Virus record (IMG/VR): IMGVR_UViG_3300008952_003043
Span: 1 to 35,348 of that record
Source of the DNA: a virus
DNA: 35,348 nt
Direction: 5' to 3' (one strand)
A program made the position numbers and the translations under genes. Within the stretch, counting starts at the first letter, position 1, and every line of letters begins with the position of its first letter. Shown here piece by piece: positions 1-35,348 of this stretch. Under the pieces are notes generated by a model. The model was not told the DNA's origin. It saw nothing but the letters and a program-made list of their open reading frames with translations, and ran no database searches.

Positions 1-53
1 CTACCCAACTCTATCCTGCAACTTACTTTGAGGTGATCAGTGAAAGTCGGTGA
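1..53 (+). CDS. 3' end of an SH3-like minigene (partial)
   Basis: The reading frame enters from the left edge (first full codon at 3) and ends FEVISESR-stop. That C-terminal signature recurs at the ends of paralogous genes at 1761-1964 and 23102-23254, so this is the tail of another member of the small SH3-like family. The last 14 bases (40-53) also encode the start of the next gene in another frame. Function unknown. Confidence 0.7.
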   Translation, partial: TQLYPATYFEVISESR

Positions 54-219
54 TCTAGTTAGAATAAAGGCTAGCCAGCATATCGCAGGTGGCACCGCCG
101 GAGTTATCACTTCCAAAAAAGGATGTGGATGGCCGAAAAAAGGGGCTGGGGTCTTTTGGGTTTTGATCGATGGTGTACCCCAGACGTATGACAGCAGTCA
201 GCTGGTGAAGATATCATGA
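40..219 (+). CDS. SH3-like minigene protein, 59 aa
   Basis: GTG start giving (V/M)KVGDLVRIK, followed by a short beta-rich pattern (GTAGVIT, VFWVLIDG) and the end QLVKIS. The start is chosen because GTGAAAGTCGGTGA is the conserved family start and overlaps the upstream stop by 14 bases. The pattern (KVGDLV, a G-V strand, a W/D-G hairpin, a final L-x-V-I strand) is what small KOW/Tudor/SH3-like barrels look like; that fold is an inference. It overlaps the next start by 4 bases (ATGA), implying translational coupling. Role unknown. Confidence 0.75.
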   Translation: MKVGDLVRIKASQHIAGGTAGVITSKKGCGWPKKGAGVFWVLIDGVPQTYDSSQLVKIS

Positions 220-416
220 AAGTCGGTGACCTGGTAATGTTTGTTGATGAAGGACGCTACGCAAAGTGGTTCTACGGACAGTTTGCTGTAGTTGAAATAG
301 CGACCGAGAAAACTCAAAGCTGCAGGGTGAGGTGGTTAACTCCAGTAAAGTATTTCAACAGTCACACGTCAGTCTCTGACTTTGGCTGGGACAAGTTTGA
401 AGTATGTTCTGTGTAA
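216..416 (+). CDS. SH3-like minigene protein, 66 aa
   Basis: Starts MKVGDLVMFVDEG and continues with alternating hydrophobic segments (FAVVEIAT, CRVRWLTP) typical of this family, ending FEVCSV. ATG overlaps the upstream stop by 4 bases. The final codons GTG TAA lie within the -35 element of the promoter at 412-439, so stop codon and promoter share bases. Function unknown; SH3-like fold inferred from pattern only. Confidence 0.8.
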   Translation: MKVGDLVMFVDEGRYAKWFYGQFAVVEIATEKTQSCRVRWLTPVKYFNSHTSVSDFGWDKFEVCSV

Positions 417-439
417 GATAGCAGACACCGTGGTATAAT
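412..439 (+). promoter_or_regulatory. Phage-family promoter P1
   Basis: TGTAAG at 412-417, 16-base spacer, TATAAT at 434-439, then AAGAGTATTAAGGGAGG. The TAA of the -35 is the stop of the gene ending at 416. It drives the membrane peptide at 465 and the following genes. Confidence 0.85.
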
Positions 440-464
440 AAGAGTATTAAGGGAGGCACATGTG

Positions 465-569
465 ATGTGTACAGAAGTTAGTTTCTATTTACAATTTGCA
501 ACGTATATGATGTTGATTGCGACCGTTCCACTCGGGATGGCGATTGTTTATATGATGGAGCGTAAATAA
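465..569 (+). CDS. Single-helix membrane peptide, 34 aa
   Basis: ATG at 465 gives MCTEVSFYLQF followed by one hydrophobic helix (about residues 10-30, including MMLIATVPLGMAIVYMM) and a basic end ERK. AGGGAGG at 450-456 is a strong ribosome binding site about eight bases upstream. First gene after promoter P1, like the small membrane peptides after five other promoters here. Its stop overlaps the next ATG (TAATG). Function unknown. Confidence 0.7.
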   Translation: MCTEVSFYLQFATYMMLIATVPLGMAIVYMMERK

Positions 570-949
570 TGAAGAAAGGTGATCTTGTAAGACTTGACAC
601 TAATAAGTGCTTTACTATGAAGCAGGGCGGAAAGCGTACTTTTCCGCTGAGCAATTATGCCAACGACACTGCGGGCACAGTCGAGGCGACACGGCTCGCA
701 ACCGATGAAGATGTCAGCGATTGGTATGACAGCGACGCTAGCAAGGGAATGACTGGCGGAGGCGAGACAAAGCTTCCTCCAACTGCATATACAGTCAGAC
801 TTCACAGGGATCGAGTCTACATGCTCCTCCGAGCGAGATGTCGGCCGCAATGGAACTATCGCTCTCACCCTGGAATGGCGCTGGTCCTCTGCACAGAATC
901 TGGTAGAGAAGCCTATGTCAAGCGTGACCTTTTGGAGGTGGCAAGCTGA
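569..949 (+). CDS. Long SH3-like family protein, 126 aa
   Basis: Begins MKKGDLVRLDTNKCFT, matching the family N-terminus, and ends RDLLEVAS like its paralogs, but is about twice the usual length. The extra residues 30-75 are polar (DEDVSDWYDSDASK), then come strands YTVRLHRDRVYML and MALVLCTESG. Coupled to neighbours on both sides by 1-base stop/start overlaps. May be an SH3-like barrel with a long inserted loop. Function unknown. Confidence 0.75.
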   Translation: MKKGDLVRLDTNKCFTMKQGGKRTFPLSNYANDTAGTVEATRLATDEDVSDWYDSDASKGMTGGGETKLPPTAYTVRLHRDRVYMLLRARCRPQWNYRSHPGMALVLCTESGREAYVKRDLLEVAS

Positions 950-1242
950 TGAAAGCAACAGTAACTAACACTGCGGGAATTCTCTTTCTCGCAGATAATG
1001 CGAAAGGCAGATCGCGATCTGTCTATGAAGACAAATTTATTCAGCATGTTGATCCTGACGGGATGCATGTGATGGGATTTAGCATGTTACACAATGATGT
1101 GGAGATGCGAACACAGTGGCTCTGTAAGATGAGAGACACTGACGAGCCTGCAGAGATCTGGCTCGATGTGGACTTTGACGCGCTTAGAGCGTGCACGACT
1201 GATATCGAAACAAACAACCAAGAGGTAAAAAATGGAAAGTGA
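949..1242 (+). CDS. Hypothetical protein, 97 aa
   Basis: ATG overlaps the upstream TGA by one base, and TTGGAGGTGGCAAGC just before it supplies the ribosome binding site. Sequence MKATVTNTAGILFLADNAKG has a short beta-rich start, then an acidic mixed region with EIWLDVDFDALRAC. No transmembrane segment and no family recognised. Part of the P1 operon. Confidence 0.65.
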   Translation: MKATVTNTAGILFLADNAKGRSRSVYEDKFIQHVDPDGMHVMGFSMLHNDVEMRTQWLCKMRDTDEPAEIWLDVDFDALRACTTDIETNNQEVKNGK

Positions 1243-1423
1243 AATGACAATTGACGAACTGAAGCCCTATGCTGAAAAGTACTTCTCAGAAGTTATTAAG
1301 TGCATGATCGAAACGCCCGAGCGTTCAGCTGAGTATGATTCTCACGTTGAAGATCTTGAAGCTATGAGCGAAAAGATGGATGAACAGTCTTTCGGATATC
1401 TTAAGCTCAAGGTAGTATACTGA
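1232..1423 (+). CDS. Hypothetical acidic helical protein, 63 aa
   Basis: MESEMTIDELKPYAEKYFSE and onward is rich in Glu and predicted helical. AGAGG about seven bases upstream of ATG 1232 supports this start; ATG 1244 is an in-frame alternative. It overlaps the previous gene by 11 bases and the next by one. Not recognised. Confidence 0.65.
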   Translation: MESEMTIDELKPYAEKYFSEVIKCMIETPERSAEYDSHVEDLEAMSEKMDEQSFGYLKLKVVY

Positions 1424-1527
1424 TGCTTGGGTTTCTAGGAGACGTTGTTACAGTAATGATTTCTCTTTATCTATATGACAAGTTTAAGGACTGGCGCGAC
1501 CGCCGTCGCTATCATGCTATGTGGTGA
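1423..1527 (+). CDS. Small membrane-associated peptide, 34 aa
   Basis: ATG overlaps the preceding stop (TGATG). MLGFLGDVVTVMISLYLYD is a single hydrophobic helix, followed by a strongly basic tail KFKDWRDRRRYHAMW. Probably a single-pass membrane peptide with a cytoplasmic basic tail. AAGCTCAAGGTAGTATACTG offers a weak ribosome binding site. Function unknown. Confidence 0.6.
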   Translation: MLGFLGDVVTVMISLYLYDKFKDWRDRRRYHAMW

Positions 1528-1530
1528 TCA

Positions 1531-1764
1531 GTGAAAGTCGGTGATCTAGTTAGACTTAGGAAGTCTCATCCGGCAGTACAGCGCTGGCGGAAAAGTTACC
1601 GGAGGCACGGGCACCCATTCATCGGGAAATGGGCAGATGAGGGCGCAGCGTTACTCCTGCTCAATGAGTGTGATTATATCGATGGAAGGTGGGAAGTGCT
1701 CGGCCCAGCCGGCCAGTCAGCATCTTTTGATTATTATTTGTTTACGACGCGGGGGATGACATGA
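1531..1764 (+). CDS. SH3-like minigene protein, 77 aa
   Basis: GTG start in the conserved sequence GTGAAAGTCGGTGATCTAG, the same words as at 40 and 23241. The protein starts MKVGDLVRLRKSH, has a basic stretch (RWRKSYRRHGH) and then ALLLLNECDYIDGRWEVLG. It lacks the usual LEV end and ends LFTTRGMT. Overlaps the next gene by 4 bases. Function unknown. Confidence 0.78.
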   Translation: MKVGDLVRLRKSHPAVQRWRKSYRRHGHPFIGKWADEGAALLLLNECDYIDGRWEVLGPAGQSASFDYYLFTTRGMT

Positions 1765-1964
1765 AAGTCGGTGACTTGGTAGTGGTAAACTTTCCCAGGG
1801 GATACGAGAAACCCGTTGTGGGCATTTTCGTTTGTGATGACACAAATGCTACCGGATATGACAAGGACGGATTCCGAGTTATTACCCGAGGATTCGTGTT
1901 GTGGGACGGCGACATCTTTTCAACACCCGTCGATCAGATAGAGGTGGTAAATGAGAGTAGGTAA
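1761..1964 (+). CDS. SH3-like minigene protein, 67 aa
   Basis: MKVGDLVVVNFPRGYEKPV, then a GIFVCDD strand, FVLWDGD hairpin and end QIEVVNESR. This is a textbook member of the local family. ATG overlaps the previous stop by 4 bases; its last 14 bases (1951-1964) are the start of the next paralog in another frame. Function unknown. Confidence 0.8.
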   Translation: MKVGDLVVVNFPRGYEKPVVGIFVCDDTNATGYDKDGFRVITRGFVLWDGDIFSTPVDQIEVVNESR

Positions 1965-2148
1965 TTTAGTGCGCCCGGTGCCGGGGCACTTTACAGTAAG
2001 TGAAGAAAATTGGATTGGCGTGGTGATTGACTTTCATATACGCGTTGACAACTGTGGCGAGCCGCTTGAGAGGTATGCTATTGTATGCTGGAACTCCGAC
2101 TTCCCACAGGAAGAAGAATATCCGGAATCTCTTGAGGTGATAGGATGA
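1951..2148 (+). CDS. SH3-like minigene protein, 65 aa
   Basis: MRVGNLVRPVPGHFTVSEEN, then GVVIDFHIRVD, IVCWNSD and end SLEVIG. The start ATGAGAGTAGGTAA lies inside the 3' end of the previous gene with GAGGTGG about seven bases upstream acting as ribosome binding site, so translation is probably coupled. Function unknown. Confidence 0.8.
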   Translation: MRVGNLVRPVPGHFTVSEENWIGVVIDFHIRVDNCGEPLERYAIVCWNSDFPQEEEYPESLEVIG

Positions 2149-2354
2149 AAGTAGGTGACTTGGTACAAATATCTGTAGAATCTATCATGTCTGGAAAAGG
2201 ACAAGAAACTGTTGAGGGTTGTGGTATGATCATCCAGGATCAATCGCCGATGAGGCCGGCGCACCTCCCCAGGCTGGTGAACGTGCTATGGGACGATGGC
2301 AAGATAGAAGAGAATCATACGTCTGACTTGGTGGTGCTCAGTGGACGTAGGTGA
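2145..2354 (+). CDS. SH3-like minigene protein, 69 aa
   Basis: MKVGDLVQISVESIMSGKGQ, then CGMIIQDQ, VNVLWDDGKIEEN and end DLVVLSGRR. The W-D-D-G hairpin is clear. ATG overlaps the upstream stop by 4 bases, preceded by GAGGTGATAGG. Its last 14 bases carry the GTG of the next paralog. Function unknown. Confidence 0.8.
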   Translation: MKVGDLVQISVESIMSGKGQETVEGCGMIIQDQSPMRPAHLPRLVNVLWDDGKIEENHTSDLVVLSGRR

Positions 2355-2550
2355 TAGGATGAAAATTGGTGATCTGGTTAGATGCACCCCCAATGTACAC
2401 GGAGATGAGAACAGAGTGGGTATTATCACTCATCTCTGGGTTGGCGGTGCTGCTAGCGTTCTGTATGAAGACGGTGAGTATGATGTCGACAGCGATGATC
2501 TAGAGGTAATAAGTGAAAGCCGATGGGGACGATGCACGGTCAGTGATTAG
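2341..2550 (+). CDS. SH3-like minigene protein with doubled start, 69 aa
   Basis: From GTG 2341 the protein begins MDVGDRMKIGDLVRC, in effect the family start written twice. ATG 2359 would give the usual MKIGDLVRC start and 63 residues. GTG 2341 sits in the same 14-base overlap used elsewhere, so either start is possible. The body (GIITHLWVGG, VLYEDGEYD, DLEVISESR) is typical, but the usual stop is lost and eight extra residues (WGRCTVSD) follow. Confidence 0.75.
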   Translation: MDVGDRMKIGDLVRCTPNVHGDENRVGIITHLWVGGAASVLYEDGEYDVDSDDLEVISESRWGRCTVSD

Positions 2551-2605
2551 TAGAACTACTGAGGATAAGATACTTATTCTAGATGAACAAGCATACGTCC
2601 TTTGA
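2513..2605 (+). pseudogene. Possible vestigial minigene start, 30-codon ORF
   Basis: GTGAAAGCCGATGGG at 2513 aligns with the family start GTGAAAGTCGGTGA but carries substitutions that both remove the stop of the upstream frame and change the K-V-G-D start to K-A-D-G. The resulting 30-codon frame has no SH3-like body. It reads as a decayed junction left by loss of a cassette; expression is doubtful. Confidence 0.3.
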
Positions 2606-3020
2606 GATAGGTGATTTAATTGCTGTGTTTGGCGGTGAGATCAGCAAAGAAGGCAGCACTGCAGACAGTGTCACTGTGTGCAAAGTGTTAGTAGTAGGTG
2701 AGCTAGACCTGTTAGTAGAAGAAGCGTCAGGTAGATTCTCTCGACTGTCTACATGTTTAGTTCCCAAGACGTTGAGCGTAAAGCTTGAAATAAGCCCGAG
2801 TCATCTTGAGAGCGAGACAACTCTGACACCGCAACTCGGGGATCTCGTCCTTGCTTATAGCCGTGACAGTTTCAAAAATGAAACTCCTACTAAAACCACT
2901 GGGATATTATTTAAGATAACTTATAAGCTAGGTAAACCGTATGTGTGCACCATCATTTCAGGTGATGAGATGAAAGAAGTACCAGCCGATAACTTAATAG
3001 TTCTTCAAAGAAAAGCTTAG
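2583..3020 (+). CDS. Double SH3-like protein, 145 aa
   Basis: Two consecutive units can be read: residues about 6-60 (FEIGDLIAVFGG to LSTCLVP) and about 80-140 (PQLGDLVLAYSRD to PADNLIVLQ). Each starts with G-D-L-I/V and ends with a hydrophobic L-V or I-V-L strand, suggesting fusion of two cassettes with drift. The intergenic sequence before ATG 2583 has no obvious ribosome binding site. Function unknown; the two-domain reading is an inference. Confidence 0.65.
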   Translation: MNKHTSFEIGDLIAVFGGEISKEGSTADSVTVCKVLVVGELDLLVEEASGRFSRLSTCLVPKTLSVKLEISPSHLESETTLTPQLGDLVLAYSRDSFKNETPTKTTGILFKITYKLGKPYVCTIISGDEMKEVPADNLIVLQRKA

Positions 3021-3023
3021 GAT

Positions 3024-3051
3024 TGTATTATTGCCAAGCGCGCAGTATATT
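3024..3051 (+). promoter_or_regulatory. Degenerate phage-family promoter P2
   Basis: TGTATT at 3024 and TATATT at 3046 with the same 22-base offset as the other copies. The downstream purine-rich leader is missing and replaced by TATCTAGGAGCC leading to ATG 3072. Weaker than P1. Confidence 0.5.
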
Positions 3052-3071
3052 GTATTATCTAGGAGCCACTG

Positions 3072-3275
3072 ATGAGATCCGGAGACCTGGTTAGATTCCG
3101 TGCGCCACACTGGCTAGGCGGAGCAGGCATGCCGGAAGATGAGTGTCCTTGGCTCATTGGACTTCTCATTGAATATCACAAGTGGGAAAAAATAGCTACA
3201 GTCATGTATAACGATGAGTTACTAAGGCTCGCAGCTCGAAACGTTCAAAAATATGGAAGGAGATATCTTGAATGA
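3072..3275 (+). CDS. SH3-like minigene protein, 67 aa
   Basis: MRSGDLVRFRAPHWLGGAGM, then a GLLIEYHKW strand, TVMYNDELL hairpin and end RNVQKYGRRYLE. TAGGAGC 9-10 bases upstream is the ribosome binding site. The C-terminus is less typical than its paralogs. Stop overlaps the start of the next gene (AATGA). Function unknown. Confidence 0.75.
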   Translation: MRSGDLVRFRAPHWLGGAGMPEDECPWLIGLLIEYHKWEKIATVMYNDELLRLAARNVQKYGRRYLE

Positions 3276-3412
3276 AGGCATGCGACACAATTGAGTTCTG
3301 GTCAGATCCGGTCATTATCCTGGTAGGCGCTATAACAGTATTCTATATGTTTGCTTGGGTGATGGAGAAGATTTCTAACTTTATTGGATACAGTGACGAC
3401 TGGGAGGACTAG
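3272..3412 (+). CDS. Single-helix membrane peptide, 46 aa
   Basis: ATG 3272 with AAGGAGATATC just upstream (strong site). Protein MKACDTIEFWSDPVIILVGA continues into one transmembrane helix (about residues 14-31, VIILVGAITVFYMFAWV) and an acidic end SDDWED. Overlaps the previous stop by 4 bases and the next GTG by one. Function unknown. Confidence 0.7.
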   Translation: MKACDTIEFWSDPVIILVGAITVFYMFAWVMEKISNFIGYSDDWED

Positions 3413-3798
3413 TGGAAGTAAATGAACTGATGTTTTGGGGTGTCTTCGGACTTTTTGTGGAACTTTGCTTTACTGCATTGAGAGCGCTAATTCAGAAAAA
3501 ACAATGGAGCCTCATTGGTCATACATCTATCTGGATGTTTCCCATCTATGCATTTGGGCTGACATACGGCTTTGACTTTATTGAGTATTTAATCACAACA
3601 GACTTTGTTCGCTATCTTACATACCCTTTTTGGATTTGGGCCGTCGAACTAGCTGTTGGTATTCCAGCCCTGTATCTGGGTCTTCGTTTGTGGGACTATA
3701 ACTATTTGCCCAAGTGGCTACACTGGAAGGGCGTTATCAGTTTTGCACATTACCCTCTATGGGCTGGGTTTGGAGTAATGGTGGAGTTGATCAAATGA
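3412..3798 (+). CDS. TMEM229 / CmpB-like multi-pass membrane protein
   Basis: A 128-residue, four-helix membrane protein from GTG 3412 with GGGAGGA 9-15 bases upstream. Motifs in order: FGLFVELCFTAL in helix 1, TSIWMFPIYAFG in helix 2, PFWIWAVELAVG in helix 3, LRLWDYNYLPKW, then a final helix with AHYPLWAGFGVMVE. The E in helix 1, the W-M-F-P-I-Y-x-x-G and the W-D-Y segment match the TMEM229 / putative ABC transporter type IV (CmpB, PF06541) pattern as I know it. Transport activity is not established for the family. Unusual in a phage-like setting; it sits inside the SH3-like array and overlaps the next ATG by 4 bases. Confidence 0.65.
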   Translation: MEVNELMFWGVFGLFVELCFTALRALIQKKQWSLIGHTSIWMFPIYAFGLTYGFDFIEYLITTDFVRYLTYPFWIWAVELAVGIPALYLGLRLWDYNYLPKWLHWKGVISFAHYPLWAGFGVMVELIK

Positions 3799-3998
3799 TA
3801 ATTGGCGACCTAATTAGATTTGAGGCCAGTGAAGATAATGATGAACGTATGTTCGGAACGATTCTTAGATTCTCAACTTACGAGGGAGGCTGCGGCCACG
3901 GCCGATCGCAGCCGCCTGAGAGAATCATCGAAGTGCTATGGAATACAGGCGAACTGGGCTGGATTTTAGCTGAACGAGTGGAGGTTGCGAGTGCTTAG
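3795..3998 (+). CDS. SH3-like minigene protein, 67 aa
   Basis: ATG 3795 is inside the ATGA overlap with the membrane protein upstream. MIIGDLIRFEASEDN, then GTILRFS, IIEVLWNTGELGW hairpin and end RVEVASA. A His/Gly/Arg insert (GGCGHGRSQPPER) lies before the second strand pair. Function unknown. Confidence 0.78.
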   Translation: MIIGDLIRFEASEDNDERMFGTILRFSTYEGGCGHGRSQPPERIIEVLWNTGELGWILAERVEVASA

Positions 3999-4344
3999 AC
4001 TGATTCCATTTATATTCTTGATTGCTTGCGGACCTTATAGATATCTCAAAAAGGATTACATAACCCTATCAGAAAGTCCGTGTGTAGACGGAACTATTCT
4101 CAATATCGACCAGGCAGGCTGCGAAGGGTTCTACTGGGGAACAGATATAGAAATGATTACACTCAAGATTCGATGCGCCTATGCGCCCGAAGATAGCTTT
4201 TGGACAAAATCATCTTTCTATGCAGTGCCTCATGACTATGAAATAATTCACGCGAATTGGAAGCTTTACTGTCAAGATAAGTACGTGAAGATGTATTCAG
4301 TTTCGCCGCCCACGAAATTGGAGATGGCAGAAGATGAGCAGTGA
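3991..4344 (+). CDS. Small lipoprotein, 117 aa (paralog of the one at 34531)
   Basis: From GTG 3991 (GGAGG about seven bases upstream) the protein is MLRLIPFIFLIACGPYRYLK, a lipoprotein signal peptide with the lipobox L-I-A-C. The mature part has C-V-D-G...N-I-D...C, I-R-C, FW...FYAVP and L-Y-C-Q-D, the same order as C-L-D...N-M-D...C, V-Q-C, FW...FFIVP and L-C-I-D in the protein at 34531-34896. It is therefore a diverged family with conserved cysteines. Phage lipoproteins are often superinfection-exclusion factors acting at the envelope; that role here is only a guess. Implies a host with a lipoprotein pathway. Confidence 0.75.
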   Translation: MLRLIPFIFLIACGPYRYLKKDYITLSESPCVDGTILNIDQAGCEGFYWGTDIEMITLKIRCAYAPEDSFWTKSSFYAVPHDYEIIHANWKLYCQDKYVKMYSVSPPTKLEMAEDEQ

Positions 4345-5140
4345 TTCGAACAAGACTCTGGAAGATATTTATCATCGAGCACAAGATCGAATCTGGGACG
4401 GTAGAGCTACTCTCGAACAACTGATTAATACTTACGGCAGCCCATCCCTACCTCCAGAGAAAGCGAAGGCACTCCAGAATATCTTCGCTGTGATTCTTGC
4501 GGGAGAAATGGCAGCTTGGAGAATTTCATTGCAGCTAGCAGATAGTGTTAGTGATGTAGGTGCCAGAATGGCAGCAACTAGCCAAGCACATGATGAAGCT
4601 CGACACTTTTATGTAATGAGGGACTACCTCAAACTAATCAATTATCAAGAGCAGTCGGTTCCAGCACCGGTAACTCAGGCATTAAAAATGATTTTGGATA
4701 CTGACGATCTGGCAAAGAAACTGCTTGGAATGCAACTCATGGTAGAGCCGGTTGCGCTAACAATATTCCAAGAGGTCCGACGAGTGTCGCCCGAACCTGT
4801 ACTAGCAGAACTTTTGAAGTATTTTGAAAGAGATGAAGCGCGACATGTTGCACTTGGAGTGCATCATTTACCTGTCGTTGCTAAAAACATGGGCCCAGTC
4901 AGGACAATGTCTTTGATTTCATGGCAGCTCAAAATCTTCATGCTTGAACTCGAAGGGTTAAAAATGTTGAGAGAAGATTTCACAGCACTCGGGCTCTCCC
5001 CTGAAGGGTTATTCGACTTAGCTGAAAAGAAACAGCTAGATGCACTTCGAGACTTTGTTAGCGAACTGGGTCTTAGTTCTAAAGTGTGGGAACCTATCCG
5101 ATTCTTTATAAGATATCAGAAAGGTCGGGTGCTTAGTTGA
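4334..5140 (+). CDS. Ferritin-like di-iron protein, 268 aa
   Basis: Helical protein with the full carboxylate-bridged di-iron ligand set: E58 (AGEMAAW), E88xxH91 (HDEARH), E138 (MVEPVAL) and E168xxH171 (RDEARH). The spacing E-29-ExxH-46-E-29-ExxH is that of the ribonucleotide reductase R2 / monooxygenase / desaturase-like ferritin superfamily. No radical tyrosine can be assigned, so it may be an oxidase or oxygenase rather than an R2 subunit, and no R1 partner is present. Substrate unknown. Overlaps the lipoprotein by 11 bases and the next gene by 4. Confidence 0.85.
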   Translation: MSSDSNKTLEDIYHRAQDRIWDGRATLEQLINTYGSPSLPPEKAKALQNIFAVILAGEMAAWRISLQLADSVSDVGARMAATSQAHDEARHFYVMRDYLKLINYQEQSVPAPVTQALKMILDTDDLAKKLLGMQLMVEPVALTIFQEVRRVSPEPVLAELLKYFERDEARHVALGVHHLPVVAKNMGPVRTMSLISWQLKIFMLELEGLKMLREDFTALGLSPEGLFDLAEKKQLDALRDFVSELGLSSKVWEPIRFFIRYQKGRVLS

Positions 5141-5334
5141 AGACAGGTGACTATGTTCTGGTTAGTTTAGGCGTTCATGATGAACAAATGCCGGCTGAAC
5201 GCCGCGACGGATTAGTTGTAGAGCTGGTGGGCCCGCGAAAGGATCAGGTCATTGTGATGTTTCATAACGGCGCTTTCTTGAAGTTTCATAAGTCTCAGTT
5301 AACTTTACTTGTAAAGATTCCCGGATCGCAGTAG
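5137..5334 (+). CDS. SH3-like minigene protein, 65 aa
   Basis: TTG start inside the ATGA-like overlap (TTGA) gives MKTGDYVLVSLGVHDEQ, then DGLVVELVGP, VIVMFHNGAFLKF and LTLLVKIPGSQ. The TAG stop at 5332-5334 is the first half of the -10 TAGAAT of promoter P3. Function unknown. Confidence 0.75.
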   Translation: MKTGDYVLVSLGVHDEQMPAERRDGLVVELVGPRKDQVIVMFHNGAFLKFHKSQLTLLVKIPGSQ

Positions 5335-5337
5335 AAT
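5310..5337 (+). promoter_or_regulatory. Phage-family promoter P3
   Basis: TGTAAA at 5310 and TAGAAT at 5332, offset 22. It lies inside the end of the upstream gene; the stop TAG is part of the -10. Confidence 0.75.
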
Positions 5338-5370
5338 AAACTATTGGTTAACAAAAAGGAGGAACCATAC

Positions 5371-5847
5371 ATGTCTGTTATTGACAAGCTTAGAAATATG
5401 AACTTAGATCATGATGCTGAAGTATCACTGTCTCTCGCTGAGGGAACTGATGTTTTCGTGCATAATGAGACCGAAGTCGAAACTGCACTTCAAGAAACTG
5501 ATGTTGTCAACACATTTTCAGAGTTGATTGCAACCCCGGGTTTGACTGTTACGACTCAATATGGGACTAACGTCATTGAGTCCCTTCGTGATGACGGTCT
5601 TCTGGATGATTATGATCGCGGAAGTTTTTCATTCGCTGAGTATCTTACTGAAACTATTAGCGATAACTTCTATGATCTAGATTTAATTGAATATTCTACT
5701 GAGAAGTATGATCACAAGCGAGGCTTCTGTACGCTGAGTGCTGATGTCAGAGTGTCTGTGAAAGAACTTTTTGATATTTCTCCTTACTTGGGTGGCTGGG
5801 ATGTGACCGTTCAAACTGAGAATGGTACGCTTAAGCTTGATAAGTGA
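5371..5847 (+). CDS. Hypothetical acidic protein, 158 aa
   Basis: ATG 5371 is preceded by AAAAAGGAGGAACC, one of the best ribosome binding sites in the window, so this start is preferred to the GTG 27 bases earlier. MSVIDKLRNMNLDHDAEV is followed by a strongly acidic alpha/beta sequence (many Asp/Glu, e.g. RDDGLLDDYDRG), ending ENGTLKLDK. Led by promoter P3 and so probably well expressed. The acidity could fit a DNA mimic, but no family is recognised. Confidence 0.7.
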   Translation: MSVIDKLRNMNLDHDAEVSLSLAEGTDVFVHNETEVETALQETDVVNTFSELIATPGLTVTTQYGTNVIESLRDDGLLDDYDRGSFSFAEYLTETISDNFYDLDLIEYSTEKYDHKRGFCTLSADVRVSVKELFDISPYLGGWDVTVQTENGTLKLDK

Positions 5848-5850
5848 TTA

Positions 5851-6009
5851 ATGTCACCTGGTGATTTTATCGTAAGAATTGCTTACTTAGATGACAATCA
5901 CATATGTGGTGTCATTGTCGACTTTGATTGCGATGACGATCCCATTATATTGTGGAACGGCGGTGTAATCGAAGAAGAGTACTTAAACATGGTAGTGCTG
6001 GCAGGATAA
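5851..6009 (+). CDS. SH3-like minigene protein, 52 aa
   Basis: ATG 5851 gives MSPGDFIVRIAYLDDN, then GVIVDFDCDDD, IILWNGGVIEEEY and end MVVLAG. The P-G-D start, W-N-G-G hairpin and V-V-L end place it in the family. It is the shortest intact member and the last of the first array. Function unknown. Confidence 0.72.
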   Translation: MSPGDFIVRIAYLDDNHICGVIVDFDCDDDPIILWNGGVIEEEYLNMVVLAG

Positions 6010-6039
6010 TGTCAATCGTTTTTTCCCATATATATTACT

Positions 6040-6402
6040 ATGGGAAGAAGGCGAAAGAAGAAGCTATGGAGTAAGCCGTCGGTCTATGAAACGATTGACG
6101 GCCTTCAAGTAAAAATGGATAGTACATGGGAGGTCGCCTGTGCCAGACGTCTGGATGAACTCGGCATCCGTTGGATAAGAAACCCAAGCCTCAAGCTGAA
6201 GTACACCACGCGGGGTAGAAGACAACGGAACTACATCCCAGATTTCTATCTTCCAGACCTGGATATTTATATCGAGGTAAAAGGATACTGGACCGATGCC
6301 GCGCGGCACAAAATGAAAAGCGTGCAGATAAACAATGATGTTAAGATACTAATCCTCGAGAGCCTAGAAGACATTAACAGCGTGGGTGATAAGCTTTCGT
6401 AA
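6040..6402 (+). CDS. PD-(D/E)XK endonuclease, 120 aa
   Basis: A basic N-terminus (MGRRRKKKLW) precedes the catalytic pattern: E31 in STWEVACARRL, D68 in YIPDFYLPD and E79-x-K81 in IYIEVKGYW. This is the small single-domain phage nuclease arrangement related to Vsr/DUF559-like enzymes that cut DNA. A TATATT lies immediately upstream (6031-6036) with no ribosome binding site, so the mRNA may start almost at the ATG. It could act in recombination, host DNA degradation or DNA packaging; the sequence does not say which. Confidence 0.8.
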   Translation: MGRRRKKKLWSKPSVYETIDGLQVKMDSTWEVACARRLDELGIRWIRNPSLKLKYTTRGRRQRNYIPDFYLPDLDIYIEVKGYWTDAARHKMKSVQINNDVKILILESLEDINSVGDKLS

Positions 6403-6480
6403 GTTACTTTTTGACGGACGAAGGGTAACGCCAGCGCTTAAGATCGACTCACACACGCGCTTCCGCCACAAGTAACTTGT
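6402..6480 (+). repeat. Left flank repeats: AGTTACTTTT and palindrome ACAAGTAACTTGT
   Basis: AGTTACTTTT occurs at 6402, and a 13-base palindrome-like ACAAGTAACTTGT at 6468-6480. Both match the motif of the larger repeat field at 7318-7700, so the sulfotransferase gene is bracketed by the same element. No gene is seen in 6403-6492. Confidence 0.65.
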
Positions 6481-6492
6481 GCCCGTCACCAC

Positions 6493-7308
6493 GTGACGTC
6501 TGGTTCACCTCGATTCATCGAGCACATGTGTGATACTTATAGCAAGATGACGACAACCGACAAACAGGACTACATTCAGCTAAGCGCAGATAAAGTAATT
6601 GATATCATTGGCTCTCGACGGACCATGTGGTTCGTTCACCTTCAGAAGACAGGCGGCCACTCGGTGATGGGCTTGGAAGTTAATCACCGATCCAAGTTCA
6701 AGTTCCGCTGCTCAAGCCATGGCTGGATGTTCTCACCTAAACCGTCGAGCAGCTACCACGATGAAGTGTTAAGAAATGACAAGAGCAAGTACGTTGTCTA
6801 CTCACACGTACGCAATCCATACGACTGGCTGACTAGCTTTTACTTTCACAAGCCTCACGGAGTAGGTCGTGTCGAACAAGCATGCGAGACTTTCAAGGAG
6901 TTCATCCTAGATATCCATGGATCGAATGATCGTTGCAGGTATTTCAAACAAGGGGAGACAGCCAAGGGAGATGTACGGTGGCCGGCAAGATACTTGCAGT
7001 CATGGCAGACCTTTGATCCACTCAACACTAACGGAGAAAAGCGCTCCCGTGCAGAGTTCTACATCCGCTGTGAAAGGATGACTGAGGCATACAACAATAT
7101 CTTTGACACAAAGATAGGTCATGCAAATAAGACAAGGAAGAAGAAAGACTACAGGGATTGCTGGGATAACGAGATGATCGACTTAGTCACAGAGAAACGA
7201 GGTCAAGAGCTACGACTCTTAGGGTATGACTTCAACGGCCCGATCGACGACGCTTGCGCGATCAAGGTGATCGGGACTTATAAGTTCAAAAGCGGAAACC
7301 AGACGTGA
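6493..7308 (+). CDS. Sulfotransferase-like protein, 271 aa
   Basis: Residues 46-59 contain WFVHLQKTGGHSV, the 5'-phosphosulfate binding loop of PAPS-dependent sulfotransferases, and residues 103-117 contain YSHVRNPYDWLTSF, the matching 3'-phosphate binding motif (R-N-P). Such enzymes move sulfate from PAPS to a carbohydrate or other acceptor. The start is uncertain: GTG 6493 has no ribosome binding site, and ATG 6526 or 6547 are alternatives. The gene stands alone between AGTTACT-type repeats and looks like inserted cargo. It might modify host surface glycans; that is inference. Confidence 0.8.
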   Translation: MTSGSPRFIEHMCDTYSKMTTTDKQDYIQLSADKVIDIIGSRRTMWFVHLQKTGGHSVMGLEVNHRSKFKFRCSSHGWMFSPKPSSSYHDEVLRNDKSKYVVYSHVRNPYDWLTSFYFHKPHGVGRVEQACETFKEFILDIHGSNDRCRYFKQGETAKGDVRWPARYLQSWQTFDPLNTNGEKRSRAEFYIRCERMTEAYNNIFDTKIGHANKTRKKKDYRDCWDNEMIDLVTEKRGQELRLLGYDFNGPIDDACAIKVIGTYKFKSGNQT

Positions 7309-7317
7309 ACCTCCTCA

Positions 7318-7700
7318 CAAGTAACTCGTCGGCGAGCACTCGCGGGTTTGCACTTCACGGCGGCAAAAAACAAGAAACGCTATAGCGGGAGGAAGAGTTA
7401 CTCGTGGACAAGTTACTCGTGCATAGAGAGAGACACGCAGATAAGTTACTCGTCCTCAGAGCGTAGACGATATCAGAGCGCAGCGTAGAGTACTCACGTT
7501 GATATCGACCAGTTCCCGGCACCCTGCCCATTAGTTACTCGTCGTCACACCCGCAAGTTACTCGTCGGTACATTCATTAGTTACTTTTCCTCAGACTTTT
7601 GCTCAGACGACGAGTTACTCGTCCATGGATCACTAGTACTTTTCCTCGAGATGTTACTCGCGCAAGTTACTTTTCCTCGAGCATTAGTGCTTTTCCTCGA
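7318..7700 (+). repeat. AGTTACTCGTC / AGTTACTTTTCCTCGA repeat field
   Basis: About a dozen copies in one non-coding stretch. AGTTACTCGT starts at 7396, 7411, 7444, 7533, 7556 and 7613, with an inverted-sense CAAGTAACTCGTC at 7318. The AGTTACTTTTCC form starts at 7579 and 7665, with variants AGTACTTTTCCTCGAG near 7635 and AGTGCTTTTCCTCGA near 7686, and TGTTACTCG near 7653. Spacing is irregular (about 15-90 bases). No spacers of constant length and no coding potential. It resembles iterons or clustered protein binding sites; origin, partition or silencing roles are possible. Confidence 0.8.
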
Positions 7701-7979
7701 TATCGTACTTGCGGGTACCTGTGATCACTCGTAGCGCGTGGCCACGTAGCCACGAACCATGGCTCTGCGTAGCGGCCCTCGAGAGGTACTCACTTGCGAG
7801 TAAAGTCGCTGCTACGGGTTGACAGGTTACGTTCAACTAAAGGGTTAAGGGTAACAGACTTAGCCCCGACTCGGACAAATGTACACGTATTTTGTGTAAA
7901 AAGATCTTTTACAAACATTTTACATCAATTTTACTCACTTTTTACATCTCGGAGAGCCCAAAATAGCTCGAAAGTAGCG
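7701..7979 (+). other. Non-coding regulatory stretch
   Basis: Between the repeat field and promoter P4 there is no believable gene. It holds degenerate repeat words (GATCACTCGTAG, GGTACTCACTTGCGAG), a short hairpin-like GTGGCCACGTAGCCAC near 7739, and the TTTTACA cluster described separately. A 71-codon frame here lacks a ribosome binding site and protein-like sequence. Confidence 0.5.
7895..7946 (+). promoter_or_regulatory. TTTTACA operator-like cluster
   Basis: TGTAAAA at 7895-7901 and TTTTACA at 7907-7913 form a 19-base inverted repeat around AGATC. Two more TTTTACA copies follow at 7918-7924 and 7940-7946, just upstream of promoter P4. Single copies also occur at 8558-8564 and 17434-17440. 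The spacing to TATAAT-like words on the minus strand does not fit the promoter family, so a protein binding site is more likely. Confidence 0.45.
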
Positions 7980-8007
7980 TGTACAACCCGCGCGCATGTG
8001 GTAGAAT
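7980..8007 (+). promoter_or_regulatory. Phage-family promoter P4
   Basis: TGTACA at 7980 and TAGAAT at 8002, offset 22. It is followed by GGAGGAAGG, and drives the structured stretch at 8014-8160 and the gene at 8203. Confidence 0.7.
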
Positions 8008-8013
8008 AAGATC

Positions 8014-8160
8014 AGATGGAGGAAGGCGAGAAAAAAGGTTGCCGCACCCGATGGGATCCGTTCCCGCGGGTAGTGTGATGAGGGAGCCCTGAATTCGCGA
8101 CCCTGCGGCTCAGGCTCGATGTGCGGACCCTTCGTGGATCGTCCGCGGGAACAGGTGGGT
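8014..8160 (+). ncRNA. Candidate structured leader or small RNA
   Basis: The expected transcript of P4 contains a 10-base perfect inverted repeat, GTTCCCGCGG at 8060-8069 with CCGCGGGAAC at 8143-8152, extendable by two G-U pairs. Inside it AGCCCTGA (about 8085) can pair with TCAGGCT (about 8109) with one bulge. The only ORFs are 20 codons from ATG 8016 and 13 from ATG 8051, neither convincing. It may be a long 5' leader of the gene at 8203 or a separate RNA. Confidence 0.4.
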
Positions 8161-8202
8161 ACACGTGCGGCAGCCTTTGGAATCGACGAGAATAAAAAAG
8201 GA

Positions 8203-8496
8203 ATGAGTCAAATGGTGCCGTGGACTGTAGTTTTTGTGAAGAGAGGAAGCCTCGAGATATCTCAACGGAGAGTCGTGGCCCCGACGGACGCAGGCAAAGC
8301 GTGGACGCACGTGTCAAGTCTGCTCGATGACGGGTGGCTGCTCTGCATGACCAAGGGGAGTCATGAGATGGTCCTGGGTCAGGTACCTGTCGGCCGAGAT
8401 GCCCTCGAAGACCTTCGTCAAGGGGGCTCAGACCAGGTCCAGATGTTCGCGACCCTGCCTGGCTACTCCCCCTGGACAGGAGACGGGAGCACTTGA
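8203..8496 (+). CDS. Hypothetical protein, 97 aa
   Basis: ATG 8203 follows AAAAAAGGA and gives MSQMVPWTVVFVKRGSLEIS; longer starts upstream cross the structured region and are less likely. The protein is alpha/beta with RRVVAPTDAGKAWTHVSSLL and ends SPWTGDGST. No motif recognised. It stands alone downstream of P4. Confidence 0.55.
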   Translation: MSQMVPWTVVFVKRGSLEISQRRVVAPTDAGKAWTHVSSLLDDGWLLCMTKGSHEMVLGQVPVGRDALEDLRQGGSDQVQMFATLPGYSPWTGDGST

Positions 8497-8699
8497 TAAT
8501 GAATGTCACTTTCAACTGGCTCCGGAGCAGCAGCATCATGTGATATCTTAACAATCTTTTTACATTTCACGAAGCCGGCCGGCACAGAGGCTGCGCGGTA
8601 GCAGTGTTCCCACCGGGTGGTGCGGCGGCCAGGCTGCGCTGCGGGTCAGGAGTGGGCATCGGATCTCGAAATAGCGCGGCCCGGAGTCAGGCGGTTTCG
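8497..8699 (+). other. Non-coding stretch
   Basis: About 200 GC-rich bases without a convincing gene. It contains one TTTTACA word at 8558-8564 and CCGGCCGGC at 8574-8582. No terminator with a T-tract is visible. Confidence 0.4.
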
Positions 8700-8727
8700 T
8701 GTAAGGCTCGTGGGGGCGTGGTATAAT
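8700..8727 (+). promoter_or_regulatory. Phage-family promoter P5
   Basis: TGTAAG at 8700, TATAAT at 8722, then AAGAAAGTAAAAGGAGAAA, which supplies the ribosome binding site for ATG 8751. Confidence 0.88.
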
Positions 8728-8750
8728 AAGAAAGTAAAAGGAGAAATCAC

Positions 8751-8918
8751 ATGGCAGCTGATATCACAGTCACTCTCAGCCCCGCGGAGGCGGAGCTCGT
8801 CAAGAAGGCGATCGACTACCTGCAGGACGCATGCGCCGCGGCAGCCGAAGCCGACGAGTGGGCGGTCCTGGAGCGGGCACACAAGAAGATCGAGGCCGAG
8901 GAGGACGCCGATGCCTGA
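8751..8918 (+). CDS. Small helical protein, 55 aa
   Basis: MAADITVTLSPAEAELVKKA then continuous Ala/Glu-rich helix with DEWAVLERAHKKIEAEED. AAAAGGAG sits nine bases before ATG. A short beta start followed by a helical hairpin is likely. Overlaps the next gene by 8 bases. Not recognised. Confidence 0.7.
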   Translation: MAADITVTLSPAEAELVKKAIDYLQDACAAAAEADEWAVLERAHKKIEAEEDADA

Positions 8919-9330
8919 TATCGCGATGATCCGACACGGAGCCTGGCGCAAGAAGCACGTGATGTTCAATGAGGTCATGTGCCAGTGCATCGAGGCTGAC
9001 GAGGAGGGATATCCGCTGATCAGCCGGGTGCTGGAACGAGACGACCATGACCCCAGGCCGGAGCCGGATGGTGACGTCCAGGCGCGGCCAGAGCCGCCCA
9101 CGTTGCTCGTGCCCTACGAGGAGTTCCGGGAGCTGGTGTTCAACCTACCCGAGTTCAAGGATCTGCCCATTCTGGAGAACGCCAGGCTCGCAGCCGGGGA
9201 GCCGCAGTACTTCATTGCGAAGTGCTTCAGCGGCGCCGACCGCGCGGTGGGTGACATGGTGCTCATCGACACGCAGGGCTACGAATACGCGCGCTACAAG
9301 GCGCCGGTATATACGATCGATTCTGTGTAA
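8911..9330 (+). CDS. Hypothetical protein, 139 aa
   Basis: ATG 8911 has GAGGAGG six to seven bases upstream inside the previous gene, indicating coupling. MPDIAMIRHGAWRKKHVMF starts an alpha/beta region; a proline-rich linker (RPEPDGDVQARPEPP) lies near residues 49-63; the C-terminal part contains LLVPYEEFRELVFNLPEF and YFIAKCFSGADRAVGD. Final codons GTG TAA overprint the -35 of P6. Not recognised. Confidence 0.7.
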   Translation: MPDIAMIRHGAWRKKHVMFNEVMCQCIEADEEGYPLISRVLERDDHDPRPEPDGDVQARPEPPTLLVPYEEFRELVFNLPEFKDLPILENARLAAGEPQYFIAKCFSGADRAVGDMVLIDTQGYEYARYKAPVYTIDSV

Positions 9331-9353
9331 AACGGCCCTGGGTAGGGTATAAT
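9326..9353 (+). promoter_or_regulatory. Phage-family promoter P6
   Basis: TGTAAA at 9326, TATAAT at 9348, followed by AAGAAAGTAAGGAA and the second leader word GCCAAGGAAAGAG before ATG 9401. The TAA at 9328-9330 is the upstream stop. Confidence 0.9.
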
Positions 9354-9400
9354 AAGAAAGTAAGGAATCACACATCACTCTCGCCAAGGAAAGAGAACTC

Positions 9401-10132
9401 ATGACAGCACTTTTTGGAAACTTCAGCCCCGCACGTATCAACGCAATCGTGGACGACCTCCTACGTAAGGAGCCGCGCGGAGGCGGAGACAGGGCTGGTA
9501 TGGAGTTCGACATCCGGAATCAGTACTGCAACCGGTACAACCACTGGCGCGATATCCAGACGTGCAATAAGCCCTACTGGGGTTACACTGAGCTAGAGAT
9601 TGCCCGGTTGGGAATGCACACCCATGGCGCTGTGGAATCGTACATCATGGACCGATTCTATCCGGACGCCGGATCGCACTACCACCTGCCGTCAGGTCAG
9701 AAGGCGGGTGCCAGTCGCAAAATCAATCGAATCTGGGACCGTATCGAAAGCATCCGGCGCGCCACGCGGAGGGGAAGCCTCCCGGGCGTATACGAAATCT
9801 CGGCCGGCGACAACTACTATGCCCCGACGGTGGGCTATGTCATCGCTGACAATGGCGACCACGCAAGCCAGCTGGGGACCACCCTGTTCGGTTGCTTCGC
9901 ACCGAACATCGAATCCTTCCCGGCCACTTTCAAGGGCTTCCCGAACATCGAGCGGCTCGAGCGTCTTGCTTCGCAGCTGCAGGCCAAGTTCGTCGAGGAA
10001 GCTGAGAAGATCGAGGTGGACTACAAGGCGGCGAAGGCTGAAAACGAGAAGAACTCTCTCAACGCGTCAATGGCTCAGATGGTGGCACTCGACCTGGTCG
10101 AATCCCTTCGCGAGGATGCCGATGCCGCGTAG
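9401..10132 (+). CDS. Hypothetical protein, 243 aa
   Basis: MTALFGNFSPARINAIVDDL starts an alpha/beta protein with many aromatic residues in the middle (YNHWRDIQTCNKPYWGYTEL, NYYAPTVGYVIADNG) and a long C-terminal helix from about residue 185 (RLERLASQLQAKFVEEAEKI). Upstream CCAAGGAAAGAG gives the ribosome binding site. Single gene between P6 and P7. No family recognised; it directly precedes the MoxR/VWA pair and could be functionally linked. Confidence 0.7.
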   Translation: MTALFGNFSPARINAIVDDLLRKEPRGGGDRAGMEFDIRNQYCNRYNHWRDIQTCNKPYWGYTELEIARLGMHTHGAVESYIMDRFYPDAGSHYHLPSGQKAGASRKINRIWDRIESIRRATRRGSLPGVYEISAGDNYYAPTVGYVIADNGDHASQLGTTLFGCFAPNIESFPATFKGFPNIERLERLASQLQAKFVEEAEKIEVDYKAAKAENEKNSLNASMAQMVALDLVESLREDADAA

Positions 10133-10196
10133 CCGCGGCTCCGGGTCCGGGCACCTTACGGTCCGGCCGGATACTTATAAAAAGCGACAAGCTTTA

Positions 10197-10224
10197 TGTA
10201 AGATGAGTCCCTATAGGGTATAAT
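10197..10224 (+). promoter_or_regulatory. Phage-family promoter P7
   Basis: TGTAAG at 10197, TATAAT at 10219, then AAGAAAGTAAGGAAAC. It drives the MoxR gene through a leader of about 40 bases. Confidence 0.9.
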
Positions 10225-10273
10225 AAGAAAGTAAGGAAACAAAAACACACACACTCAACGGAGAATCACACAC

Positions 10274-11305
10274 ATGGACATCAAGACTTTCAACAGCATC
10301 GCCCCCCGACTTCCGGCCCACATCGCGATCCTCATGCAGGGACCCACGGGTATCGGTAAGAGCCATCTGGCCTATGCCATTGCCGCTGGGTTGGAGCTCG
10401 ACGTTGTCGATCGCCGCCTCTCGCAGATGAGCGAAGGCGACATGGTCGGCCTTCCGGAGCTCGTCGATGGCTGCACTCGCTTCTGCCCGCCGGACTGGTA
10501 CGCTGACGCATGCCTCAACCCGCGGGTCCTCTTCCTGGATGAGCTCAACCGCGCCACCCCCGAGGTGATGCAGGCTGCTTTCCAGATCGTCCTGGACCGT
10601 GAGCTGAATGGCCACAAGCTGCACCCCGAGACCCGCGTTTTCGCGGCAGTCAACGTTGGTGGTGAGTACGAGGTCAACGAAATGGACCCGGCACTGCTCC
10701 GTCGATTCTGGAGCGTGGAGCTGGAGCCCACTCACGAGGACTTCCTCAACTGGGCCGAGGACCGTTTGGCCCCTGTTATCGTTGACTTCATTCGTCAGCA
10801 CCCCGAGCACCTTCGTCCGACTAAGGCCGTGGAGCCCGGAAAGGTCGCTCCGAACCCCGCTAGCTGGGAACGCGTCGACGTCTCTCTGAAGCACATGGGA
10901 GAGGTGGCTAACCCCTCCGACGTGTGGTACCCGGTTGCCCTGGGTATGGTCGGTGTCGAGGCTGCTATCGCTCTCGTCGAGTTCGCCAAGAACTGGGAGA
11001 ACGTGGTGTCCGCTGAGGACGTCCTCGACAACTGGGATGGAGTCCGCGACGATGTCGTGATGATGGAGGCCTCGAAGCTCAACGGGCTGATCGCCAAGGT
11101 CGCTGCTCACTGCGGTGAGAACGACTGGAAGCTCAAGCAGGCCAAGAACGTGGCCGCTTTCGCAGCCTCCCTGCCCTCCTCCGAGATGCTGGTGCACCTC
11201 TGGAATCAAATCAGCGGCTCGCAGCGGCTGGCCAACATCCAGAAGGTCCATAAGCTCATCGGTAAGCAGGTCGTCACGGCCGTTAACGAAGGGCGCAATG
11301 TCTAA
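10274..11305 (+). CDS. MoxR-family AAA+ ATPase, 343 aa
   Basis: Walker A GPTGIGKS at residues 23-30, Walker B VLFLDELNRA at 85-94, sensor 1 FAAVN around 123-127 and arginine finger region DPALLRRFW at 138-146 define a MoxR-type AAA+ ATPase. MoxR proteins act as chaperone-like remodelers with a VWA-domain partner (RavA-ViaA is the best known pair). Here the partner encoded next at 11475 is a metallopeptidase-like/VWA protein. The C-terminal 190 residues are helical. Own promoter (P7) and own terminator. Target unknown. Confidence 0.9.
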   Translation: MDIKTFNSIAPRLPAHIAILMQGPTGIGKSHLAYAIAAGLELDVVDRRLSQMSEGDMVGLPELVDGCTRFCPPDWYADACLNPRVLFLDELNRATPEVMQAAFQIVLDRELNGHKLHPETRVFAAVNVGGEYEVNEMDPALLRRFWSVELEPTHEDFLNWAEDRLAPVIVDFIRQHPEHLRPTKAVEPGKVAPNPASWERVDVSLKHMGEVANPSDVWYPVALGMVGVEAAIALVEFAKNWENVVSAEDVLDNWDGVRDDVVMMEASKLNGLIAKVAAHCGENDWKLKQAKNVAAFAASLPSSEMLVHLWNQISGSQRLANIQKVHKLIGKQVVTAVNEGRNV

Positions 11306-11327
11306 GTCCAGTGTGTGGACAGTGTGG

Positions 11328-11355
11328 CGTCGGCCCCGAGAGGGGTCGGCGTTTT
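11328..11355 (+). terminator. Rho-independent terminator after MoxR gene
   Basis: CGTCGGCCCC pairs with GGGGTCGGCG (10 pairs including two G-U) around a GAGA loop and is followed by TTTT. Confidence 0.85.
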
Positions 11356-11420
11356 GCACCGCGAGCCGGCTTCACCTCAGCTCAGCTGAGCGAGAGTTGG
11401 GCGCAGATCACACAACTTCG

Positions 11421-11448
11421 TGTAAGACACGACTAGACGTGGTATAAT
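11421..11448 (+). promoter_or_regulatory. Phage-family promoter P8
   Basis: TGTAAG at 11421, TATAAT at 11443, then AAGAAAGTAAGGAAAGGAA with ATG 11475 shortly downstream. Gives the VWA gene a separate transcript from the MoxR gene. Confidence 0.9.
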
Positions 11449-11474
11449 AAGAAAGTAAGGAAAGGAATACAAAC

Positions 11475-12839
11475 ATGACCACTCAGAACACAGCGACTGA
11501 CATCCCCGCCGGCGGCAACAACCTCACGGACGCGGAGCTCGCAGCTTTCGACCTTGGCCCTCACCTCGTCAACCTGATGTGGGATGAGCCCTTTTTCGCG
11601 GCTATGCTTCGCGACATCACGAAGACAGAGTCGAAGTCGATCCCGACCGCCGGTGTTCTGGCCAGAGACGGTGAGCTCCAGATGTGGTGGAACCGCGGGT
11701 TCGTGGCCGGACTGAGAGCCAAGCGCGTCAAGGGTCTTCTCAAGCACGAGGTTTACCACCTGGTCTTCGAGCACACCACCACGCGGAAGAACACCCCGCA
11801 CCTGATTCACAACTACGCGACCGACCTCGCAATCAACTCCCTTATCCCCGAGGATGAGCTGCCTGAAGGTGGACTCATTCCAGGCAAGGCGCTGACGTTG
11901 AGCGCGGAAGCTCGTGGCAAGATGAGCCAAGACGCCATCGATCGCTTCGAGCGCATCTCGGCCAAGATCGAGAGCCTCCCGCCGATGATGAGCTCCGAAT
12001 GGTACTTCGGTGAGCTGATGAGTGACGACCAGTTCCGTGAGGACATGGAGCCGAAAGGCGGCGAAGGACAGCCCGGTGAGGGCGGTGAGCCCGGTGAGGG
12101 TGAGGCCAAGGATGGCGTCCCCGGCACTATGGACGACCATGGTGGTTGGGATGAAGGTGGGATGAGTGAAGCTGAGAAAGAGCTCGTCAAGGGCAAGGTC
12201 AAGCAGGCACTCAAGGAAGCCGTCGCCAAGTGCGACAGCACTGGCAAGTGGGGCAGCGTGGGAGCCGAAATGAGAGGCACCCTCCGCGCAATGTGCTCGA
12301 ATGAGGTCGACTGGCGCAAGGTCCTTCGTAACTTCTGCGGCATGAGCCAGCGGGCCAACAAGTCCCGTACCATGAAGCGCATTAACCGCAAGTACCCCTA
12401 CATCCACAGCGGCCGCAAGGTCGGACACTCCGCCAACGTGGCGGTCTACGTCGATCAGAGTGGTAGCGTGGACGATGAGGCTTTGGCCCTTCTCTACGCC
12501 GAGCTCGAGCAGCTGGCCCGTCGGGTGACCTTTACCTTCATCCCGTTCGACAGCTCGGTCGACACAGAGAATGAGTTCGTCTGGAAGCGCGGGAAGCGCG
12601 CCAAGCTGGACCGGTTCCGCTGCGGCGGCACCAACTTCCGCGCAGTGGCGGAGCACGCCGAGCAGAATCGGCACCGCTTCGACGGCTACATCGTCATGAC
12701 TGATGGTGAGGCTGCCGACCCCGGTCCCTCCCGGATGCGTCGGGCATGGGTCATCGTCCCGGGACGGAAGCTGCTCTTCGATCCGCACCGCGGTGACACG
12801 CTGGTCCAGATGAAGGAATCCAAGCGGGCCGCGGCATGA
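11475..12839 (+). CDS. Metallopeptidase-like / VWA-domain protein (DUF2201-like), 454 aa
   Basis: N-terminal half: a zincin-like HExxH helix, KHEVYHLVFEH with H91-E92 and H95, followed by the N-Y-A-T-D-L-A-I-N segment around 113-121 that is typical of the metallopeptidase domain of DUF2201/COG3864 proteins. Middle: a Gly/Glu-rich linker from about 193 to 230. C-terminal half: a VWA-like domain with MIDAS residues DQSGS (about 326-330), GGTNF (about 385) and TDGEA (about 409). Partner of the upstream MoxR ATPase by context. Overlaps the next gene by 4 bases. Whether the protease site is active is unknown. Confidence 0.88.
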   Translation: MTTQNTATDIPAGGNNLTDAELAAFDLGPHLVNLMWDEPFFAAMLRDITKTESKSIPTAGVLARDGELQMWWNRGFVAGLRAKRVKGLLKHEVYHLVFEHTTTRKNTPHLIHNYATDLAINSLIPEDELPEGGLIPGKALTLSAEARGKMSQDAIDRFERISAKIESLPPMMSSEWYFGELMSDDQFREDMEPKGGEGQPGEGGEPGEGEAKDGVPGTMDDHGGWDEGGMSEAEKELVKGKVKQALKEAVAKCDSTGKWGSVGAEMRGTLRAMCSNEVDWRKVLRNFCGMSQRANKSRTMKRINRKYPYIHSGRKVGHSANVAVYVDQSGSVDDEALALLYAELEQLARRVTFTFIPFDSSVDTENEFVWKRGKRAKLDRFRCGGTNFRAVAEHAEQNRHRFDGYIVMTDGEAADPGPSRMRRAWVIVPGRKLLFDPHRGDTLVQMKESKRAAA

Positions 12840-13036
12840 GTGAGATCGCTGGAGGTATACTCTTCCTCGCTTGGGCTGGGCTCATCATTCTGGGTATGGT
12901 CCCTTCACTGGGAGCACGTTTCGGACTATGGCTGCGCGGCGACTCGCTGCGCGAGCCGGCTCCACCTCCACCGTCAGCGGAGCAGGAGTGGACAGCGGAT
13001 CCAACCGTCGGAAAGAATCTCGACAGGTTGGTGTAA
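12836..13036 (+). CDS. Membrane-anchored small protein, 66 aa
   Basis: ATGA overlap with the VWA gene. MSEIAGGILFLAWAGLIILG is a transmembrane helix, followed by a short basic segment and a proline-rich tail (EPAPPPPSAEQEW) ending NLDRLV. Possibly a membrane adaptor for the MoxR/VWA pair, by position only. GTG TAA at the end overprints the -35 of P9. Confidence 0.72.
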   Translation: MSEIAGGILFLAWAGLIILGMVPSLGARFGLWLRGDSLREPAPPPPSAEQEWTADPTVGKNLDRLV

Positions 13037-13059
13037 AACACGCTCGGATAGGGTATAAT
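13032..13059 (+). promoter_or_regulatory. Phage-family promoter P9
   Basis: TGTAAA at 13032, TATAAT at 13054, followed by AAGAAAGTAGAGGAGGAC, which folds into the structure at 13069-13130. Confidence 0.9.
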
Positions 13060-13068
13060 AAGAAAGTA

Positions 13069-13130
13069 GAGGAGGACACTGCTCGCGCTGGCATCACCAG
13101 CCGTCTGGAGCCGAAAGGCTAGGTCCCCTC
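13069..13130 (+). ncRNA. Candidate three-way-junction leader RNA
   Basis: GAGG (13069-13072), bulged A, GGAC (13074-13077) pair with GTCC (13123-13126) and CCTC (13127-13130). Inside are two hairpins: GCTGG-CATCA-CCAGC (13087-13101) and AGCC-GAAA-GGCT (13109-13120), the latter capped by a GNRA tetraloop. It begins just after the predicted start of P9 transcripts and hides the AGGAGG purine run. It could be a stabilising 5' leader, a sensor or a small RNA; no ORF follows the purine run directly. Confidence 0.55.
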
Positions 13131-13162
13131 TTCAACTTTACCTCTCACCGAGAAAGACAGAT

Positions 13163-13465
13163 ATGATCAGATGGGACTACCGAGATGGAGACCTGATTCG
13201 AAACAGGCGCACCGGAGCACTCCGTCAAATCCAGGGAGCTGAGTTCACCAAGCGGTGGATGGATGCGGAGGACCATGAGATGGTTGCCCACGGAATGGGA
13301 GAGTACGCCGGGAGCTACGGTGGCGCGATCAAGACTATTCCACTTGACGACCTCGACGGCCGGTTCGGCCGAGGGGTATATACAGTGAAGACCAGTGAGA
13401 TACGACGACTCTGGATCAACCTCACTGCTGAAGCAGAGAAGGAGGGAACAAATGAAGCTTCCTAA
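13163..13465 (+). CDS. Hypothetical protein, 100 aa
   Basis: MIRWDYRDGDLIRNRRTGAL resembles the G-D-L-I start of the SH3-like family but the rest (WMDAEDHEMVAHGMGEYAGS, RGVYTVKTSEIRRLW) differs. Start site has only a weak GAGAAAGA upstream. Overlaps the next gene by 14 bases. Possibly a distant SH3-like relative; function unknown. Confidence 0.6.
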   Translation: MIRWDYRDGDLIRNRRTGALRQIQGAEFTKRWMDAEDHEMVAHGMGEYAGSYGGAIKTIPLDDLDGRFGRGVYTVKTSEIRRLWINLTAEAEKEGTNEAS

Positions 13466-13853
13466 GGGCAAGCTGGCCGATATCCGCAGACAACTCAAAG
13501 AGAAAGTTGAGGAAGGGGAAATCGAGGAAGGACCGTCCAGGACCCGCGAGTGGACCGGGGACCGTCCAGAAAAGAAGCGCACTATCAGGCGCAGCATCAA
13601 GAGTCAGGTACTGGCCCAGGGTCACGTGTCGCGACGGAGCAGGACATTTGCTTTCGAAGAAGGCGATCTCGTAGAAATCCACAATGTTCCGCACGGTCTT
13701 CGAAGAGACGTAAAACGTGGCGATGTCGCCATGGTCATTTCGACGCTGGGTGGTGGAGAAAGAGTCACTATTCAAATCGGCGCACACATAGCTTCAGTTA
13801 GTGGAACAGCGCTTAGACCATTGCCAGATTATGAAGAGGAAGACGATGAGTAA
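13452..13853 (+). CDS. SH3-like domain protein with basic helical N-terminus, 133 aa
   Basis: ATG 13452 has GGAGGGAAC upstream. Residues 1-60 are a highly charged helix (KGKLADIRRQLKEKVEEGEI, then basic KKRTIRRS). From about residue 75 the protein reads FEEGDLVEIHNVPHG...GDVAMVISTLGGGERVTIQI, an SH3/KOW-like strand pattern, and ends with an acidic run. May bind nucleic acid through the basic part. Overlaps the next start by 8 bases. Confidence 0.65.
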   Translation: MKLPKGKLADIRRQLKEKVEEGEIEEGPSRTREWTGDRPEKKRTIRRSIKSQVLAQGHVSRRSRTFAFEEGDLVEIHNVPHGLRRDVKRGDVAMVISTLGGGERVTIQIGAHIASVSGTALRPLPDYEEEDDE

Positions 13854-14154
13854 CATTATCGACATGCGAGAGTATAGAGAGATCGATCCGATTCTCAGAA
13901 AGGGAGACCTTGTCAGAGTGATCGAGTATCAGCCACCTTACGAACACCATATCGATGGACTGACAGGTATTGTCGTTGAAGTTCTCGAGACGTACGGTCC
14001 GGACACAGATGTGCCAGGACAAGCGAGCTGGCTGACCATCGCAGTTCCCGATGAGGAGGGCTGGTCAGAGTACGAGGTAGCACTAGGGATGATCGTTAGG
14101 CTCCTGGGTGCCGAGGCAGATGAGCTTCGTGGATATCAAGTGGGTTCTGTGTAA
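13846..14154 (+). CDS. SH3-like family protein, 102 aa
   Basis: ATG 13846 gives MSNIIDMREYREIDPILRKG, then DLVRVIEYQPPYE, GIVVEVLETYG, WLTIAVPDEEGW and a C-terminal extension ending YQVGSV. The central part fits the barrel pattern. GAGGAAGA upstream is the ribosome binding site. Its GTG TAA overprints the -35 of P10. Confidence 0.68.
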   Translation: MSNIIDMREYREIDPILRKGDLVRVIEYQPPYEHHIDGLTGIVVEVLETYGPDTDVPGQASWLTIAVPDEEGWSEYEVALGMIVRLLGAEADELRGYQVGSV

Positions 14155-14177
14155 GACGATCGCAGATAGGATATAAT
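14150..14177 (+). promoter_or_regulatory. Phage-family promoter P10
   Basis: TGTAAG at 14150, TATAAT at 14172, then AAGAAAGTAAACAAAGGAAGG leading to ATG 14203. Confidence 0.9.
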
Positions 14178-14202
14178 AAGAAAGTAAACAAAGGAAGGTC
14201 GC

Positions 14203-14316
14203 ATGAAAACACTGAAGCCCATCTTGCTAATCTGTGGTGGAGCATTGCTCGCCCTATATTTCGACTGGAGCGGCCTGACGGCTGACGTCTCGTCACTAAT
14301 CGGAGGTGCACTCTAA
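14203..14316 (+). CDS. Single-helix membrane peptide, 37 aa
   Basis: MKTLKPILLICGGALLALYF is a helix with a positive N-terminus, followed by a short outside part DWSGLTADVSSLIGGAL. AAAGGAAGG precedes ATG. First gene after P10; stop overlaps the next ATG by one base. Function unknown. Confidence 0.72.
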   Translation: MKTLKPILLICGGALLALYFDWSGLTADVSSLIGGAL

Positions 14317-14501
14317 TGAAAAAGAAGTACACAATCAAGAAGTTCAACGGCGATGACCAATACAGCTGGGCGGTATTCCGCGCAGAAGACGTGAAGGGGA
14401 TGCGAAGTCCCATCTTCTACGGTGACGCGACGCCGGTCATCAATGGTCTCGATCGCTCCGAAGCCCGGTATCACAGAGATCGACTGGAGCAGATCGCATG
14501 A
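14316..14501 (+). CDS. Hypothetical small basic protein, 61 aa
   Basis: MKKKYTIKKFNGDDQYSWAV followed by FRAEDVKGMRSPIFYGDATP and a helical end RSEARYHRDRLEQIA. Overlaps neighbours by 1 and 4 bases; CGGAGG upstream. Not recognised. Confidence 0.68.
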   Translation: MKKKYTIKKFNGDDQYSWAVFRAEDVKGMRSPIFYGDATPVINGLDRSEARYHRDRLEQIA

Positions 14502-14857
14502 AAACGTATACTTTCATCATCGGCAGCATGGACGACTTCGAGGGAATCGAAGACCTCATGGATTACGTGGAGCAGCAGGGTCCGGACTGGCAAAGGGGTA
14601 GATTGAACTACACATGTCATGAGTTCGAGGCACCTGAGAGCTGTGACGAGGAGACTGTGACCCTGATTGGTCGTGGTATCGCGTTCAGTAACGACTGGTC
14701 TATGGATGGGACGTACAGTTTTCTTGTGCACGGTGCGCTGGAGACTGAGTCCGAGAAGGACATGTTCGCACGCGGTGTGGAAGCTCGTGAGTCTATGAAG
14801 AGTACTCCCCGCGGCGTTGATACGCTTCACCCAGCAAACGATCCGGTGAGCTGGTAA
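14498..14857 (+). CDS. Hypothetical protein, 119 aa
   Basis: MKTYTFIIGSMDDFEGIEDL suggests a ferredoxin-like beta-alpha start; later HEFEAPESCDEETVTLIGRG and TYSFLVHGALETESEKDMF. Acidic overall. In a tightly coupled operon from P10 (4-base overlap before, 1-base after). Not recognised. Confidence 0.7.
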   Translation: MKTYTFIIGSMDDFEGIEDLMDYVEQQGPDWQRGRLNYTCHEFEAPESCDEETVTLIGRGIAFSNDWSMDGTYSFLVHGALETESEKDMFARGVEARESMKSTPRGVDTLHPANDPVSW

Positions 14858-15171
14858 TGAAAGAAGCCTCAGTACAAGTTAGCAAAGAAGAGGCGAACAT
14901 CCTCCTCGACGCTCTAGAAATGTACGGCGGTGTACACGATGCCATCGTCGGTGGACTGGGTCACAGAGCAATTGCCCTCATGGATAAAGTCATCGAAGCC
15001 GGCCTCGAGGCCGGTTGGGAAGAGGATTCTGACGTGGGCACTGTGGCCACGGACGGGGATGATTTGACTATCAGTGTACGTGTCGACACGCTCGCTGAGC
15101 GTACTCCAGCTCAGGGAATCGACCCCTTCGAGCTACCGGAAGAGGACGACATTACCGGATATCCGGTGTAA
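14857..15171 (+). CDS. Hypothetical acidic protein, 104 aa
   Basis: MKEASVQVSKEEANILLDAL and further helices to about residue 60, then an acidic beta part (DGDDLTISVRVDTLAER) and end DDITGYPV. Last gene of the P10 operon; its TAA overprints P11. Not recognised. Confidence 0.7.
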   Translation: MKEASVQVSKEEANILLDALEMYGGVHDAIVGGLGHRAIALMDKVIEAGLEAGWEEDSDVGTVATDGDDLTISVRVDTLAERTPAQGIDPFELPEEDDITGYPV

Positions 15172-15194
15172 AGCGCTCGAGCGCATGGTATAAT
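15167..15194 (+). promoter_or_regulatory. Phage-family promoter P11
   Basis: TGTAAA at 15167, TATAAT at 15189, then AAGAGTATAAGGAAAGGAAA before ATG 15221. Confidence 0.9.
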
Positions 15195-15220
15195 AAGAGT
15201 ATAAGGAAAGGAAAACAAAT

Positions 15221-15349
15221 ATGCTTTTTCTCAAAGGACTCGCACTGATTTGGAGCTTCGCGCTCGTCTGGTTTCTGATTTACGTCGGGATCGCAGGCTG
15301 GCTGCGGATGTTTGCCATCATTCCCACTTTTTTCATGAAGGACAACTAA
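15221..15349 (+). CDS. Membrane peptide, 42 aa
   Basis: MLFLKGLALIWSFALVWFLI continues hydrophobic through about residue 28 and ends FFMKDN. AAGGAAAGGAAAA is the ribosome binding site. First gene after P11; TAATG overlap with the next gene. Function unknown. Confidence 0.7.
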   Translation: MLFLKGLALIWSFALVWFLIYVGIAGWLRMFAIIPTFFMKDN

Positions 15350-15495
15350 TGACTAAAACTACTGCACGATCCCTCATCGGTAAGGGCGTCGAAACCTTTA
15401 TGGTCTTCGTCGGATTCTATATCATCGGTTTCTGTACCGTTATCACCATGGCGTGGGGCGCATTTAGCCTCTTGTCTTGGGCCATCTTCGGATAA
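15349..15495 (+). CDS. Membrane peptide, 48 aa
   Basis: ATG 15349 gives MTKTTARSLIGKGVETFMVF then a long hydrophobic stretch to the C-terminus (one long or two short helices). The start is fixed by the 1-base overlap with the previous stop. Function unknown; forms a pair with the peptide at 15221. Confidence 0.68.
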   Translation: MTKTTARSLIGKGVETFMVFVGFYIIGFCTVITMAWGAFSLLSWAIFG

Positions 15496-15507
15496 TAGGA
15501 AAGCCTC

Positions 15508-15726
15508 ATGAACATTCTTAACGATATTCTCTCAGAAGTAGAGCGGGCTACGCCCTTCGAAGCTGCTCAAGATCGAGCTAACATGTTCTCTGTGAACATG
15601 TTTCTGGCACACTCAATGAATGAGTGCATCAAGCACGGACTGTCCGTGAAAGGTAGCACCCAGGAGTTCGAACAGAAGATGCTTTTGGCCGCAAAGACGC
15701 TAGAGGCTATGAACGTTTCCGCCTAA
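15508..15726 (+). CDS. Hypothetical helical protein, 72 aa
   Basis: TAGGAAAGC precedes ATG 15508. MNILNDILSEVERATPFEAA and the rest are predicted all-helical, ending KTLEAMNVSA. Soluble. Last gene of the P11 operon. Not recognised. Confidence 0.68.
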   Translation: MNILNDILSEVERATPFEAAQDRANMFSVNMFLAHSMNECIKHGLSVKGSTQEFEQKMLLAAKTLEAMNVSA

Positions 15727-15731
15727 TTATA

Positions 15732-15759
15732 TGTAATACAGCGGATAGCATGGTATAAT
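15732..15759 (+). promoter_or_regulatory. Phage-family promoter P12
   Basis: TGTAAT at 15732, TATAAT at 15754, then AAGAAAGTAAGGAAAGGAA and the second leader word CTCACCAAGGAAAG before ATG 15822. Confidence 0.88.
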
Positions 15760-15821
15760 AAGAAAGTAAGGAAAGGAATCTTACAAATCACTCAAACTCC
15801 TCACCAAGGAAAGAAACAGAC

Positions 15822-16571
15822 ATGAAGCTCAACGTACGCAACGACGACATCAAAGTTGGAACCAACATTCTCGACATCGAGGTGCCTGACGCACTCCGAC
15901 GTAGAGTCCCTACTGGCGTCAAGTTCTTCGACGATGCACTCGGTGGTAAGGGTCTTACTCCCTCAGCCGTATACTTTTTCACTGGCACCCCGGGGTCTGG
16001 CAAGACCACAATGATGCTCAGCCTGGCGAACAACATCACCCGGAAGGGTGGCGTCGCCTTGTTCAACACCGCAGAGGAAAGCCTCTATCAGGTGCGCATG
16101 ACCACTGAGCGTCTCAATCTTCGGAGCGGTTTCATCGCAGGGCAGGAGAATCACATTCCCACCCTCCTCGAGAACTGCGACGCTATTCGCGCTGCGAACC
16201 CCGGAAAGGACTTCGTCCTGATCGTGGATTCCCTCCAGTGCATGGACGATGGCAAGTTCAACTCCGGTCGAATCACGACCGCGACGGCTGAGCGAAGCCT
16301 TCAGCTCATTACGGACTATTGCAAGACTCACATGGTCAACGCGATCATTATCGGTCAGGTCAACAAGTCCGGCCAGATGGCTGGAAGCAACAAGCTGAAG
16401 CACATGGTAGACGCGATGCTTTCGCTGGATGTGGAGCGCAAGGACCAAGATCTCTTCGGATGTCGGGTTCTCACCACCGAGAAGAATCGGTTCGGTGGCG
16501 CTGGTCACATCTTCTACCTGAATCTTCGCGCAAATGGATTTCAAGAGGTGGCTCGAGTGAGTGTCGGATAA
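15822..16571 (+). CDS. RadA-like RecA-fold ATPase core, 249 aa
   Basis: Walker A GTPGSGKT at 55-62, Walker B VLIVDSLQ at 132-139 and the RadA hallmark KNRFG at 221-225, after a segment KLKHMVDAML that matches RadA. Bacterial RadA (branch-migration helicase in recombination) is normally about 450 residues with an N-terminal zinc finger and C-terminal Lon-like domain; neither is present. It is therefore a minimal RadA/Sak4-type phage ATPase, probably in recombination or replication. Solo gene under P12. Confidence 0.85.
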   Translation: MKLNVRNDDIKVGTNILDIEVPDALRRRVPTGVKFFDDALGGKGLTPSAVYFFTGTPGSGKTTMMLSLANNITRKGGVALFNTAEESLYQVRMTTERLNLRSGFIAGQENHIPTLLENCDAIRAANPGKDFVLIVDSLQCMDDGKFNSGRITTATAERSLQLITDYCKTHMVNAIIIGQVNKSGQMAGSNKLKHMVDAMLSLDVERKDQDLFGCRVLTTEKNRFGGAGHIFYLNLRANGFQEVARVSVG

Positions 16572-16583
16572 TGACACCACCGT

Positions 16584-16620
16584 CGGACGGGGAGTCGCCT
16601 CTTTCTTGGTGACCCGTCCG
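16584..16620 (+). terminator. Stem-loop after the RadA-like gene
   Basis: CGGACGGG (16584-16591) and CCCGTCCG (16613-16620) form a perfect 8-base stem with a 21-base loop 13 bases past the stop. No T-tract follows, so it may protect the 3' end or act as a factor-dependent terminator. Confidence 0.4.
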
Positions 16621-16649
16621 GCATCCACCCCCTTCTCGAGGAACAATGT

Positions 16650-16823
16650 ATGGAGCCATGGACCCACGATCACATTCATGACAAACCGAAAGAAAAACAC
16701 CGACTAGCTCGTGCCCTCGTTGGCGTCGCGTTGGTCTGGAGCAGCGTTCTGGTAGTAACTGTTGGAACTGCTAGAGGCGTGAAGGAAGCAATGAAACGTG
16801 TAAAACACCGCGTAGTAGGGTAG
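16650..16823 (+). CDS. Single-pass membrane protein, 57 aa
   Basis: ATG 16650 with CGAGGAACA upstream gives MEPWTHDHIHDKPKEKHRLA, a His/Lys-rich soluble start, then one transmembrane helix (ARALVGVALVWSSVLVVTV) and a basic tail KEAMKRVKHRVVG. The TAG stop at 16821-16823 is the first half of the -10 TAGAAT of P13. Function unknown. Confidence 0.65.
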   Translation: MEPWTHDHIHDKPKEKHRLARALVGVALVWSSVLVVTVGTARGVKEAMKRVKHRVVG

Positions 16824-16826
16824 AAT
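16799..16826 (+). promoter_or_regulatory. Phage-family promoter P13
   Basis: TGTAAA at 16799, TAGAAT at 16821, inside the end of the upstream gene; then AGAAGTGCAGGAGG before ATG 16848. Confidence 0.75.
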
Positions 16827-16847
16827 AGAAGTGCAGGAGGTTCTGTA

Positions 16848-17063
16848 ATGACAGACAAGCTAATAGTTCAAAAACTAGTGTCAGCTGACAGAGGTGAAGA
16901 GCGCGTAACAATGTTCGAATGTCGAGTTACCGGGGATCTGATCATCCGCTTTGGAGGTGGAAGCTACACGCTTCGTGCTAAAGCCGGTGAGATGGCAGCG
17001 TTGTTGCTAGAACTCTCAGTGAAAGCTTCTGCAGCTGCCGGAGGAGTTATCGATGTCGATTGA
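16848..17063 (+). CDS. Hypothetical protein, 71 aa
   Basis: GCAGGAGGTTCTGTA gives a strong ribosome binding site. MTDKLIVQKLVSADRGEERV, then CRVTGDLIIRFGGGSYTLRA, a beta sheet, and a C-terminal helix MAALLLELSVKASAAA. Overlaps the next gene by 11 bases. Not recognised. Confidence 0.7.
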   Translation: MTDKLIVQKLVSADRGEERVTMFECRVTGDLIIRFGGGSYTLRAKAGEMAALLLELSVKASAAAGGVIDVD

Positions 17064-17226
17064 AGAGCTGCTTGAGTTAGCAGTAGAGTACAACTGGGAA
17101 GTACAGTATGATGTCGATGGGCAGCTGATCTTCTTCACGGGCGTCAACGATGAGAGTAAACGAGTAGATCCGTTGACCTACGAAGACTGGGACGACGAAG
17201 ATATCGACGACGAGTACTTGACGTGA
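17053..17226 (+). CDS. Acidic small protein, 57 aa
   Basis: ATG 17053, inside the previous gene with GGAGGAG about ten bases upstream. MSIEELLELAVEYNWEVQYD then LIFFTGVNDESKRVDP and a very acidic end DWDDEDIDDEYLT. Possibly a protein-binding or DNA-mimic protein by charge; unrecognised. Ends three bases before tRNA-Arg. Confidence 0.68.
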   Translation: MSIEELLELAVEYNWEVQYDVDGQLIFFTGVNDESKRVDPLTYEDWDDEDIDDEYLT

Positions 17227-17229
17227 TAT

Positions 17230-17306
17230 GCGCCCGTAGCTCAGCTGGATAGAGCATCGGCCTTCTAAGCCGAGGGTCATAGGTTCGAATCCTATCGGGC
17301 GTGCCA
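17230..17306 (+). tRNA. tRNA-Arg (anticodon TCT)
   Basis: 77 bases. Acceptor GCGCCCG pairs with CGGGCGT; D arm GCTC/GAGC; anticodon arm TCGGC-CTTCTAA-GCCGA with TCT; T arm ATAGG-TTCGAAT-CCTAT; discriminator G and encoded CCA. Reads AGA/AGG, which is common in AT-rich genes but rare in GC-rich hosts, so it may support translation of the AT-rich genes. Confidence 0.95.
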
Positions 17307-17321
17307 TTTACGAAGAGTTTA

Positions 17322-17349
17322 TGTAAAACACCTCCATGTGAGGTATAAT
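17322..17349 (+). promoter_or_regulatory. Phage-family promoter P14
   Basis: TGTAAA at 17322, TATAAT at 17344, then AGAAAAGTAAGGAAGGAAA. Downstream is a non-coding stretch and tRNA-Lys. Confidence 0.88.
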
Positions 17350-17355
17350 AGAAAA

Positions 17356-17660
17356 GTAAGGAAGGAAACTACTCCGGTGCGAAACTAAGGGTCGTTAACG
17401 TCGGGACTTGACCCCCCCGCTGAACACAGATACTTTTACATTTTGAGGACTCGGGTTTAGCGGCTCGAGTAAAAGGTGGCGGCGGCAGTCGCAGTAAACA
17501 AACCTCTGACGGTGAGCGATGCATTGGTGATCGCAAGACTCCGGAGACATGAGAACCATGTGCACCAACCACATGGAACGTACCTCGCAAGACGGTCCGT
17601 CACCCCCTCTACCCTTTCATCCAGCTCAAGCACGGGCATAGCCCAAGACTCAATAGCACG
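17356..17660 (+). ncRNA. Candidate non-coding RNA between the two tRNAs
   Basis: About 300 bases transcribed from P14 with no convincing gene. Visible hairpins: ACTCG/CGAGT (17449-17470), GCGAT/ATCGC (17516-17534), a perfect CCATGTG-CACCAAC-CACATGG (17556-17576) and GACG/CGTC (17591-17601). A GTG-started frame from 17476 ends inside the tRNA and is not credible as a whole. It does not match tmRNA, RNase P or 6S RNA landmarks that I know. May be a phage RNA co-transcribed with tRNA-Lys. Confidence 0.4.
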
Positions 17661-17668
17661 GATGATTT

Positions 17669-17744
17669 GGGTCGTTAGCTCAGTTGGCAGAGCATCGGAC
17701 TTTTAATCCGCAGGCCCCGGGTTCGAGCCCCGGACGACCCACCA
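17669..17744 (+). tRNA. tRNA-Lys (anticodon TTT)
   Basis: 76 bases. Acceptor GGGTCGT with ACGACCC; D arm GCTC/GAGC; anticodon arm CGGA-CTTTTAA-TCCG with TTT; T arm CCGGG-TTCGAGC-CCCGG; discriminator A and encoded CCA. Reads AAA/AAG. Confidence 0.95.
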
Positions 17745-17805
17745 TTCACTTAGAGACACTTAGCGTATACACAGAGCGCACTTCGAAGAGTATACATATA
17801 GTTGC

Positions 17806-18210
17806 ATGGCTGACAAAGACAAAGCATCCAGCAGGGTCTGGCAAAAGAGGACATTCGAGCTTGACCAGCTCCGCATCGGATGCGAAATGCTCATTAAGGA
17901 GTCAAAGCGGCTGCTAAAAAAGATAGACGCCGAAGGGATAGACAGTAACTATAGCATCAACAGTGATGTTCTTAGGTGGGCGAGGCAAGCCCACAGCGCG
18001 TGTTACACTCTCTCGCTACTACGAGAATGTCAGGTGTATATCGACGCTGACTGTGGTAGAATAGAAGTGTTAGGAAAGGAAAGGTTCAATGGCAAAGAAA
18101 AAGAAGGTCAAGACCCCGAAACCACGCAATTGGTTAGCGGTTCGTGCCCGGCTCCGTCCGGGAGCGGGTGCTCACAGCCCGAACAAGTACACCCGAAAGG
18201 TAAAGCATAA
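17806..18210 (+). CDS. Hypothetical protein, up to 134 aa, overlapping a nested gene
   Basis: MADKDKASSRVWQKRTFELD, then charged helices (LIKESKRLLKKIDAEGI, RQAHSACYTLSLLRECQVY). No ribosome binding site; TATAGT at 17797 lies just before the ATG, hinting at a leaderless mRNA. From about residue 85 the frame runs through promoter P15 and the whole 46-residue gene at 18089 and becomes low-quality (Gly/Pro/Ser/Gln), so the real C-terminus may be functionally unconstrained. Confidence 0.55.
   Translation: MADKDKASSRVWQKRTFELDQLRIGCEMLIKESKRLLKKIDAEGIDSNYSINSDVLRWARQAHSACYTLSLLRECQVYIDADCGRIEVLGKERFNGKEKEGQDPETTQLVSGSCPAPSGSGCSQPEQVHPKGKA
18035..18062 (+). promoter_or_regulatory. Phage-family promoter P15
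   Basis: TGTATA at 18035, TAGAAT at 18057, followed by AGAAGTGTTAGGAAAGGAAAGG before ATG 18089. It lies inside the coding frame of the gene at 17806. Confidence 0.72.
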
Positions 18211-18229
18211 GGGTAAGCCCATCTTGTAG
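18089..18229 (+). CDS. Very basic small protein, 46 aa
   Basis: ATG 18089 with GGAAAGGAAAGG upstream. MAKKKKVKTPKPRNWLAVRA continues RLRPGAGAHSPNK and ends KVKHKGKPIL. Similar tiny Lys/Arg-rich proteins of the form ...PRN-W/F-x-A-V-x-A-x-x-R... occur in phages and bacteria; function not known to me, nucleic-acid or ribosome binding is plausible from charge. Stop TAG abuts the -35 of P16. Confidence 0.75.
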   Translation: MAKKKKVKTPKPRNWLAVRARLRPGAGAHSPNKYTRKVKHKGKPIL

Positions 18230-18258
18230 TGTACACGAGATCAGCAGCTGAGTAGAAT
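18230..18258 (+). promoter_or_regulatory. Phage-family promoter P16 (leaderless)
   Basis: TGTACA at 18230 and TAGAAT at 18253 (offset 23). The ATG of the next gene at 18265 is only seven bases after the -10, with no ribosome binding site, so the transcript likely starts at or next to the start codon. Confidence 0.7.
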
Positions 18259-18264
18259 AAGAAC

Positions 18265-18552
18265 ATGGAAGAGCAAGACAAACTACTGCAGATGGCCGAG
18301 GAGATGGGCGAAGCCCGCCAGAGAATCGAGCGCACTGCAATGACATTGAAAACAAATCTCACAAATATTCGTTCAAAGATTAATCTAGCACTCAATGAGT
18401 TGGAGCGACGAGGAACGGAAGCAGATCTTGGCACCCTCGGAAGCTTGCACGAGACCGGTGCTGTAATTGACCAACAGGTAGAGAAGCTGAAAGAGCAACG
18501 TATCTACCTCGAGCAAGCACTTAACTCACTGAAATTGATCAAACTTACTTGA
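18265..18552 (+). CDS. Coiled-coil protein, 95 aa
   Basis: MEEQDKLLQMAEEMGEARQR and nearly all the rest is heptad-like helix, with a break at ADLGTLGSLHETGA near residues 53-66, i.e. a two-helix hairpin. Probably leaderless (see P16). Followed by another helical protein at 18563. Function unknown. Confidence 0.75.
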   Translation: MEEQDKLLQMAEEMGEARQRIERTAMTLKTNLTNIRSKINLALNELERRGTEADLGTLGSLHETGAVIDQQVEKLKEQRIYLEQALNSLKLIKLT

Positions 18553-18562
18553 GGAGTAAGCG

Positions 18563-18778
18563 ATGAGTATCGCATCAGAAGTGTATACACAGCTCGGTCT
18601 AGATGCTGTGGAAAGTTGGACTAGTCTCTGCCAGAGGTACGAGGCTATCAAGAAAGAAATGGAAACCATGAGAGGAGAGGAGCTGGACAGGTTGCTGAAA
18701 GAGATTCAATCGGTAGGCAGCGCAATAAACCGGATCGAGGAGGACGCAGGCATTCCAGCAAAGAATCGAACGAGCTAG
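18563..18778 (+). CDS. Coiled-coil protein, 71 aa
   Basis: TGAGGAGTAAGCG before ATG is a strong ribosome binding site. MSIASEVYTQLGLDAVESWT then charged helix RYEAIKKEMETMRGEELDRL to the end. Likely partner of the coiled-coil protein just upstream. Function unknown. Confidence 0.72.
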   Translation: MSIASEVYTQLGLDAVESWTSLCQRYEAIKKEMETMRGEELDRLLKEIQSVGSAINRIEEDAGIPAKNRTS

Positions 18779-18823
18779 ATATATATAAGACGTCCCCTAC
18801 TCCACCACAGCGAGGTTACTCGT

Positions 18824-18991
18824 ATGACATATGAACTTTGGATCAACGGTGTTTTCTTTGATGAGACGCGTAGTCACTCACTTGCATTTGCATGGTTTAG
18901 CGACTGGCTAGCTCGTCACCCAAAAACTGTAGGGCTGAAATTCGAGCCGGACCCGGAGCCGACATCGTTCTTTCCCCGACTTTTCCTGTAA
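18824..18991 (+). CDS. Hypothetical protein, 55 aa
   Basis: ATG 18824 follows GAGGTTACTCGT, which both serves as ribosome binding site and is a lone copy of the repeat word of the 7.3-7.7 kb field. MTYELWINGVFFDETRSHSL, then AFAWFSDWLARHP and a proline-rich acidic end with FFPRLFL. CTG TAA overprints the -35 of P17. Not recognised. Confidence 0.68.
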   Translation: MTYELWINGVFFDETRSHSLAFAWFSDWLARHPKTVGLKFEPDPEPTSFFPRLFL

Positions 18992-19014
18992 AACAGCAGC
19001 TGCTGTGATATAAT
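18987..19014 (+). promoter_or_regulatory. Phage-family promoter P17
   Basis: TGTAAA at 18987, TATAAT at 19009, then AAGAAAGTAAACAAAGGAAGG before ATG 19040. Confidence 0.9.
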
Positions 19015-19039
19015 AAGAAAGTAAACAAAGGAAGGTTAC

Positions 19040-19801
19040 ATGCCTCGCAAGTCTCTTGAACGTCGGCTCTCTGAAACCCAAGCAACTCTTGAGCTGTGGA
19101 AGGCAGCTGGGTTGGAGAATGATCGATCGGCGCAGTTCATGCGCGATATGATCGCGAGGATGCAGCGTAATAAGGGACTCTCGGCGGGACAGCGCAAGTA
19201 CGTCGATTCCCTTATCGTTCAGGGTGCCCCGGTGATTCACAACGAAGCGCTGTGTGCCCGCATCGATGCCGCGGCCGCAGTCCCGGGGATGGAGTCATGC
19301 GTGTCGGCGATGAGTGACTTTCGGTATAAGCTCTCGAAAGGTTGGAACCTTAGCGAGAAGCAGCGGGCATTCCTCGACAGTATGCTCGAGCAGGCTGACA
19401 AGCTGAAGGCAGAAGGGTTGCCTACACTTACGGATGCGGAGCATGCGCTGGTTCAAGGGTTGTTGCGATTCGCTCAGCGACAGAATAGCTACTACTGGAG
19501 TCACCGTCCTGGAGCCGCGCGCGCATGCGAGACTGCTAAGAGCTTCTATGGGTTGCACAATACACTCACAGGTCGACAGCTTCAGTATCTTCGTGGATCG
19601 TTCAAGGGTGTCGTACGTCGTTACGAGTCCCCGCGGCTCGAGGAAGGATCGCTTGGGTATATGCGTCAGACGGCGGTAATGGTCGTCTCTGCACCGTATT
19701 TCTCCGAGCAGAATGGTGTCCTAGTACAGGATGTGCTGATCGAAGGCGCGATGAGGACTGTCAGGGAAGAGCAGCTCGGCAAAAGGCGTAGTCGCTCATG
19801 A
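19040..19801 (+). CDS. Protein with three LSxxQRxxLDS motifs, 253 aa
   Basis: MPRKSLERRLSETQATLELW starts a helical protein. The same helix-turn word occurs three times: GLSAGQRKYVDSLI (about 46-59), NLSEKQRAFLDSML (about 103-116) and TLTGRQLQYLRGSF (about 177-190). Motifs of this type recur in phage DNA-associated proteins, but I cannot name the family. Good leader from P17; overlaps the next gene by 4 bases. Confidence 0.7.
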   Translation: MPRKSLERRLSETQATLELWKAAGLENDRSAQFMRDMIARMQRNKGLSAGQRKYVDSLIVQGAPVIHNEALCARIDAAAAVPGMESCVSAMSDFRYKLSKGWNLSEKQRAFLDSMLEQADKLKAEGLPTLTDAEHALVQGLLRFAQRQNSYYWSHRPGAARACETAKSFYGLHNTLTGRQLQYLRGSFKGVVRRYESPRLEEGSLGYMRQTAVMVVSAPYFSEQNGVLVQDVLIEGAMRTVREEQLGKRRSRS

Positions 19802-20073
19802 TCTTAGTACTGACTATTGCTTTCTTCACGTGGTTGATGATCCGATGGGGAGTCGAGCGGCATGACGCCATAGAAGCACACTTCAATGTTGGGAGCATGA
19901 CGATCGATGAGAAGCGAAGGGTGCTCGAGCGATATTTCGCACAGTATCCGGACTATGAGGATTACTTTCTTGCGCTCCCGCCGCCGGCTCAGCGTCAGAT
20001 AGTAGAGTCGATTTTGTCTAATCTAGATAGAGAAATGCAGATGAACAAGCCACGATGGTGGCAGAATGTGTGA
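19798..20073 (+). CDS. Membrane-anchored protein, 91 aa
   Basis: ATGA overlap with the previous gene. MILVLTIAFFTWLMIRWGVE is an N-terminal anchor; the remainder is a soluble helical domain (MTIDEKRRVLERYFAQYPDY, PPPAQRQIVESILSNLDREM). Function unknown; co-translated with the repeat-motif protein. Confidence 0.7.
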   Translation: MILVLTIAFFTWLMIRWGVERHDAIEAHFNVGSMTIDEKRRVLERYFAQYPDYEDYFLALPPPAQRQIVESILSNLDREMQMNKPRWWQNV

Positions 20074-20119
20074 GGGTAAGCCCATGTGGAAGTAATAGAT
20101 CGCTATAACAATAACAAAG

Positions 20120-20254
20120 TAACTGCCCCATAGGGGAGCGACTATATAAAGGTAAGGTAGCCGAGAGACTGCCGAGGTCTGAGTATGCTGATCGGGAGAT
20201 GTTGATAGTCGTAGAGGCATCAATGATCGATTAGACAGGCCATCTCTCCCTTTT
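20120..20254 (+). ncRNA. Candidate structured RNA with terminator-like end
   Basis: Between 20074 and 20255 there is no gene. Visible: CCCC-ATA-GGGG hairpin near 20126-20136, AGAC/GTCT around 20167-20180, and GGGAGA (20194-20199) pairing with TCTCCC (20245-20250) enclosing GTTGAT/ATCAAT, followed by TTTT at 20251-20254. TATATAAAGG at 20144 may be a -10-like word. Either a branched terminator for the upstream operon or a separate small RNA. Confidence 0.4.
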
Positions 20255-20255
20255 A

Positions 20256-20283
20256 TGTAAGACAGCTCCACACGTGATATAAT
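20256..20283 (+). promoter_or_regulatory. Phage-family promoter P18
   Basis: TGTAAG at 20256, TATAAT at 20278, then AAGAAAGTAAGGAAAGGAA; ATG 20335. Confidence 0.9.
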
Positions 20284-20334
20284 AAGAAAGTAAGGAAAGG
20301 AATCAACCCCGCTCACGCAGAACTGGAGTTCAGA

Positions 20335-20766
20335 ATGACCGACACCACCACTCGCTATGTCACCGTTGCAGAAACCCTCGCAGTGGTGGGTCCGCGTGAG
20401 TACACGGAAGTGGAGTATCCCTACGGTTGCTCGTGCGGAGAGCAGTACCGCGCCGTGGAGTACGCGGTGGCATGCCGCAAGTGCCGCACCTATTCGATGG
20501 GTGGGCGTTGCCTGTATGTGACTGACGATCGCACCGGTGATATCGTGTGGGGCCGGTTGCCGACAGTGGCGGAGCAGATGGAGTACGAGGCGCAAGCTGA
20601 GCTCGATCGCGAGGAGTGGCTGGATGAGCTCGCTTGCCTGCGGGGCGAGGGAGAGCGGTACGAGCGCTTGGAGGCGGAGCGTCGCGAGGCTGAAGCACAG
20701 GCCGAGCGCGAGTTGATGGAAGATATCCTTTATGATATTCAGGATGGACTGATGGGGGTCGCATGA
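20335..20766 (+). CDS. Zinc-ribbon protein with acidic coiled coil, 143 aa
   Basis: C32-x-C34 (GCSCGEQ) and C47-x-x-C50 (CRKCRTY) form a plausible four-cysteine zinc site. From about residue 78 the protein is an Arg/Glu-rich helix (REEWLDELACLRGEGERYER onward). Zinc ribbons of this type bind nucleic acid or proteins; target unknown. The gene ends in a 4-base overlap with the next. Confidence 0.7.
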   Translation: MTDTTTRYVTVAETLAVVGPREYTEVEYPYGCSCGEQYRAVEYAVACRKCRTYSMGGRCLYVTDDRTGDIVWGRLPTVAEQMEYEAQAELDREEWLDELACLRGEGERYERLEAERREAEAQAERELMEDILYDIQDGLMGVA

Positions 20767-20876
20767 TTGGTTGGTTGATGATTGCTTGCTTGGTAGGCGG
20801 AATGACGTGGTTCTTCGCTGCCTTTGCGTATACAGTGTTAATGTGGTCAAAGAATCGCAGGGAGAGAGCTAAGTGA
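20763..20876 (+). CDS. Single-helix membrane peptide, 37 aa
   Basis: MIGWLMIACLVGGMTWFFAA to about residue 28 is a hydrophobic helix, followed by a basic tail WSKNRRERAK. ATG overlaps the previous TGA and its stop overlaps the next GTG. Function unknown. Confidence 0.7.
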   Translation: MIGWLMIACLVGGMTWFFAAFAYTVLMWSKNRRERAK

Positions 20877-21079
20877 CAGTGGGTGACCTGGTCAAGTGGA
20901 CCTGGTATCTAGACGGAGTTGGAACTCCGACGAAACTATCAGGCATCGTAGTTGGCTCGCGGGTGGCGAAGACTGACCGTGAGAAGGTTATGATATACAG
21001 CGTCCTCTGTAATGACGGTCATGTCGACGATGTAAGAGAGGACGTTCCAACGTTGGAGTTGATCAATGAAAGTAGGTGA
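20873..21079 (+). CDS. SH3-like minigene protein, 68 aa (second array)
   Basis: GTG start gives MTVGDLVKWTWYLDGVGTP, then SGIVVGSRVAK, VMIYSVLCNDGHVDD and end LELINESR. Preceded by GGGAGAGAGCTAA. Its last 14 bases hold the next start, ATGAAAGTAGGTGA. Function unknown. Confidence 0.78.
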   Translation: MTVGDLVKWTWYLDGVGTPTKLSGIVVGSRVAKTDREKVMIYSVLCNDGHVDDVREDVPTLELINESR

Positions 21080-21221
21080 CATAGTGAGGCATGTGAAGAC
21101 AGGTGATGTCGCACTGGTGACTCAGTTGTGGGACAAAGGACACAATCGCGGAGTAGTAGAGGTCGTGCACAAGGGATCGCTAGTGAGGTGGTTCAGGACG
21201 TCGACGAAACCCGTCAACTAA
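21066..21221 (+). CDS. SH3-like minigene protein, 51 aa
   Basis: MKVGDIVRHVKTGDVALVTQ then WDKGHNRGVVEVVHKGSLVR and a basic end RWFRTSTKPVN. Shorter than most and without the LEV-type end, so possibly truncated. TAA at 21219-21221 sits two bases before the -35 of P19. Function unknown. Confidence 0.72.
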   Translation: MKVGDIVRHVKTGDVALVTQLWDKGHNRGVVEVVHKGSLVRWFRTSTKPVN

Positions 21222-21222
21222 G

Positions 21223-21250
21223 TGTAAGATACATCGAGGTGGGGTATAAT
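21223..21250 (+). promoter_or_regulatory. Phage-family promoter P19
   Basis: TGTAAG at 21223, TATAAT at 21245, AAGAATGTAAGGAAGGAAA, then leader word CTCTCACCAAGAGG before ATG 21302. Confidence 0.9.
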
Positions 21251-21301
21251 AAGAATGTAAGGAAGGAAATACCTTACGTCACTCTCACCAAGAGGTATCA
21301 A

Positions 21302-21397
21302 ATGAAACAGGTTCTCGAAGGAATCGTAGCAATCGCAGCCATCCCCGCAGTCATCGCGGTCGTGATTAATCTCAACATGTGCCTTCACGGCTGCTGA
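21302..21397 (+). CDS. Single-helix membrane peptide, 31 aa
   Basis: MKQVLEGIVAIAAIPAVIAV is a hydrophobic helix, ending NLNMCLHGC. CCAAGAGG upstream. First gene after P19, in the same position as the peptides at 22075 and 22992; the peptide at 22992 shares the C-terminal pattern C-x-H-x-C (MCLHGC against LCKHC). Function unknown. Confidence 0.65.
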   Translation: MKQVLEGIVAIAAIPAVIAVVINLNMCLHGC

Positions 21398-21407
21398 AGG
21401 GGAGATG

Positions 21408-21614
21408 ATGAAAGTCGGTGACATCGTACGAATCAAGGGCAACTTTCAGGTGCAGCATGCATCAGAAGAAGTGTGGCCAGAGGTGTATGGTCAGATCGGC
21501 GTGATAGTCGCACTGGCCAAGCGTCTCTATATTCCAGCCGCCAAAGTCATGGTTCTGGGTGAGGTCGCTGAGTTCGACATCGATGAGTTGGAGCTGGTCA
21601 ATGCCGAAGCGTAG
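21408..21614 (+). CDS. SH3-like minigene protein, 68 aa
   Basis: ATG 21408 (seven bases after AAGGGGAG) gives MKVGDIVRIKGNFQVQHASE; ATG 21405 would add one Met. Then GQIGVIVALAKRL, KVMVLGEVAEFD and end ELELVNAEA. The last 14 bases carry the next ATG. Function unknown. Confidence 0.78.
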   Translation: MKVGDIVRIKGNFQVQHASEEVWPEVYGQIGVIVALAKRLYIPAAKVMVLGEVAEFDIDELELVNAEA

Positions 21615-21810
21615 TGGTGCACCAGACGTCGGTGATATGGTCGCTGAGCGAGTTGGGCTGCGGCGAGCGACCGGTCTTGTTCTGGCTAGCTGGTTGGAAA
21701 CAGAGTCAGGGATTGGCATAGACGAACAAAGGTTCGAGGTCCTTTGGGCTGACGGTGTGATAGGCGAGCACATTGAGGATCAACTGGAGAAGATCAATGC
21801 AAGTCGGTGA
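21601..21810 (+). CDS. SH3-like minigene protein, 69 aa
   Basis: ATG 21601 lies in the 14-base overlap. MPKRSGAPDVGDMVAERVGL has an N-terminal extension of about eight residues before the V-G-D-M-V motif. Then GLVLASWLE, FEVLWADGVIGEH and end QLEKINASR. Function unknown. Confidence 0.75.
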   Translation: MPKRSGAPDVGDMVAERVGLRRATGLVLASWLETESGIGIDEQRFEVLWADGVIGEHIEDQLEKINASR

Positions 21811-21997
21811 TCTTGTACAGAATCTAAACTCCGAGTCTAGGATGCCCGGTGTTATTGTCGATATCGAATCGCGGCCGCTGGAAGGCGGATCATGCGGAGG
21901 AACGTTCGAAGCTCCTGTAGTTCTATGGTCAGATGGCCGATGCGGCTGGATCATGCCTAACATGGTGAGGGTGGTAGAAAACAAAAGCGACGTGTAA
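21797..21997 (+). CDS. SH3-like minigene protein, 66 aa
   Basis: ATGCAAGTCGGTGA is shared with the upstream end. MQVGDLVQNLNSESRMPGVI, then GGSCGGTFEAPVVLWSDGRC hairpin, GWIMPNMVRVVENKSDV. The last codons GTG TAA overprint the -35 of P20. The Cys/Gly insert resembles that of the paralog at 3795. Function unknown. Confidence 0.78.
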   Translation: MQVGDLVQNLNSESRMPGVIVDIESRPLEGGSCGGTFEAPVVLWSDGRCGWIMPNMVRVVENKSDV

Positions 21998-22020
21998 GAT
22001 GAGACCATGTGGGGTATAAT
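21993..22020 (+). promoter_or_regulatory. Phage-family promoter P20
   Basis: TGTAAG at 21993, TATAAT at 22015, AAGAATGTAGGGATGG, then leader word CTCCTCACCAAGGAAA before ATG 22075. Confidence 0.9.
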
Positions 22021-22074
22021 AAGAATGTAGGGATGGTCCTACAACAAAACGCGCTCCTCACCAAGGAAAACAAA

Positions 22075-22173
22075 ATGTCAAAACAACGCCTCTCAGAACT
22101 AATCATGCTCGGATACTCATCCGGAATCGGCATCGTCGCCGTCTTGCTCGCAGCCTCATCGGCCTGGGCGTAA
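22075..22173 (+). CDS. Small membrane or exported peptide, 32 aa
   Basis: MSKQRLSELIMLGYSSGIGI then a hydrophobic end VAVLLAASSAWA. Either a single membrane helix or a signal-like peptide ending A-W-A. CCAAGGAAAA is the ribosome binding site. First gene after P20. Function unknown. Confidence 0.65.
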   Translation: MSKQRLSELIMLGYSSGIGIVAVLLAASSAWA

Positions 22174-22182
22174 AGGATTATC

Positions 22183-22365
22183 ATGCACAGGGTTGGAGAT
22201 ACTGTCGTACATAAAGACTACCCGTCACAATTGGGTCGGGTGGTTGCGAAGCATAAGAGTACCGGTCTCAATGGTGCTATTATCTATCTCGTCAGGTGGA
22301 ACAGATCGGGAGATTGCTCTCGACACATTGGTTTTGCTTTGAAAGTCGCATTCAAAAAGCTGTAG
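22183..22365 (+). CDS. SH3-like minigene protein, 60 aa
   Basis: MHRVGDTVVHKDYPSQLGRV, then VVAKHKSTG, IIYLVRWNRSGDC and end ALKVAFKKL. R-V-G-D-T-V-V replaces K-V-G-D-L-V. AAGGATTATC upstream is the ribosome binding site. More basic than its paralogs. Function unknown. Confidence 0.72.
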   Translation: MHRVGDTVVHKDYPSQLGRVVAKHKSTGLNGAIIYLVRWNRSGDCSRHIGFALKVAFKKL

Positions 22366-22377
22366 TAGGAGAAGTTG

Positions 22378-22500
22378 ATGCAGGAATACGGAACGAAAGA
22401 AAAGATTTGGGATGCTGTCGCATGCGTGATGTTTGCGATATCATTCTTTGTGCTGACGTGGGTCGCATTCGCGATGGACGTGATCACGACAGGGATGTGA
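22378..22500 (+). CDS. Single-helix membrane peptide, 40 aa
   Basis: ATG 22378 has TAGGAGAAGTTG upstream. MQEYGTKEKIWDAVACVMFA then hydrophobic ISFFVLTWVAFAMDVITTGM. One transmembrane helix with a charged N-terminal part. Stop overlaps the next ATG (TGATG). Function unknown. Confidence 0.7.
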   Translation: MQEYGTKEKIWDAVACVMFAISFFVLTWVAFAMDVITTGM

Positions 22501-22784
22501 TGCCGAGGAAGAGAAGAGTAATCGATGGGTATGGGATGATCGTTGTCTATGAAGAGACAACCACAACCCAGTGGGTGCAGATGGTAGGTGAAGCAATGGT
22601 CCGCTGCGATGACGCAGCTAAGAAGACCGGGAGAGGTGCTTGGATCGTCTTCGAGCCGGGGAGGACTCAGTCCTGGTTCGGGGGAGAACCCGCGAATCTC
22701 TTGGGCACTGCCAAGATCGATCCCACGCTTTGGATCCGCGACGAGTGGGTGCGGAAAACCGAATACGAAAAAGATGTGAGTTAG
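22500..22784 (+). CDS. Hypothetical protein, 94 aa
   Basis: ATG 22500 by 1-base overlap; MPRKRRVIDGYGMIVVYEET, then TTTTQWVQMVGEAMVRCDDA and IVFEPGRTQSWFGG, ending KTEYEKDVS. Alpha/beta soluble protein, not recognised. The upstream ribosome binding site is poor, so it is probably coupled. Confidence 0.62.
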   Translation: MPRKRRVIDGYGMIVVYEETTTTQWVQMVGEAMVRCDDAAKKTGRGAWIVFEPGRTQSWFGGEPANLLGTAKIDPTLWIRDEWVRKTEYEKDVS

Positions 22785-22792
22785 GGTGATAA

Positions 22793-22909
22793 GTGGAAAA
22801 AGAAAAACATCCAACGTTGTTTGAGTTTGTCGTAGGAGTATGGTTGCTCATTGCCGGGATTGTCTGGGTGTGCAACGAAGTGATCCCGACAATCAGGAAC
22901 TTCCTGTAA
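22793..22909 (+). CDS. Single-helix membrane peptide, 38 aa
   Basis: GTG 22793 gives (V/M)EKEKHPTLFEFVVGVWLL continuing to one hydrophobic helix and end IPTIRNFL. TTAGGGTGATAA upstream. Its CTG TAA overprints the -35 of P21, which supports this reading frame. Function unknown. Confidence 0.65.
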   Translation: MEKEKHPTLFEFVVGVWLLIAGIVWVCNEVIPTIRNFL

Positions 22910-22932
22910 GATGAGCCCGGGTGGGGTATAAT
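22905..22932 (+). promoter_or_regulatory. Phage-family promoter P21
   Basis: TGTAAG at 22905, TATAAT at 22927, AAGAATGTAAGGAAGGAAA, then leader word CTCCTCACCAAGGAAA before ATG 22992. Confidence 0.9.
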
Positions 22933-22991
22933 AAGAATGTAAGGAAGGAAATACTTCAAGTCCTTACAAACCTCCTCACCAAGGAAACATC

Positions 22992-23102
22992 ATGAACCTC
23001 CTCAAGAACTACAAAGAACGAATCGAAGGCCTCCTCATCCTCGGCGTGCTGCCGATGGCAGTGATTGGCGCACAGATCCTCGACCTCTGTAAGCACTGCT
23101 AA
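22992..23102 (+). CDS. Single-helix membrane peptide, 36 aa
   Basis: MNLLKNYKERIEGLLILGVL then a hydrophobic segment PMAVIGAQILDL and end CKHC. CCAAGGAAAC upstream. First gene after P21. TAATG overlap with the next minigene. Function unknown. Confidence 0.68.
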   Translation: MNLLKNYKERIEGLLILGVLPMAVIGAQILDLCKHC

Positions 23103-23254
23103 TGGAAGTAGGTGATCTGGTAAAGCATAAACGGTTTAACATCTGTTATTTGGTGACCAAAGTTGACAATTCAGCAATGGTGGGTGTCTTAGAAGCTGGT
23201 GAAATAAGGTACATAGCACAAGAATGGCTGGAGGTGGTAAGTGAAAGTCGGTGA
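23102..23254 (+). CDS. SH3-like minigene protein, 50 aa
   Basis: MEVGDLVKHKRFNICYLVTK, then AMVGVLEAGEIRYIAQEW and end LEVVSESR. Very compact but complete by the family pattern, giving a minimal unit of about 50 residues. 14-base overlap with the next gene. Function unknown. Confidence 0.76.
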   Translation: MEVGDLVKHKRFNICYLVTKVDNSAMVGVLEAGEIRYIAQEWLEVVSESR

Positions 23255-23459
23255 CTATGTCTATGACTGGGACTTCGGCCTGCTAGGGCTGATCGTAGAC
23301 AAGCTGCCCTGTAATAGCTTTGTTCTCCTGTATGAGGATGGTGAGCAGGGCGAGGCATTTGAGAATGCACTCAGCCACCCGGTCAAAGTAGGTCTGTGCG
23401 CTGAAGAGGGGGCGCCCCGGGGCGCGGGCTCTCACCCAGCAAGGGCGCCCCTACCATAG
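23241..23459 (+). CDS. SH3-like minigene protein with abnormal C-terminus, 72 aa
   Basis: GTGAAAGTCGGTGA start gives MKVGDYVYDWDFGLLGLIVD, then FVLLYEDGEQGEAF. The expected final strand is absent: after about residue 50 the frame enters the GC-rich block and reads EEGAPRGAGSHPARAPLP. The cassette was probably cut by insertion or expansion of that block. Last member of the second array. Confidence 0.6.
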   Translation: MKVGDYVYDWDFGLLGLIVDKLPCNSFVLLYEDGEQGEAFENALSHPVKVGLCAEEGAPRGAGSHPARAPLP

Positions 23460-23605
23460 CCCTAGGGGGCCTACCCCTCTCTGCCATAGGGGGCCCGGCC
23501 CCGGGCGCTACCCCCTAGAGCCTAGGGCCCCCCACCCTGGAGGGCGGGGCCCCCTGGCCCCCTGTAATCAGTCGGGGCGTACCCCCTGGGAGGGGCCTAA
23601 GTCTA
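23395..23605 (+). repeat. GC-rich palindromic block
   Basis: Runs of G or C and self-complementary words: GGGGCGCCCCGGGGCGC near 23408, CCCTAGGGGGCC near 23460, ATAGGGGGCCCGGCCCCGGG near 23486, CCCCCTAGAGCCTAGGGCC near 23511, and TACCCCCTGGGAGGGGCC near 23580. No gene. It is much more GC-rich than its neighbours and could fold into several long stems. Possible replication pause site, structural RNA or recombination scar. Confidence 0.7.
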
Positions 23606-23831
23606 CGCATTTTTTTCCGGAGAATTTTCCGAAAACTTTTTATCCCTTCAACGAAGAGAACTAAAATAGCTGCGCTATTGAAAACTGGAAATGGCCAAAC
23701 TCAAAAATTTCTTCCGGAGAAAAATTGGAAAACTTTTTAAAAAGTTTGTACACAAGCGGTCAGTACAGTAATATATTCTATCTGGCAGAAGAAACCAGGT
23801 ACCAAGTTCAGTTCAATAATTAGGAGAACAC
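23606..23831 (+). repeat. AT-rich block with 28-base direct repeats and a palindrome
   Basis: Two 28-base copies at 23615-23642 and 23712-23739 share TTCCGGAGAA at the left and GAAAACTTTTTA at the right and differ only in the six central bases. Nearly midway lies AATAGC-TGC-GCTATT (23665-23679), a perfect 15-base palindrome. No gene. The pattern of GC-rich stems beside an AT-rich repeat region resembles a replication origin or partition site. TGTACA at 23747 and TATATT at 23772 may form a promoter for the gene at 23832. Confidence 0.6.
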
Positions 23832-24065
23832 ATGAATTATAGCAAGACTAAGTCAACTAAGCGCTTCACCTTTGGTGTGAGTCGCAATTCCACCTCTCAC
23901 AAGGCGGGATCGAATATTGTCACCATCGCCACAAACGGTGACACGGATCGATACAGCTACGGCACAACTCAGCTCAACCTAACGGTTCGTGAGGCTCAAG
24001 CGCTTAACAGCTTCCTCAACGAGCAGTTCAAGGACGACACGAGCCCCGGTAGTCTTGACATCTGA
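23832..24065 (+). CDS. Hypothetical small basic protein, 77 aa
   Basis: TTAGGAGAACAC is a strong ribosome binding site. MNYSKTKSTKRFTFGVSRNS is basic and Ser/Thr-rich; then IVTIATNGDTDRYSYGTTQL and a helix LTVREAQALNSFLNEQFKDD. Beta sheet plus helix fold likely. Single-gene unit ending in a terminator. Not recognised. Confidence 0.7.
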   Translation: MNYSKTKSTKRFTFGVSRNSTSHKAGSNIVTIATNGDTDRYSYGTTQLNLTVREAQALNSFLNEQFKDDTSPGSLDI

Positions 24066-24086
24066 TTCTAGTTGATCAAGTTGCTA

Positions 24087-24119
24087 GGGACGCAGGGTAA
24101 AACCTGCGTCCCTTTTTTT
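24087..24119 (+). terminator. Rho-independent terminator
   Basis: Perfect 10-base stem GGGACGCAGG / CCTGCGTCCC with loop GTAAAA, followed by seven T residues. Closes the unit at 23832. Confidence 0.95.
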
Positions 24120-24171
24120 ATTTTTAGTGAGCGTTGTGAATAATTAATTGTATTGGGCTAGGAGAAAGTCA

Positions 24172-24741
24172 ATGGATCCAAACACTGCAGCAGCCGTTAT
24201 CATAGATAGCTTAGGCGCGATGCGTCTTAAAGCAGCAGATGACGATGAATTTCTCGATATGGTTACAGACGAAACATGGAAAATGAGAAAAGAGCTTGGC
24301 CTCATAGGAGATACCAATTGGCCATACGCGGTCGAGGAAGCGATCAGAGGCCTACTTGGAATAGAGCACACACGCAGAGAGCCAGAACACTGGTATGGCG
24401 AATCAGGTGTCGCTAATGAAGGTGCAATCAAGCTAACACGGAACACACTCAGATCGCTTATCAAGGAAGAATTATCTCGTTTAGTCGAGGATCCCCATGG
24501 AGGGGGACATACTCAGGGCAACGGGCCGACCTTTACCGGAGCGGGCCCCGGGGCACATCCTCTCCGAGGTTTCTCCGACGATGATGACCCACATGGAGAT
24601 GCAGCAGAGGTCGACCGAGGTTTCATCGACGGATACGAAGGAGTGCCTCGCGCAGAGAACGCGACAGCAGACTATGACATAGGCTTCGAGCAAGGACAGA
24701 TGCATGCTCGATCAGAAGAAGAAAAAGGCCCACGACGATGA
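24172..24741 (+). CDS. Helical-tag family protein, tag internal, 189 aa
   Basis: ATG 24172 follows TAGGAGAAAG. Residues 1-80 are a helical acidic domain. Residues 87-104 contain KLTRNTLRSLIKEELSRL, the tag that starts at least four following proteins. The C-terminal part is Gly/Asp/His-rich and ends DYDIGFEQGQMHAR. Tag and C-terminus parallel the next gene, so the two are paralogs. In T4-like phages N-terminal amphipathic peptides target internal proteins to the prohead; a similar role here is a hypothesis. Confidence 0.72.
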   Translation: MDPNTAAAVIIDSLGAMRLKAADDDEFLDMVTDETWKMRKELGLIGDTNWPYAVEEAIRGLLGIEHTRREPEHWYGESGVANEGAIKLTRNTLRSLIKEELSRLVEDPHGGGHTQGNGPTFTGAGPGAHPLRGFSDDDDPHGDAAEVDRGFIDGYEGVPRAENATADYDIGFEQGQMHARSEEEKGPRR

Positions 24742-25280
24742 TAACACTCGACCAAGCAGCATTGATGGTGATCGAAGACTATGCCGCTCATCATACCGAC
24801 AGCGACGTCGAGGCAGCCAAGTCCGAGCTAAAAGCGCTTTATGACGAAGGTAGTGGCGAATTCGAAAAAGAATTTGACGAATCCGCATTTGTCATGGGTA
24901 AATCATCTTGGGAACGCAATCCGGATTACCATGAAGCGCTTAGAGATGAAGTCGAGGCCCTAATAGGTGTTCCGGGCTACAGTAACCAGATTAAAGGAGA
25001 GTCAGCTATGAAGCTAACACGCAATACGCTAAGACAGTTAATTAAAGAAGAGTTAAGTCGCTTAAACGAGAATGATCCACCTGGATACTCAAAAGATCAT
25101 CCAGCCTTCTCAGGAGATAAAGTAAGTGCAGGTGAGCTTGGTCACAGAGACGTATTCGATGGCATGCCTCAAAAGACAGAAGAAGAACTCATCGCATTAG
25201 GTTACACTAATGAGTGGGACTATGACGCCTACGTCGATGGTTATGAGCAAGGAATTCACGACAAGGGCTTTAAATCATGA
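24738..25280 (+). CDS. Helical-tag family protein, possible internal start, 180 aa
   Basis: ATGA overlap with the previous gene. Residues 1-88 are acidic helical. M91 begins MKLTRNTLRQLIKEELSRLN and has AAAGGAGAG correctly spaced upstream (ATG 25008), so a separate 90-residue product may be made. The C-terminus WDYDAYVDGYEQGIHDKGF matches the previous protein. It looks like two genes fused by loss of a stop. Confidence 0.72.
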   Translation: MITLDQAALMVIEDYAAHHTDSDVEAAKSELKALYDEGSGEFEKEFDESAFVMGKSSWERNPDYHEALRDEVEALIGVPGYSNQIKGESAMKLTRNTLRQLIKEELSRLNENDPPGYSKDHPAFSGDKVSAGELGHRDVFDGMPQKTEEELIALGYTNEWDYDAYVDGYEQGIHDKGFKS

Positions 25281-25636
25281 AACTCACTAAGAAGAGACTA
25301 CAGTCACTCATCAAAGAGGAGTTGAGTCTACTTGAGACCAACAAGGGTGTCGGAAAGAGCGGCAGACCATGGGCGCTGGATCCCATGACAGGACAGAAAC
25401 ACTGGGGCAAACTCCCAAGTGAAGACCACCCAGGAAATCCCACATCTGACGTTGAAAAAGAGGAAGCCGAGGAGACAAACGAGGCGGGCGACGCTTACTT
25501 CGTGATGGTCGATGACCTGGTCACATCCTTAGGGGGCAGGGTCGCTTCTAGAGTCAGCGGAACCGAGGATGAGGTCTACATCATGACAGGCGGGGAAGAA
25601 GGCATCACAGTCAAAGTCGTAAGGAGAGGCCGATGA
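25277..25636 (+). CDS. Helical-tag family protein, 119 aa
   Basis: Begins MKLTKKRLQSLIKEELSLLE and then a low-complexity hydrophilic middle (GKSGRPWALDPMTGQKHWGK), acidic run EKEEAEETNEAGD and a C-terminal alpha/beta segment with VYIMTGGEEGITVKVVRRG. Its first 26 bases are identical to those of the gene at 25633, evidence for recent duplication. Function unknown. Confidence 0.76.
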   Translation: MKLTKKRLQSLIKEELSLLETNKGVGKSGRPWALDPMTGQKHWGKLPSEDHPGNPTSDVEKEEAEETNEAGDAYFVMVDDLVTSLGGRVASRVSGTEDEVYIMTGGEEGITVKVVRRGR

Positions 25637-25857
25637 AACTCACTAAGAAGAGACTACAACAGATAATTGCAGAAGAGAAAGCACGCTTAGACGAGGCACC
25701 CAAGACGCCTGATGAGATGTTCGAGATGGCTAGGCAGCGTATTATTATCGCTATGGAGAAGCTAGAAGTCGATGATCATGTGGGCGTGCTCCCTGCTCTC
25801 GAGGAAGCGTTAGGTCTCATGAATCAAGCACAGACGAAAAAGATGCACGCCAAATGA
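25633..25857 (+). CDS. Helical-tag family protein, 74 aa
   Basis: MKLTKKRLQQIIAEEKARLD then all-helical MFEMARQRIIIAMEKLEVDD to the end. 4-base overlaps on both sides. The tag covers about a quarter of the protein. Function unknown. Confidence 0.76.
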   Translation: MKLTKKRLQQIIAEEKARLDEAPKTPDEMFEMARQRIIIAMEKLEVDDHVGVLPALEEALGLMNQAQTKKMHAK

Positions 25858-26141
25858 AACTCACCAAACAACGACTGCAACAGATCATTCAAGAGGAGTC
25901 TGATGTCATTGATGAGGCCCGGGCAGTATCTCTTGCGCAGGGCCGTGAGCCTAAGTATCGCGTAGGTCAGATGATCCACGCAGCGCTTCCTTACGACCAA
26001 ATTCGGTCAGTTCTTGGAATATATCGCATGGATCTAACTAGCGCGTGGTATGATAAGGCGGAAGCAAAGGTACGAGAGGAATTCACCAACATCCTCATTG
26101 AATTGGCAGAACAGATAAAGGAAGGGGATAAAACCTCTTAG
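25854..26141 (+). CDS. Helical-tag family protein, 95 aa
   Basis: MKLTKQRLQQIIQEESDVID followed by a helical domain with YRVGQMIHAALPYDQI and a final long helix KAEAKVREEFTNILIELAEQ. 4-base overlap with the previous gene; last member of the tightly packed block. Function unknown. Confidence 0.76.
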   Translation: MKLTKQRLQQIIQEESDVIDEARAVSLAQGREPKYRVGQMIHAALPYDQIRSVLGIYRMDLTSAWYDKAEAKVREEFTNILIELAEQIKEGDKTS

Positions 26142-26189
26142 GAAACATATTTATAAACACCCATGGTTTAAACTATAAGGAACACAATC

Positions 26190-27350
26190 ATGAAACTTAA
26201 TAGATCAACACTACGTCGTCTGATCAAGGAGGAGCTCACTCGAGAAGTCGAGGAGGCTCAGCTTGATGAAATTGGCGGTCACGGCTCAGCTGCGGGCCGC
26301 GCAGCGGCCGACGAGAACTTCAATGCAGCCGTTGAGACGCTCATGCAACTTATGGGTGCTACCCGTGAGGCTGCAGTCGCTGCAGTCGCATCCCTCCGCG
26401 GTGGTGGACAGGAAGGTGACACATGGCACGGTGGTCTCAATGTCGGCTCACCTGATGCGAAGCTCCCTGGGGTAGTGCAGGGTGCGCACGAAGGGGTTGA
26501 GACAATAGAGGACCCTTTAGCTGAAGGCGGGGCGTCCGTCTCGGACTGGAACGTCCTGCCTCAAGGATGGGCGATGTACATCATGGGTAAGGTCGGACCA
26601 GAAGTCTGGAGGCGGATCGGTCCCGGAATGGACAGGGGCAACTACGAAAGCCTCTTAGCTGACCAAGGTTGGTCAGAAAAAGATGTGCGCGCTGTGTCAC
26701 GTATTCCAGAGTCCGAGGAAGACGAGGGACCTGTGGTCGCTGAGACAGAACGGGTCGTGACTACAGGTAATTCTACTGTGACACATAGTTCGGACGGCGG
26801 TGCTTCTTTTTCAAAGGTGCAAACAGCCGCTGAATCTAGACTGCCCGGATCTCTACTCGAGGTTCTCGAGGGTCGCTTCGAGAACTTGAGTGAGAATATG
26901 TCATTTGAAGACTTAGACGTGATTGCTGATAAGCTTGAAGCTGGGGGTGCACCTGCTGATATGATCAACTCAATTGTCGATGATATAATGAATCTAGACT
27001 TTGGTGGCCTAACTGCTGCAAAGTCAGGTGACAGCGCATCATATAGTGCAGCTATTGCTGATGTGCCGGGTGCCGCGGCGCAAATAGAAAAAGGTCAAAT
27101 TAGTGATGAGTTGATCAAACAAATTGCCCAAGCGGCAGCCGGTATCAATGCTGACACACCTTCTTCTGAAGAAATGGCTGCTGATCTTGAAGGTAGCCAT
27201 ACTCCTGAAGAGATGGCAGCTGCCAAGGCCAAGGTGCAAGCTGACTATCCTGAGCTGTATCAAGGTCGAGGTGTTCAATATCCTGAGCAATATGCCGAAG
27301 GATTTTCAAATAACCGCCTTGGTAAATTGGCCGGAATCCTGGAGGACTAA
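26190..27350 (+). CDS. Large helical-tag protein, 386 aa
   Basis: Starts MKLNRSTLRRLIKEELTREV (the tag) with ATAAGGAACACAATC upstream. Then a Gly/Ala-rich helical region with a UBA-like stretch ETLMQLMGATREAAVAAV (about 50-67), a polar region, and a second helical half with Ala-rich repeats (AAAGINADTPSSEEMAADLE). Ends NNRLGKLAGILED. The length, low hydrophobicity and tag suit a structural, scaffold-like or internal virion protein; no direct evidence. Confidence 0.72.
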   Translation: MKLNRSTLRRLIKEELTREVEEAQLDEIGGHGSAAGRAAADENFNAAVETLMQLMGATREAAVAAVASLRGGGQEGDTWHGGLNVGSPDAKLPGVVQGAHEGVETIEDPLAEGGASVSDWNVLPQGWAMYIMGKVGPEVWRRIGPGMDRGNYESLLADQGWSEKDVRAVSRIPESEEDEGPVVAETERVVTTGNSTVTHSSDGGASFSKVQTAAESRLPGSLLEVLEGRFENLSENMSFEDLDVIADKLEAGGAPADMINSIVDDIMNLDFGGLTAAKSGDSASYSAAIADVPGAAAQIEKGQISDELIKQIAQAAAGINADTPSSEEMAADLEGSHTPEEMAAAKAKVQADYPELYQGRGVQYPEQYAEGFSNNRLGKLAGILED

Positions 27351-27352
27351 AC

Positions 27353-28267
27353 ATGTCACGTGAGTTAGGCTACTACGAGCTCAAGTTAATGATGCTCAAA
27401 GAAACTAGACAGCTAAAAGAAGCATCTCAAGCTGATGTCGAGTATGCTCTGGAAGACTTACGTCATGCTGGTCTTTCCCCCGGGATGATCTTGGATGGAT
27501 TACAAAACGATATCTATAGCGACGGTCCACTCCGAGCACAGCTAAGTCTTTTTAGGCAAGATCTGGCCGGTGAGGGCGCAACCGATGGGGGAATACTGTG
27601 GGCCTGGGTTGAACATCGTATGAAAGTAGAAGGTGAGGGGCCGATAGAGGAAGAACTCTCTGACCTCCTTAGACTGAATATTGATAGCCAAAAGAAGGCT
27701 CCCATGCCCGGTTTTACGAAAATGGGTGAGTCTGTTACCAAAGGCCTTCCAAAACTTCGCGGTAGAAAATATCGAAAGGTCTCTGGGAGTGAATTACGTA
27801 ATATGATAGCTGAGGATTGTGGATCCGCAAAAAAGTTAGGAAAATTTGACGATCTCGAAGATACTAATATCTCTCCTGACGAGGCCTATCAAGCTGGACA
27901 TGCTGTTGCTCATGAGGAAGATGCACCTCCGCGGAGCATTGATCCCACGCTTCCTAAGGGAGTTATAACTAAGGTGCAAGGTGCTGAGCCCGACATGGAT
28001 GGAGACGGTATGGGTCCGGATGGCGGCCGGCCATTAGGTAACGGTGGTAAGTCTAGAATGGCCAGGGAACAACTTCATCATATCGCCGAGTATGCTGTCG
28101 AACTCTGGAACTTACTTGATGACGAAGATGAGATCCCTGAATGGTGTCAAAGTAAGATAGCTGTCATGGGAGACGCCATGAGCAAGGTAAAGCACCATCT
28201 TGAGTATAAGATTGAGAAGCCTGCGTCTCTCTCTCTTGCTGCGGGGGAGGGCGGTCATCATGAGTAA
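27353..28267 (+). CDS. Putative virion-associated helical protein, 304 aa
   Basis: CTGGAGGACTAAAC before ATG. N-terminus MSRELGYYELKLMMLKETRQ may be a variant of the tag. The C-terminal segment AREQLHHIAEYAVELWNLLD (about 236-255) continues DEDEIPEWCQSKI...A...VKHHLEYK; the same pattern occurs in the next protein. This helical domain recurs, as I recall, in proteins of large marine myoviruses. Overlaps the next gene by 8 bases. Confidence 0.68.
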   Translation: MSRELGYYELKLMMLKETRQLKEASQADVEYALEDLRHAGLSPGMILDGLQNDIYSDGPLRAQLSLFRQDLAGEGATDGGILWAWVEHRMKVEGEGPIEEELSDLLRLNIDSQKKAPMPGFTKMGESVTKGLPKLRGRKYRKVSGSELRNMIAEDCGSAKKLGKFDDLEDTNISPDEAYQAGHAVAHEEDAPPRSIDPTLPKGVITKVQGAEPDMDGDGMGPDGGRPLGNGGKSRMAREQLHHIAEYAVELWNLLDDEDEIPEWCQSKIAVMGDAMSKVKHHLEYKIEKPASLSLAAGEGGHHE

Positions 28268-29144
28268 GAAAGATTTTTCTTCATATGACCTCTGGAATGC
28301 CTGGCGTGATTTCAACCAAACAGGCAAGGACCAGTCTGAGGGCGCGACGAGCGTCCTAAATGAGGACGCGAGTGGGCCCGGATCTCAAACGCTAGCGACT
28401 GAAAGTGAGCAGCTCGCGCCGGCGCAGCGCCGGAGAATGAGAGTCGACATGAAGTTGCCGGTGAAAGATGTATCTGTTCAAGGCGTAGAGGATATCCTTA
28501 ATGTCCCTCATGGAAGAACCGATTCAAGTTTACCTTTGACAGATATCCCCGATACCGAACAAGAGCTAGTTCAATTAATGAATTATCTTCTCAGCATGGG
28601 TGTTCCCAAAAGCGAAGCTCAGCGCATGGTGGATAATGTTATGGACATGATTCCAGTTAAAGAGGGCGTCACCATTGATCATATCATGGAGGCGTGCGGA
28701 TGCGGCGGCATGGATAAGTCAGCTGATTCAATCCCAAACATGGGAAGGATGCTAGACTACGGCGATGAGAATGATTCAGACGAAGGAGAACACGCACGTG
28801 ATCAACTTCAGGTCATCAACTATCTTTCCGGAATGCTCGTCAACGCTCTTCATGATGAGGATGATCTTCCCACGTGGGTTCAAACTTACGTTACACAAGC
28901 GGAACTCCTTATGCAGAAGACCTTTAAATATCTCGTTCCCCATATGCAGCGTGTAGAGACGGGTGAAGCGCAACAGGCCAGCCAGGGAGGTGATGGTAAT
29001 GTTTTGGTCGTTGCACAGGAGTCAAAGACTCCCACTCACAAAGCTAAGTCTCGCGCCGACGCTCGCGTACGGGATATTGTACGGGCTTCGCGTAAATCTG
29101 GCAAGATGGAAGCAATTAAGTTGTCTGATATATTTGAAGATTGA
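28260..29144 (+). CDS. Putative virion-associated helical protein, 294 aa
   Basis: ATG 28260 with GGGGGAGGGCGG upstream fits better than the earlier GTG/ATG choices. MSKKDFSSYDLWNAWRDFNQ, a polar linker, then a CGCGG-containing region, and the domain ARDQLQVINYLSGMLVNALH (about 180-199) continuing DEDDLPTWVQTYV...A...KTFKYL, paralogous to that of the upstream gene. C-terminus is basic (KAKSRADARVRDIVRASRKS). Ends before a terminator. Confidence 0.7.
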   Translation: MSKKDFSSYDLWNAWRDFNQTGKDQSEGATSVLNEDASGPGSQTLATESEQLAPAQRRRMRVDMKLPVKDVSVQGVEDILNVPHGRTDSSLPLTDIPDTEQELVQLMNYLLSMGVPKSEAQRMVDNVMDMIPVKEGVTIDHIMEACGCGGMDKSADSIPNMGRMLDYGDENDSDEGEHARDQLQVINYLSGMLVNALHDEDDLPTWVQTYVTQAELLMQKTFKYLVPHMQRVETGEAQQASQGGDGNVLVVAQESKTPTHKAKSRADARVRDIVRASRKSGKMEAIKLSDIFED

Positions 29145-29170
29145 TTCTAAAGTTACTTTAGAGCTACTCA

Positions 29171-29204
29171 GGGGGTCTCTCGTTGTTACGAGGGTCCCCT
29201 TTTG
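29171..29204 (+). terminator. Rho-independent terminator
   Basis: GGGGGTCTCTCG pairs imperfectly with CGAGGGTCCCC around TTGTTA and is followed by TTTTG. It closes the tagged-protein operon. Confidence 0.85.
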
Positions 29205-29264
29205 TTTATCCACTCATTAATGACGAACTAAGCAACAGATAAAAACGTGGTTAATCCCATAATT

Positions 29265-29597
29265 ATGTCTATGTTGTCCCGAATTAAAGAATTTTGTCGA
29301 AAAGTGCGACGGCCGCTGGTAAAGATGCTAAAATTCATTTGGGATGTGTCAAAAATACTCATCATAGGGTCAATAATTTTCATTGGCATACCTTTCATAT
29401 ACGAGATTAGTCACATTCAAACTAGACTCAACGCGAACATATATGATTTCTACGGAGTGATCATTCTTTCTTATCTTGTCTACCGAATTCATATATTAGA
29501 AGCCCTGATTCATCGACTAAGAAAAGCCGAACGTGTATATTTCAACATGGAAGATGATAAGCTTGACGATGACGAGTGGTTTAAAATTGATCAATAA
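29265..29597 (+). CDS. Two-helix membrane protein, 110 aa
   Basis: MSMLSRIKEFCRKVRRPLVK is a basic start, then helix ILIIGSIIFIGIPFIYEI and helix DFYGVIILSYLVYRIHI, and an acidic end DDKLDDDEWFKIDQ. Start uncertain: no good ribosome binding site; GTG 29247 is an alternative. Positive-then-acidic topology suggests both ends inside. Small phage membrane protein of unknown role. Confidence 0.62.
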   Translation: MSMLSRIKEFCRKVRRPLVKMLKFIWDVSKILIIGSIIFIGIPFIYEISHIQTRLNANIYDFYGVIILSYLVYRIHILEALIHRLRKAERVYFNMEDDKLDDDEWFKIDQ

Positions 29598-29646
29598 GTA
29601 ATTTATTTTCTCTTAAGTGATTATTTATTAACAAAGGTCCCTCGTT

Positions 29647-30186
29647 ATGTTGTCACTCGTCTTCCAATTATTGGGCGGATGGGTGTACGGTCACTTTATG
29701 GAGTATGCCGTGCACCGCTGGTTTCTTCATGGTGTCATGAAGAAAAGAGGCTCATTATTCTCTTTTCATTTTTTTCAGCATCACAAAAATTCTCGGCTGA
29801 ACAAATTTAAGGACAGTGATTATGAGAGGCCTCTCGAGTTTGGTAATGCAGCCAATAAAGAGTTGATAAGCCTTGGGTTCTTATCTATTCTTCATGCGCC
29901 TGTGGCATATTACTTCCCATGGTTTTTTATCGCATCGATACTGTCAATTGGAAGTTACTACTATCATCATTATAGAGCACACAAAAACCCAGTTTGGGCT
30001 AGAAAACACTTACGGTGTCATTTTGATCATCACATGGGGAAAAATCAAGACAGTAACTACGGTGTGCGATCTGATTTCTTTGATAGGCTGTTCGGAACTA
30101 GAGAAAATTACAGCGCCGAAAAAAGGGACAGATATGAAAAAATAATAAAACTTCATGCTCGCTATGAAAAAAGACGAAAAAAATGA
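29647..30186 (+). CDS. Fatty-acid hydroxylase / sterol-desaturase-like protein, 179 aa
   Basis: Membrane protein with the histidine clusters of the fatty-acid hydroxylase superfamily (PF04116): H23xxxxH28 (HRWFLH), H41xxxHH46 (HFFQHH), H107-H108 and H112, and H125xxHH129 (HFDHH). Two hydrophobic segments carry them at the membrane face. Family members use a di-iron centre to hydroxylate or desaturate lipids. A phage could use this to alter host membrane lipids; substrate unknown. ATGA overlap with the metzincin gene. Confidence 0.85.
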   Translation: MLSLVFQLLGGWVYGHFMEYAVHRWFLHGVMKKRGSLFSFHFFQHHKNSRLNKFKDSDYERPLEFGNAANKELISLGFLSILHAPVAYYFPWFFIASILSIGSYYYHHYRAHKNPVWARKHLRCHFDHHMGKNQDSNYGVRSDFFDRLFGTRENYSAEKRDRYEKIIKLHARYEKRRKK

Positions 30187-30821
30187 AAAAATTCTTTTGT
30201 ATTGTAGTGTTTCTTTGTTTTGGTTGTCAACCTGAAGCAATTGCTAGTGATTTTATTAGTATTCCGATTCATGAAAGCTCTGATTTAGAAGCGATTCCTG
30301 CTGATTTTAAAGAAAAGGTAATAAGGAAAAGAGTTCCATTCATTAGATCATACTGGATATCTCCCCCCGATATCAGACTCTGCTTGTCATCAGGAGTTTC
30401 TGAAGTAAGGCTTAGAAAAGCACTGACATATTGGGAGCGACTGGGTTATGAATTTGGCGTCATTACCGTTGAAAAGAGTTCATATGAATGCTCTTCTGGC
30501 GGTCGATATGGAGAAATAACAATTCTTCTTTTTAACAACTCCGTTAATTTTGATTTTTCATCTCATTTAGCAGTTACTCAAGTCTATTATCACACTTCTT
30601 TAAAACACATCATGAAGGCACAGATTTACATTAACTCGTATGGATCGAAAAAAGAAAGAACGCTTGAACATGAAATCGGGCATGCACTAGGTTGGGCACA
30701 TTATAATCGACGTTATCACATTATGCATGAAAATCATAATTTTGGAGGCCATGATTCAACGGGCCTTAAAAGAAACGCTTACAATGATCACATAGAAGAT
30801 ATAACTAACACTTCTGATTGA
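30183..30821 (+). CDS. Exported metzincin-like metalloprotease, 212 aa
   Basis: An N-terminal signal peptide (MKKFFCIVVFLCFGC) is followed by a mature domain with the full metzincin zinc motif HEIGHALGWAH (163-173) and a Met-turn HIMHE near 179-183. The Cys at 15 may be lipidated, though the lipobox is weak. Extracytoplasmic location would let it act on envelope proteins or at release. Coupled by 4 bases to the hydroxylase gene. AT-rich like its neighbours. Confidence 0.85.
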   Translation: MKKFFCIVVFLCFGCQPEAIASDFISIPIHESSDLEAIPADFKEKVIRKRVPFIRSYWISPPDIRLCLSSGVSEVRLRKALTYWERLGYEFGVITVEKSSYECSSGGRYGEITILLFNNSVNFDFSSHLAVTQVYYHTSLKHIMKAQIYINSYGSKKERTLEHEIGHALGWAHYNRRYHIMHENHNFGGHDSTGLKRNAYNDHIEDITNTSD

Positions 30822-30833
30822 TATTTATAGTTT

Positions 30834-31142
30834 ATGGAAGCGCTACTACGCGAATATGTTCGTGCTATTCTCTTGGAAGAACCCGGCCGGAGCTATCATA
30901 CTCCTAACATGACTCCAATTGACATGCTAGACCAGGAAGGATTAAAAGTCACAAGCTACTATGACTCAACAGTTGAAGAATGGGTTGTGAATATAGAGAA
31001 ATTGAATAAAAAAACAGATGAATGGGATGAACTTTTTACAAAATCATTCAAAGATGGAGAAGAAGCTAGCTTCTGGATGAATCAACAAGCAGAATTGAAT
31101 CAACGAAAAAAATTCTCACAAGATGTTGACTTTAACGACTAG
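30834..31142 (+). CDS. Protein with REYVRAILLEE-type N-terminal tag, 102 aa
   Basis: MEALLREYVRAILLEEPGRS is an amphipathic N-terminal peptide of a type seen on many unrelated proteins in large marine phage contigs, as I recall it; then a beta-rich acidic domain KVTSYYDSTVEEWVVNIEKL. No ribosome binding site visible before ATG 30834. Function unknown; the tag may serve the same role as the KLTxxx tag upstream. Confidence 0.65.
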   Translation: MEALLREYVRAILLEEPGRSYHTPNMTPIDMLDQEGLKVTSYYDSTVEEWVVNIEKLNKKTDEWDELFTKSFKDGEEASFWMNQQAELNQRKKFSQDVDFND

Positions 31143-31192
31143 AGCTTAATAATTAAGCGCTAAGATTCAAGATGAATCATTTTGGAAAAATC

Positions 31193-31444
31193 ATGAAAAC
31201 GCTCACAACACTGTCAGTTTCTATTATTGCCATCGCCAGTTCTTATATAAGTGTCGATGGATCACTAACTACCGCTTCGAAAGATGATAAAGTGCATGAC
31301 AAGGCTGATGTGATAATTGCTACTCAATGCCCTGATGATAGGAATGTAATTTATAGAAACCTAAGAGAAGAGGGCATTGTATCTAAGATCAAAACGCAAT
31401 CAGTTAATCGATCTAGAGTGGCCGAGATTAAAAATAGACCATAG
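31193..31444 (+). CDS. Exported small protein, 83 aa
   Basis: ATG 31193 is preferred over 31172 because TTGGAAAAATC precedes it and MKTLTTLSVSIIAIASSYIS is then a normal signal peptide. The mature part is short and hydrophilic (KDDKVHDKADVIIATQCPDD). One cysteine. Function unknown; likely periplasmic or secreted. Confidence 0.62.
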   Translation: MKTLTTLSVSIIAIASSYISVDGSLTTASKDDKVHDKADVIIATQCPDDRNVIYRNLREEGIVSKIKTQSVNRSRVAEIKNRP

Positions 31445-31541
31445 TTTTAAACATTTCCAGCTAATTTGTTATAAATTTATTGTTGTAAACCATCATACGA
31501 CAATAAAACAATAAGATAATTAAGTTAGGTGAACAGAACAG

Positions 31542-31952
31542 ATGGGCCCTAGTAACCAATTCTTCAGATACAATATTGATAGAGACTTTATAATAACGTT
31601 AGGGATTCTTTGTGTCCTTGATAAATCTAATAGCACCATCGAATGGCTTGAAGAAATAATGAAGAACTATGAATCAAAACAAATATTGATCAACATCGAA
31701 GCCCTCAATAGAGGAATTATTCCTTTTAAAGAATCTTCTAAGATTAATGAATGCCTTAATTCTGTGACTCATGAAGAAGGATTGAAATTAAAAAGAAAAT
31801 TTAGAAAGCTTCAAAGAAAATACAGAAAACAAAATTCAAGGAAAGACTTTCAAAAGCGTTACGGGGTGTGGAGTGAAGACCCTAATTTCTTACAAAAACA
31901 TGAAAGAAAAAATTTAGTATTTGATGCTATAGAAAAAGAACTAGATGGCTAA
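31542..31952 (+). CDS. Hypothetical basic helical protein, 136 aa
   Basis: [20 protein letters not shown], helical, with a strongly basic middle ([20 protein letters not shown]). Weak AGGTGAACAG upstream. Overlaps the DnaJ gene by 8 bases, so possibly co-functional. Could bind nucleic acid. Not recognised. Confidence 0.65.
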
Positions 31953-32976
31953 TGATTTTTATAAAACCCTCGGGATTCAAGAGAGCGCATCTCCAAGTGA
32001 TATCAAAAAAGCTTATCGAAAGCTAGCATTAAAATATCATCCGGATAAAAATCCTGACAAGGCGCACGGGAAAAAGTTCAAAGCTATCACTGAGGCATAC
32101 AATACTCTTTCTGATCCCGATCAAAGGGCAAAGTACGATGCACGTAATTCTCGACCAGACATAGATGATTTTTTTAGTGGGTTTGGCGATATTTTCCGCG
32201 GAATGGGCTTCGATCCATTCGCAGAAGCAGGGAAACAAAGGCGTCAAGAAACTAGACAAGAGATTAACAATGGTGATGTTTTAGCACAAGTAGTAATTGA
32301 TCTTGAAGACGTTGTCTACGGAACAGACAAAAATGTTAAAATTGTTCGACACACTTACTGCAAGCCTTGTAACGGTAAAGGATATCCAGAAAATTCACCT
32401 CCGTCCGAGTGTAATACATGTCAAGGCCATGGCCGGATTCGAGTAAACAAAGGGTTTATGACAATAACACAGACATGCCCGCAGTGTTCAGGATTAGGTG
32501 TAGTCATTGTTAAACCGTGCATGCCGTGCATGGGTAATGGTCATGAAAGACTAGTGGACGTCATAACAGTAAAAATCCCAAAAGGCGTCTATCAAGGAAC
32601 TAGATTAAAGGTGTCGGGAATGGGCGACAAAGTCAATCCGAGACGCCCGGCCGGGGATGCGTACATACATGTAGGACTCAAGACACATAAGCATTTTGAA
32701 AGAGATGGGCTCAATCTTTATTCAGAAATGCCAATACCATATTCGTTAGCCGTGTTAGGCGGAGAAACATTTGTCAAAACTTTGTGGGGTATGGAAACTA
32801 TTAAAGTGCCAAAGGGCACACAGTGTAATGATGTGCTGACAATTAGAGGGAAAGGGCTTCCATCTCAAAAAAATGGAAGGGGTGATCTCTGTATTAACGT
32901 TTTGATTCATGTCCCTAAGCACCTAGATGACAATGCTGTAATAGCCGTTCAAAATTTAATCGATCATGGCTCGTAA
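31945..32976 (+). CDS. dnaJ: DnaJ (Hsp40) co-chaperone, type I
   Basis: J domain at residues 1-65 with H32-P33-D34 (YHPDKNPDK). A Gly/Phe-rich segment ([17 protein letters not shown]) follows at about 73-90. The four zinc-finger repeats [24 protein letters not shown] and CMPCMGNG lie around residues 139-198, then two substrate-binding domains. All parts of a type I DnaJ are present, 343 residues against about 375 in E. coli. It stimulates the host DnaK ATPase; in a phage it may serve virion or replication-complex assembly. No dnaK or grpE in the window. Confidence 0.93.
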
Positions 32977-33229
32977 AAAAAAGAAATCGACAAAAGAGAA
33001 AAAGCCTGTCATTGAAGAGCTAGGCGGATTCAAATTAAATGATGAGGTGTGGGCAGAGTACATAGGCGGAAAAATAATTCAGGGGCGCATTGTCAGTCTT
33101 TTAAACACAGAGCCTGACGGTTATATTGCGTGTCTGATGACAGTCGACAGAGGTTATCGAACCGTCCTGTTAGAAAAATGTAGCTTAACGATTATCAAAA
33201 AACGTAAAATCAATAAGACACAACTATGA
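32966..33229 (+). CDS. Basic SH3-like protein, 87 aa
   Basis: [20 protein letters not shown], a Lys-rich tail, then [40 protein letters not shown] and end SLTIIKK. The strand pattern resembles the SH3-like family but the N-terminus is different. Overlaps DnaJ by 11 bases and converges with the protease gene on the other strand (20-base overlap). Confidence 0.65.
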
Positions 33230-34022
33230 TATACTTAGATAGAAAACGATCAATATCATATACAGGTGTTGCTATTGACATGTGCTCTAGGTTGGCCGCG
33301 GCACTATGTACTATCCCTACGATCTCACCCTGCTTATTAAAAATTCCTGCGCCCGAACTTCCGGGACGGGCGGGAATAGTGAAGTATGCATCCATGAATT
33401 GATCTAGGCCAGTGTAGTAACCGTCAAAAATGAGCGCATTGCCAGGAGAAAATATTGATCTGGGGGCTGCTATTGAGTAAACTTTTTCTCCTGTGTGAGG
33501 CATGGATCTTGACAGAGGAAGTCCGGGATCCCAAATATCTGATATTTCGAGCAGACAAAGATCGTGTTCAAAACTAATACCGATAATTTCAGCTTCGTGA
33601 GGATAACCAAAGTAATCGTATACGATGACATCTGAAGTGCTTTGATATTCACTATCAGGTCCGCTCGTTAATCCTAACCACACCATTTTCGGTTCGCATG
33701 CGTGTCCTGCTGTCAAAATGTGAGTCTGATTTTTATTCATTGACTGCACTATGATTCCTGAAGCGCTTAAGCTAATTCCACCCAGCTCTTCACTATCGAC
33801 AGCGATGAATACAAATGACTCAAATGGAAACTTAATTTCTTCTGATTGAGGGATAAACGCGTATTCAAGTGACTCAGGTTTGTGTTCGGGTAAGCCCAGA
33901 GGATACAGTGCGAACATGCAAATTGCTGTGAGGAACGTAATTCTCAAACATTTTTTAAAAATTTTCCCACAGAATTGAAGGAAGTGATTAAAATTTTTCT
34001 TAAATCTATCCGTGCGTTTCAC
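33210..34022 (-). CDS. Trypsin-like serine protease, membrane-anchored, 270 aa
   Basis: N-terminal basic segment and one hydrophobic helix (FLTAICMFALYPLGL, about 30-44), then a chymotrypsin-fold domain with H107 (LTAGHACE), D154 (FEHDLCLLEI) and S223 (ARPGSSGAGIFN). All three catalytic residues are present. It is the only gene on the minus strand, with GTG start at 34022, and its domain likely faces outward from the membrane. A candidate morphogenesis, lysis or envelope-processing protease, or a later insertion; role unknown. Confidence 0.85.
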   Translation of the reverse strand: MKRTDRFKKNFNHFLQFCGKIFKKCLRITFLTAICMFALYPLGLPEHKPESLEYAFIPQSEEIKFPFESFVFIAVDSEELGGISLSASGIIVQSMNKNQTHILTAGHACEPKMVWLGLTSGPDSEYQSTSDVIVYDYFGYPHEAEIIGISFEHDLCLLEISDIWDPGLPLSRSMPHTGEKVYSIAAPRSIFSPGNALIFDGYYTGLDQFMDAYFTIPARPGSSGAGIFNKQGEIVGIVHSAAANLEHMSIATPVYDIDRFLSKYIIVVSY

Positions 34023-34074
34023 TCTTACTACCTGGCGTGCTATTATTAAATATCAATTCTTCTAGGATGTTGTT
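34023..34074. promoter_or_regulatory. Divergent intergenic region
   Basis: The 52 bases between the minus-strand protease and the plus-strand nucleotidyltransferase must hold both start regions. TCTAGGATG at 34062 supplies the plus ribosome binding site. No copy of the TGTAAR-N16-TATAAT promoter is visible, so other promoters may be used. Confidence 0.4.
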
Positions 34075-34509
34075 ATGTTGTCTAAAAAAATTGCTGTGAG
34101 CGGTGGGTTTGACCCGATCCATGTGGGTCACGTGAGAATGATTTTAGAAGCGTCAAAGTTTGGAGAAGTTATCATTATTGCCAATTCTGATGCTTGGCTT
34201 AAGCGAAAAAAGGGCTACGTTTTTATGCCTTGGGAAGAGCGAGCTGAGATTTTATCTGCTATTCGCGGTGTTTCCTGTGTGGTTCAGGCTAGGGACGATG
34301 ATGAGACAGTTTGTGAATCGCTCGAGCATTTAAAAGAGTCTATGAATCTAGATTATTTTGCAAATGGTGGGGATAGAAAGCAGAACAATACCCCTGAGAT
34401 GAAAGTTTGCAGCAAACTGGGTGTTGAAATGATCTGGAATTGCGGGGGAGATAAAATTCAGAGCAGCAGTGAGCTAGTTGAAAGACAAAAAATACTTGTA
34501 AATCATTAA
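34075..34509 (+). CDS. Cytidylyltransferase-like nucleotidyltransferase, 144 aa
   Basis: GFDPIHVGH at 11-19 is the HxGH nucleotide-binding motif of the cytidylyltransferase family. The later part, IANSDAWLKRKKGYVFMPWE and ERAEILSAIRGV, matches small RfaE/HldE-C- or glycerol-3-phosphate cytidylyltransferase-type enzymes, which transfer NMP to sugar or alcohol phosphates. Substrate cannot be told. The end of the gene carries the -35 of P22. Confidence 0.82.
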   Translation: MLSKKIAVSGGFDPIHVGHVRMILEASKFGEVIIIANSDAWLKRKKGYVFMPWEERAEILSAIRGVSCVVQARDDDETVCESLEHLKESMNLDYFANGGDRKQNNTPEMKVCSKLGVEMIWNCGGDKIQSSSELVERQKILVNH

Positions 34510-34524
34510 TGTTTTGTGTATAAT
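34497..34524 (+). promoter_or_regulatory. Phage-family promoter P22 (leaderless)
   Basis: TGTAAA at 34497, TATAAT at 34519, then AAAGAC directly before ATG 34531. No ribosome binding site, so translation likely starts on a leaderless message. Confidence 0.82.
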
Positions 34525-34530
34525 AAAGAC

Positions 34531-34896
34531 ATGAAGAAATCACTACTATTTGCATGCTTAATGCTTGCTGGATGCACTAAGCGCATGCATGTTGTGCAGT
34601 ATGCCGGCACTGACTTTTCTCACACATCATCGATGTGTTTGGACGCACTTTTAGTCAATATGGATAAAAGTAACTGCACTCATACATCGATGACGTCTGG
34701 ACGGGGCCTCTTGATTGTGCAGTGTGAAACAAAAGATCAAGAAGTAGAAAATTTTTGGATAGATAATACATTCTTTATCGTTCCAACAAACCCAAATATA
34801 GAAATTATTGATGGTATCCCGCTCTGTATTGACTATAATTTTGGTGTATATGTTCCAGTAGAGCTTACTGTGCCCGAGGACAAGACTAGTGAGTAA
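34531..34896 (+). CDS. Small lipoprotein, 121 aa (paralog of 3991)
   Basis: ATG 34531 gives MKKSLLFACLMLAGCTKRMH, a canonical lipoprotein signal with lipobox L-A-G-C. The mature part keeps the cysteine and FW...FFIVP pattern of the lipoprotein at 3991-4344 (C-L-D, N-M-D, V-Q-C, L-C-I-D). It directly precedes a GreA-like gene and overlaps it by 8 bases. Possibly envelope-located, e.g. exclusion or receptor-blocking; unproven. Confidence 0.8.
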   Translation: MKKSLLFACLMLAGCTKRMHVVQYAGTDFSHTSSMCLDALLVNMDKSNCTHTSMTSGRGLLIVQCETKDQEVENFWIDNTFFIVPTNPNIEIIDGIPLCIDYNFGVYVPVELTVPEDKTSE

Positions 34897-35348
34897 ATTA
34901 ATGATGACAAAGACAGGATATGATGATATCATGTCTAAGATTGACGCGCTTAATCAAGATTTGAAAATTGCGAATCAGTCTGTTGCTGAAGGGATTGAAT
35001 CAAGAGATTTTAGAGAGGACTCAACCTTCAGCGTCGCAGTTGAAGAAAGATCAAAAATTCAAAATAAAATAAGGGAGTTGGAAGATATCGTCAACAACTG
35101 TACAATTGCTCAAATAGATTCTAGTACTGATTTTATTGATTTTGGAAAATCAGCAGAACTCTTGAACGTAGACACGGGCGATGTAAGGGCGTTTACAATT
35201 GTCGGTGCATACGAATCTGACCCCAAGAATGGAAAAATAAGCTACTTATCACCCGTTGGAATGTCTATGATGGGATCAAAAGTGGGCGACGAATTTGAAG
35301 TCATTACTCCAGCAAAAGAGGTTTGTTGGGAAGTCTTAAAAATCTTTA
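34889..35348 (+). CDS. GreA/GreB-like transcript cleavage factor (runs off the end)
   Basis: GTG 34889 (GAGGA nine bases upstream) gives MSKLMMTKTGYDDIMSKIDA, like the GreA start. The coiled-coil tip region RDFREDSTFSVAVEERSKIQ keeps the acidic D...E pair corresponding to GreA D41/E44, and the C-terminal domain has FTIVGAYESDPKNGKISYLS, PVGMSMMGSKVGDEFEV and VCWEVLKIF. About 153 residues are present, so almost full length. Such factors rescue backtracked RNA polymerase or alter host transcription; here a plausible phage modulator of host RNA polymerase. Confidence 0.88.
   Translation, partial: MSKLMMTKTGYDDIMSKIDALNQDLKIANQSVAEGIESRDFREDSTFSVAVEERSKIQNKIRELEDIVNNCTIAQIDSSTDFIDFGKSAELLNVDTGDVRAFTIVGAYESDPKNGKISYLSPVGMSMMGSKVGDEFEVITPAKEVCWEVLKIF

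Follow-up and report, generated by a model that had tools for sequence, protein, structure and literature searches.

The stretch of viral DNA analysed here, referred to as the window, comprises positions 1 to 35,348 of IMG/VR record IMGVR_UViG_3300008952_003043. It carries about 20 small SH3-like genes, called members below and named by their first nucleotide, of which 12 form a cluster at 40-6009 and 8 a second cluster at 20873-23459. All features described lie on the + strand. An earlier note on this DNA had given both places correctly but had counted 14 plus 8 copies in tandem; tandem order was found for short runs only, and elsewhere unrelated genes lie in between. Within the runs, neighbouring members are mostly linked by a conserved overlap, termed the joint, which can be read directly in the DNA.

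Cluster 1 opens with the run truncated gene, 40, 216. The 3' end of the truncated member (YFEVISESR and a stop codon) and its joint into gene 40 occupy 1-53. Gene 40 (40-219, 59 aa, body profile 7.6 bits) overlaps its upstream neighbour by 14 nt and its downstream neighbour by 4 nt (ATGA), and similar proteins were seen by eye at loci L138 and L140. Member 216 (216-416, 66 aa) ends its run without an ESR tail; its 69% homologue (L130:14005) is likewise last in its run. One copy of a phage promoter-like repeat, TGTAAG-N-GGTATAATAAGA (family D1, 15 copies), lies at 408-449, followed by the probable, elaborated member 569 (569-949, 126 aa). The second run is 1531, 1761, 1951, 2145, 2359. It is preceded by a joint (1517-1554, repeat family D5) in which only a non-coding remnant is left of the upstream half (GTGATCAGTGAAAGTCGGTGATCTAG) and which is 95% identical to 26-63. 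Member 1531 (1531-1764, 77 aa) is followed by 1761 (1761-1964, 67 aa, IEVVNESR end, 10.9 bits, homologues of 53-61%), which is joined by a 14-nt overlap (joint 1937-1970) to 1951 (1951-2148, 65 aa, 14.5 bits). A 61% homologue of 1951 lies in the same-position cluster of G001, the window's nearest relative, with a different neighbour. Member 2145 (2145-2354, 69 aa), recognised by the body profile, has a homologue (L033:1108), and the identity between these two cassettes ends in joints on both sides. A doubled joint (AGTGGACGTAGGTGATAGGATGAAAATTGGTGATCTGG) lies at 2327-2375. The tail of 2359 (2359-2550, 63 aa, 18.4 bits) reads ISESR and then runs on across a decayed joint. Further members are 3072 (3072-3275, 67 aa, 85% homologue L130:5012), 3795 (3795-3998, 67 aa, 10.1 bits), 5137 (5137-5334, 65 aa, 8.7 bits, similar genes in G001 and G002) and 5851 (5851-6009, 52 aa, 12.0 bits), which closes the cluster. 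A joint-like start (3784-3815) precedes 3795; the gene upstream of it (3412-3798) is a membrane-type gene outside the family, yet it ends in MVELIK. Adjoining the cluster is an endonuclease or Holliday-junction resolvase-like gene (6040-6402; PHROG endonuclease E 5e-14, resolvase 7e-13), whose position is shared by G001 and G003 according to synteny.

Cluster 2 contains three runs. The first joins 20873 (20873-21079, 68 aa, LELINESR end, 9.4 bits) through a 14-nt overlap (joint 21052-21090) to 21066 (21066-21221, 51 aa, 7.4 bits), which ends it. The second comprises 21408 (21408-21614, 68 aa, 85% homologue L123:14051), 21601 (21601-21810, 69 aa, 16.7 bits), whose joint start is altered (MPKRSGAPDVGDMV), and, after another 14-nt overlap (joint 21783-21821), 21797 (21797-21997, 66 aa, 20.5 bits). 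Member 22183 (22183-22365, 60 aa, 12.8 bits) lies between this run and the third, in which 23102 (23102-23254, 50 aa, LEVVSESR end) overlaps 23241 (23241-23459, 72 aa, 6.9 bits) by 14 nt (joint 23227-23265). Member 23102 is supported by the body profile and by a homologue located in the other cluster of G001. Member 23241 closes the cluster, and its tail enters a G+C-rich tract.

Membership was judged with a profile of protein bodies from which the shared start and end had been removed. The profile was trained on 751 members, all from other contigs, and controlled with 1000 shuffled bodies and 26 scored control genes, the best of which reached 1.5 bits. Eleven genes (21797, 2359, 21601, 1951, 2145, 22183, 5851, 1761, 21408, 13846 and 3795) scored above all shuffles and all controls, and for six more (20873, 5137, 23102, 40, 21066 and 23241) at most 5 of 1000 shuffles scored higher. 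In total, the profile accepts or nearly accepts 16 cluster members as well as 13846. It also led to the rejection of chance similarity of the starts. Members 3072 and 216 are weak by their bodies, but clear homologues among the members support them. The body of 1531 alone is inseparable by this test; its 69% homologue (L054) carries a NESR end in a 14-nt joint. Also inseparable is 569, which has homologues of 53-58% and a model resembling an elaborated SH3 barrel, at lower confidence. Gene 2583 has no relative and no support from the body profile. Among four distant relatives proposed earlier, 13846 (13846-14154, 102 aa, 10.6 bits, homologues in L123 and L125) is retained as an isolated relative, and 13163, 13452 and 32966 have bodies that score like shuffled sequence.

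The joint has a consensus of about 32 nt, TGGAGGTnATCARTGAAAGTCGGTGATTTGGT. The upstream frame reads L-E-V-I-(N/S)-E-S-R-stop and the downstream frame M-K-V-G-D-L-V, with the Shine-Dalgarno site GGAGGTGATC inside. The common start and the common end of the members are one DNA stretch in two frames, which the earlier note had overlooked. Within the joint, gene n ends with its last codons and stop, and gene n+1 begins with its start and first seven codons; the Shine-Dalgarno site is also included. Neighbouring members therefore overlap by exactly 14 nt. This overlap was found in 81% of member-member pairs vs 3.6% of other gene pairs at the same loci, in a set biased toward good joints because most loci were collected by a pattern for the joint itself; loci fetched by synteny agree (45 of 64 tandem pairs). 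Across 539 distinct joints, the region from -20 to +22 of the start carries 44 bits of information, and positions outside carry 0.075 bit each. The codon of Val-3 is GTC in 85% of joints vs 20% of Val codons in bodies. An ordinary 4-nt overlap occurs in 100 of 830 tandem pairs, and the joint is thus not obligatory.

The C-terminal tail of a member depends on its context rather than on its fold. Of 532 members with a downstream 14-nt overlap, 487 have a joint-type tail; of 482 members that no other member follows, 30 have one. In homologous pairs, the tail was confined to the internal copy 116 times and to the terminal copy twice. ESR ends at joints were also found on upstream genes that escape the family profile, some of which resemble GIY-YIG, Smr, MazG-like and membrane proteins. 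The L-E-V-I type end, previously taken as a mark of the family, is in good part the Shine-Dalgarno site of the following gene, together with its start, seen in another frame. For annotation this is a warning: a conserved C-terminus can be a neighbour's ribosome-binding site.

The proposal of one SH3-like fold is supported by the body-only profile and by a confident AlphaFold model of 21797. This model (pLDDT 92.8) is a five-stranded SH3/Tudor barrel with strands at residues 6-9, 17-27, 36-44, 49-51 and 57-59 and a short helical turn (HHH) before the last strand. Its best structural matches in the PDB belong to the SH3/Tudor/PWWP class (TM mostly 0.55-0.67, E 0.01-0.3). The model of 569 (pLDDT 81.5), with an SH3-like core and an insert, matches SH3 domains weakly in Foldseek, along about 50 residues. 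Most members could be assigned to no family by Pfam and PHROG scans. At the Pfam cut-off, the KOW motif (PF00467) matched 1 of 69 members (E=0.003) and none of 10 window proteins scanned. A tblastn search of 50,697 phage records with a consensus-like sequence and member 1761 found no match, and joint DNA gave weak, chance-level matches only. The most promising of these, in Xanthomonas phage X1 (14-nt overlap, similar Shine-Dalgarno site and start) was rejected as a coincidence; its downstream gene is not a family member. By structure comparison, the same barrel occurs in Gp30.5 of phage TuIa, a DUF2158 protein of Serratia phage X20 and YorP of B. subtilis, all small SH3-like proteins that differ from the members in having no sequence family match with them. 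We know of no cassette arrays of such proteins.

What might these barrels do? A function in host interaction or anti-defence is possible. Each barrel may have its own host or phage partner, so that the array would form an exchangeable set for host interaction or host takeover; in our judgement this has slightly less than an even chance of being correct. A rather unlikely alternative is that the barrels form a large set of KOW/Tudor-type regulators, rather than of anti-defence proteins, whose targets belong to the machinery of transcription or translation: RNA polymerase, the ribosome or nucleic acid. The best profile matches in the PDB are to NusG KOW, ribosomal uL24c and Spt5 (E 0.001-0.15), and Foldseek matches include the Tudor domain of UvrD and Mfd, both RNA polymerase binders. 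Against this, all matches are weak, a small barrel serves many purposes, and the conserved positions (GD, G, W-DG) look structural and so imply no common partner.

A related next member follows in just 36 of 199 pairs of members that are 60-99% identical between loci, compared with 30 of 44 pairs in a small control of non-family genes. On the downstream side, 43 pairs show identities of 75-96% that drop to 21-32% no more than about 25 nt from the start, and a mirror-like drop is seen upstream of the joint (45 pairs). The DNA identity of related cassettes therefore ends at the joint on both sides. Such breakpoints would also result from random recombination with survival limited to in-frame products. 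Whole cassettes have been inserted or lost between related neighbours in 23 cases. Related pairs are equally frequent within contigs (20 of 9,843) and between contigs (1,491 of 762,060), at 0.20% each over 104 distinct contigs, with no signal of in-situ duplication; this equality points to a shared pool rather than local duplication. The arrays resemble samples of a well-mixed pool, with exchange at the joint. The cassette-like character claimed earlier is borne out, and an amplification diversified by duplication is not.

The pool of members is large and hardly represented in collections of isolate phages and protein families. At least 119 viral stretches carry the joint, and 1,272 different members were collected, which form 668 clusters at 40% identity (Chao2 about 1,640 for the sample). 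Ten matches in genome collections lie on contigs in unrelated MAG bins. A gp23-type major capsid protein of the T4 type was found in 6 of 8 viral carrier contigs tested, including G001, and a RecA-family match above the curated cut-off in 7 of 8. Judged by these genes, the large carrier contigs belong to T4-type phages that have RecA/UvsX-like recombinases. Purifying selection acts on the bodies (median dN/dS 0.16, 0 of 151 pairs above 1), which rules out their neutral decay.

Taken as a whole, the members are quite probably exchangeable cassettes of large T4-type marine phages, each encoding one small SH3/Tudor-like barrel and fused through the conserved joint. Exchange would be caused by homologous recombination in the joint, probably by the phage's own UvsX/RecA-type system. 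A crossover between two joints would always rebuild the stop, the ribosome-binding site, the start codon and the first barrel strand, independently of the bodies on either side, so that cassettes could be inserted, deleted or replaced without damage. Translation of the genes may be coupled through the joint, which has the overlapping stop and start and the Shine-Dalgarno site within the upstream gene that mark a translationally coupled pair. Coupling has been described as most efficient at spacings of -4 to +3 (PMC12548453); the 14-nt overlap lies outside this range, and the coupling step may therefore be weak.

It is improbable that the joint is a translation device only, with a strong Shine-Dalgarno site and overlapping stop and start, conserved for the sake of initiation, and that the breakpoints are survivors of random illegitimate recombination. 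The site fits the anti-SD, Shine-Dalgarno-type 5-mers precede 382 of 539 joint starts vs 145 of 484 array-first starts, and unrelated upstream proteins carry ESR tails. On the other side, synonymous positions irrelevant to initiation are fixed (GTC), identity runs through the joint between otherwise unrelated neighbours, and an overlap of 14 nt, rare between the other genes of these phages, lies outside the spacings that favour coupling (PMC12548453). A dedicated nuclease or integrase that would cut the joint and so drive exchange, in the manner of homing endonucleases or integrons, is even less probable. Candidates would be the resolvase-like gene next to cluster 1 (6040-6402), with its PHROG matches and its conserved place in two relatives, and GIY-YIG-like genes in other arrays, upstream of some joints; by inspection the joint consensus, with start and stop inside, has no inverted repeats and no attC- or integron-like site, and no integrase was found among the window proteins scanned (Pfam, PHROGs). 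Tandem duplication of one gene in each phage, followed by divergence to different host targets, is very improbable and for recent times appears largely refuted: one fold, one start and head-to-tail order would fit it, and the doubled joint suggests occasional local duplication, but no window member has a relative inside the window at E<1e-8 (13 of 18 scored have one elsewhere), relatedness within and between contigs is equal, highly similar cassettes have different neighbours and no dN/dS exceeds 1.

If exchange at the joint is the correct reading, it points to a way in which phages could replace a set of small accessory proteins and keep them intact, with every expression signal for the incoming gene carried by the exchange site. 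No earlier description of such joint-linked cassettes was found in the literature searched. We give even odds to a broader view, that this is an undescribed gene-exchange platform of T4-type marine phages, in which hundreds to thousands of small-barrel proteins circulate as plug-in cassettes on a universal coding joint and give each phage a personal, quickly renewed host-binding set. Two general questions are opened. Can short coding overlaps serve as recombination joints? What is the role of hundreds of tiny phage protein families of one fold? The pool may also prove rich in new binders of bacterial proteins.

Several known systems resemble these arrays in part. In lambdoid phages, boundary or linker sequences between modules are thought to guide homologous exchange. 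They likewise are short shared sequences between modules, but do not consist of an overlap between genes that recurs dozens of times per genome. Integron cassettes are also arrays of small, very diverse genes out of a large shared pool; an integron array was rejected here because no attC-like site was seen in the joint, and the joint lies within coding sequence and includes the start codon. The promoter early stem-loop (PeSL) cassettes of T4-type phages (Arbiol et al., 2010; Comeau et al., 2014; both via PMC4503421) are described, in the title of the latter as cited there, as composite promoter-terminator motifs. No early promoter and terminator stem-loop is present in the linker here, a coding overlap with no room for either, and the promoter-like repeats of the window lie elsewhere than at joints. 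As far as that citing source describes them, PeSL cassettes share with ours the T4-type carrier (here 6 of 8 viral carrier contigs by gp23-type capsid, G001 included) and the shuffling of small accessory genes at short conserved linkers. They differ in that the joint described here is coding on both sides, with stop, Shine-Dalgarno site and start overlapping, and in that nearly all cassettes encode one fold.

The common start and common end of the members (small SH3-like barrel genes, named here by start coordinate) are a single DNA element, the joint that links consecutive members. The sequence CTGGAGGTGATCAATGAAAGTAGGTGATCTGGT reads as L-E-V-I-N-E-S-R-stop in one frame and as M-K-V-G-D-L-V in the next, and GGAGGTGATC inside it is a Shine-Dalgarno site. 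In a set of 539 distinct 14-nt joints, positions -20 to +22 together hold 44 bits of information, against about 0.075 bit at each position beyond that stretch. The codon for Val-3 was GTC in 375/442 joints, compared with 1,273/6,316 Val codons in the bodies. Of 249 member-member pairs, 201 overlap by 14 nt, as do 22 of 101 pairs leading from a non-member to a member and 10 of 279 other pairs. Most loci were collected via the joint pattern, and the prevalence of the joint among viral contigs is to be read as "at least"; loci fetched by synteny agree, with -14 in 45 of 64 tandem pairs. Gene overlaps in general are enriched at 4, 1 and 8 nt, and the optimum for coupling lies at -4 to +3 (PMC12548453). 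Thus, the 14-nt overlap is unusual and was not obviously chosen for coupling efficiency. In Xanthomonas phage X1 (L144:3001-3023), a CCA-adding-enzyme gene and a small non-family gene overlap by 14 nt in a joint-like 23-nt sequence, perhaps a convergent one.

A profile of member bodies was trained on 751 members from other contigs, each stripped of its common start and end. Eleven window genes outscored 1000/1000 shuffled bodies and every scored control gene, and six more nearly reached that level. The family body motif is G-[IV]-[IV]-[VI] plus V-x-W-x-D-G, and net charge ranges from -13 to +17 (1,272 members). The profile, together with homologues of other members, upheld both arrays of the earlier note, but with about 12 + 8 members instead of roughly 14 + 8: 40, 216, 569, 1531, 1761, 1951, 2145, 2359, 3072, 3795, 5137 and 5851 in cluster 1, and 20873, 21066, 21408, 21601, 21797, 22183, 23102 and 23241 in cluster 2. 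Among four proposed distant relatives, 13846 is a true one, lying outside both clusters, but 13163, 13452 and 32966 found no support from the body-only profile; neither did 2583.

The arrays had been attributed to amplification by duplication. However, same-contig member pairs were related in 20 of 9,843 cases and different-contig pairs in 1,491 of 762,060, both 0.20% (E<1e-8, 70% cover; 104 contigs once near-duplicates were removed), and no relative of any window member was found inside the window. The arrays thus look like draws from a well-mixed pool, not products of duplication. Clustering at 40% identity gave 668 clusters, 476 of them single sequences. Median dN/dS was 0.16 and exceeded 1 in 0/151 pairs, which argues that the cassette bodies are working proteins under constraint.

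Members of this pool appear to be exchanged at the joint. Among 199 pairs of members with 60-99% identity across loci, 36 were also followed by related members; in a small control of non-family genes from these loci, with identities in that range, the next gene was related in 30/44. Joint-anchored DNA identity (43 pairs downstream, 45 upstream) was 75-96% on the shared side and across the joint and 21-32% past it, in both directions. The cassette at 2145-2354 shares 84% protein identity with one in another collected locus (L033:1108) between two joints, and the two are unrelated outside. Whole-cassette insertion or loss between related neighbours was seen in 23 cases. The nearest relative of the window, viral contig G001 (L121; 235,672 bases; MoxR-like ATPase 81% identical), has both clusters at equivalent relative positions with different content, and the 23102 cassette, here in cluster 2, has a homologue that G001 carries in cluster 1. 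The joint at 1517-1554, 95% identical to 26-63, has a non-coding remnant as its upstream half, the outcome expected if the upstream cassette was replaced by another gene.

The C-terminus of a member is set by the neighbouring gene, not by the fold. An ESR-type tail, a mechanical result of the 14-nt overlap, was found in 487/532 members followed at -14 and in 30/482 without another member next. In homologous internal/terminal pairs, it occurred in the internal copy alone 116 times and in the terminal copy alone twice; one protein family drops its tail where no cassette comes next. Terminal member 216 ends FEVCSV and a terminal homologue FEVCD; 1951 ends LEVIG at a 4-nt joint and its G001 counterpart LEVVNESR at a 14-nt joint. 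ESR endings at joints also occur on upstream genes beyond the family profile, some resembling GIY-YIG, Smr, MazG-like and membrane proteins (named by eye). In the window, a membrane-type protein (3412-3798) has the C-terminus MVELIK where its gene meets a joint-like start.

The SH3/Tudor-type barrel is a common module binding proteins and nucleic acids. The shared SH3-type fold proposed earlier gains support from the AlphaFold model of 21797 (69-sequence alignment; mean pLDDT 92.8), which predicts an SH3/Tudor barrel of five strands with a short turn preceding the last. Its best PDB fold matches were PetP, PWWP domains, the UvrD Tudor domain, YorP and a de novo SH3 design (TM mostly 0.55-0.67); the closest by sequence profile was NusG KOW (E=0.001). 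For 569 (126 aa; four sequences; pLDDT 81.5), SH3 matches were weak, over about 50 residues.

The window, an IMG/VR virus record of 35,348 bases, very probably belongs to a large T4-type phage, because the T4-type gp23 major capsid protein was found in 6/8 viral carrier contigs tested, including its nearest relative G001, and a RecA-family match above the curated cut-off in 7/8, with a weak match in the eighth. The carriers are uncultivated, and "marine" is our reading of sample sets and some genome-record titles rather than of a habitat table. Two perfect joints and members also lie in CP070664.1 (L142), filed as a WOR-3 bacterial chromosome; they are taken as phage DNA, integrated or misbinned.

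Other features accompany the arrays. A promoter-like repeat, TGTAAG-N15-GGTATAATAAGAAAGTAAGGA (family D1), precedes many genes at 15 places within 408-22942 and is probably a phage-wide, sigma-70-like promoter with an unusual -35 box. Six consecutive genes at 24424-26234 carry or start with MKLT(R/K)xxLxxLIxEEL(S/A)RL, resembling an N-terminal targeting/propeptide signal, for example the one on T4 internal proteins; the related contig G003 (L129:8060) has a comparable start. At 10274-12839, a VWA/metallopeptidase-type (DUF2201) protein comes after a MoxR-type ATPase, and the two are neighbours in G001 and G003 as well. Irregular direct repeats around AGTTACTCGT (7380-7720) are partly kept in G001 at 82-89%. 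The final cassette of cluster 2 is immediately followed by a very G+C-rich tract (23400-23640) that repeats a CCCTAGGGGGCC-type sequence, after which comes repeated TTTTTCCGGAGAA. The tRNA-Arg (TCT) at 17230-17306 is 86% identical in DNA to its counterpart in Aeromonas phage vB_AsaP_MQM1. A ferritin/hydroxylase-like protein (4334-5140, Pfam), a fatty-acid-hydroxylase-like protein (29647-30186) and a DnaJ-like chaperone (31945-32976; both by eye) are possibly host-derived.

Any two joints could cross over via phage RecA/UvsX-type recombination. Crossover would restore the stop, ribosome-binding site, start and first strand, and therefore every recombinant would work at the seam. In the open-access papers searched, the string MKVGDLV appears in none and no earlier description of the joint or cassette system was found. 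Some phage recombinases, the Rad52-like ones, tolerate divergence (PMC3945230), and T4-type phages shuffle accessory genes at PeSL linkers, according to work cited in PMC4503421.
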